Origin: Muribaculaceae bacterium | Lineage (GTDB): Bacteria; Bacteroidota; Bacteroidia; Bacteroidales; Muribaculaceae | NCBI GenBank assembly: GCA_017557625.1 | Contig: JAFYYG010000038.1 | Span: 1-38,596 of the forward strand | DNA: 38,596 nt | Reading direction: 5' to 3' | In this document: piece by piece, positions 1 to 38,596 of the stretch | Numbering within the stretch: the stretch's first letter is position 1 | Layout of the letters: the number at the start of each line of letters is the position of its first letter | Position numbers and translations under genes: made by a program | The notes under the pieces: generated by a model | Told to the model about the DNA's origin: nothing | What the model saw: only the letters and a program-made list of their open reading frames with translations | Database searches by the model: none

Positions 1-509
1 CGGATAAAAAACTCCTTGCTCACCAATTGTCGCGAAACATGCTCCACCATATCAAGGTCGATGAGCATGGGCAGCGAGAAACCCGCGTGATGGATGTCGG
101 CTTCCTTTCCATAGCGGTAAACAAGCCTCAGACCCGTTTCTGTGTCATCAAACTCGACATATACCCTGCGACCCTCAAAAGGGCCACTCAACGAATAGCC
201 CGCATAAGAGAGGATGTGGCCTGTCAGATGCAGGGTGTCCTTGTCATAGGCTAAGGTAACGGCCAGCATCTGAGTCACCTTATCGTCGGCGACCCAAAAG
301 CGTTTTCCCTTCTTCCATGCCGGCAATGAGTCCTGAAAGGTCTCGATTGTCACCACAGTTTGCTGGTCAGAGCCCTTTTCCAGGGCACGTTGCACGTCCT
401 TGTCAGTGACATGCTCGGTTACCTCAATTCCCGTGCCGCACGCCGACAACAGGGCGGCAAGTGCACACCCCAACGGGAGAACAGCAAAAATCCTGGGCAA
501 CCGCATCAT
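1..509 (-). CDS. Lipoprotein of unknown function, C-terminus outside the window
   Basis: Reading the minus strand from the tandem ATG codons at 509/506 gives an open frame of at least 169 residues that runs off the window start. The N-terminus has a basic/hydrophobic signal and the lipobox LLSAC at about residues 20-24, so the mature protein should be lipid-anchored in the envelope. The mature part is hydrophilic with alternating beta-like stretches; I recognise no family. It starts 9 bp after the stop of the lipoprotein gene at 519-941, so the two are probably co-transcribed. Which of the two ATGs is used cannot be decided. Confidence 0.75.
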   Translation of the reverse strand, partial: MMRLPRIFAVLPLGCALAALLSACGTGIEVTEHVTDKDVQRALEKGSDQQTVVTIETFQDSLPAWKKGKRFWVADDKVTQMLAVTLAYDKDTLHLTGHILSYAGYSLSGPFEGRRVYVEFDDTETGLRLVYRYGKEADIHHAGFSLPMLIDLDMVEHVSRQLVSKEFFI

Positions 510-518
510 GAAGAGGGT

Positions 519-941
519 TTATTTTTTCTTCTTCTCGCTCTCGGCTTTGAGCACCGAGTCGATCGAAGCCGTCACGGCCTGGATATTGGCATTGCCTTTC
601 ATCACTTCCTGCACAACATCATTGACTGCCGAATCAGGGTCAACGTTGTTCTCAACCTTAGTTACCGTCAAGAACGGCGCATTGCGCTGCATCGATTCCC
701 TGATAGCCTCACGGAAGGATGCAATGGCAGCCGAATCGCCCGTAGCCAACACTTCCTGCTCAAGTTCATGGATTTCACGCTCGGCAGCAAGCGCTGCGGC
801 AGTATCCTGCTGTTCTACTGACTGATCAAGTTTTTGAGCCAATTTTTGGCCCTTGGCGGCATAGTTTGCATCACAGCCAATAAGTGACAGTGCCACTACT
901 GCTGCCATCAATAAACTGAATTTCTTCATTTTCTTTATCAA
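519..941 (-). CDS. Small lipoprotein with Lys-rich C-terminus
   Basis: This encodes 140 aa. The N-terminus MIKKMKKFSLLMAAVVAL followed by LIGC is a type II signal peptide with Cys23 as the likely lipidated residue. The rest is highly charged and predicted alpha-helical (many A, E, Q, K), ending in four lysines. I recognise no domain. It lies 10 bp downstream of the TSCPD gene and 9 bp upstream of a second lipoprotein gene on the same strand, so an operon is likely. Start could be Met1 or Met5. Confidence 0.75.
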   Translation of the reverse strand: MIKKMKKFSLLMAAVVALSLIGCDANYAAKGQKLAQKLDQSVEQQDTAAALAAEREIHELEQEVLATGDSAAIASFREAIRESMQRNAPFLTVTKVENNVDPDSAVNDVVQEVMKGNANIQAVTASIDSVLKAESEKKKK

Positions 942-951
942 TTTTATATGT

Positions 952-1215
952 TTAACTGTTTGTTCCGGAATTTATTGCCTGACTCAAGGCGTTGGCCAAC
1001 TGGTCAGGGCAAGAAGTGTTTTTGTAACCGCAACGGATACCCTGTAACTTGGCGATGGCGTCAGTTGCGCTCATGCCGCGCAGCAGCACCGAAATGCCTT
1101 GCAGATTGCCATGACAACCGCCAGTGAACTGCACGTTACGGATAATGCCTTGCTCATCCAGTTCAAAATCAATCTGGGACGAGCAAGTTCCCTGCGTATA
1201 ATAAGTGTACTTCAT
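952..1215 (-). CDS. TSCPD domain protein (TIGR03905-like)
   Basis: The 87-residue protein starting MKYTYYTQGTCSSQ shows the hallmarks of the small TSCPD family: GTCSSQI near the start, GGCHGNLQGIS in the middle, and C-G-Y-K-N-TSCPDQLANAL near the end. The conserved cysteines (in TCSS, GGCHG, RCGYK and TSCPD) resemble the metal-binding C-terminal domain of vitamin-B12-dependent ribonucleotide reductases, but the stand-alone family has no firmly known role. I chose the start at 1215 because homologues begin with MKY; an in-frame ATG six codons upstream at 1233 is possible. It lies a few bases after the Crp/Fnr gene. Confidence 0.85.
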   Translation of the reverse strand: MKYTYYTQGTCSSQIDFELDEQGIIRNVQFTGGCHGNLQGISVLLRGMSATDAIAKLQGIRCGYKNTSCPDQLANALSQAINSGTNS

Positions 1216-1236
1216 AAATCTCTGAATGTGCAAGGA

Positions 1237-1914
1237 TTACTTCTGGATTAACCAGGTTAAACGCTGCTGGTCCAGAATATGCAACTCATTACTGTCATAG
1301 TCCAGAATGTCCTCATCAGACAGCTTATCGAGCGAAGCGATGAGCGTTGTGCGCTGCGTTCCCAGCAAGGCGCACAAGTCCCTTTGCTTGAATCGCAACA
1401 TCACATCGGTAGCTCCCGTGATTGTCAACGCGTCCACCAGCATGGCCAGACGCTCCATGATTGAACCGTCCCTGGTAGCCAATATCGAGTCCAAACTGCG
1501 CTGACTGCCCGATGAGAGGTAATTCAGTATGTTGAATAAGAAGACCTTATCCGTCCCCAACATCTTGATGTAGTCGCTCTTGCGCAACTGCAGCAAGCCG
1601 CACGAGCCTTCAGCTACCGCATGATAGGGATAAGTCGTTTCACGTCCGAAAAGATACTCTGCTGCCAACACATGCGGCGTTGACAACGTCTGGAACAACG
1701 ACACGCGCAGATGATCACATGGCGTTTCCAGCCTGACACGTCCCGACACGATGAACCTCATGTGGGTACAAGGGTCACCTGCTGCAAAAATCTGCTCGCC
1801 GTTGCGGAATTTGAGGAAATGAAACGGCAGTTTCTCGACAAGGGCCGTGATCTTGTCAGTGCTCACGCCCTGAAAGAGCGGTAACTGCATCAATTGCTGG
1901 TACATACTGTTCAT
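1237..1914 (-). CDS. Crp/Fnr-family transcriptional regulator
   Basis: The 225-aa protein has the two-domain Crp/Fnr layout. The N-terminal cyclic-nucleotide-binding-type beta barrel (about residues 10-125) shows FRNGEQIFAAGDPCTHMRF and the following GRVRL strand. The C-terminal winged HTH (about 150-220) shows the recognition segment LCALLGTQRTTLIASLDKL. There is no Cys cluster typical of Fnr, so an Fe-S sensor is unlikely and the effector is unknown. It lies 22 bp downstream of hisS and just upstream of the TSCPD gene, all on one strand. Start could be Met1 or Met4. Confidence 0.9.
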   Translation of the reverse strand: MNSMYQQLMQLPLFQGVSTDKITALVEKLPFHFLKFRNGEQIFAAGDPCTHMRFIVSGRVRLETPCDHLRVSLFQTLSTPHVLAAEYLFGRETTYPYHAVAEGSCGLLQLRKSDYIKMLGTDKVFLFNILNYLSSGSQRSLDSILATRDGSIMERLAMLVDALTITGATDVMLRFKQRDLCALLGTQRTTLIASLDKLSDEDILDYDSNELHILDQQRLTWLIQK

Positions 1915-1936
1915 AGCTCCGGAAATCTGAATCAGA

Positions 1937-3301
1937 TCATTTTCCTAACAATTCTATCACCTGCGCGACAGTCAGTGACTGCTGGTCGCCGCTACCCATA
2001 TTCTTCAGTGTGATGGTACCATTCTGAACTTCATCGGCTCCGACAATGGCCACATAGGGAATCTGGCGGTCGTTGGCATAGTTCATCTGCTTCTTCATCT
2101 TGGCATTGTCAGGATAGAGTTCTGCACTGATGCCAGCGCGACGCAGTGCCATGATGTGCTGCAACGATGTTGCTGCCTCCTGCTCGCCGAAGTTGACAAA
2201 CATCACCCGGGCGGTCGCCATGGTGTCAGCAGGATACAAGTCAAGCGCATTCAACACGTCGTAGATGCGGTCGGCGCCAAAACTGATGCCTACACCCGAC
2301 AAACCAGGCATACCGAACACTCCAGTGAGGTTATCATAGCGACCTCCGCCAGTAATGCTGCCGATGGCCACATCCAGAGCCTTCACCTCAAGAATCGTAC
2401 CCGTATAGTAGTTCAAGCCGCGCGCCAGAGACACGTCAAGTTCAACCTGAGCACGGGTGCCCAGGGCTGCCACCTGATTGAGCACATAGCGCATCTCCTC
2501 GATGCCCTTCATGCCCACCTCACTACCTGCCAGCATTCCAGCGAGTGCGGCCAGACGCTCCTCGTTGGTACCATCGAGCGCCAGCAAGGGCTGAAGGGTG
2601 GCGATGGCATCGTCGCTCAAACCCTTCTCCCTCAATTCAGCATTCACGTTGTCAATGCCGATTTTATCGAGTTTGTCAATGGCAACGGTGATGTCGATAA
2701 TCTTGTCGGCAGCACCGATCACCTCGGCAATGCCGCTAAGGATCTTGCGGTTGTTCAGTTTGATGGCGACGTTGATGTTGAAGCGGTTGAAGACCTCATC
2801 AATCATCGTCACCAGTTCCACCTCATTCCAGAGTGAATCACTGCCAACGATGTCGGCATCACACTGGTAGAACTCGCGGTAACGACCCTTTTGGGGGCGG
2901 TCAGCCCTCCACACCGGCTGCACCTGATAGCGCTTGAACGGCATCTGCAAGTCGTTGCGGTGCTGCACGACATAGCGCGCAAAAGGCACCGTCAAGTCAT
3001 AGCGCAGACCCTTCTCACTGATTTTGGTCGTCAGGTGGAGTGAGTCATGTGCCGACAACAGGTCATCAGGAGCATCCTTGAGGTAGTCCCCGCTGTTCAG
3101 GATTTTGAACAACAGCTTGTCGCCCTCCTCACCATACTTGCCCATCAGGGTTGACAGGTTCTCGATGGCAGGCGTTTCTATCTGCTGGAATCCGTAGAGC
3201 AGGAAAACATCCTTGATAGTATTGAATATATAGTTGCGGCGCGCCATCTCGATGGGCGAGAAGTCGCGCGTTCCCTTAGGAATGGATGGTTTTTGTGCCA
3301 T
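1937..3301 (-). CDS. hisS: Histidyl-tRNA synthetase
   Basis: This 454-aa class II aminoacyl-tRNA synthetase charges tRNA-His in the cytoplasm. It starts [16 protein letters not shown], with the usual GTRDF near the N-terminus. Motif 2 is visible as [15 protein letters not shown], the histidine-specific loop as [13 protein letters not shown] and GGGRYDNL, and motif 3 as [15 protein letters not shown]. The last ~95 residues form the anticodon-binding alpha/beta domain. Length fits the Bacteroidota HisS form. It is followed closely by the Crp/Fnr gene; the zinc peptidase gene is 42 bp upstream on the same strand. Confidence 0.98.
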
Positions 3302-3343
3302 TATTTCAATGAAATGAATGTCTTTTTCGGTTGTATTTTGATG

Positions 3344-4024
3344 TTATCGACGGTTTCCGCCCAAGAACATGGCTGCGTAATATAATAATGTTGCAAGTGA
3401 GCCGATAGCAGCCACAACATAGGTATAAGCTGCAGCATGCAAAGCGTCCTTGGCGTAATTCAACTGTTCTCCGGCTACGATACCTGATCCTTCAAGCCAC
3501 TTGATGGCACGGCGGCTGGCATCGACCTCGACAGGCAAAGTCACGAAGCTGAACAGCACCGTGGCTGCAAACATGGCAAGAGCGATGTACAAGGGCAATG
3601 CTGTCAATTCATACACAGCAATACCTGCAAGCAGCAGCCACTGCACAGTCTTGGAAGCGAAGGAAACCACGGGCACCATCTTGGTGCGCAGCTGCAGCAT
3701 ACTGTAGCCCACCTTGTGCTGTACGGCATGGCCACACTCATGGGCGGCAACGGCGGCGGCAGCGATACTGTTCGTGCCATAGACCGGCTCACTCAGGTTC
3801 ACCGACTTGTTGGCAGGGTTAAAGTGGTCGGTCAACTGACCGCTCACGCTGGTCACCTGCACGTCGCCACAGCCATTCTGCTGCAGCATCGCATTGGCAA
3901 CGTCACGACCTGCCATGGGCACGCCCAGAGGAATTTTACTATACTTCGCAAACTTTGACTTGAGGGAGTTCTGAACGATCATGCTCAGAATGAAAATGCC
4001 TCCCATTAAAATATAGACAAACAT
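3344..4024 (-). CDS. Membrane zinc metallopeptidase (YugP-like, Zn_peptidase_2 family)
   Basis: The 226-aa protein starts with a membrane helix (MFVYILMGGIFILSMIVQ), carries the zincin motif HECGH at about residues 94-98 inside AAHECGHAVQHKVGYSM, and has further hydrophobic segments around residues 120-170 and 200-222. The downstream LPVEVDASRRAIKWL stretch supplies the acidic part of the family signature. These features match the YugP/Zn_peptidase_2 family of membrane-embedded peptidases, whose substrates are mostly unknown. It is the first gene of the minus-strand run that includes hisS. Confidence 0.9.
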   Translation of the reverse strand: MFVYILMGGIFILSMIVQNSLKSKFAKYSKIPLGVPMAGRDVANAMLQQNGCGDVQVTSVSGQLTDHFNPANKSVNLSEPVYGTNSIAAAAVAAHECGHAVQHKVGYSMLQLRTKMVPVVSFASKTVQWLLLAGIAVYELTALPLYIALAMFAATVLFSFVTLPVEVDASRRAIKWLEGSGIVAGEQLNYAKDALHAAAYTYVVAAIGSLATLLYYAAMFLGGNRR

Positions 4025-4087
4025 ATATTTAATATTTTATTGGTTTTTTGTTTCTCAATCAATTTTGGCACGAAATTTGTAGCACAT

Positions 4088-4119
4088 GGTGCGAGACCAA
4101 ATTACGCACCGCAAAGGTA
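4088..4119 (-). promoter_or_regulatory. Possible promoter and small inverted repeat before the zinc peptidase gene
   Basis: On the minus strand, 4119-4112 reads TACCTTTG, a match to the Bacteroidota -7 consensus TAnnTTTG. No well-spaced -33 element is evident. Just downstream in the direction of transcription is a 6-bp inverted repeat (GGTGCG at 4088-4093, CGCACC at 4105-4110) that could be an operator or leader hairpin. Confidence 0.35.
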
Positions 4120-4191
4120 ACGTTTTTTAGACTCAAAACCGTCCAAAAGGGCAATAAAAGTGCTAAAAAATGAAAATTGAGACCAAAAAAG

Positions 4192-4222
4192 TTTGTCAAT
4201 TCAAAAATAGCCGTTACATTTG
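4192..4222 (+). promoter_or_regulatory. Bacteroidota-type promoter for the helix-rich lipoprotein gene
   Basis: A TTTG at 4192-4195, a 19-bp spacer and TACATTTG at 4215-4222 match the -33/-7 consensus of the primary sigma factor in Bacteroidota. The start codon at 4275 leaves a leader of about 45 nt. Confidence 0.65.
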
Positions 4223-4274
4223 CGGCGTTGATTCGTTTTATTATTAATCATTTATTTTTTTAAGTTGTTTTATT

Positions 4275-4829
4275 ATGAAGAAGTTTTTATTGATGTTTGC
4301 AGCTGTTGCTGCTATCGCATTTGTTGGTTGCAAGACCGAAACCAAGCCCGCTGAGGAAGTTGTTGAGGAGCCCGCAGCTGTTGAGTACACTGTTGACGGT
4401 GTAGCTGCTGACCTGCTGAACTGCGCTGATGAGGCTGCTGCTGTTAGCCTGCTCGATGGTATCAAGGCTAAGGCTGAGGAGTTGCTGAATGGTGGTGACC
4501 AGGATGGTTACTTCAACATCATCAACATCCTGAAGACCGTTTGGGAGAACAACAAGGATGCCATCCTCGCTAAGATCCCGACCCTGGCCGAGAAGATGAC
4601 CGGTTACATCGATGTACCCGATGCTATGAAGGCTGGTTTTGCTGAGTTCGTTGCAAAGCAGGCTGCTGAGAAGGTTGGCGACGCTGTAGAAGGTGCCGTT
4701 GACGCTGCTGCCGAGAAGGTTGACGCCGCTAAGGAGGCTGTTAAGGATGCCGCTGGCGATGCTGTTGACGCTGCTAAGGACAAGGCTGCTGACGCTGCTC
4801 AGAAGGTAGCAGACGAGCTGAAGAACTAA
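4275..4829 (+). CDS. Lipoprotein with amphipathic, LEA/apolipoprotein-like helical tail
   Basis: The 184-aa protein begins MKKFLLMFAAVAAIAFVGC, a lipoprotein signal peptide with Cys19 as the anchor. An acidic linker follows (KTETKPAEEVVEEPAA). The middle (about 36-130) is a helical domain I cannot name. The C-terminal ~55 residues are quasi-repeats such as EKVDAAKEAVKDAAGDAVDA and KDKAADAAQKVADELKN, a Lys/Ala/Asp pattern like LEA-type or apolipoprotein-like amphipathic helices. Strong codon bias (GCT/GAC/AAG) suggests high expression. It has its own promoter and a strong terminator, so it is monocistronic. A role in envelope binding or stress is only inferred. Confidence 0.85.
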   Translation: MKKFLLMFAAVAAIAFVGCKTETKPAEEVVEEPAAVEYTVDGVAADLLNCADEAAAVSLLDGIKAKAEELLNGGDQDGYFNIINILKTVWENNKDAILAKIPTLAEKMTGYIDVPDAMKAGFAEFVAKQAAEKVGDAVEGAVDAAAEKVDAAKEAVKDAAGDAVDAAKDKAADAAQKVADELKN

Positions 4830-4859
4830 TCTAGAATACAAGATTAATCCCTTATAACA

Positions 4860-4900
4860 AATCAGGGCTGACTCAAATGGGTCAGCCCTGATTGTTTTAT
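4860..4900. terminator. Rho-independent terminator, probably bidirectional
   Basis: AATCAGGGCTGAC (4860-4872) pairs perfectly with GTCAGCCCTGATT (4881-4893) around an 8-nt loop, followed by GTTTTATT. It lies between the lipoprotein gene (plus) and the convergent acetyltransferase gene (minus) and may serve both. Confidence 0.85.
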
Positions 4901-4913
4901 TAGATACTGTCGC

Positions 4914-5408
4914 CTATTTCTGATAGGCCAAACGCTCATCGCCGTTGAGCAGGTAGATGATACCGCAGTAGGTGAAACCGTAACGCTCAATGACATGACG
5001 CATGATGACGTTGTCACGGTGGGTGTCGATGCGCAGGCAACCCGCCACCTTCATGCAGTAGTCCATCACATCATTGAATACGCTGTGGCTCGCTGCCGTA
5101 CTGGCCAAGCGGTGCACGACATAGTAGGGTTTGTCGTCCAGCCACTCGCCCTCAAAAATTTCCTTATAGGTGGGCTCGGGGCCAGGAATGAAGGCAAACG
5201 AAGCGACAATCACCCCACCCTCTTCTTCCAACACATAACAATGTCCATTGTGGATATCATTCTCAATAGTCTCTTGGTCGGGATAGCCATTAGTCCACTG
5301 GTTCATGTTGCCGCACGAGCGCATGATGCCACGCGCCTCATCAACGAGCCGCATAATCACCGGCACATCCTCCAATTTCGCTTTTCTGATTTTTCTATTC
5401 ATCTTCAC
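4914..5408 (-). CDS. GNAT-family N-acetyltransferase
   Basis: The protein of 162-164 aa has the GNAT fold pattern: an N-terminal RKAKLEDVPVIMRLVDEAR helix, a central strand CYVLEEEGGVIVASFAFIPG, the VVHRLAS strand before the acetyl-CoA loop, and a C-terminal segment VIERYGFTYCGIIYLLNGDERLAYQK. The substrate is unknown. The first possible start is GTG at 5408, which overlaps the TGA of the upstream peptidase gene; ATG at 5402 is equally possible. The overlap implies translational coupling with the peptidase gene. Confidence 0.88.
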   Translation of the reverse strand: MKMNRKIRKAKLEDVPVIMRLVDEARGIMRSCGNMNQWTNGYPDQETIENDIHNGHCYVLEEEGGVIVASFAFIPGPEPTYKEIFEGEWLDDKPYYVVHRLASTAASHSVFNDVMDYCMKVAGCLRIDTHRDNVIMRHVIERYGFTYCGIIYLLNGDERLAYQK

Positions 5409-7459
5409 TCGGTTGTCTGGTTGGTGATGCCGTCGCGGCGCATCATGGCTTCGATGTGGGGTTCAGTGCCACGAAAACGTTTGTAGAGCGTCATGGGAGG
5501 CTCGGTCCCACCGCGTGAGAGTACATTATCCACCCACTGACGGGCTGTCTCGCGGTTGAAGATGCCATCCTGCTTAAAGCGATCGAAAGCATCACACTCG
5601 ATTACTTCGGCCCACTTGTAGCCATAATAACCTGCCGCATAGCCACCCGAGAAAATGTGGGTGAACTGTGGAGACATGATGCAGCCATCTACGGGCTCAA
5701 AAGCCTGCACATCCTTAGTCGCATTATACTCAAACCGGAAATCGTCACCCTCGTAGGGCTCGGTAATCGTGTGCCAAGCCATATCCAGGAAGCCGAAGCC
5801 CAGCTGCCGCACGCAGGCATAAGCCGCACCATACTGCAACGAAGCAATCAATCGGTCGATCAATTCTTGAGGAACTGGCTCACCCGTTTGATAATGACGG
5901 GCGAAACTGTCGAGAAACTCGCGCTCATAGACGTAGTTCTCGTTGAACTGAGACGGCACCTCGACAAAGTCACGATATACATTGGTTCCCGACAACGACT
6001 GGTACTTGCAGCGGCTCAACAACTGGTGCAGCGCGTGTCCGAACTCGTGCATGAACGTCTCGACCTCGCGCACAGTCAAGAGCGAGGGCTTAGAGTCGGT
6101 GGGTCGGGTGAAGTTCATCGTCAAGGTTACCAGGGGTCGTACATCATTGCCGTCATCATCGATGTACTGCTCACGGAAACTCGTCATCCATGCCCCGCTC
6201 TGCTTGGTGGCACGCGGGAAGAAATCAAGATAAAGCATACCGACTGCCTTACCGTCCTCATCGGTCACATCAAAGACCTCGACTTCGGGATGGAAGACCT
6301 GCGCGTCGCGGTTGGGCGTGAACCGCAAGCCATACATCCGTTTGGCGAAGCCGAAGACGCCTTTGGTTACCTGACTGAGCTCGAAATAAGGCCGCAGCAA
6401 CTCGTCGTTGATGTCAAACATCGAGTCTTTTTCCTTATTGCTGTAATAGCTGTAGTCCCACGGCATGATTTCCACGGGTTTACCCTCAATCTTACCAGCG
6501 AAGTCGGTCAGACGTTCCATCTCACGTCGCTCAACAGGCAAATAGGCGTCACGCAACTGATTGAGCATGTTATATACCGCCCCGGAACTCTCTGCCATCG
6601 TATGTTGCAATTTATACTCGGCAAAACATTTGCAACCCATCAATCGGGCAATTTTCAGGCGGGTATTGGCGATGTCACGCAACACGTCGAGATTACAATA
6701 TTCACCGCTTGTGCATTGGCGGTTATACATCTTGTACAACTTCTCACGCAGGTCGCGGCGGTCGCTGTATTTCATGAAAGGACCGTAACTGGGCGCATCC
6801 AATGTCACGAGCCATGCATCCTCCCTACCCTTTTCCTTGGCCGCCTGACGGGCAGCATCAATGGCGCTCTCGGGCAGACCGTCAAGGTCGTCGGCAGTGA
6901 GCCACAGTTCATATCGAGGCGTTTCCTTGAGGGCGTTCTGATCAAATTTCAAGGTCAGTTCAGTCAAGCGCTTAGACAGTTCACGGTAGCGGTCACGGTC
7001 GGCACCTTGCAGGTTGGCACCACTGCGGATAAAGCCGTCGTAAGTCTCACGCATGAGCATCAGATCCTCTTTGTCGTGCTTCGTCGTATCGAAATTGTCA
7101 TGCACATGTTTTACCCGCTGCCACAACTGCTCGTTGAGGGTGATGCTGTTGAAATGCTCGCTCAACAACGGAGCCATACGGTTACTCACCTCCAACAAAG
7201 CATCGTCGGCATTAGCCGAGAGCATAGGGTAATAAACGCCCAAGACACGGTTAAGTGTTGCTCCGGCGCGGTCGAGAGCGACGATAGTATTCTCGAAGGT
7301 CGGCTCGGCCTCATTGCCGGCAATGACTTTTACCTCTTGGTCATGCTCCTTGATTCCGTAACGGATGGCCGGTTCATAGTCAGCCGTCGTGATGCGGTCA
7401 AAAGGTATAGCACCACCTGTCGTCTTGAACGGTTTCAAAAATAGGTTATTCTCAATCAT
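5405..7459 (-). CDS. dcp: M3-family metallopeptidase (peptidyl-dipeptidase Dcp / oligopeptidase A type)
   Basis: The 684-aa protein has the M3 zinc site MHEFGHALHQL at about residues 468-478, the third ligand region DFVEVPSQFNENY downstream, and the conserved C-terminal FSGGYAAGYYGYKWAEVIECDAF. Family members cleave dipeptides or short oligopeptides and recycle peptides in the cytoplasm. No signal peptide is visible, so a cytoplasmic enzyme is likely. Length fits the ~680-residue Dcp/PrlC class. It sits 21 bp downstream of mutS2 and overlaps the acetyltransferase gene. Confidence 0.93.
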   Translation of the reverse strand: MIENNLFLKPFKTTGGAIPFDRITTADYEPAIRYGIKEHDQEVKVIAGNEAEPTFENTIVALDRAGATLNRVLGVYYPMLSANADDALLEVSNRMAPLLSEHFNSITLNEQLWQRVKHVHDNFDTTKHDKEDLMLMRETYDGFIRSGANLQGADRDRYRELSKRLTELTLKFDQNALKETPRYELWLTADDLDGLPESAIDAARQAAKEKGREDAWLVTLDAPSYGPFMKYSDRRDLREKLYKMYNRQCTSGEYCNLDVLRDIANTRLKIARLMGCKCFAEYKLQHTMAESSGAVYNMLNQLRDAYLPVERREMERLTDFAGKIEGKPVEIMPWDYSYYSNKEKDSMFDINDELLRPYFELSQVTKGVFGFAKRMYGLRFTPNRDAQVFHPEVEVFDVTDEDGKAVGMLYLDFFPRATKQSGAWMTSFREQYIDDDGNDVRPLVTLTMNFTRPTDSKPSLLTVREVETFMHEFGHALHQLLSRCKYQSLSGTNVYRDFVEVPSQFNENYVYEREFLDSFARHYQTGEPVPQELIDRLIASLQYGAAYACVRQLGFGFLDMAWHTITEPYEGDDFRFEYNATKDVQAFEPVDGCIMSPQFTHIFSGGYAAGYYGYKWAEVIECDAFDRFKQDGIFNRETARQWVDNVLSRGGTEPPMTLYKRFRGTEPHIEAMMRRDGITNQTTE

Positions 7460-7480
7460 AGCTTTTTCACTTGTTCTGTC

Positions 7481-9934
7481 CTACTCCAGTTCTACGACAG
7501 TGATTCCCGCTCCGCCGAACTGAACGTGTTCGTCGCGATAGGATTTCACCCCGTTGACTGTATGCAGGTATTCACGGATAGCCACCTTCAAGGCTCCGGT
7601 TCCAGTACCATGCAGAATACGAACCCGCTGAGCACTGAACTGGATGGCATCATCAATGAAATAGGTGATTGCCTGCAAAGCCTCATCGGCACGCATGCCA
7701 CGCACGTCGATATCGGGCTTGAAATTCAACTGACGAGTGCGGATCGCATCGGTCGTGGCACGCCCCAAAGACTCGGCTTTAGGCAATTTCTCCTTGCGCA
7801 AAGTGCGTTCCACCTGGTTGGCCTCGATGCGGGTCTTGATGTTCCCGAACGCCACCAGTGCATATTTCTCGTCGATGCTGATGAGAGTACCTACAGTCGT
7901 TGTACCCTTGATTATCACGTTATCACCAGCCTGCAGGGGACGGTCCTTGTCAAGTGTCGGTTTCGCCTTTTTCTTGGGCTGCTGGCGGCGAGGCGTCTGC
8001 TTGGGCGTGAGCTCTTTGAGGCGTTCAGGTTCCTCAGGATCCTCTGCATTGAGGCGCTGCTTGAACTCGTCGAGTTGGCGCCGCAGTTCCTTGGTACGCT
8101 CTTTTTCGGCCTGCTGTGCCCTGATTTCCTTGATGGTTCGCTCGATCTGCGCATTGCTGCCTTGCAGGATTTCCTGGGCCTCGGTACGCGCTTCGTGGAT
8201 AATCTGGCGGTGCTCGGCACGGATGTTGTCCAACCGCTCGTCATAGTCGGCAATCAACTGGTCGAGGCGTTTCTCCTTGGCGCGCACATCCTGCCGCTTG
8301 TTCTCCCAGTAGCGGCGGTCACGCACGATATCGAGCAGGTACTTGTCCATATTGATGTAGTCGCTGCCCACAATCTCGCTGGCCTTGTCGATCACCTGCT
8401 GCGGCAAACCCGTCTTGCGGGCTATCTCAATGGCAAACGAGCTGCCCGGGTAGCCCATCGACAACTGGAAGAGCGGCTGCATGCGCTGACGGTCATAGAG
8501 CATCGCTCCATTGACCACGCCGTCGGCCTCATCAGCAAAATGCTTCAGGTTCTGGTAGTGGGTAGTGACCACTCCCATCACCTGGTGCTCATTGAGCTGT
8601 TCAAGAATCGACTGAGCGATAGCACCACCAATCTGCGGCTCGGTGCCGCTACCCATCTCGTCGATGAGGATAAGCGTTTCCTTGCCGCCCTTGGAGAGGA
8701 ACAGTTTCATGTTCTGCAAATGGCTGCTGTAGGTACTCAGGTCGTTCTCGATGCTCTGCTGGTCGCCGATGTCGATGAAGATGTCGCGGAACAGGCCCAT
8801 GTGGGAATTGTCACGCAACGTGGGCAACAGGCCGCACTGCATCATGTATTGCACCACACCCACTGTCTTCAGGCACACCGACTTGCCGCCGGCATTTGGT
8901 CCCGAGATGACCAGGATGCGGTCTTTTTTGTTCAGATTGATATTCAGGGGCACCACTTCCTTGCCCTGGTTGCGCAACGAGAGCATCAGGGCGGGATGGA
9001 TAGCCGTGTACCATTCCACGACGGGCTTGCGGTCGATGTGGCACAGTTGTGCACCCACATCCTTGGCAAACAAGGCCTTGGCGCGGATAAAGTCAAGTTT
9101 ACCCAAGGTTTCCAGAACGCCGGCCAATTCGTCAAGATGCGGACGAATCTGGTCCGTTACCTCGGTGAGGATGCGTATGATTTCACGGGCGATCTCGGCC
9201 TCGGTCTCGCGGATGCGGTTGTTGGCCTCGACGATGGCATCGGGCTCGATAAACACGGTCTTTCCTGTCGCGCTCTCGTCATGGACGATGCCATGGAGCT
9301 TGCGCTTGTTCATGGCGCTCACCGGCAACACCAGGCGGCCGTCGCGCAGCGAGGGCTGCACATCGTTATCGAGGATGCCGTCCTGCTTGCCCTGGGCGAT
9401 AATGCGGCGTATGGTGCCATTGATACTGCTGGTCACACGGGCAATAGACACCCGCAACTCATGCAGTCGAGGCGAAGCGGTGTCCTTGATGTTTCCTGCC
9501 TTATCCAGCACATGGCCGATGGCGCTGCTCAGTTCGGGGAAGGCCTGCATGCCGCTGGTCAGCTCCCGCAGCCGTGGATAAGGCGTGTTGCCGTCATCGT
9601 CGGCAGCAAAAAAGCGCACGACTTGAGTCACCGTCCCCAACAGCCGCTGCAGGTCGAAAAGGCGCTCGGCCGACAGGAAAGTACCCGGTGTGGCGACCTC
9701 CTTGAGGACAACCCGCAGGTCAAAATAGTAGCTCAGGGGGAATTCGCGGCCCGTCTGGACGATGGACAGGAACTCGTTGGTCTCTTCAAGCCAGCGAATC
9801 ACCTCGTCACGACGGGTCGAGAAACGCAATCGCGGCACGTTGGCAGTTCCCAACGCGCTGACACAGTGGCGCTCCAACTCCCGACGGACGGTATCAAAGC
9901 CTATCTTGTTCTCAAAAGATGAGGGATAAATCAT
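7481..9934 (-). CDS. mutS2: MutS2 (endonuclease / recombination and ribosome-rescue ATPase)
   Basis: The 817-aa protein starts MIYPSSFENKIGFDTVRREL, as MutS2 proteins of this phylum do; an ATG nine codons upstream is less likely. The ATPase core shows Walker A ISGPNAGGKSVCLKT and Walker B LILIDEMGSGTEP, followed by the STYSSHLQ-like signature and a long charged coiled coil. The C-terminal Smr domain is complete, with DVRGMRADEAL and ILHGTGTGALKVAIREYL. MutS2 lacks the mismatch-recognition domain of MutS; known roles in the family are limiting recombination and splitting collided ribosomes. Its stop codon is TAG, which shows that this genome uses TAG as a stop. Confidence 0.97.
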   Translation of the reverse strand: MIYPSSFENKIGFDTVRRELERHCVSALGTANVPRLRFSTRRDEVIRWLEETNEFLSIVQTGREFPLSYYFDLRVVLKEVATPGTFLSAERLFDLQRLLGTVTQVVRFFAADDDGNTPYPRLRELTSGMQAFPELSSAIGHVLDKAGNIKDTASPRLHELRVSIARVTSSINGTIRRIIAQGKQDGILDNDVQPSLRDGRLVLPVSAMNKRKLHGIVHDESATGKTVFIEPDAIVEANNRIRETEAEIAREIIRILTEVTDQIRPHLDELAGVLETLGKLDFIRAKALFAKDVGAQLCHIDRKPVVEWYTAIHPALMLSLRNQGKEVVPLNINLNKKDRILVISGPNAGGKSVCLKTVGVVQYMMQCGLLPTLRDNSHMGLFRDIFIDIGDQQSIENDLSTYSSHLQNMKLFLSKGGKETLILIDEMGSGTEPQIGGAIAQSILEQLNEHQVMGVVTTHYQNLKHFADEADGVVNGAMLYDRQRMQPLFQLSMGYPGSSFAIEIARKTGLPQQVIDKASEIVGSDYINMDKYLLDIVRDRRYWENKRQDVRAKEKRLDQLIADYDERLDNIRAEHRQIIHEARTEAQEILQGSNAQIERTIKEIRAQQAEKERTKELRRQLDEFKQRLNAEDPEEPERLKELTPKQTPRRQQPKKKAKPTLDKDRPLQAGDNVIIKGTTTVGTLISIDEKYALVAFGNIKTRIEANQVERTLRKEKLPKAESLGRATTDAIRTRQLNFKPDIDVRGMRADEALQAITYFIDDAIQFSAQRVRILHGTGTGALKVAIREYLHTVNGVKSYRDEHVQFGGAGITVVELE

Positions 9935-9938
9935 GGGG

Positions 9939-9946
9939 CAAAAATA
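9939..9946 (-). promoter_or_regulatory. Possible -7 element directly before the mutS2 start
   Basis: On the minus strand 9946-9939 reads TATTTTTG (TAnnTTTG). It ends only 5 bp before the ATG at 9934, which would give a leaderless or nearly leaderless mRNA. A TTG at 9965-9963 lies 16 bp upstream. This could be chance in AT-rich DNA. Confidence 0.3.
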
Positions 9947-9976
9947 CACTTTTTTCGCCATTCAACGAAATTATTG

Positions 9977-10072
9977 TACCTTTGTGACATCATCAATCAA
10001 ATCTTATCTATCTGATTCGAGAGAAAACCGTGCCTCGTTGCAGGTCGTCAGACTTCAACGAGGCACTTTTTC
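9977..10072 (+). ncRNA. Candidate small RNA with own promoter and terminator
   Basis: TACCTTTG at 9977-9984 matches the Bacteroidota -7 element on the plus strand. About 50 bp further is a strong terminator hairpin with a T-run. No convincing coding frame or start codon lies between, and the next gene has a separate -7 element at 10115. The predicted transcript would run from about 9990 to 10072, roughly 80-85 nt. I recognise no RNA family in it. It could also be a decayed gene's leftover promoter and terminator. Confidence 0.4.
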
Positions 10073-10079
10073 ATTTTTT
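10030..10079 (+). terminator. Rho-independent terminator
   Basis: GTGCCTCGTTG (10030-10040) pairs perfectly with CAACGAGGCAC (10056-10066) around a 15-nt loop, followed by TTTTTCATTTTTTTT. The T-tract is only on the plus side, so it ends plus-strand transcripts from the mutS2 upstream region. Confidence 0.85.
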
Positions 10080-10114
10080 TTGGCCAAAATAGGGTCAGAA
10101 ACCAAAAAAACAAT

Positions 10115-10122
10115 TACATTTG
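10115..10122 (+). promoter_or_regulatory. -7 promoter element for the C1 peptidase gene
   Basis: TACATTTG matches TAnnTTTG, identical to the element before the lipoprotein gene at 4275. It leaves a leader of about 50 nt. No clear -33 TTG is seen at the expected distance. Confidence 0.5.
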
Positions 10123-10176
10123 CAAGTTATAACCAATGAAATACAATTAACCTAATTAATAACTAACTTAATTTTT

Positions 10177-11382
10177 ATGAAGAAATTCTTATTCTTATTG
10201 CTCGCATCGGCTATTTCGTTCAACATGATGGCCGATGACAAGGTTGTTGTCCCCGACAGCACCGGTTTCAAGTTCACCGATACCAAGGTTATCCGCCACA
10301 CCCCCGTCAAGGACCAGAACAAGTCCGGCACGTGTTGGTGCTACTCCACCAACTCATTCTTTGAGAACGAGATCCTGCGCATCACCGGCAAGGAGGTACA
10401 CCTGAGCGAGGGCTTCGTGGTTAACCACTGCTACTATGACAAGGCCATCAAGTACATCCGCATGGATGGCGAGACCAACTTTGCCGAGGGTGGCGCTGCC
10501 GAGGACGTTCCCTACGTATGGCGCAACTACGGTATGGTGCCCAACGATGTGTACACCGGCATGACCTATGGTGACAAGAAATTCGACACCCATGAGCTGA
10601 CTTCGCTGCTGAGCGGCTATGTAGGCACCATCAACAAGCGCAGCCGCGGCAAGCTCACTCCCGCCTGGAAGGACGGTCTGCAGGCTATCCTGGACAGCTA
10701 CATGGGCAAGATGCCCGAGACCTTCGTCTATGAGGGCAAGACCTACACTCCCCAGACTTGGGCTGCCAGCCTGGGCCTGAACATGGACGACTATGTGCCC
10801 ATCGCATCGTTTACCCACCACCCCTACTATCAGCCCTTCATCCTTGAGGTGGCCGACAACTGGCTGTGGTCCAGCTACCAGAATGTGCCCATCGATGAGC
10901 TGATGGAGATTGCCAACTATGCCATCGACAACGGCTACACCATTGCTTGGGGTGCCGACGTGAGCGAGAAAGGCTTCAAGTGGCGCAACGGTTATGCTAT
11001 CCTGCCTGTCAAGAAGGAAGTTCCCGATGCTGACGGTACCGACATGGCACGTTGGGCACAGCTCAGCGACAAGGACCGTGAGGCCGAGCTCTGGGACATC
11101 AAGGGCCCGGTAAAAGAGCAGTGGGTAACCCCTGAGGAGCGTCAGGAGATGTTCGACAACAAGGAGACCACCGACGACCACGGCATGGTCATCATCGGCA
11201 AGGCTGTTGACCAGGAAGGCAACAAGTACTTCAAGGTAGAGAACAGCTGGGACACCAACCAGCTCTATGAGGGCTACTTCTACTGCAGCGAGGCCTTCTT
11301 CCGCGCCAAGACCCTGAACATCCTGGTGCACAAAGATGCCATCCCCGCCAAGATTGCCAAGAAGCTGGGCATCAAGAAGTAA
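10177..11382 (+). CDS. Secreted C1-family (papain-type) peptidase, PepC/bleomycin-hydrolase class
   Basis: The 401-aa protein starts with a signal peptide (MKKFLFLLLASAISFNMMA, cleavage near residue 19), so it should be exported. The catalytic Cys is C53 in KSGTCWCYS, the His is H335 in DDHGMVI, and the Asn is N356 in VENSWD, the order of the C1B aminopeptidase C/bleomycin hydrolase subgroup. Similar exported C1B peptidases are common in Bacteroidales. It stands alone between its own promoter and terminator, with strongly biased codons suggesting high expression. Confidence 0.93.
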   Translation: MKKFLFLLLASAISFNMMADDKVVVPDSTGFKFTDTKVIRHTPVKDQNKSGTCWCYSTNSFFENEILRITGKEVHLSEGFVVNHCYYDKAIKYIRMDGETNFAEGGAAEDVPYVWRNYGMVPNDVYTGMTYGDKKFDTHELTSLLSGYVGTINKRSRGKLTPAWKDGLQAILDSYMGKMPETFVYEGKTYTPQTWAASLGLNMDDYVPIASFTHHPYYQPFILEVADNWLWSSYQNVPIDELMEIANYAIDNGYTIAWGADVSEKGFKWRNGYAILPVKKEVPDADGTDMARWAQLSDKDREAELWDIKGPVKEQWVTPEERQEMFDNKETTDDHGMVIIGKAVDQEGNKYFKVENSWDTNQLYEGYFYCSEAFFRAKTLNILVHKDAIPAKIAKKLGIKK

Positions 11383-11425
11383 TTTAGGCTTTAGGCTTTA
11401 GGTCAAAGCCATCATCAAAAAACGG

Positions 11426-11461
11426 CCTGCACGCCATCACCACGGCGCGCAGGTCTTTTTT
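11426..11461 (+). terminator. Rho-independent terminator of the C1 peptidase gene
   Basis: CCTGCACGCC (11426-11435) pairs with GGCGCGCAGG (11444-11453) with one A-C mismatch and an 8-nt loop, followed by TCTTTTTTATT. It lies 43 bp after the stop codon. Confidence 0.8.
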
Positions 11462-11484
11462 ATTGTTATAGGGCATTTAGTCTA

Positions 11485-12357
11485 TCACTCAGGCCAATGA
11501 CCAGACAACAAATAATCAATCAGCGTAGTCACGTCGCTGATACTGATTTTGCTATCGCCGTTCACGTCTCCCTTGATGCCGACAGGAAGAAGGGTCACGG
11601 TGCAGGTAGTACTCAGATTACTGCCATCGGTGGTAATGGCCGTAATGGTGGCAGTGCCCACGCTGTGTGTAGTTACCAAGCCGTTACTGTCAACGGTGGC
11701 AACACTCGGATTATTCGATGCCCAAAGCACGGCTTTATTGTTACATTCATCGGGCAAAACAGTTGCCGTTAACTGCAAGGTTGCTCCCTCATTCAACCCA
11801 GCTGTAGTCACATTGAGTTTAATCGACTCGGCTAACACAGGATTCGGCTCCATCTCAACAATCGAGCCAAAGTATTGGCTCCATTTTGTATCTGCTTGAT
11901 AAGCTGACACGGTGCCAGCAGGCACATGCAGTGTTCGTTCAGCATAGTTATTTGGATATCGATAGAATACATCAAAGCCCATGGAAACATTCGTCGGATT
12001 GACGATAAAACTAATTACATCATTGAGGCTGCTGCATTCATAGAACGCTTCGTCGCTGATGGAAGTGACGGAGTTGGGGATGGTCACGCTGGTCAGGCCG
12101 CTGCAGTAACGGAACGCACCGAGGCCGATGCTTGTGACCGAGTTGGGGATGGTCACGCTGGTCAGGCCGCTGCAGCCCCTGAACGCATAGTTGCCGATGG
12201 ACGTGACGGAGTTGGGGATGGTCACACTGGTCAGACCGCTGCAATCATAGAACGCATAGTTGCCGATTGTTGTGACGGAGTTGGGGATGGTCACGCTGGT
12301 CAGGCCGATGCAGTTACTGTATTTGCAACTTATTCTGTGCCAAGTTGTTTTAATCAA
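11485..12357 (-). pseudogene. 5'-truncated BspA-like LRR protein with BIG2 and dockerin-type modules
   Basis: The open frame gives about 290 aa. Four near-identical 23-residue LRR_5 repeats (GLTSVTIPNSVTSIG..AF..CS) come first, then a capping segment, a BIG2-type Ig domain (about 175-255, with VLWASNNPSVATVDSNGLVT), and a C-terminal dockerin-like repeat GDVNGDSKISISDVTTLIDYLL. Such proteins are normally secreted, but here there is no signal peptide and no ATG: the frame begins at a TTG with an in-frame TAG about 11 codons upstream. The gene has therefore lost its 5' part at about 12320-12360, where composition also turns AT-rich. I see it as a remnant at the edge of the variable region. Confidence 0.75.
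12050..12318 (-). repeat. Four 69-bp tandem repeats encoding LRR units
   Basis: The core GAGTTGGGGATGGTCAC recurs on the plus strand at 12071, 12140, 12209 and 12278, exactly 69 bp (23 codons) apart. The high DNA identity between units suggests recent expansion or gene conversion. Confidence 0.9.
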
Positions 12358-12636
12358 AACGGTAGAAAGATGATTATGTGGATTCTATGGAGTATAAAAA
12401 TATGGCAGATTTAACGTATTTAACTTTTGTAAACAAAAAAATGAAAGAAGTGTGCAGGCTTTGTTTGAGTAGTTATGCTTGCAAAGAATAATTTTTGGCT
12501 GTCTCTATTCTTTTTAAGCCTATAAGATACAAAAACTCTTACTAATTTCAAAAATACACATTGAAAATCGTCATTTTTTAATGGAAGTTCTCTATTGTCG
12601 ATTATTTCGTTTGTCTATGCTTCAAATTAAAGATAT
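12358..12636. other. AT-rich junction without genes
   Basis: No convincing coding frame, RNA or repeat was found. It marks the change from the GC-balanced core to the AT-rich variable region. Confidence 0.5.
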
Positions 12637-12834
12637 TTGAAAAAGAAAGATTTGAATCGCATTAAAGTTGTTCTTGTTGAAAAGAAACGAACAGTAAAGT
12701 GGCTTGCTGGGGAATTAGGCAAGAACCCTGCGACTTTGAGTAAGTGGTGTACAAACGTATCTCAGCCAGATTTGTATACATTAGACAAGATGGCAATACT
12801 GCTTGACATTGACAAGCGAACTCATAACAAGTAA
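12637..12834 (+). CDS. Small XRE/Cro-type HTH regulator
   Basis: The frame begins at a TTG (12637; an alternative TTG is at 12652) and gives 60-65 aa. The HTH is clear: WLAGELGKNPATLSKWCTN, followed by QPDLYTLDKMAILLDID. Proteins of this type often accompany restriction or nuclease genes in Bacteroidales. The C-terminus (DKRTHNK) is short and may be frayed. A broken DUF1016-type gene follows 10 bp later, which fits a former two-gene defence unit. Confidence 0.65.
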   Translation: MKKKDLNRIKVVLVEKKRTVKWLAGELGKNPATLSKWCTNVSQPDLYTLDKMAILLDIDKRTHNK

Positions 12835-12844
12835 AGATTAAAAC

Positions 12845-13376
12845 CATGACATATATTATTCAGGTTCAAGGATAATAGTATGATGTCATTCTGCGACAGC
12901 CTGTCGCTGTTATTGACAGGACAAGATCAATGGTGGCAACAACGGTATATTCTGCCATCGGTGCCGCTCATTGGGAAAGAGGAAAGTTACTTCACGACAA
13001 GAAGGTTGAGAGCAAGCAAGGAAGTGATGTGGTCAACTACTTGTCCAATGACTCGAAGCAAAGCTATCCTCATATGAGAGTTTCTCCAAGAAACCTGTGG
13101 GACATGAAGAAATTATATGAACGCTTCTGCGACAGAGAGCCAATAGATGTAGCAGTCTATCTGCTGATTGTTCCACAAGAGGAATTAAAGAAAGTTGTGG
13201 CCGAAGAATTGGAGGTCTTTGGTAAAGAACTTCCTCTTAGTTCTGAAATTGAGTCGAATTTAAAAACAATAACGATGACAATACAACAAAGGATCATTTG
13301 CGTTCGTAAAAAGGAGCTTGAACAAACGCTTCTGAAAAAGGTATTGTGTGAAGCATGGGGAGACAGGTCGATTTAA
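12845..13376 (+). pseudogene. Degraded DUF1016 (YhcG-like PD-(D/E)XK) nuclease gene
   Basis: From ATG 12845 one frame gives MTYIIQVQG, then TAA TAG at 12873-12878, then continues open to 13376. After the stops the product contains AVIDRTRSMVATTVYSAIGA, HWERGKLLHDKKVESKQGSD and VSPRNLWDMKKLYERFCD, which resembles the DUF1016 N-terminal domain. It then jumps to REPIDVAVYLL, similar to the C-terminal end of such proteins. The nuclease core between them is missing, so an internal deletion is likely in addition to the two nonsense codons. The family call is from memory of motif patterns. Confidence 0.55.
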
Positions 13377-13422
13377 TGCAGTGATAATCGGATTCAATAG
13401 TTCGTTATAAAATCAATATATG

Positions 13423-14420
13423 GCGAAGCGGCTAAGTCGCGCAGACAACAAGTTCTTTGAAAATGTGATTAATTAAAGTTTGGTTCGGTCGGTATCTGGA
13501 TACGTCAAAAATTCGTTTTGTCAGGAACGAGTTGGTCATCAGCTGTTTGAAGTATGACATGGAATACTCCACCCCTCTTTCCTTCATTATGACCTTTGCC
13601 ACGTTGAGCGAGGCGAAAGAGGCGTTGAATGCGCAGTCGAGTTTGTTGACGTCCATAGCCTACGAATGCGTCAGGCCGCAATACTGCTTGGCGTCCTGGT
13701 AGCAGAACCCTATCTGGAACCGGGTCCTGTAGAAATTCAGGACTTCCTGGCCCGTGAGCGAGGTGACGGAGGAAAAGAATAGATTGTGTTTTCCTCCGGG
13801 CATGACCCAGATGACTAGGCGCTCCTTGTACTTCAGGGTCTTCGAGTATGCTGGCAGCGTGTAGGTTTTTCCTGACAGCCCATCGACATAGACGGGTGTC
13901 ATCTTTAACAAGTCGAGCCTCTTGAAGTCGGTCTTTCCGTCCTTCGTCCTGGATATTCCCATCTTGCCCGTGCGCGCCCACTAGTACAGGTAGCACAGGT
14001 GGGCGTTTTCGCTGAAACGGCTGATGTGATGGAATCCCTGCTTGTGGATTCCCTCATAACAGGTGCTAGTCGCGAAGAAAGCGTCGGCGACGATAAAGTG
14101 GGACAGTTTCAGCAGTTCCTTGTGGTAGCGCTTGACTAGGGCGATATAGTGCATGGCCAGGGCCACGTTGAAGCGGAGCCAGTTCTAGATCTTCGAGCGC
14201 TGGCGTCTGAAGTACTGACTGTAGCACTGTTCGCCGTACCCGCCCATCTGGGTGAAGTATATCTTTCCGGGTATGACCATGTATAAAAGCAGTACCTCGA
14301 TGATAACTGATTCAAAACTTTTGCTTAACTTTGACGCGCAATCCTGTAAGGCCTTCCAGCAGATGCCCGTATTTTGGTAGAGTGCTTTTGAAATTCTTTT
14401 CATATCTTAGCAATGCTTCG
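13423..14420 (-). mobile_element. Remnant of an IS element with weak terminal inverted repeats
   Basis: The left end has GCGAAGCGGCTAAG (13423-13436). The right end, read inward on the minus strand from 14420, has GCGAAGCATTGCTAAG. These are imperfect inverted repeats flanking the broken transposase frame and give an element of about 1.0 kb. No clear target-site duplication was seen. Confidence 0.45.
13432..14403 (-). pseudogene. DDE transposase (IS4-like) remnant with three in-frame TAG codons
   Basis: A single minus-strand frame runs from ATG 14403 to TAG at 13432, broken only by TAG at 14185-14187, 13981-13983 and 13660-13662; no frameshift is needed. Pieces read in order as VIPGKIYFTQMGGYGEQCYS, NWLRFNVALAMHYIALVKRY, HFIVADAFFATSTCYEGI, KQGFHHISRFSENAHL, YRTRFQIGFCYQDAKQYCGL and LDCAFNASFASLNVAKVIM. 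This is the layout of an IS4-type DDE transposase. The segment between WLRFNVALA and IVADAFFA is much shorter than usual, so the region around the first catalytic Asp seems deleted. The YRTRFQIGF..DAKQ block with its catalytic-Glu region is still visible. Confidence 0.7.
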
Positions 14421-14728
14421 CGGCAACTAAGTAGCTGAATATCAGACACTTGAATAAATGGTATTAGTTGTGTTAATGTTAAGATAACTCATTGATTTTT
14501 AGATTATTAAATTAATTATTACTAAACATTGCTAATTATTCAAATGTTTTATAGTATCATAGTAACAAAGACTAGGCGACTATATTTAGGGAGGTGCCTC
14601 AATTGAGATATACTCGCGACCATCTAGATAGACATTTCTACGGATAATGCATGATGAAAAAGGGAACTCCTGTGATATCTATCTGGAAATGATTGTTACT
14701 GAACAAGGAATGAAGGAAATAATATGTT
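14421..14728. other. AT-rich gap before the PD-(D/E)XK genes
   Basis: No gene is supported. A 56-codon frame from ATG 14647 to about 14817 overlaps the start of the next gene in another frame but resembles nothing I know. Promoter-like AT-rich DNA is present without a clear -7/-33 pair. Confidence 0.4.
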
Positions 14729-16588
14729 ATGGGTACAGACTTCAAAGCAATAAGACATTATATGAAATCCTGGAAGAGATTGTCTTTCAGATCATCATTT
14801 TCATTAAAAAGATTTAGGCATTTGCCCAAATTAATTGTCTGCCTATCTTATTCCCAAATATATGATGATTATACGCAAGTAGATCCAAAGTCGTTTTTGC
14901 GCAATATTCCTACATTTGATTTGCTATTAATTATATTAAGGTATCAAAATCAAATTCACTATCGTTTACATGACCCAGAGTATGATCACAAGATAATAGG
15001 ACTGTTATACGATGTTTTAGATGAAAGTGAAAGAGAAAGGCTTAATAAAAGTATTAGCAAGCATCATAATCTTACTTTTATCAACGCAGAAGGTACACTT
15101 CGTTTTATAAGGTTAGCATTTAGTTGTTTTACCCCTCAAAGGAAAGATTTTGAGCTTGATGAAAGTCATATAAAAAAAATTTTCAAAGCATATCTATATT
15201 GTAATCAATTATGGACGGATGAGTGTTTGAAGGTAAACCGAACCGCATATTCCAGCGTTAATCAGACCAACAAAAGCGCACTTATGGATATTTCTCTAAT
15301 AATAGATATCCCTTATAGTGAGTTTAAGTTTTTCAAAGATTTTAGAACTCAATTATATAAAGCTATAAAGTTGTTTGAGTTTGCGGAGAAGAACGACTTT
15401 TTCGCCCCCTTGCTAGAGGCGTTTTACAAAGATAGAAATGTGGTTAACTGGAAAGATTATATACGCATTCATTTTGGTTTCTTTGAGTCAAGCTTAAAAA
15501 CACCTGCCATCAATATGAAAGGGGTTCCGGATGCAGTAATAAAGTTTATGCAACCATATTTGGTTAATCAATCCCAATTACCATTAGAAGACAATCTAAA
15601 GGGCCAGATGCCAACTTTTTTAAGAAATCAGTTCCTTCTTCAATCTACGTTAGACCCTGATATTATTTTGGTATTATCATCGGATTTGTTGGTAGATAAA
15701 ATTTATCAAGGATTGAAATTTGATTTTGCATCCTTAGCGAAAGCTAATGGGATAAAAGATAGTAAAGGTCGGGATATCACACAAAAACGAATCAATTCAG
15801 AACTTGGCTCAAAGTTCAGTGAGGAGACAATGCTATATTCGGTCATGGACATGTTGTTTGACAACAGACAGGATTTAATAAGAAAATCTGGAACTGAAAC
15901 CAAGATGTATTTTGATCAAGATGGGAAAAGTGAACCAGACTACTATCTCCGAAAAGGACATAGCTTAATGCTATTTGAGAATAAAGATGTCTTGTTTCCA
16001 GATGGTGCTAAATACTCTGGTCAACTCTTGAAATTAAAAGAGTCAATAAATTCCAAGATAGCATCATTCAAGAAAGTGAAGAATGAAAAGGGTAAATTTG
16101 AGAGTTAGAAAGAGGGGTTAGGACAGATATATTTTAATATCATCCGCATGAAAGACAGACCAGATTTGTATCGCAAATTTGATCCGAATTTCGGTTTGGT
16201 AAAGAAGATATACCCTGTGTTGATAACGTATGACAAGGCATATTCTGCTATAGGTGTCAATGAATACATCAACAAAAAAACACCTAGGATTAAAAAAAAA
16301 TTATTGGGTTACTTTAAAGCAGAACTGAATCACGCTATCAGAATAGGAGATTATGACATCCAGAAATCAGTAATCATAGACATAGATACACTCATCATGT
16401 ATTCGCTGCTACTAAAGAAGCAACAACTTGATTTGTTTGACCTTATCGATGAGTATTTTAGTAAGAGTGACCCTGATGAGCCAAATCTGTCTTCATTCTA
16501 TACATTTATGATAGATAATCACAGTTTAGACGTTCAGGGAGAGGAATTTATCAAGTTGCTCTATGGCGATATTTTAGAAGAAGATTAA
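14729..16588 (+). pseudogene. PD-(D/E)XK nuclease-like protein A, split by one in-frame TAG
   Basis: One frame spans 14729-16588, interrupted only by TAG at 16106-16108. The part before the stop is 459 aa; after it, 160 codons stay open in the same frame to TAA. The first part is mainly helical and ends with a PD-(D/E)XK-like site: E402-P-D404-Y-Y, then F-E417-N-K419-D. The second part (YPVLITYDKAYSAIGVNEYI, then SVIIDIDTLIMYSLLL) lines up with the C-terminal region of the neighbouring gene at 16607 (HPILVINSRVFTSRGVNHIL, then LLIIDYDLLVILLSK). So the whole was one gene homologous to its neighbour. It could be a nonsense pseudogene, or read through the TAG. Function is inferred only from the nuclease-like motif. 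Confidence 0.6.
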
Positions 16589-16606
16589 ATTTGTGAACTG
16601 AAAAAC

Positions 16607-18379
16607 ATGTACTACAAATCGTTCGTGACAAAGACATTATGTTTTACTGATTTCTATGATGAGCCAATGCTGGAAGTCGTGGCTTATTTGATGGGAATTC
16701 GGAAAGACTGGCTTATTAGTGCAATTCTGCATATGATTAGTGTAATATCCTATGACAGCTTTTCGATGAGAGCTGATCGTATGCTACACATGATGTTTCA
16801 AGATTATATGAACGAGAAAGAAGTTCATAGGTTGTTTGGAAGGTTGGCTGCTGTGAATAGGACATACAGGGGTATTTATCTGACATTTATCAATCATAAG
16901 GCATTGTATGGGCTTCTGAGGATAGTACTTCTACTTGATGATGAAGGAGAAACTGGAGAGTCGTTTAGAACAAGCGTAGGTTTGCTAAAAGCCATTCTTG
17001 CGGCGAATAGCAAAGAGATGGAAGTGGAGGCTAACACATTGAAGAATCTCGGTGAAGTTGATGATTTGAAAAAGGGCCTTGTAGTGATGCAGCAGGATTT
17101 GATGAATAATGGTGCATTTGGTGACAACTTTACTGAGGTTAAGAAGATACAAGAATTAAAATTCATGGCCCTTGACGCGTTTGCAAAGTCAAGACCTGAT
17201 GAATATGGTGATGTGCTTAAACAGGTGTTGAGGGAAAAAGGATTTGAAGATGCATATCACTATTGGTTAGCTTTATATACCCCTTTGGAAATATACCATG
17301 ATACGCATAAATATGGCGAAGGGATTATCAGAATGTCAAAAGACGAATATGAGGGAGCTCTACCAGTATGGGATAATATGATAGCAAGCCTTGAAGGCAA
17401 ATATTTGGACGTAAAAGACCATCAGAAATTGCAAGAAATCCTTTCTGATAAAGAGATGCAGGATCATACTTGTTTTAGGAAGTTCCCAATACTTAAGTTG
17501 TCTGAAGATGAGTATGTTTTAGTATCTATGTTTTACTATGCACAAATACTATATGACGGATTGCAATGGGAACTATTGGCGGCTCTAAAAAAGGAGCATA
17601 AATGTGATTACATGTCAACATTCTCGACAGACTATTCTGAGAAATGGATGTTCTGCAAGTTATTTGACTCAATGAAATATCATAGAAAAATATGGACTGT
17701 GAACGACATTAGGTTTAAGGATAAGGACGCCGCTCCAGACATCACCATCAATACGAAAAGAAATATTTTTATGTTTGAATTCAAAGACATGCGGGTGATG
17801 AAAGAAGTGGCAGATGGTCGTGATTTGAAAGAATTGCTGGAATATATCGACAAGCGTCTGAACCATAAAAAGGATGATAGCGAAGGGAATAAGGGAATAC
17901 CTCAACTTGTGAGAGATATGGAAGACTATTTCAAAGGACAATTTCCACCTGAGTTCAAAGATTGGAACAGGAACAGACAAAGGGTCCACCCTATTTTGGT
18001 CATTAACAGTAGGGTATTTACTTCAAGAGGTGTGAACCATATTCTGCAGATTAGGATGGGGGAACGGATTGAAGAAAGTGAAGTCTTGAGACAGTATAAA
18101 CATAGAATTGACGATCTGCTGATTATAGACTATGATTTGCTGGTGATACTATTAAGTAAGATTAGGGGTGACGTTTCACAGTTACTGAAACTTAAAAGAG
18201 ATTATACTAACCATACCAGAAGAGCAACAGAACCGATGGAGCGATATATATCGTTCAGAAGTTATGTGATGAGAATCTGGGAAAAGGAAAGAAATAAGAA
18301 GAATGACAGAAAATTGGAGAAAGGTTTTAAGGAGGTTACAAACAGGTTGACAGGGATTGATTTTAAAAAGAGAAGATAA
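16607..18379 (+). CDS. PD-(D/E)XK nuclease-like protein B
   Basis: The 590-aa protein is intact and starts 18 bp after protein A. The N-terminal ~350 residues are helical with no recognised domain. The nuclease-like site is A-P-D378-I-T-I then F-E391-F-K393-D, with the same 13-residue Asp-to-Glu distance as in protein A. A conserved C-terminal region follows (HPILVINSRVFTSRGVNHIL; LLIIDYDLLVILLSKIRG), then a basic tail rich in Lys/Arg. The two genes look like diverged tandem paralogues, possibly a hetero-oligomeric nuclease. I do not recognise a named family. Neighbours (IS remnants, AbiE-like pair) suggest a defence island. Confidence 0.6.
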   Translation: MYYKSFVTKTLCFTDFYDEPMLEVVAYLMGIRKDWLISAILHMISVISYDSFSMRADRMLHMMFQDYMNEKEVHRLFGRLAAVNRTYRGIYLTFINHKALYGLLRIVLLLDDEGETGESFRTSVGLLKAILAANSKEMEVEANTLKNLGEVDDLKKGLVVMQQDLMNNGAFGDNFTEVKKIQELKFMALDAFAKSRPDEYGDVLKQVLREKGFEDAYHYWLALYTPLEIYHDTHKYGEGIIRMSKDEYEGALPVWDNMIASLEGKYLDVKDHQKLQEILSDKEMQDHTCFRKFPILKLSEDEYVLVSMFYYAQILYDGLQWELLAALKKEHKCDYMSTFSTDYSEKWMFCKLFDSMKYHRKIWTVNDIRFKDKDAAPDITINTKRNIFMFEFKDMRVMKEVADGRDLKELLEYIDKRLNHKKDDSEGNKGIPQLVRDMEDYFKGQFPPEFKDWNRNRQRVHPILVINSRVFTSRGVNHILQIRMGERIEESEVLRQYKHRIDDLLIIDYDLLVILLSKIRGDVSQLLKLKRDYTNHTRRATEPMERYISFRSYVMRIWEKERNKKNDRKLEKGFKEVTNRLTGIDFKKRR

Positions 18380-18423
18380 GAATATGACTAAGCGTAATCA
18401 AGAAGTATTGAATTGTCTCAATA

Positions 18424-18645
18424 ACAATCTACGACAAGGTGATGCTGCGCAAGTGCTATGTCATTGAGACCATCAACGACCTGTTGAAAAACACGACCAA
18501 TTTAGTACATTCCAGGCACTACTCAATTCATAACTGCATAATGAATCTCATTGCTGCTTTGGGAACCAATTGCCTCTTTGACAACAATCCGACTGCTATC
18601 AAGGGATACCTTGAACAGTCGGATCAATTGTCAATTTTTGACTAA
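18424..18645 (+). mobile_element. C-terminal remnant of an IS982-like transposase
   Basis: The frame reads IYDKVMLRKCYVIETINDLL, then HSRHYSIHNCIMNLIAALG, ending FD-TAA at 18645. The IETxND(x)LKN...xHSRHxS block is the C-terminal signature of IS982-type DDE transposases, which includes the catalytic Glu. Everything upstream of about 18424 is absent, so only about 73 residues remain. It separates the nuclease pair from the toxin-antitoxin pair. Confidence 0.65.
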
Positions 18646-18683
18646 TATTATCCCGAACTCGGATATTTTCATTTGAAAACTCA

Positions 18684-18713
18684 TTGTTATTTGGAAGAAA
18701 AACATTATCTTTG
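18684..18713 (+). promoter_or_regulatory. Promoter of the DUF6088/AbiEii pair
   Basis: TTG at 18684-18686, a 19-bp spacer and TATCTTTG at 18706-18713 are a full match to the Bacteroidota -33/-7 consensus. The start codon used by the antitoxin gene is 18765, giving a ~45-nt leader. Confidence 0.75.
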
Positions 18714-18744
18714 TGGTCGGAAATTTTCGCAATCATTCCGACCA
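18714..18744. promoter_or_regulatory. Perfect inverted repeat, probable autoregulatory operator
   Basis: TGGTCGGAA (18714-18722) and TTCCGACCA (18736-18744) form a perfect 9-bp inverted repeat with a 13-bp spacer, starting right after the -7 element and covering the expected transcription start. AbiEi-type antitoxins are known to repress their own promoter through inverted repeats, so binding by the DUF6088 protein is a reasonable inference. Confidence 0.65.
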
Positions 18745-18764
18745 AAATTATAATCAATATCTAT

Positions 18765-19376
18765 ATGCAAGACGCTGTAGTTGATAAAATTAGACGCAAA
18801 ATAGTTCACGGCAAGTTTGGAGAGGTGTTTTTTGTATCTTCCTTTCCTCAATATGATGTGGAGTATGTTACGAAGTTACTGGCTGTCTTTGAGCGGGAAG
18901 GTATTATCAGCCGTATAGCAAAGGGGGTCTATGTCAAGGCGCGTAAAACACGCTTCGGCATTCTATATCCGTCCGCCTTCGAACTAGTAACTGAGATAGC
19001 CAAAAGAGATAAGGCAAGAATTATCCCTACTGGAGCTACTGCTGCAAATCGTTTGGGTTTCTCCACTCAGGTTCCTATGAACATATGTTTCCTGACCACA
19101 GGAACGGGCAGAAAACTGATCCTTGGCAATCAAACTGTCACCCTGAAGCATGCAGCACCTAGAAATTTTGCCTTTCGTGGTAAACTGATGCAAGCACTGG
19201 TGCAGGCATTGCGTAGCATTGGAGAAAACAACATCACACAAGAAGATGAATGGCAGATTGCAAAGCTGTTGGCTGAGACACCTGAAAAGGACACCATTGA
19301 ACACGATTTGCTTTTGGCTCCAGTTTGGATGAGACAAATAATCAAAAGAAACATAAAAATCCAAGACAATGAGTAA
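18765..19376 (+). CDS. DUF6088-family (AbiEi-like) antitoxin / transcriptional repressor
   Basis: Starting at ATG 18765 the product is 203 aa (MQDAVVDKIRRKIVHGKFGE). An upstream in-frame start at 18684 is unlikely because that stretch contains the promoter and operator. The N-terminal winged HTH (about 1-65: VFFVSSFPQYDVEYVTKLLA, then EGIISRIAKGVYVK) and the following AbiEi-like domain (IPTGATAANRLGFSTQVP, LTTGTGRKLILGNQTVTLKH) match the DUF6088 family. It overlaps the AbiEii-type toxin gene by 8 bp, as is usual for this type IV toxin-antitoxin arrangement. Expected role: repress the operon and counteract the nucleotidyltransferase. Confidence 0.85.
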   Translation: MQDAVVDKIRRKIVHGKFGEVFFVSSFPQYDVEYVTKLLAVFEREGIISRIAKGVYVKARKTRFGILYPSAFELVTEIAKRDKARIIPTGATAANRLGFSTQVPMNICFLTTGTGRKLILGNQTVTLKHAAPRNFAFRGKLMQALVQALRSIGENNITQEDEWQIAKLLAETPEKDTIEHDLLLAPVWMRQIIKRNIKIQDNE

Positions 19377-20412
19377 ATGGATAGAATTCTCAATAGATGA
19401 ACGAAAGGCAATGATACAGGCCGTCAGTCAAGCAAAGCAGATAGATGAAGCCTCTGCCGAGAAAGACTGGTGGGTGACCGCTGTTCTCTATGCCATGTTC
19501 CATACCAGCGTAAGCGAATACCTATTATTCAAAGGTGGTACAAGCCTTAGCAAAGGGTGGAATATCATCAACCGTTTCAGTGAGGACATAGATATAGCCC
19601 TGAACCGTGACTATTTCCTGAACGTTAAGAAATTATCATGCGCGAAATGTGTCTCTAATACGCAAATACATAACCTTCGTGAGAAAGGCCAGGACTTTCT
19701 TCTTGGAGAGTTCAAGTTAGAGTTGGATAGTAAGCTAAAGGCATTGGGGCTTGATGTGACCGTACTTGGCGACAATGAAATATTGGATGAAAACGGAGAA
19801 CCGAGAAATGTTCCTCATGACAAAGATCCGTCTGTCCTTTACGTTCAATACCCATCGCTTTATAACAACCAAGCCTCATACGCTGTACCTACCATTAAAA
19901 TAGAGATAAGTGTATTGTCTATGTCGGAGCCATATGAAATGAGACGAATATCATCGTTGGTGGAGCAAGTCTTCAATGGGGAAGAAGTGGACTCTGATTT
20001 CGTTCAAACCATACGTGCAGTAAGTCCAGCTAGGACTTTTCTTGAAAAAGCGTTCCTATTGTGCGAGGAATACCAAAAAGATAACCCGAGAACGCATCGT
20101 ATGACTCGCCATTTCTATGACTTGGAGAAACTAATGCAAACCCCTTACGGAGACATGGCTCTCAAAGATATGGCTCTCTATCATGAGATAGTGGAGCACC
20201 GTCGCAAGTTCTATCATATGGGCTATGTGGATTACGACAAGGAACTACCAGCCAACATCCAGATTGTACCTAATGAAGAGTTGATGTCCGCATATGAAGC
20301 TGATTATAATGAGATGAAGAAGAGTTTCATTTATGGTGATGCGCTGAATTTTCATGAGTTAATAGAAAAGATGAAGATTCTTCAAGAAAAATATCGTACT
20401 ATAAAAGGTTAA
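19369..20412 (+). CDS. AbiEii/AbiGii-type nucleotidyltransferase toxin
   Basis: The 347-aa protein has the nucleotidyltransferase signature LFKGGTSLSKGWNIINRFSE followed by DIDIALN (GGTSL then SEDID, the metal-binding Asp pair), at about residues 56-83. An ARTFLEKAF helix and a MTRHFYDLEKLM segment downstream are typical of AbiEii proteins. Known members transfer nucleotides to tRNA 3' ends or other acceptors and arrest growth, giving abortive infection. Its start lies inside the antitoxin gene's end, so the two are translationally coupled. All key residues are present. Confidence 0.88.
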   Translation: MSKWIEFSIDERKAMIQAVSQAKQIDEASAEKDWWVTAVLYAMFHTSVSEYLLFKGGTSLSKGWNIINRFSEDIDIALNRDYFLNVKKLSCAKCVSNTQIHNLREKGQDFLLGEFKLELDSKLKALGLDVTVLGDNEILDENGEPRNVPHDKDPSVLYVQYPSLYNNQASYAVPTIKIEISVLSMSEPYEMRRISSLVEQVFNGEEVDSDFVQTIRAVSPARTFLEKAFLLCEEYQKDNPRTHRMTRHFYDLEKLMQTPYGDMALKDMALYHEIVEHRRKFYHMGYVDYDKELPANIQIVPNEELMSAYEADYNEMKKSFIYGDALNFHELIEKMKILQEKYRTIKG

Positions 20413-20728
20413 GTGCGGGAAACTTTCTCCAAAATAATAAGCTAAGTTGAGAAAAGATCACAAATGCAATATGTGGTCTTAATCAGACTTAATAAAATAT
20501 GGCTGCATCCTTTGGGATTCATCTCTAGAGACAGGTTAAAGATGAGGTACATGTGCATCACAATAAGATGCTGCACTCCTCAACAAAAATAATAGGATAT
20601 GGTCGAAAAACAATTTTGTCATAAGTTAATGATATTTGGCACAATTTTTGTACTTTTGTAGGTTACAAACAGAGTTTTGAACATAAACCGAAATCTGCGA
20701 TGACAAATCGCAGTCGTAACTATGCAGT
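20413..20728 (+). promoter_or_regulatory. Leader region of the 15-gene operon: -7 element and 5' hairpin
   Basis: This 316-bp gap holds no gene. TACTTTTG at 20651-20658 fits the TAnnTTTG -7 element; no well-spaced -33 TTG is obvious. A perfect 7-bp hairpin, CTGCGAT (20695-20701), loop GACAA, ATCGCAG (20707-20713), ends 15 bp before the first start codon and could be an operator or leader structure. Everything downstream to 38010 is packed closely enough to be read from here. No terminator was seen after the toxin gene, so some read-through is possible. Confidence 0.55.
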
Positions 20729-21091
20729 ATGACACCATTAAGTAATGAAGCTTTTGCAGTAATGGCCATGTGTAGTAGAGCAAAGCTGCCCTACGGCATT
20801 ACTGTTGACAAGATAGGCTTTGGTCAATTCAAGTTCGTCTGGGCTTTTAAGATTGATCAAGAAAAAGCGCATCGGGAAGGTTATGATGCCAAAACGGTAC
20901 GGGGAGGGGTGATAATTGATAGCGAATACCCTGGTTGTCCGCATTGTGGAGCAAAGAATTTCTACACCTGCGGTGCTTGTGGATGCATTGTCTGCTATCA
21001 TGGCGAAGAGGCCGTCACCTGCCCCAAGTGTGGAAACAGGGGAGAAATCACAAGAGTTGATTCTATAGACCTGCGTGGCGGTGGATATTAA
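20729..21091 (+). CDS. Stand-alone TerY-C-like zinc-ribbon protein
   Basis: The 120-aa protein has an N-terminal ~65 residues with some beta character (GITVDKIGFGQFKFVWAFKI), then three paired metal-binding knuckles: CPHCG at 70-74, CGACGCIVC in the middle, and CPKCG near 98, ending DLRGGGY. This resembles the metal-binding domain found at the C-terminus of TerY VWA proteins, here encoded separately from the VWA protein two genes downstream. It is the first gene of the operon, 21 bp before the kinase gene. A role as partner of the VWA protein or the kinase is inferred. Confidence 0.65.
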   Translation: MTPLSNEAFAVMAMCSRAKLPYGITVDKIGFGQFKFVWAFKIDQEKAHREGYDAKTVRGGVIIDSEYPGCPHCGAKNFYTCGACGCIVCYHGEEAVTCPKCGNRGEITRVDSIDLRGGGY

Positions 21092-21112
21092 TGAAGCTAA
21101 CAGAATCAAGAT

Positions 21113-22387
21113 ATGTCAGAATTAAAACCAGGAACAAAGATTGGCCTTAATGGAGGCGGGCAAGTAGAAATCATTAAAGAGCTTGGACGTGGTGGCCAGG
21201 GCATTGTCTATCTTGTAAACCTTGATGGTGCTCAAATGGCATTGAAGTGGTATCTCAACGATCCAGGAGACAAGTTTTATAAGAACTTGGAACGCAACAT
21301 CAACGCAGGGGCTCCAAGCGATGCATTTCTCTGGCCGGAGTATATCACCAAACGAGAGAGCGGTAGCTTCGGCTACGTGATGAAAGTCCGTCCAAGGAAT
21401 TATTATGAGTTTGGTAATTATCTATTGGCTAAGGTTACTTTCAAGTCCGTTACGGCAATGCTTGCAGCTGCTATGAAGATCTGTGATGGGTTCATGATGC
21501 TTCACCGTCATGGATATAGTTACCAGGACTTGAACGACGGAAACTTTTTCATTGACCCAAGTACTGGCGATGTCCTAATTTGCGATAACGACAATGTGAT
21601 GCCTCAAGGAGACAAGAGCGGTATTATGGGGAAGGCAAGATACATGGCTCCCGAGATTGTCGCAGGCGGCATCCCGGACAAGTACAGTGACCAATTCTCG
21701 TTATCGGTCATCCTATTTATGCTCTTTTATGCGAACCACCCCTTTGAGGGTGCTCGTGTGGTCGCTTGTCCTTGTATGACAGAGAGCTACGAGAAAAAAT
21801 TCTATGGCAGTGAAGCCATTTTCATCTATGATCCAAACAATGATACTAATCGCCCTGTACGTGGTATTCACCAGAATGTAATCCGTCGTTGGATGGCATT
21901 CCCTCAATTATTACGAGAAACTTTCATTGATCAGTTCAGTGAAGAGAAATTACGTAATCCCAATACTCGCCTAATTGAGATGAAATGGAAGGACATCATC
22001 AACAAAGTTCGTGACGAGATGGTTGTATGCCCCCATTGCGGCGATGAGGCATTTGTGGAAATTAAAGATTCATCTACTAGGTGTATGAATTGCGGCAAGA
22101 CCATCAACACTTCATTGAGATTGATTCTCGGTAGCCGAGAGTTGCCCCTCACCCCCAAAACTGAGATATTCATTGATACTGATAACATTCCCGATGGGAG
22201 GGTAGCTGTTGACACTACTGGAACAACCCTGATTCAGAACGTTTCTCCAGATGCCTGGGTCGTAGAAACCGCTAGTGGCAAAATCAAGCAGGTTGATCCA
22301 CAGGGTTATATGCCAGCAAAGCCCGGCTTAAAAATCAAACTTAAAATCCACAACGAGGATTATAATTTGGAAATAACAACAAAATAA
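21113..22387 (+). CDS. TerY-P-type Ser/Thr protein kinase with C-terminal zinc ribbon
   Basis: The 424-aa protein has a kinase domain at about residues 15-285. The glycine loop is G25-R-G-G-Q-G30, the ATP-anchoring Lys is K45 in ALKWY, and the catalytic loop is YQDLNDGN (about 137-144; HRD replaced by YQD). The DFG position reads DND, and KARYMAPEIVAGG is the activation/APE segment. A two-knuckle zinc ribbon (CPHCG ... CMNCG, about 306-331) follows, then a beta-rich C-terminal domain that may be FHA- or Ig-like. Catalytic residues are present, so it should be active. With the VWA and PP2C genes it forms the kinase-VWA-phosphatase set known as the TerY-P triad. Confidence 0.88.
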   Translation: MSELKPGTKIGLNGGGQVEIIKELGRGGQGIVYLVNLDGAQMALKWYLNDPGDKFYKNLERNINAGAPSDAFLWPEYITKRESGSFGYVMKVRPRNYYEFGNYLLAKVTFKSVTAMLAAAMKICDGFMMLHRHGYSYQDLNDGNFFIDPSTGDVLICDNDNVMPQGDKSGIMGKARYMAPEIVAGGIPDKYSDQFSLSVILFMLFYANHPFEGARVVACPCMTESYEKKFYGSEAIFIYDPNNDTNRPVRGIHQNVIRRWMAFPQLLRETFIDQFSEEKLRNPNTRLIEMKWKDIINKVRDEMVVCPHCGDEAFVEIKDSSTRCMNCGKTINTSLRLILGSRELPLTPKTEIFIDTDNIPDGRVAVDTTGTTLIQNVSPDAWVVETASGKIKQVDPQGYMPAKPGLKIKLKIHNEDYNLEITTK

Positions 22388-22403
22388 TAAATTTACTAGA
22401 ATT

Positions 22404-23147
22404 ATGGCTTTATTAGACGATGTAGTAAGTGTTCCGCGTAGAACGATGACCGTGTTCTTCATGATTGATACGTCTGGGAGCATGGAGGGTAACAAAATTG
22501 GTGCAGTCAATGATGCGGTAGTTAACGTATTACCTATGGTTGACGAGATTTCCCAAACTAATCCAGATGCAGAAATCAAGGTTGCAGCACTTGAATTTTC
22601 AAGTGGTACCAAATGGCTCTATAATGAGCCTAAATTGGCATCTGAGTTTGTTTGGCAAGATGTTCGAGCTGGAGGGCTAACCTCACTTGGTGCAGCTTGT
22701 ATTGAACTTAACAATAAGTTGTCGCGTAGCGGTTACATGCAGGCAGCAAGCGGTTCATTTGCACCTGCAATTATTCTTCTTTCTGATGGCGGCCCAACAG
22801 ATGATTTCCAAAGTGGATTAACGAAGCTTAAGAGCAACAAGTGGTTCCAAGCTGCTATTAAGGTGGCTATTGCTATTGGAGACGATGCCGACAAGGATGT
22901 ATTGAAAGATTTCACAGGCTCAAGCGAATCGGTTCTTATCGTTCACAACATCGAAGCTCTTAAACAGATTATTCGTACTGTGGTTGTTACATCATCTCAG
23001 ATTGGCAGCAAGAGTAGTACAGCTGGCGATGTAAGCAAACAGGATCAAGTAATTAAGGATATTACTGATGCCGTCGGGGATATTAAAGGTGCAGAGTCGG
23101 CAGCTGCACCGGCACCCGCTGCTGACAATTACGACGATTGGGATTAA
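22404..23147 (+). CDS. TerY-like VWA-domain protein
   Basis: The 247-aa protein consists of a VWA domain (about 15-205) with an intact metal-ion-dependent adhesion site: DTSGSM, the Thr in GGLTSLG, and the Asp in LLSDGGPTDD. The C-terminal ~45 residues are a low-complexity Ala/Pro/Asp tail (AESAAAPAPAADNYDDWD) in place of the usual zinc-binding domain of TerY, which here is likely supplied by the separate ribbon protein at 20729. No signal peptide, so cytoplasmic. It lies 16 bp after the kinase and 10 bp before the phosphatase. Likely a metal-dependent scaffold for the phospho-signalling pair. Confidence 0.88.
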   Translation: MALLDDVVSVPRRTMTVFFMIDTSGSMEGNKIGAVNDAVVNVLPMVDEISQTNPDAEIKVAALEFSSGTKWLYNEPKLASEFVWQDVRAGGLTSLGAACIELNNKLSRSGYMQAASGSFAPAIILLSDGGPTDDFQSGLTKLKSNKWFQAAIKVAIAIGDDADKDVLKDFTGSSESVLIVHNIEALKQIIRTVVVTSSQIGSKSSTAGDVSKQDQVIKDITDAVGDIKGAESAAAPAPAADNYDDWD

Positions 23148-23157
23148 GTCATAATAG

Positions 23158-24654
23158 ATGAAAGCCCTGCACTATTCATGTCAAGGCGAGAGTCACAAGG
23201 CGACCAATAAGGTATGCCAAGACTTTTCGTATAGTGAGGTTAACGAGAACCTTGCTATAGCCATAGTGTGCGATGGCCATGGTGGTGCACGTTATTTTCG
23301 TAGTGACATAGGTGCGAAATATGCGACTGACATCACTAAAGAATGTGTCACCACTTTCATTGAGAACATTGACAAGAAACTATTCGAGGGCACTGCGTTT
23401 ACGCAGGTATATGCTTTGAACACCGAGATTCAGAACGACAACTTTGCAAAGAAAACCAAAGTTGATGTTGCTATGCGTCAATTGTTCTCGTCAATTATAT
23501 ATCGTTGGCAGGAAAAAATCCTGGAACATGCTCACAATAACCCATTGACCGAGGCAGAACGAGCATCGATTAATCCTCGATACATAGATGATTTTGAAGC
23601 ACAACGCTCATTGGAAAAGACCTATGGCTGCACATTGATGTGTTATGTCCAGACCGAGGACTACTGGTTTGCATTTCATGTGGGTGATGGCAAGTGTATC
23701 GCTTTTGATCATAATGGTCAATGGAGCGAACCAATCCCATGGGATGACCGTTGCTTCTTAAACAAGACTACTTCATTGTGTGACGTTGATGCTCTTGATG
23801 AATTCCGCTATTGCTATCAAGGTGATGGAGAGTTTCCTGTCCTTGTTTTCCTTGGTAGTGACGGAATAGACGATTCGTTTGGAGAAATTACAAACATGGT
23901 CAACTTCTATGCTCAAGTTGCAAAGATGTTTGCTAAAGAGACTTTTGAGTCTTCCATGGATTCTATTGAATCCACTTTGCCCGAATTGAGCGCCAAAGGC
24001 AGTCAAGATGATATGTCTATCGCTTGTATATATGATGAAGAACGCTTAGGTGAAGTTGTAAAACAGATTATCTACTGGCAACAAGATAGCATTCAAAAGT
24101 CAATCTTCTCACTCAACGAGCGGATAGGGCAACTTCTTGATCGGTATAATCAATTTGAGGGCGTTGTTAAACGTTCAAAAAGTGATCAAATTGATTTGAC
24201 TTATACCATCACAGAGTTGAAACGTGCATACCAGGCCAAACGAGACCAAGCAAAAAAGTTTGACAAGTTCTCTATGGAACTTGGTGAGGACCGGGAACCA
24301 TATGATGATGAATATGGATTTGGAGAGCAGTTTGTTTTGATAGCTGAAAAACGTCTTGCCGAACAAATAGAAGAAGATGTTGAGCCTATACCAGAACAAA
24401 CTAAATCTTCAACTCAAGGCACTTCAACTAAAACAGAAGAAGAAACAGTTTTAGAGGGGGATTCCAAAGTTGATGAGAAAAAACCTCAAGAAGTTAATGA
24501 TAATGTAATTGTGATAGAAGATGAGCCTGTTTCTGAAGATAAGACAGTAGAAGTTGAGTGCATTGATAGTGTCAAACCAGTTGAAATTGAATCACAAGAA
24601 GAAACCCAACCAGAATTACCAATAAATAACTCAGAAGCGAATAATGGGCAGTAA
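23158..24654 (+). CDS. PP2C-type Ser/Thr protein phosphatase with acidic tail
   Basis: The 498-aa protein carries an N-terminal PP2C domain (about 1-300): CQGESHKATNKVCQDFS, the metal-binding VCDGHGGARYF, FHVGDGKCIAF, LGSDGIDDSFGE and SQDDMSIACI. All expected metal-binding Asp residues appear present. A coiled-coil stretch follows (about 310-390), then a low-complexity Glu/Thr/Val-rich tail of about 100 residues. It is predicted cytoplasmic and should reverse the kinase's phosphorylations. The gene overlaps the next one by 11 bp. Confidence 0.9.
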   Translation: MKALHYSCQGESHKATNKVCQDFSYSEVNENLAIAIVCDGHGGARYFRSDIGAKYATDITKECVTTFIENIDKKLFEGTAFTQVYALNTEIQNDNFAKKTKVDVAMRQLFSSIIYRWQEKILEHAHNNPLTEAERASINPRYIDDFEAQRSLEKTYGCTLMCYVQTEDYWFAFHVGDGKCIAFDHNGQWSEPIPWDDRCFLNKTTSLCDVDALDEFRYCYQGDGEFPVLVFLGSDGIDDSFGEITNMVNFYAQVAKMFAKETFESSMDSIESTLPELSAKGSQDDMSIACIYDEERLGEVVKQIIYWQQDSIQKSIFSLNERIGQLLDRYNQFEGVVKRSKSDQIDLTYTITELKRAYQAKRDQAKKFDKFSMELGEDREPYDDEYGFGEQFVLIAEKRLAEQIEEDVEPIPEQTKSSTQGTSTKTEEETVLEGDSKVDEKKPQEVNDNVIVIEDEPVSEDKTVEVECIDSVKPVEIESQEETQPELPINNSEANNGQ

Positions 24655-26086
24655 AGGATTACATATCGCCATAAAGGAAGCCATGAAACAAATGGGTGAC
24701 GATATTCTTGTATCTCCTCAGTTTGTTAATATCCTTTCCGATTTATCAGCATTTGGCGATTATCCCTCCTGCAAGGTTATTCTCAAAGATTTGCAACAAT
24801 CAGGAGAGTTGCAAAAGGTCTATGATGCGTATAAAGAGAAAGGCAAGAAATGCATTACAGTAATTGATGCATTAAGGAAATCGATACAGAATAATGGTAA
24901 ATATAAAAAAGCCCTGATTGCTTATGTATATGACTGTTTCCTTTTCGCTTTTGGATCTATAGGAGCCGTCAATGAGCCCACTTCAGGGGCATTTGATGCT
25001 ATGTCAAGTGGCCAGAATGGTCAACCTTTAGACTTGGCTGAGCAACTCAACGACCTCAAGCAGGAATACAACGATTTGCTTGAACGTTTAGCCATCAGAC
25101 CCACTGATATTCTCCATGAGCCAGCAGCTTATTTTCCTGCAATGGCTATGAATGAGTTGTATTTAGTTGAGGCCAAAATTCAAATCGTTTCTAATGCTTT
25201 AGGAAAAAGAGATGAAACATGGTGTCGTCAACAGCTGGAGAAAAAGATTGGCGAGTTCAAACTTGCAAAACGTCAATCTTGTGACAAGGAATTGGCGCGA
25301 TTGAAGAAAGATTACGAGTCGAAATTACACGCTGCATTAGTAATTCCGTCAAAAAAAAGCTATATCTCTAAATCCGCTTATTTGTCTCCAGATGCCATGG
25401 ACGGTTTATCTTCTCTCGAAGATGAAATCAGACGAATGTATCAAGAAATCGGCGATAACTATGATGACTGGTGCAATAAAATGAAGTCTTCGTTATTGGC
25501 TACTCATGGCGTATCACCCACTCAACGCAGAAACCAGATTATAACGAAAATAGGCATCCCTGCTGCTTTTGCTGCTGGCGTGTTATGGCTTGGAGGCTCT
25601 TATGTGGGGTCTAAAAGTGAGATTGATCAGTTCAATAATGACATGAGTCGTGCTAATGAGTTGGTAGCTGAAGGCCATTTCCGTGAGGGTTTCCTTGCAT
25701 ACCAAGAAGCCAAAGATGGATATAATGGTTCTTTTTTTCCAAGCTCATACGAATGGGATGCAGATGAAGCGATTGAAACTACTGTGAAAATGGTGTGTGT
25801 CGAGGCGAGTGAGCTGATTTCAAACAATCAACTTGTTGCGGCGCAAGCCAAACTGAATGAGATTCCCGAGTCGATTATTATTGGCAACAAAGATTTGGAA
25901 AGACAAGTCAAAGATTGCCATGACAAGCTCGATGCAGCTATTTCAAGGATAAGGGATTCTCTTCTATCTATTATCTCTAAGAATGGAGGAAAGCTTGATG
26001 GTGATGGCAAGAAATTGCTTGAAGAAGGGTTACTTGCCTCGCCTAATGATTATTGGTTGAATTTCATAAAGAATAAAGAGAAATGA
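24644..26086 (+). CDS. Membrane-anchored protein with shared N-terminal domain and extracytoplasmic tail
   Basis: This encodes 480 aa. Residues ~5-105 form a helical domain (IKEAMKQMGDDILVSPQFVN, ILSDLSAF, VILKDLQQSG) that recurs at the N-terminus of four more proteins of this operon. A coiled-coil region follows (about 125-295), then one clear membrane helix, IGIPAAFAAGVLWLGGSYVG, at about 302-321. The last ~160 residues are helical with TPR-like spacing (ANELVAEGHFREGFLAYQEA; ASELISNNQLVAAQAKLNEI) and would lie outside the membrane if the N-terminus is cytoplasmic. It sits between the phosphatase and hxsA and could link the cytoplasmic signalling part to the envelope part. Overlaps hxsA by ATGA. 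Confidence 0.75.
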   Translation: MGSKGLHIAIKEAMKQMGDDILVSPQFVNILSDLSAFGDYPSCKVILKDLQQSGELQKVYDAYKEKGKKCITVIDALRKSIQNNGKYKKALIAYVYDCFLFAFGSIGAVNEPTSGAFDAMSSGQNGQPLDLAEQLNDLKQEYNDLLERLAIRPTDILHEPAAYFPAMAMNELYLVEAKIQIVSNALGKRDETWCRQQLEKKIGEFKLAKRQSCDKELARLKKDYESKLHAALVIPSKKSYISKSAYLSPDAMDGLSSLEDEIRRMYQEIGDNYDDWCNKMKSSLLATHGVSPTQRRNQIITKIGIPAAFAAGVLWLGGSYVGSKSEIDQFNNDMSRANELVAEGHFREGFLAYQEAKDGYNGSFFPSSYEWDADEAIETTVKMVCVEASELISNNQLVAAQAKLNEIPESIIIGNKDLERQVKDCHDKLDAAISRIRDSLLSIISKNGGKLDGDGKKLLEEGLLASPNDYWLNFIKNKEK

Positions 26087-27042
26087 AATTACCTTCAAAG
26101 AAAATTTTAAAGACATTGCTGATTTCGGCGGTTGTGTCATTGATTCATGGCAATGCTAAAGCCGATGACACAAAATCAGGACTATCTTTATCACTTGGTG
26201 ATCTTGGAGATGGCATCAATGCTGATGAGATAGACCATGCAAAGCAGAAAGTGATGAAGAATGTGTGGACGATAAAGCGTGACGGTACCACAAAGATGTT
26301 AGCGTCACATCGGTCACATTCATCACACAGGTCACACTCGTCTCATCGATCAGGTTCTAGTGGGTATGGTAGCCATTCATCACACTCGTCACACAGTTCG
26401 AGTTCCTATGGCGGCTCGTCACATTATTCGAGTACGTCTGTCAGCAAGAGTTCCAAAAGCAGCAGTAGCTCCACACCTAGCACGTTGTATTCAACTCCAA
26501 CAACGCCCAAGAAGACAGTTGACACCTATTCTTTGGGTGATAGGTCTTTGATGAAAGGTTTCTATGGTGCTGACGTCACAGAATTGACGACGCTTTTGGT
26601 TAGCAAACGTTATTTGAACCCAGATTTAATTACCACGAAATCGGGACATTCATACTTTGATGAAAACGTGGTGACTGCGATTAAGAATTTCCAAAAAGAT
26701 GCTGGAATAAAGCAGTCTGGTATGGCAGATTCCAATACGATTACAAAGTTAGAAGAGTGGGCAAGTTCAAATACAACAATAAGACTTGGTATCCGTGATT
26801 TGGCGTATTCGAGTGATGAATTAGACCAGATGGAAGGTTATGATGTTACCGAGCTGGTAGAATTGCTAAAGAAGGCTGGCTATGCTCCAGATCCCAGCTT
26901 GATCAAGAAAGACGGTGACAAAACAGTTTTCACGGAAGATATCGCTACTGCAGTGAAAATGTTTCAAGCATACAATGGTTTGCCTGTCACTGGTATAGTT
27001 GATAGCATTACTTTGTCAAAATTAAGGGCGAAAGCGAAATGA
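26083..27042 (+). CDS. hxsA: His-Xaa-Ser repeat protein HxsA with peptidoglycan-binding domains
   Basis: The 319-aa protein has a signal peptide (KKILKTLLISAVVSLIHGNAKA, cleavage near residue 27). Residues 76-116 hold nine His-Xaa-Ser triplets: five in a perfect period of three (H76-S90), three more (H98-S106), and HYS at 114. After a Ser/Thr/Pro linker come two peptidoglycan-binding-type domains: GADVTELTTLLVSKRYLNPD through VVTAIKNFQKDAGIKQSG, and DVTELVELLKKAGYAPDPSL through AVKMFQAYNGLPVTGIVD. The Hxs system is known from comparative genomics as a candidate radical-SAM-dependent modification of these repeats; the product chemistry is not something I can assert. ATGA overlaps on both sides couple it to its neighbours. 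Confidence 0.92.
   Translation: MKLPSKKILKTLLISAVVSLIHGNAKADDTKSGLSLSLGDLGDGINADEIDHAKQKVMKNVWTIKRDGTTKMLASHRSHSSHRSHSSHRSGSSGYGSHSSHSSHSSSSYGGSSHYSSTSVSKSSKSSSSSTPSTLYSTPTTPKKTVDTYSLGDRSLMKGFYGADVTELTTLLVSKRYLNPDLITTKSGHSYFDENVVTAIKNFQKDAGIKQSGMADSNTITKLEEWASSNTTIRLGIRDLAYSSDELDQMEGYDVTELVELLKKAGYAPDPSLIKKDGDKTVFTEDIATAVKMFQAYNGLPVTGIVDSITLSKLRAKAK
26308..26430 (+). repeat. His-Xaa-Ser coding repeat in hxsA
   Basis: Nine HxS triplets are encoded by variable TCACAT/TCACAC/TCATCG-type codons, so the repeat is kept at protein level more than at DNA level. It is the likely modification target of HxsB and HxsC. Confidence 0.85.
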
Positions 27043-27341
27043 CGATACAAATCGACCGAAACATATTTGATGATGCCGCCATCTCCAAGACAATTTATTG
27101 GCTGTCGGGCGATTTCTCTTTCCAGCGCAGGTTGGAAGGAGAAATTGAGTCTATTACCATAACGCCTAAGCCTGGTTCAGAGATGTCCGATTTAGACATT
27201 GAATTGGCGTTTCTTGACAAACTCAATGACAATAAATTGCGTGGTATTATCGCTAATGAAACAAAGGATATTCGGACGATACTCTACGCCAAGGCTTTTG
27301 CGGATGACGATTATCTAAGCGAAGAAGATTTGAACGAATGA
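27039..27341 (+). CDS. hxsD: His-Xaa-Ser system protein HxsD
   Basis: The 100-aa acidic protein (IQIDRNIFDDAAISKTIYWL, then ELAFLDKLNDNKLRGIIANE) matches the small HxsD component that accompanies HxsA, HxsB and HxsC. No metal-binding Cys or membrane segment is seen. By size and position it may act as a carrier or recognition partner for the radical SAM maturases, but this is inference. It overlaps hxsA and hxsB by ATGA on each side. Confidence 0.85.
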   Translation: MTIQIDRNIFDDAAISKTIYWLSGDFSFQRRLEGEIESITITPKPGSEMSDLDIELAFLDKLNDNKLRGIIANETKDIRTILYAKAFADDDYLSEEDLNE

Positions 27342-28735
27342 ACTACCACCTGTTGCCATTTACTTTCACTCGTATCAGCAACCATGAGGTGCTTGTGAAC
27401 GAGTTAGGCGATATGATCATATCTCCTTTTGGCACAGTGTACAAGTTAGTTAATCGTGAGCCGGTAGATGAAGAACTGTTCAAGTCATTAGCGGCAAACT
27501 TCTTCGTGAGTGATACAGCGATACCTGTATTGTCCGATATATATGCCTTGCGGTTACGTGAGAAAAAACGTTTCCTCGACCAGTTTACGGCATTGCACAT
27601 TTTTGTTTTGACTTTGCGTTGCAACCAAAACTGTGTTTATTGTCAGGCATCGAGTTGCAATGAAGATTGCACATCGGTTACGATGACGATGCACACCATG
27701 AAGAAGGCGGTTGAGCTCATGTTCAAGTCGCCGTCGCCATATCTTACAATGGAGTTTCAGGGGGGAGAGCCAAGCCTTGAACCAAAGTTGTTGAGGTATG
27801 GAATTGAACTTGCAGAGGAAATCAATAAGGCTGAGCAGAAAAACATCAACTATGTACTTTGTACCAATTGTGTTGACTTGACTGATGAGGTCATGGACAT
27901 CTGCAAGCAATACAAGGTGATGATTTCATCGTCTCTCGATGGACCCGCTTATCTGCATAATACCAATAGGGGCAAGAAAGACAGTTACGAAAAAGTCGTG
28001 GCGGGCTTTGAGCGTGCAAGAAGCATTCTTGGTCATGACCAGGTTTCGGCACTGATGACAACCTCTGAGCTTGCTCTGGATTATCCCATTGAAATCGTTG
28101 ACGAGTATCGCAGACTTGGTTTCAGAAGCATTTTCTTGCGAGCCTTGAATCCTTATGGTCTTGCAACAACTAACCCTGACTGGACAGATTATACAGACCG
28201 TTTCATTGAATTCTATAAAACGGCGTTGAATTATATTATTGACCTTAACATTCAGGGAACATTCTTCATAGAAGAATATGCGGCTATCATTCTGAAGAAG
28301 ATGATTACGCCATATACCACAGGTTTTGTTGACCTTCAATCTCCAGCAGGGATTATCAACTCGGTATTGGTTTACAACTACGACGGGTACGTGTATGCAT
28401 CCGATGAATCGAGGATGCTTGCAGAGTTCAATGACTATACGTTCCGTCTTGGTCATGTGGATGAACCCTACGAGAATATTGTCTATGGTAAAGCGGCGAA
28501 GAATGCAGCCAAGTATTGGTCTAATGAAGCTCTTGCTGGTTGCACCGATTGCGGTGTGCGAACCTACTGTGGTGCTGATCCAGTACGTAACCATTCGACA
28601 CAAAATGATCTATATGGCTACCGTCCGGCATCGTTGCTGTGTCGAAAGAACAAAGCGATTATCGAGTACATCATTTCACTCATCATTGAGCGGTATGATG
28701 AAGTAATGCCCATTTTCAAGAGTTGGTTATTATGA
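27338..28735 (+). CDS. hxsB: His-Xaa-Ser system radical SAM maturase HxsB
   Basis: The 465-aa protein has an N-terminal ~85-residue region before the radical SAM core. The 4Fe-4S site is C95-NQN-C99-VY-C102 (CxxxCxxC), followed by FQGGEPSLEP, the SAM-contact GGE motif. A SPASM-like auxiliary cluster region is visible at the C-terminus: CTDCGVRTYCGADP (C402, C405, C411) and a later Cys in SLLCRKN. This is the layout of maturases that modify ribosomally made proteins; the expected substrate is the HxS region of HxsA. It overlaps hxsC by ATGA. Confidence 0.92.
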   Translation: MNYHLLPFTFTRISNHEVLVNELGDMIISPFGTVYKLVNREPVDEELFKSLAANFFVSDTAIPVLSDIYALRLREKKRFLDQFTALHIFVLTLRCNQNCVYCQASSCNEDCTSVTMTMHTMKKAVELMFKSPSPYLTMEFQGGEPSLEPKLLRYGIELAEEINKAEQKNINYVLCTNCVDLTDEVMDICKQYKVMISSSLDGPAYLHNTNRGKKDSYEKVVAGFERARSILGHDQVSALMTTSELALDYPIEIVDEYRRLGFRSIFLRALNPYGLATTNPDWTDYTDRFIEFYKTALNYIIDLNIQGTFFIEEYAAIILKKMITPYTTGFVDLQSPAGIINSVLVYNYDGYVYASDESRMLAEFNDYTFRLGHVDEPYENIVYGKAAKNAAKYWSNEALAGCTDCGVRTYCGADPVRNHSTQNDLYGYRPASLLCRKNKAIIEYIISLIIERYDEVMPIFKSWLL

Positions 28736-29604
28736 AGCAGCGAGAACTCGACATACATTCAAACGATAATACACTGTATACTACTTCACAGTGCAATAAT
28801 CGCTGCATCATGTGTTGCCAGCCACCACTCGCTGTTGACGATATCGAGGAGCTTTATCAAGAGAACATCGAGCGAGTGATGAACGCCCCCAAGGGATTGC
28901 CCATGATTGGAATTACCGGTGGGGAGCCCACATTGCTCGGTGATAAGCTGATTGACCTCGTGGCTCTAGTGCGAGAGCAGCTGCCGGACACAGAGATTCA
29001 TATATTGAGCAATGGCCGTGCTTTCGTTGACGGCAATTACACTATGCGCCTTGCTGCGGCTGGTGGCGATAAACTTGTGGTTGGCGTTCCATTCCACAGC
29101 GACTACTGCCTGGATCACGATCTGATAGCCGGGTGCAAGGGCGCATACAACGAGACGATGATTGGTCTATACAACCTGGCTGGTGCTGGTGTGTGCATTG
29201 AGTTGCGCATAGTGATGAACGCCATAAACTACCGGCGGTTCGTTCCAATGGCTCAATTTATCCACCACAATCTGCCTTTTGTGGGTTGGATTGCGTTTAT
29301 GGGAATGGAATATGTCGGCTATGCAATCAAGCATAGCAAGAACATCTGGGTCGAGCCAAAGAGTTACATTCCTGAACTTTGCGAAGCAGTGAAGTATTTG
29401 GCGGAATGGAATTACGATGTCTGCATCTATAACATACCTCTTTGTCTTCTGCTTGAGCAATACAGAAAGTTTGCCGTAAAGAGCATTTCCGACTGGAAGA
29501 ACAAGTTCCTTGACTTATGTGATGAATGCTCCGTAAAAGCAAATTGCTGCGGTTTATTCAGCACATCAATCAAGCCCTACGAGGGATTAAAACCGATTGA
29601 CTAA
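28732..29604 (+). CDS. hxsC: His-Xaa-Ser system radical SAM maturase HxsC
   Basis: The start at ATG 28732 overlaps the hxsB stop (ATGA); a TTG at 28723 is possible but less likely. The 290-aa product has the radical SAM motif C21-NNR-C25-IM-C28 and GITGGEPTLLG. A C-terminal Cys cluster, LCDECSVKANCCGLFS, may bind a second cluster. It is shorter than HxsB and lacks its N-terminal extension. Two different maturases for one substrate are normal for this system. Its stop codon overlaps the next start by one base (TAATG). Confidence 0.92.
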   Translation: MKQRELDIHSNDNTLYTTSQCNNRCIMCCQPPLAVDDIEELYQENIERVMNAPKGLPMIGITGGEPTLLGDKLIDLVALVREQLPDTEIHILSNGRAFVDGNYTMRLAAAGGDKLVVGVPFHSDYCLDHDLIAGCKGAYNETMIGLYNLAGAGVCIELRIVMNAINYRRFVPMAQFIHHNLPFVGWIAFMGMEYVGYAIKHSKNIWVEPKSYIPELCEAVKYLAEWNYDVCIYNIPLCLLLEQYRKFAVKSISDWKNKFLDLCDECSVKANCCGLFSTSIKPYEGLKPID

Positions 29605-30488
29605 TGGCATTACAAGAGGCAATATATAAAGCTATTCAAGAATTCGGAAAGGATGTTCTTATCGAATCTCGTTTTATAAATATTCTTAACGACTATCATG
29701 GCTTTGATGAAATGCCAGCAGCAAGGTTGATACTTAGGATCATTCAGGAGGAAGGCCATATGTCACAACTGGTAAGTAGTGCTGAATCTTTAAATAAGCC
29801 AGCTATTTCTCAAATACCCTACAAAATAAACAAACGATTTGGCTTTGAGATGGAGTTGGTAGAAAACATCATCAATTGCTTACTCGGTAGCGTTGGTTAT
29901 TCTGTTGTGTCTTCAAGTGTAAAGATATCGGATGAAGGAATCTCATCGCCCGTCCCGAAAGACATTTCCATAACAGAGGTCAGCAAAGAAGATTTGAAAA
30001 AAGCATGGAGTGACAAAGATGGTGTTCAATATAGTAAAAATAGAAAAAAACTTCTGCAGGCGCCCAAATCCATTGATGCATGTTGCATTCAAGAAGGTAC
30101 AAGAATAGTATGCAATCATGCATTTAGTGAATGTCAGTCTCTGGAAAATCTCATTTTACCAGAAGGACTTACTCATATTGGAGATTCTGCATTCTCAGTT
30201 TGTAAATCTTTACAAGGTCTATTCTTGCCTAAATCTTTGATTCATATTGGTGATAACGCTTTTTCTTGGTGCCTTTCATTAAGATTTCTTGTTTTTCAGA
30301 ACAAGATTAAAACAATTGGTCAAGATGCGTTTAGAAGATGCTTTTTAGAAAAGGTTTTCATACCTGATGGGACTCGTTCTCATTTTGAAAGCATATTGCC
30401 TAAGGATATGCACAAGACGATCATAGAGGGCAATACTTTAACAACTTTTTTAAGAAATCAATTACAATGGGACTTCATCAAGCATTAA
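29604..30488 (+). CDS. Shared N-terminal domain fused to BspA-type leucine-rich repeats
   Basis: This encodes 294 aa. Residues ~3-100 are the shared helical domain (EFGKDVLIESRFINILNDYH, then ARLILRIIQEEGHMSQL, and FGFEMELVENIINCLLGSVG). After a short linker come three to four LRR_5 units (ACCIQEGTRIVCNHAFSECQ; NLILPEGLTHIGDSAFSVCK; LFLPKSLIHIGDNAFSWC; KIKTIGQDAFRRC). No signal peptide or membrane segment, so unlike ordinary BspA proteins it should be cytoplasmic. LRRs suggest a sensing or docking surface. The gene overlaps the next one by 22 bp. Confidence 0.75.
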   Translation: MALQEAIYKAIQEFGKDVLIESRFINILNDYHGFDEMPAARLILRIIQEEGHMSQLVSSAESLNKPAISQIPYKINKRFGFEMELVENIINCLLGSVGYSVVSSSVKISDEGISSPVPKDISITEVSKEDLKKAWSDKDGVQYSKNRKKLLQAPKSIDACCIQEGTRIVCNHAFSECQSLENLILPEGLTHIGDSAFSVCKSLQGLFLPKSLIHIGDNAFSWCLSLRFLVFQNKIKTIGQDAFRRCFLEKVFIPDGTRSHFESILPKDMHKTIIEGNTLTTFLRNQLQWDFIKH

Positions 30489-31963
30489 AAGATATAATCA
30501 GTCAGCGCGGGAAAGGATTGCTGGAGAATCCGCAGATTATCAATTATCTGTTAGATTATCGCTGCTTTGTGGATAAGCCAGCGACAAAGTTGATATTAAG
30601 GGATATTATCAACTCTGGCTATGCAAGTGAGATACTCTCACTTGATACTAACATACCTGCCTGGCAAACAAAATTCAAGCACTATGTGCATGAATTCATA
30701 GACTCGTGTGGGTATAAAGAGGAGTTGGCCACATATGTGTTTGAGTCTATTGCATTTGCCCTTGATTTGAAGGTTTATAATGAGGAACCAGAAATTCGCA
30801 GGAAGATCAATGTGGATTCGTTCTTTGACCTTGATGATGAGGGCTCTGCACAACCACCAACCCCTCTGAATCCTGCGCCAACCAAGCCCCAGGTTGATCC
30901 TGGTGATGCCTACACTATTGCCATGTCTTTCTTTAAAGAAGGCAAGTATCAACAAGCCAAAGGTTTCGCCGAGAAAGCCATCAAGAACGTAGTGCGGGGT
31001 GATGTTCCATCTAACTATCTAAAGTTGATGGGAGATATTCTTTTGAAATTAGATGATTATGAGGGTGCAATCGGTTACTACAATGAATGCCTAGCAAATA
31101 AAGCCAAAGAGGAAAAGCTGAATACTGATGAACTTCGCGAAGCATTGAAGATGCATAAGGTCAAAGGATATGAAAATTTCCTTTTCAGATACTTCTATTG
31201 TCTATTTTTCGACAACAGAATACCTAAGGATAAATGGCTTTCGATGCTCAAAAAGGAAGCACGAAACGGCTCGTTGGATGCAGTCCAGTTCTGTGCTCAA
31301 TACGGTATAGATCCTATAGAGAACCATGTAGACATCTTCTTTACAGATTTAAACCAGCTTAAGACGGGAGACTTTCTTTATGAAGATGGGACTTTTGCTC
31401 ATGAATTCAGCAAAAGTAAGAAAGCGATATGTCTTGTGGTCCTAACCAAGACATCTGACTATGAAGAATCCATGGGTTGGATTCATGGCTATCTTGTGTC
31501 GCTTTACATAGCTCGGGCTAAGAAGGTTTCCTCAAATGGAACAATCTTTGATAATACTCAGTTTCGTTGGTCAACAGTGAATGCAGAATTGCCATTTCCA
31601 CATAGTCATTATACAATTGATGATATATCTCATTGGGACAAAGTGGAGAAAATAAAAATAGATCATCTTCTTTCCGTGCCTAATTTGCGAGATTATCCTG
31701 CTTTTCAGGCTGCAACTTTTTTCCAAGTTCGGATGCCACTTGCCAACACAAGTAAATGGTTTCTTCCAAGTGCGATTATAGTTAAAGAAATATTTGCTCT
31801 TACAAAGAGGCTTCCTTTAAGAGGCATAACAGAATGGTTTTCAGAAACACTTTGGACTTCTTCACAATCAGATTGGGAAAATGCAATTGAGTATAATAAC
31901 GGGAAATTACATATAACTCGAAAATGGTTAACCAATGTTGTTGTGCCAGTCGCAGCCTTTTAA
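30467..31963 (+). CDS. Shared N-terminal domain fused to TPR and a Lcl/Fib_succ_major-like domain
   Basis: This encodes 498 aa. Residues ~3-105 are the shared domain (ISQRGKGLLENPQIINYLLD, then ATKLILRDIINSGY, and YKEELATYVFESIAFALD). A Pro-rich linker is followed by TPR-like helices (about 145-245: AYTIAMSFFKEGKYQQAKGF, LKLMGDILLKLDDYEGAIGY). The C-terminal ~210 residues (GDFLYEDGTFAHEFSKSKKA, GWIHGYLVSL, WFLPSAIIVKEIF) resemble the DUF1566/Lcl-like or Fib_succ_major fold, related to C-type-lectin-like and formylglycine-enzyme folds. No membrane segment or signal is seen. Likely a multi-domain adaptor; the C-terminal assignment is moderate. Confidence 0.65.
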   Translation: MGLHQALKDIISQRGKGLLENPQIINYLLDYRCFVDKPATKLILRDIINSGYASEILSLDTNIPAWQTKFKHYVHEFIDSCGYKEELATYVFESIAFALDLKVYNEEPEIRRKINVDSFFDLDDEGSAQPPTPLNPAPTKPQVDPGDAYTIAMSFFKEGKYQQAKGFAEKAIKNVVRGDVPSNYLKLMGDILLKLDDYEGAIGYYNECLANKAKEEKLNTDELREALKMHKVKGYENFLFRYFYCLFFDNRIPKDKWLSMLKKEARNGSLDAVQFCAQYGIDPIENHVDIFFTDLNQLKTGDFLYEDGTFAHEFSKSKKAICLVVLTKTSDYEESMGWIHGYLVSLYIARAKKVSSNGTIFDNTQFRWSTVNAELPFPHSHYTIDDISHWDKVEKIKIDHLLSVPNLRDYPAFQAATFFQVRMPLANTSKWFLPSAIIVKEIFALTKRLPLRGITEWFSETLWTSSQSDWENAIEYNNGKLHITRKWLTNVVVPVAAF

Positions 31964-31974
31964 CTTCCCGAATT

Positions 31975-33657
31975 ATGAATAAACTAATTAACGAAATAAC
32001 ATCAATTGTTTCTCAGTACGGTACTGACATCGTTTCTGAGGAACGGTTTGTGAATATTCTGAAAGACTTGTACCCGGATAGAGATCATCCTGAAAAGTTC
32101 GATATATTGAGAGCACTCATCAATGATGGCATTAGCTCGGAAATGATTGCTACTGTTAACGCCAATAATGCAAGGTCCAAAGTTGAAAAGAAAGCAAAAC
32201 TACTATCTGCAAAATATGGTTATGACCAGCAGGATATTTCACAGGTTTTGTATTGCCTCTGCATTGGATGTGACTGTATTTCTATTGACGATTATAATGC
32301 CCTTAAAAAGCAGAGCAAACCAAAGCCCACTCCGTCTAAGCCAAAAGGCAAACCAAAACCCGCCCCATCTCCATCAAAGCCCAACAAACCTTCAATAAAA
32401 TCTAGTATACGATTCAAGGATTTATTAGGCCTAACAATTGCTATTTGTGGGATAGTTAGCATTCCTTTCATGTGTTTTGCGCTATTAGAGAATGGATGGT
32501 GGCCCTTTTTCGTGCTTATATTTTTAGGTGTCTTTCAATTTGCAATCATTTTAGTCATCGGCTTTATGATATATGGAAGCGATATCAATTCAAGCAATTC
32601 TACCGCACCCGAGATAGAAGCCGGTTTCTCTGCAGTGTGTTTCTGTGCATCTGTTTTTTATATATCTCTGCCTTTTATTTTGATTAACAAGCCGAATGTT
32701 GATTCTGGATCCCCACTTTCATTTTTTCTAGAGGTTATTCTTTGTGGCGCAAATGGGTTTATTGGATATATGTTCGTATCAGACTCTTTGGATTCCTTTG
32801 TACATCAAACAGATATTAAAAGGGTAATAAAAGCATTTTCATTGACTTTATTGGCAGTTATTCTTTTATTTGGCTTGTTCTACTTTTTCCCTTACATAAA
32901 AAACACGTTGAAATCCAATATGGACCTTAAACGCTATGAGGAAGAAGTGAAGCAAGTTGAAAGCATTCGACGTACGAGAGAAACAAAGAGTATCGAATTA
33001 TCGTTTATGGATTTTAACTTAGGAGATAGTATTAATCACTGTTTTGCTTTATTACAAGGTAATTCTATTCATTCTATACAAAGGGGACACTATCTCAATG
33101 AGGATTTGAAGCACAAGAAACTTATAGTTAATAATCTTGATTATTCTGTATTTATTGATACTGTTTTGTACGCAGATTCGGAATGGGATAATGAAAGAAT
33201 CAATCTACATTTATTCTTTCATGATCAAAGATTGATGGCTATAGAGATGATTAACAGACATGAATTAGATAGTTTACTTGAAATATATTCTCGAAAGTAT
33301 GGAGAACCCGAGTGTGTTCCTCAAAGATTATATGAATATCAATCTGAATATGATATAGTGAATTATGGCAATGCTGATCATAAAGAGTATTTATGGACTT
33401 TCTTAAACGGAATCATTCAATTAACCAATGATTATGATGATAGTTTTTCTTTATCAGTATGGCATGTAAGGTATATAGATAGACAGTTCGAATCTATTTT
33501 GAGAAGGAAACATGCAGAAGAAGAAAGAAGGCGATTAGATAATCAAAAACGAGATTCTATAAGAAAACTTGAAATTGAAGCTGAGAAAGAAAAAATGCGG
33601 ATAAAAGAAGAGATAAAAAAGAATGAGAACCATCGCAATGCGATGGATCAAATTTAG
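31975..33657 (+). CDS. Multi-pass membrane protein with shared N-terminal domain (paralogue 1)
   Basis: The start at ATG 31975 (MNKLINEITSIVSQYGTD) gives 560 aa and matches the start of the next gene; an ATG 51 bp upstream lies in the previous gene and is not needed. Residues 1-105 are the shared domain. A Lys/Pro-rich linker (about 115-143) leads to about five membrane helices (roughly 149-167, 171-193, 213-233, 250-266, 284-307). The C-terminal ~250 residues are soluble with coiled-coil segments at both ends (MDLKRYEEEVKQVESIRRTR; KLEIEAEKEKMRIKEEIKKN). Its stop is TAG, aligned with the end of its paralogue. Possibly a membrane effector or channel; unproven. Confidence 0.75.
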   Translation: MNKLINEITSIVSQYGTDIVSEERFVNILKDLYPDRDHPEKFDILRALINDGISSEMIATVNANNARSKVEKKAKLLSAKYGYDQQDISQVLYCLCIGCDCISIDDYNALKKQSKPKPTPSKPKGKPKPAPSPSKPNKPSIKSSIRFKDLLGLTIAICGIVSIPFMCFALLENGWWPFFVLIFLGVFQFAIILVIGFMIYGSDINSSNSTAPEIEAGFSAVCFCASVFYISLPFILINKPNVDSGSPLSFFLEVILCGANGFIGYMFVSDSLDSFVHQTDIKRVIKAFSLTLLAVILLFGLFYFFPYIKNTLKSNMDLKRYEEEVKQVESIRRTRETKSIELSFMDFNLGDSINHCFALLQGNSIHSIQRGHYLNEDLKHKKLIVNNLDYSVFIDTVLYADSEWDNERINLHLFFHDQRLMAIEMINRHELDSLLEIYSRKYGEPECVPQRLYEYQSEYDIVNYGNADHKEYLWTFLNGIIQLTNDYDDSFSLSVWHVRYIDRQFESILRRKHAEEERRRLDNQKRDSIRKLEIEAEKEKMRIKEEIKKNENHRNAMDQI

Positions 33658-33697
33658 AGTTTTGTTCTTGTTATCAAAATAAGTTAAAACGAGGCAC

Positions 33698-35431
33698 ATG
33701 AACGAGCTAATTAAAGAAATATCGACAATAGTTTCTCAGTACGGTACTGATATCGTTACTGAGGAGCGGTTTGTGAATATCCTAAAGGATTTGTATCCCG
33801 ATAGGGACCATCCTGAAAAGTTTGATATTCTTAAGGCCATCATTGCCGATGGCATCAGTGCGGATATGTACACTGATTGCGATGCTACTACTGTTAAATC
33901 CTTTCTTGAAAAAAAGGCTGGGTTCCTTTCAAGAAAGTATGGATTTGATTCAGCGGATATCAAACGAATTCTAGCTTGTCTATGTATTGGAAGTGGATTC
34001 ATAACCATCGATGACTACTATGCAGCGACAACGCCAAATCGTGTAAAGCCGTCGCCTCAAAAGAGCCCAAATCCTGCAAAGCAGAAAGCACAGAGCAACC
34101 CGAACCCAGTTAAGCCAGCGCCAAAGAAGAGTAAAGATCCATTGGATTTGCTGTCGCTGATCTGGTCTTTAGTTGGCTTGTTGGTATCACCATTCATTTA
34201 TTTGGGCCTCCTTACAAGTGGTTGGTGGCCATTTTGGGCACTTTCTGCGGTTCTCGTCATAATGTTCATTTCAATCATCCCGGCTATTAATCAGAACCAA
34301 AAAGCCACAGCTAGCTCTCCCATAGTTGGTGGGGTAACTGCTGTAGTTCTTTGTGCTGCAATATTCCTAACGGTTGCTCCATTCTTTACCTACTGGACGA
34401 GGCACACATTTGACTTTTGCCATCTCTACTATGGATTTGATGTCAATGAGGCGCCGACCATCTTGACATTTATTGGGGGATTAGCATTCTCTTTCGTGTT
34501 CTCTACCTTTATTAATACGACTGTCATTTCTCACTTTTCTTGCAAGGTAATATACAATAGAAATCCGTCAAAGTTCTGGCTGGGATTTGGCGCAACATTA
34601 GCAATTATTTTTGCCGTAACAGCAATATCTTATTACCTTCCTTATAATGATAAGCACAAAGAGGAATTAAAATATGCTGATGATAAATATGATCTTGAAA
34701 AAGAGAAGCAGAGAATATCATACTTGAAAGAAACTCGATCGAAGGAAGAGAAAGAATTCTCATTCATGGATTTCAAATTGGGTGGTAATTTCAAAGAAGC
34801 AGTTAAGCTAATTAGAAATTCGAAAAACGAGTATCGGGTAATAGATGATTCATCGCAAACATTGTCTCTGAATGAGATAGACTTTACCCCAATCGTCGAT
34901 GATGCCATATCTGTCACTACTAATTGGGACAATAAGTTGGTTTACTTGTACCTGTACTCTAATAGTAATCGAATCGTTGCGATTGAGATGAAAACGGAAC
35001 ATAACATAGACAGTCTCGCATCGATCTATTCAAGTAAATATGGAGAGGCGGAATACGCACCAGAAATAGATTACTCGAAATACAAATATATAAAATATCG
35101 TTCAAACGTCAATTATTTGGACACTTTGTTAGGGAAATCTGTTGCATATTCATGGTCATTCAAAAATGCAACAGTACAGGTTTCAGGACTTAAGAAATTA
35201 GAGGGTGTAGATGATTTTTATGAAGGATATGGAAAATCCGTTTTGTACTTTGATAACGAATGCTTTGCATTATTAGATAAGTATAGAGCAAGAGTGCGGG
35301 CTTTGCGACAGGAACAGGAAAATAAAGAGAATGCTGAGGCCCAACGGATTAAAGACTCCGTTTGGCAAGCAGTCCAGAAAGAGCGACTTGAGAAAAAACA
35401 AAATCACGAGAAATCAATAAAACAGATATAA
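33698..35431 (+). CDS. Multi-pass membrane protein with shared N-terminal domain (paralogue 2)
   Basis: This encodes 577 aa. The first ~60 residues are nearly identical to paralogue 1 (VSQYGTDIVTEERFVNILKD, then LYPDRDHPEKFDILKAII), also at DNA level, while the rest is diverged but keeps the same plan: linker rich in Lys/Pro/Asn, about five membrane helices (residues ~145-315), then a soluble part with FSFMDFKLGGNFKEAVKLIR corresponding to LSFMDFNLGDSINHCFALLQ in paralogue 1. A C-terminal coiled coil ends SIKQI. The two arose by tandem duplication. Its stop overlaps the next start (TAATG). Confidence 0.75.
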   Translation: MNELIKEISTIVSQYGTDIVTEERFVNILKDLYPDRDHPEKFDILKAIIADGISADMYTDCDATTVKSFLEKKAGFLSRKYGFDSADIKRILACLCIGSGFITIDDYYAATTPNRVKPSPQKSPNPAKQKAQSNPNPVKPAPKKSKDPLDLLSLIWSLVGLLVSPFIYLGLLTSGWWPFWALSAVLVIMFISIIPAINQNQKATASSPIVGGVTAVVLCAAIFLTVAPFFTYWTRHTFDFCHLYYGFDVNEAPTILTFIGGLAFSFVFSTFINTTVISHFSCKVIYNRNPSKFWLGFGATLAIIFAVTAISYYLPYNDKHKEELKYADDKYDLEKEKQRISYLKETRSKEEKEFSFMDFKLGGNFKEAVKLIRNSKNEYRVIDDSSQTLSLNEIDFTPIVDDAISVTTNWDNKLVYLYLYSNSNRIVAIEMKTEHNIDSLASIYSSKYGEAEYAPEIDYSKYKYIKYRSNVNYLDTLLGKSVAYSWSFKNATVQVSGLKKLEGVDDFYEGYGKSVLYFDNECFALLDKYRARVRALRQEQENKENAEAQRIKDSVWQAVQKERLEKKQNHEKSIKQI

Positions 35432-36525
35432 TGGGAACATGTAAATATTGTGGACAGAGTGCGGGTTTGCTATCGCATGCCCATAGGGAATGTGAAGAGA
35501 AACATGAGCAAGGTCTTGAACAGTTGGAAAAGATCTTGCGGCAGTTTTTCTCCGGCCAGCAAACCGTTCAAAGTATGAGGCAAGCAATAGTGAGCCTACG
35601 GACACCAACTTTCTTGAAGAAATCGGATGTAGAACAATGCGCAGCCAAGGTGCTTGATGCCCATGGTGAACAATTACGTCCGCCATATAATCAGCAGACT
35701 CTTGACCAAATTAACGAATTCATCAATGGCCTGAGTCTTGATCGTCAGGCATTAAATGAGGGCGGCTGCTTGAACAAACTGGCCGAGAAGCTGTTGCGAG
35801 GCTATTTGGCCAGTTTCTTTGTGAGTGGCACCTCTATTGCCACCATCAAGGGCCAGGAGCAGCAAATCGATCGGGTCTTGCCTATGACTCAATCACAGAA
35901 GTTGGATGCCTATATGCACGTCCTGAACCGCGCTGCACATAATTTCTTGAGCAATGGTCTCATCAGTGACAGCGAGCAACAACAGATTGAGCAATATGCA
36001 CAATCCCTGTCCCTGCCGCTATATGACCTGCCTGTACAGTACCAAGGCACCGATATAGAGAAAGTCAACCAAGCCATCATCATTAAGAACCTGCAACGTG
36101 GTATTCTGCCACAAAGCAGCGTTTCGTTGCCTATCTTGTTAGGCAAGAGCGAAGCCGTGTTGTGGGTTTATGATGGCGTAACCTTTTATCAAGAGAAGAT
36201 AGAAAAAGAGTACAAGCATAACAGCGGCGGTTTCAGTTTCCGTATCGCCAAGGGCGTTTATTACCGCACTGGAAGTGGCCGCAGCAAACCGATTGAACAT
36301 AGCGTGATGAACAACGAGGGCAAAGGAAGTCTCATCATCACAAACAAGAACATCATTTTCTACGCTCAAACCAAGAGCGTGAAAATCCCGTTTAAGATAA
36401 TCATTGGAGTAACACCATATAGCGACGGCATCGAAGTCCATAAGGACGGCAATGCAAAGCGTATGGCATTCCAAGGCTTTGACTGCTGGTTTGTAATGAA
36501 CATTCTTTCATTTGTAAACGACTAA
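35431..36525 (+). CDS. Zinc-finger protein with C-terminal PH-like domain
   Basis: This encodes 364 aa. The N-terminus has a small zinc finger, C4-K-Y-C7 followed by H18-R-E-C21 (H16 is an alternative ligand). A helical central region (about 25-215) has a pattern like DnaJ-adjacent or TerB-like bundles (GLISDSEQQQIEQYAQSLSL), though I cannot name it. The C-terminal ~120 residues end in a beta-rich unit, GKGSLIITNKNIIFYAQTKS then VKIPFKIIIGVTPYSDGIEV and a final helix, the pattern of bacterial PH/GRAM-like domains. No membrane segment. Probably an intracellular adaptor in the operon. Confidence 0.65.
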   Translation: MGTCKYCGQSAGLLSHAHRECEEKHEQGLEQLEKILRQFFSGQQTVQSMRQAIVSLRTPTFLKKSDVEQCAAKVLDAHGEQLRPPYNQQTLDQINEFINGLSLDRQALNEGGCLNKLAEKLLRGYLASFFVSGTSIATIKGQEQQIDRVLPMTQSQKLDAYMHVLNRAAHNFLSNGLISDSEQQQIEQYAQSLSLPLYDLPVQYQGTDIEKVNQAIIIKNLQRGILPQSSVSLPILLGKSEAVLWVYDGVTFYQEKIEKEYKHNSGGFSFRIAKGVYYRTGSGRSKPIEHSVMNNEGKGSLIITNKNIIFYAQTKSVKIPFKIIIGVTPYSDGIEVHKDGNAKRMAFQGFDCWFVMNILSFVND

Positions 36526-36531
36526 ATCGAT

Positions 36532-38010
36532 ATGGTTTATAAAGTTTTTGCAAAGCGTCCATCTTATATAGCCGAAGTTTCACGGCAGTATTCACCGTCG
36601 CCTCGTGCTATCATTGATGCTTATGAAAGTGAGAAGAAGGCTTTCACAGAGTTGTATAAGCGACATCAACAGAAAGTGAATGAAGAATCCTTTCAGAAAA
36701 CGATGGACGCTATCAGTGTTAAAACACCAACAAGACAATCTTTTTTCCTACTTAGTCCTTCGATAGAAGATGTGCGTAGCATTCTGCGAAATGAAGCGAA
36801 AGCTGTGTTACATGGTCAGAACCCAGGAATCAGCGAAGAAAGCAAATATATTCAAGACCACTTTGATGACGTTATGCGAGATCGTCAAAAGAAGTGGGAA
36901 GAAGCCCGGGCTCTTTTCAGAAGATTAGAACAAGCTCGTATCGAGATCGAAGAAAGAAAGATACAGCATGAAAAGCAGCAAAAAGAGCAATCATTGTTGG
37001 ATATTAAGAATGGAGAGCCTTATGTGATTGAGCAAGGAATGGCTGAGATTGCGGCCACGTTGGAGGTTCCTTTTGATCTCGATTTTCATTATAACTACAA
37101 CAAAAATGAAGGGCTGGTTACTACCGATGTAGAAATCTTCAATGGTATCAATGTCCCTTTGCAAAAGGCAGAAATGTTGCCAAGCGGCAGAGCTTCAATT
37201 AAGAATAAGTTGGTTCGAGAGGTTGCAGAGGAAACGAAAGATACTATTTTAAGTTTTGTTTATTATTTTGCAAGTTGTGTATTTGAAATATCATCCAATA
37301 TAGCAAAGGTTGAACTGGCCGTATGGGATGAAGGGAAAAATAAAGGTTATATTTGGGTTAGGCTTCTTAGAGATAGGCTTTTCGTAGGAAAAGTGCCAAT
37401 ATTCTTGATTCCGGCCGCCGATATATCGAATTATCGACAAGTCGCTGATTTTCGTGTTAAGACTTCAAGTGTTGAGTTGGCGCCGATACTTGCTCCTAAA
37501 TTCTTGAAACTCATAGAAGAAGAAAAGAAAAAACCAGATTTCACGATACTTCCAAAGAGTAGCAAGTCTGGACAAAAACAAGTGGCCTATATTACAATGG
37601 ACGAAGCTAAATCGTTGCTTCGTGAAATAGGCTATGATTCAGAGTTGAAGCAGAGTATTGCTGACGCTGAGTTAAAAGCCAGTCGTATCGTAGCTGTTGA
37701 TCCTAAATATAAGAAGATGATAGCTGACAAAGCAATTGCGGCAATGTACGAACAAAAAAACGACGTCTCTAGCATAACTGTGCATGAAGTAAAAGATCGC
37801 GACCCGTTATTTGAGGAAGCTGTTAGATTTGTCGTTATGTGTGATACAGTAAGCCCTTCTTCATTACAGAGAAGATATGAAATTGGGTATAACCGAGCTG
37901 GACGTCTGATAGATCAGATGGAACACGCTGGTATAGTTGGACCAGCTGATGGAATAAGACCAAGAAAGGTGTTGGTTAGTCCAATGGATATAGACCAATT
38001 ATTCTCATAA
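36532..38010 (+). CDS. Protein ending in an FtsK-gamma winged-helix domain, no FtsK motor
   Basis: This encodes 492 aa. Residues ~1-170 are mostly coiled coil (RDRQKKWEEARALFRRLEQA, then RIEIEERKIQHEKQQKEQ). Residues ~185-340 form an alpha/beta domain I do not recognise. From D424 to the end the sequence is an FtsK-gamma domain: DPLFEEAVRFVVMCDTVSPS, then SLQRRYEIGYNRAGRLIDQM and EHAGIVGPADG, the DNA-reading module that in FtsK/SpoIIIE recognises polar chromosomal octamers. No Walker motifs or translocase core are present. It is the last gene of the operon, 6 bp after the previous one. A DNA-targeting role is inferred. Confidence 0.75.
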   Translation: MVYKVFAKRPSYIAEVSRQYSPSPRAIIDAYESEKKAFTELYKRHQQKVNEESFQKTMDAISVKTPTRQSFFLLSPSIEDVRSILRNEAKAVLHGQNPGISEESKYIQDHFDDVMRDRQKKWEEARALFRRLEQARIEIEERKIQHEKQQKEQSLLDIKNGEPYVIEQGMAEIAATLEVPFDLDFHYNYNKNEGLVTTDVEIFNGINVPLQKAEMLPSGRASIKNKLVREVAEETKDTILSFVYYFASCVFEISSNIAKVELAVWDEGKNKGYIWVRLLRDRLFVGKVPIFLIPAADISNYRQVADFRVKTSSVELAPILAPKFLKLIEEEKKKPDFTILPKSSKSGQKQVAYITMDEAKSLLREIGYDSELKQSIADAELKASRIVAVDPKYKKMIADKAIAAMYEQKNDVSSITVHEVKDRDPLFEEAVRFVVMCDTVSPSSLQRRYEIGYNRAGRLIDQMEHAGIVGPADGIRPRKVLVSPMDIDQLFS

Positions 38011-38011
38011 A

Positions 38012-38463
38012 CTACCACACGTTGATGTCCGCTTGGTCTTCAATGAGTTTTCTTGTGTCAGGGTCTAATTGAGGGAAGAAGTGCAGTCCTGTCAATCGTT
38101 CTACCTGATTGAGGGTGTTAACATACATATCCTTCTTCTTGTTGCCGTCGGTATTACGGCAAATGAAGCCAATGCACTTTGGCACATCATTAAGGCAAAG
38201 GATTACCTTGAAGAACGCATCGGGCACTGCGACGGCATTCTCACCAATGTATTGCATTTTCTTGCTCTTGAAATACATTGGGCCGCAGATGACATAAATA
38301 TCACCATATCTATCTGCCCAACGACGGCATGAGATCTCAATCTGGTTCCATAGGCCGCTATTGAGATTTGCATTTTGTGGGCAGACATTGGAGAGCAAGA
38401 ATGTTTCATACATGACATCTCGATCCCATTTGTTATCACCTGCTGGGCACATATGTGCGTATT
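38012..38463 (-). pseudogene. DNA/RNA non-specific endonuclease (NUC family), 5' end lost to an IS
   Basis: The minus-strand frame keeps the catalytic region AHMCPAGDNKWDRDVMYETF, followed by LSNVCPQNANLNSGLWNQIE and YGDIYVICGPMYF, all hallmarks of the NUC/NucA family (normally D-R-G/A-H-M..P..D with the catalytic His). The residues before AHM read SPEY and come from the adjacent IS end; the usual DRG/A and the entire N-terminal part with any signal peptide are gone. The stop is 1 bp from the end of the operon's last gene, on the opposite strand. An internal ATG at 38452 lies after the catalytic His, so no active product is expected. Confidence 0.75.
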
Positions 38464-38503
38464 CCGGCGATACCCGTTCAGCAATTCCGGTGATACCCGT
38501 TCA
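38461..38503. repeat. Terminal repeats of an IS21-family element
   Basis: ATTCCGGCGATACCCGTTCA (38461-38480) and ATTCCGGTGATACCCGTTCA (38484-38503) are direct repeats differing at one base. Multiple short direct repeats near the ends are typical of IS21-family elements, where they bind the transposase. The exact end is probably between 38455 and 38463. Confidence 0.7.
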
Positions 38504-38536
38504 CTCGGTTGCTGGTTTTCAGTATCGGCGGCAAAA

Positions 38537-38596
38537 TTAATATTTTTTTCTTAGGCTCTCTCCTTCGAGCTGAAATCTTTTGGATTTATGCACGAG
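38537..38596 (-). CDS. C-terminus of an IstB-like IS21 helper ATPase, partial
   Basis: The last 19 codons before TAA read HKSKRFQLEGESLRKKY, closely resembling the usual IstB ending (RIELKGESMRK-like). Together with the direct repeats just beyond its stop it indicates an IS21-family element whose body continues past the window end. Confidence 0.65.
   Translation of the reverse strand, partial: LVHKSKRFQLEGESLRKKY

Follow-up and report, generated by a model that had tools for sequence, protein, structure and literature searches.

The His-Xaa-Ser (Hxs) system has named genes, and we know of no function for it; among the open-access papers that contain the term 'His-Xaa-Ser', no title concerns the function of Hxs. 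The DNA analysed here (the window, a stretch of 38,596 nucleotides from a Muribaculaceae bacterium) carries hxs genes inside an operon that begins with a TerY-P-type phospho-signalling set, which raises the question of what the two have to do with each other. The recurrence of hxs in a phospho-signalling operon, where relatives have genes from a proven anti-phage system, permits a direct and testable guess at its role. Judging from sequence comparison, we lean by a narrow balance to the view that the operon is a modular conflict system, probably horizontally acquired and probably anti-phage, built on a TerY-P-type switch, and that hxs would be an exchangeable, wall-anchored module of it.

The fifteen-gene run described in the earlier note was borne out. 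Fifteen open and intact reading frames (g1 to g15), all on the plus strand, span positions 20729-38010. With the preferred starts of g9 (28732) and g12 (31975), neighbouring genes overlap at eight of the 14 junctions (-11, -4, -4, -4, -4, -1, -22 and -1) and are separated by 6-40 bases at the other six; from g4 to g11, all consecutive junctions overlap. The G+C content of the operon is 0.409 vs 0.523 over the first 12 kb of the window, and four of the 15 proteins have no Pfam or NCBIfam match. The window is the whole contig of a draft genome, so that the right flank stops at position 38596. Upstream, the operon is adjoined by an AbiE-like gene pair, from which it is separated by the following leader:

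20413..20728, + strand: leader between the AbiE-like pair and g1; no above-chance promoter

The same note had seen this leader as promoter-like, which was not upheld. Sigma-70-like sites in 20300-38596 (44) are not above chance (shuffle mean 47.0), and the motif TTTG-N17-23-TAnnTTTG, which we take to be the Bacteroidota promoter consensus, has four matches across the window and none in the leader, where a TAnnTTTG box (TACTTTTG, 20651-20658) stands alone. A promoter for the operon was thus rejected, as candidate sites are no commoner than chance.

The first four genes encode the presumed switch:

20729..21091, + strand: g1, stand-alone TerY_C metal-binding domain, 120 aa (PF15616, 5.5e-10)
21113..22387, + strand: g2, Ser/Thr-type kinase with a C-terminal Cys-rich ribbon, 424 aa (PF00069, 4.9e-14)
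22404..23147, + strand: g3, TerY-like VWA protein, 247 aa (PF00092, 1.8e-8)
23158..24654, + strand: g4, PP2C phosphatase with a long tail, 498 aa (PP2C_2, PF13672, 5.7e-28)

Pfam matches and the expected motifs agree with the TerY-P-type set that had been proposed for the operon. The VWA protein has a MIDAS-type motif (DTSGS, GLTSLG, SDGG), and the PP2C motifs were found in g4; the motifs presumed to be catalytic are present in the operon enzymes. Residues 297-334 of g2 match several Zn ribbon models, all below the Pfam cut-off, and CxxC pairs are visible there. The counterpart of g1 in one relative (G004) is 90% identical; counts of g1 are lower bounds, as the ORF filter passed over the g1 of another locus (L080), which the record annotates. 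The set resembles the TerY-P triad in having all three enzymes with their expected motifs, the C-terminal ribbon of the kinase and a TerY_C domain. It differs in that TerY_C is a separate gene, and in the addition of the hxs cassette and five proteins that carry a domain, called X here, described below. In contrast to the CoCoNuT-attached TerY-P systems, no McrB-type GTPase or coiled-coil nuclease core was found by Pfam among the 15 proteins of the window, whose flank ends with the contig.

The hxs cassette occupies g6 to g9:

26083..27042, + strand: g6, HxsA-like protein, 319 aa, with two PG_binding_1 stretches and a His-Xaa-Ser repeat
26308..26430, + strand: His-Xaa-Ser repeat of g6, nine H-x-S triplets
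27039..27341, + strand: g7, HxsD (TIGR03976, 70.3 bits, cut-off 50)
27338..28735, + strand: g8, HxsB radical SAM maturase, CxxxCxxC (TIGR03978, 551 bits, cut-off 370)
28732..29604, + strand: g9, HxsC radical SAM maturase, short form, 290 aa (TIGR03977, 307 bits, cut-off 267.9)

The complete hxs set that had been claimed is supported, in the order hxsA-D-B-C, with HxsB, HxsC and HxsD above their NCBIfam cut-offs; the HxsA-like protein is below its own (45.6 bits, cut-off 121.65) but has the nine H-x-S triplets. The start of g6 looks like a signal peptide by eye, and a hydropathy scan flagged no transmembrane segment there, for which reason the predicted export of HxsA is a reading by eye. The cassette shares with known Hxs systems the three proteins above the curated cut-offs and the HxsA-like repeat protein, but it lies inside a kinase operon, whereas hxs stands alone, with no triad, in all 21 other hxs loci opened; it also has its own membrane protein, an HxsA below the cut-off and the short HxsC (290 aa vs 370-401 aa in most loci lacking a triad). 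In triad-linked loci, HxsA is about 300 aa long with wall-binding-type domains, and one of these loci (L042) has two HxsA genes in tandem. Scanning viral contigs with HxsB yielded no relative.

To what extent do the triad and hxs belong together? The hxsADBC genes occur in the same order in six of the 20 related triad loci (the window, L049 (= G004), L052 (= G605), L040, L041 and L042), which come from at least two families; in all six they come after the triad, HxsA is immediately preceded by a g5-type protein, and their HxsB proteins form a single clade (86/84). An association limited to the genome of the window was thus rejected, since other loci share the order. The other 14 triad loci have no hxs in the stretch read, which, together with the 21 hxs loci lacking a triad, rules against the triad and hxs as an obligatory unit. 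By genome, with the window left out, the co-occurrence is weak (1 of 3 triad genomes vs 13 of 343; P 0.11). On the tree of the triads, loci labelled hxs scarcely group together (103 of 500 shuffles gave a value as low). The triads of L040 and L041 share 96% DNA identity over 3.4 kb; their HxsB proteins are 67% and their g5 proteins 31% identical, and a copy of X sits at a different place in each.

The sample of 344 genomes from the order contains four with the g3-type VWA protein (E 1e-20); it was also found in 1 of 12 genomes of the family of G605 and, at E 1e-30, only in the window's own genome among 385 of the class. Within the genus, 5 of 101 genomes have a match, including a partial one (G034) and a lone VWA protein (G802/L100), which was dropped from the triad count and is not among the 20 triad loci. 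Plasmid records matching g3 number 2261, all but one at less than 60% identity; that single record is the one whose locus was opened. A wide spread of this VWA type was rejected, given the few matches in the order, genus, family and class samples.

The domain X just mentioned, which the earlier note had not named, comprises about 100 residues at the N-terminus of five operon proteins:

24656..24955, + strand: X copy of g5
29604..29897, + strand: X copy of g10
30467..30766, + strand: X copy of g11
31978..32274, + strand: X copy of g12
33701..33997, + strand: X copy of g13
29604..30488, + strand: g10, X and BspA-type leucine-rich repeats, 294 aa (PF13306, 2.3e-23)
30467..31963, + strand: g11, X, TPR and a C-terminal part without a family, 498 aa (TPR_2, 3e-6)
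31975..33657, + strand: g12, X and several TM-like segments, 560 aa (ORF open from 31924)
33698..35431, + strand: g13, relative of g12, X and several TM-like segments, 577 aa

Among the window proteins, the X profile matched only these five and none of g2-g4 (kinase, VWA and PP2C). Comparison of X with Pfam (22 members, best 0.0075) and with solved structures (best 0.55) gave nothing credible. X is present in 17 of the 20 triad loci (all except L045, L050 and L054) vs none of the 21 hxs loci without a triad, a comparison made with a profile that was built from triad neighbourhoods and favours triad-linked copies. Strong matches occur in 4 of the 344 Bacteroidales genomes drawn, three of them among the four triad genomes, and the association by genome, with the window left out, has a P of 1.5e-4. 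Around one X protein (L091), no triad was seen over a distance of about 10 kb. The fusion partners of X include leucine-rich repeats, TPR, FtsK gamma, FGE and FKBP, and X is also carried by a 2302-aa DUF4011-helicase-MTES_1575 protein. The position of X marks possible genes of the system and may therefore be used to find further effectors. As an adaptor, X would be new, and in Bacteroidales it would tie interchangeable effectors to a switch of TerY-P type. It resembles the effector-associated domains (EADs) known from VWA-MoxR and GTPase conflict systems, described in PMC7159879 as small non-enzymatic domains that are repeated at protein ends and track the core system; the repetition is matched by five copies in one operon, and 'non-enzymatic' applies to X only in that it matches no family. 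Unlike in the EAD systems, no core component carries X, X has no credible Pfam match, and the core consists of a kinase, PP2C and VWA.

The remaining genes are g5, g14 and g15:

24644..26086, + strand: g5, X, middle part, weak TM-like segment (299-317) and C-terminal part, 480 aa
35431..36525, + strand: g14, Cys/His-rich N-terminus, 364 aa; has relatives in triad loci, whether or not these carry hxs
36532..38010, + strand: g15, hxs-linked part and C-terminal FtsK gamma, 492 aa (PF09397, 4.2e-26)
37795..37977, + strand: FtsK gamma domain of g15

The transmembrane segment of g5 is weak in the hydropathy scan (1.66; relatives 1.61-2.97). A homologue in an hxs locus without a triad (L076) matches only residues 207-479 and lacks X, and g5 thus looks like X fused to an hxs-linked membrane part, that is, a putative bridge between the switch and hxs; this supports the membrane adaptor suggested previously, with its membrane segment predicted. 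Relatives of the first part of g15 were found by phmmer only in hxs loci (L052, 2.4e-31; L041, 1.1e-7; L076, 2.2e-5, the last a weak match), and FtsK gamma is seen in triad loci both with and without hxs; the relatives in L041 and L052 lack gamma despite their triads. Both g5 and g15 appear to fuse a triad-linked to an hxs-linked part. The gamma domain of g15 is of DNA-binding type and preserves the core stretch seen in the FtsK gamma domain of the host itself, in line with the DNA-binding protein predicted for the operon. No Pfam or NCBIfam family exceeded its cut-off for g14, whose C-terminal part is possibly PH-like by eye.

In two relatives (L044 and L080), the same frame of triad, X, g14 and X-FtsK gamma precedes Zorya genes, with no hxs in that place. 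L044 has ZorA2, ZorB2 and ZorE2 (1.3e-155, 5.9e-78 and 5.2e-88) and, one ORF apart, an upstream type ISP restriction enzyme; L080 has ZorA2 (4.8e-166). The Zorya type II and hxs modules both have a peptidoglycan-binding-type part, which, according to PMC11890865, is important for the function of ZorB. HxsA, however, is no motor stator and is presumably a radical SAM target, and no MotA/ExbB or OmpA match indicative of ZorA/ZorB was found among the 15 proteins (Pfam, E 0.1). Activity of TerY-P against T7-like phages is reported in PMC7699616, and roles in phage defence and in restriction-linked loci in that paper and PMC11090510. No phage-killing enzyme was recognised by Pfam or NCBIfam among the 15 window proteins.

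The defence function and all interactions of the operon proteins are read from their sequences, and the following scheme is conditional. HxsB and HxsC, with HxsD, would act in the cytoplasm to modify HxsA at its His-Xaa-Ser repeat, after which HxsA would be exported and bind peptidoglycan. Predicted to cross the membrane once, with X on the inner and the C-terminal part on the outer side, g5 could couple HxsA to the switch, which may recruit or control its modules through X. Envelope disturbance, e.g., phage entry, would alter the phosphorylation of X proteins and release their activities, and g15 might bring the complex to chromosomal DNA via FtsK gamma. Because Zorya genes occupy the same frame in relatives, Hxs may fill the role that the peptidoglycan-anchored ZorAB holds there. 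A bolder version, which we consider unlikely, is that Hxs, at least in this operon, senses the envelope on behalf of an immune kinase switch, the radical-SAM-modified, peptidoglycan-bound HxsA replacing the ZorAB motor as the detector of phage entry; that X represents a docking domain of a new class, through which one phospho-switch drives many swappable effectors; and that the captured FtsK gamma reads the host's chromosome-orientation sites, letting effectors tell self from foreign DNA.

The earlier note had taken the operon for one machine. The conserved order and the two apparent fusions speak for this, but the many loci with only the triad or only hxs show that the union is not obligatory, and the findings are better matched by a signalling frame whose modules can be exchanged. 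Those same loci (14 of 20 in the stretch read and 21 of 21) would suit independent neighbours in one defence island that are merely transcribed together, as would the cassette exchange between L040 and L041 and the adjoining AbiE-like pair. We think this rather unlikely, given the same order in six loci from at least two families, the single HxsB clade, the overlapping junctions from g4 to g11 and the bridging fusions g5 and g15.

A role outside phage defence, with the triad as a sensor of metal or wall damage and with HxsA in charge of remodelling or guarding peptidoglycan, would draw on the wall-binding-type domains of HxsA and on the link of TerY-P to tellurite resistance, with a metal-sensing switch proposed in PMC11090510. 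Such stress signalling is quite improbable in our opinion, since Zorya genes, a restriction enzyme and helicase-nuclease proteins lie in or beside the same frame in sister loci, and the patchy presence (VWA in 5 of 101 genus genomes) and low G+C content suit a conflict system better. HxsA might instead be the effector itself, a modified and exported product that is turned on by the triad and acts on competitors or on the infected cell; for the radical SAM enzyme of a VWA-FtsH conflict system, modification of a peptide effector is proposed in PMC7159879, and the tandem HxsA pair of L042 would fit. A length of about 300 aa with wall-binding-type domains argues against this, as does the failure to recognise a bacteriocin-type exporter or immunity gene among the 15 proteins, four of them without any match, and we hold it to be very improbable.

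The phage origin of an IMG/VR contig (L106) is unproven, as PHROGs gave no structural gene; three small proteins (two from L106 and one from L044) had nothing structural, and a 1648-aa protein matched as helicase-type only. Behind the triad of L050 lie FHA and caspase genes, and this triad may serve ordinary signalling.

The earlier note had described a tight run of plus-strand genes with overlapping junctions behind a promoter-like leader, and the run and its overlaps were borne out, with 8 of the 14 junctions overlapping and the remaining ones being gaps of 6-40 bases; the leader did not rise above chance. The window is the entire contig C24 of a 3.05 Mb draft genome (G000). The open reading frames (ORFs) of the operon have a G+C content of 0.409, compared with 0.523 in the window's first 12 kb, and this low value fits arrival from elsewhere. 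Family scans gave the assignments listed here and returned no match over the cut-off for g5, g12, g13 and g14. The motifs found in the enzymes of the operon are ones that we take to be catalytic.

20729-38010, plus strand: the fifteen ORFs g1 to g15, in order
g1: TerY_C protein
g2: kinase with a Cys-rich ribbon
g3: VWA protein
g4: PP2C phosphatase
g6: HxsA-like protein
g7: HxsD
g8: HxsB
g9: HxsC
g10: leucine-rich repeat (LRR) protein
g11: TPR protein
g15: FtsK gamma protein

Loci carrying the triad of kinase, VWA and PP2C were gathered with g3 as the query, which matched in 4 of 344 genomes drawn from the order, at 12 loci from a genome-contig scan, in 5 of 101 genomes of the genus, on one IMG/VR contig and in 2261 plasmid records, of which the one at 60% identity or more was opened. 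With a lone VWA protein (L100) dropped, a partial match in G034 left out, and genome G004 and its locus L049 counted once, the set comprises 20 triad loci (the window, L040-L054, L080, L099, L101 and L106), three of them incomplete: no kinase was detected at L048, no PP2C at L101, and L051 is cut by the contig end. The earlier note had joined the TerY-P set and the His-Xaa-Ser (hxs) system into one machine, and the two stand together again in part of the collected loci: hxsADBC lies behind the triad in 6 of the 20 loci (the window, L049, L052 of genome G605, L040, L041 and L042) and was not seen at the other 14 within the stretch read, which is short at some loci, L046 and L106 in particular. 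In all six, HxsA is directly preceded by a g5-type protein; L041 has one additional gene between PP2C and g5. At L042 (5522-7341), two tandem HxsA-like genes, of 297 and 309 aa, precede a single hxsDBC.

In the order draw, 14 of the 344 genomes had an HxsB over the cut-off. Among 61 relatives two did, the window and G004, and in the phylum draw of 395 genomes one did, the window, with G217 falling just below. The other hxs loci opened number 21, namely 12 from the order (window and G605 excluded), that of G217, and 8 from 491 matching plasmid records; none of the 21 showed a triad within the stretch read, which a contig end cuts at L075 and L072.

The N-terminal ~100 residues are common to g5, g10, g11, g12 and g13, and we name this region domain X. 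An iterated profile search of the ORFs of the window and 27 other loci recovered 24 domain X proteins, and in an alignment of 22 of these, the two invariant columns are the L and D of N-x-L-x-D. Neither Pfam (22 members scanned; best 0.0075) nor the solved structures (best 0.55) gave a credible match. Outside the window, the fusion partners of domain X are FtsK gamma proteins, an FGE-sulfatase domain, FKBP domains and a 2302-residue DUF4011-helicase-MTES_1575 protein. It is present at 17 of the 20 triad loci (L045, L050 and L054 lack it) and at none of the 21 hxs loci without a triad. Strong matches occur in 4 of the 344 genomes of the order draw, three of which are triad genomes, and the association (P 1.5e-4, window left out) has to be read with a profile that favours triad-linked copies, since it was built from triad neighbourhoods, those of G605 and G628 excepted. 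In the remaining genome, G752, no triad lies within about 10 kb of the X protein; G575 (through stops) and G648 gave far weaker matches, which are taken as chance or remote. The nearest published idea for domain X is that of the EADs (PMC7159879); we do not class it as one because none of the core components had a match to X. Another genome of the window's genus, G812, has two divergent triad-type loci (L099 and L101), one of them with two consecutive VWA genes and both with domain X proteins.

Two proteins appear to tie the halves of the operon together. At L076, an hxs locus without a triad, the protein before HxsA matches g5 residues 207-479 and lacks domain X, and the next protein upstream weakly matches g15 residues 151-271 (2.2e-5) and lacks the gamma domain. 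The extra parts in the window, X in g5 and FtsK gamma in g15, are otherwise seen in triad loci, FtsK gamma being found in the window, L042, L043, L044, L053 and L080; relatives of g15 outside gamma were found only at L052, L041 and L076, all hxs-bearing. We read g5 and g15 as probable fusions of triad and hxs parts, although L052 and L041, which carry the non-gamma part without gamma despite having a triad, run counter to this for g15. Solved FtsK gamma structures, namely 2j5o, and 2ve8 with 2ve9, the last being a DNA complex, align with the gamma domain of g15. The domain's stretch IGYNRAGR, in a helix that we take to read DNA, is identical in the host's own FtsK, and the domain may accordingly bind the FtsK-orienting sites. 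A further FtsK gamma domain, the third of the window's genome (C57, 42250-42429), belongs to an open frame of 209 aa whose end is hydrophobic.

In a tree of 24 HxsB proteins (those of L033, L093 and L094 left out), the six triad-linked HxsB fall on one side of a single branch (86/84); their sister is L076 (G485), followed by L077 and L078, none of which has a triad. On a tree of 17 triads (L099, L101 and L106 left out), the hxs label is hardly clustered and takes four changes; well supported branches make two or more of these unavoidable. These trees suggest a single joining event, after which the cassette was passed between triads or dropped. Over 3.4 kb of DNA the triads of L040 and L041 share 96% identity, whereas identity among the proteins behind them is 67% (HxsB), 60% (HxsC), 53% (HxsA), 46% (HxsD) and 31% (g5); a separate X gene at L040 matches the X part of g5 at L041 with 84% DNA identity across 324 bases. 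The triads of L042 and L051 are closely similar (PP2C 88%, DNA 84%, and VWA 97% across the 102 residues that L051 retains), yet L042 alone has hxs. Such replacement behind a constant core would be typical of conflict systems.

Other modules take the place of hxs elsewhere. At L044, in Xylanibacter ruminicola D31d, the genes behind the triad are those for an X protein, g14, X-FtsK gamma, ZorA2 (PADLOC 1.3e-155), ZorB2 (5.9e-78), ZorE2 (5.2e-88) and a further X protein, and a type ISP restriction enzyme lies upstream with one ORF intervening. L080, on plasmid pE2-28 from Prevotella sp. E2-28, reads TerY_C, kinase, VWA, PP2C, X, an unknown gene, g14, X-FGE, a UvrD-exonuclease protein, X-FtsK gamma, a g12-like X protein, ZorA2 and an OmpA-family gene. 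The triad neighbours the 2302-aa X protein at L053, and FHA and caspase genes at L050. Zorya II has been proven to act against phages; in this system the binding of ZorB to peptidoglycan is important, and infection directs ZorE to the membrane (PMC11890865). HxsA likewise has peptidoglycan-binding-type domains, and we propose hxs as an envelope sensor because both modules seem wall-anchored.

Gene content, order, fusions and exchange are seen directly in the sequences, and the working model proposed here goes beyond them. HxsB and HxsC, with HxsD, would modify HxsA inside the cell, and HxsA would be exported via a signal-peptide-like start, read by eye and not flagged by a hydropathy scan. Through g5, whose transmembrane segment is weak in the window and clearer in relatives in that scan, HxsA outside would be connected with domain X inside. 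Kinase and phosphatase would set the phosphorylation of the X proteins, the VWA and TerY_C proteins would form a metal-bound scaffold, and the X proteins would act upon envelope disturbance.

The triad and hxs could instead be independent neighbours. By genome, the co-occurrence is weak: HxsB is present in 2 of 4 triad genomes (P 0.009), but without the window in 1 of 3 (P 0.11). Support for a functional link comes from gene order and fusions, not from these counts. Other readings keep the parts and change their role, with the locus signalling envelope or metal stress, or with HxsA as the effector. For the latter, PMC7159879 mentions a VWA-FtsH system in which a peptide effector may be modified by a radical SAM enzyme, and it also places a kinase-PP2C-VWA set next to GAP1 systems; no closer precedents than these were found. 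The TerY-P triad, its zinc-ribbon kinase and a defence role have already been described (PMC11090510 and PMC7699616). The triad-hxs combination is not described among the open-literature matches listed, whose scope did not extend to the founding Hxs and TerY-P papers, which may mention it.

Directly upstream of the operon, on the same strand, lies an AbiEi/AbiEii-like toxin-antitoxin pair (18684-20412; PADLOC 1.2e-59 and 1.1e-92), and a Hymenobacter plasmid (L027) likewise has an annotated AbiE pair close to a stand-alone hxs cassette. Three plus-strand genes at 14729-18379 (459, 146 and 590 aa; G+C 0.354) are possibly another defence system; none of the three matched Pfam, and the two long ones had no PADLOC or NCBIfam match. 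Near the contig end, a remnant of a DNA/RNA non-specific endonuclease (38012-38452, minus strand; PF01223 3.8e-30) has its frame interrupted by stops upstream. At L077 (G648), a gene of the same family that is open over 280 aa and has a transmembrane-like start lies directly before HxsA, and a DUF4236 and AAA protein (5566-7434) upstream of this nuclease-hxs cassette is a possible further hxs partner.
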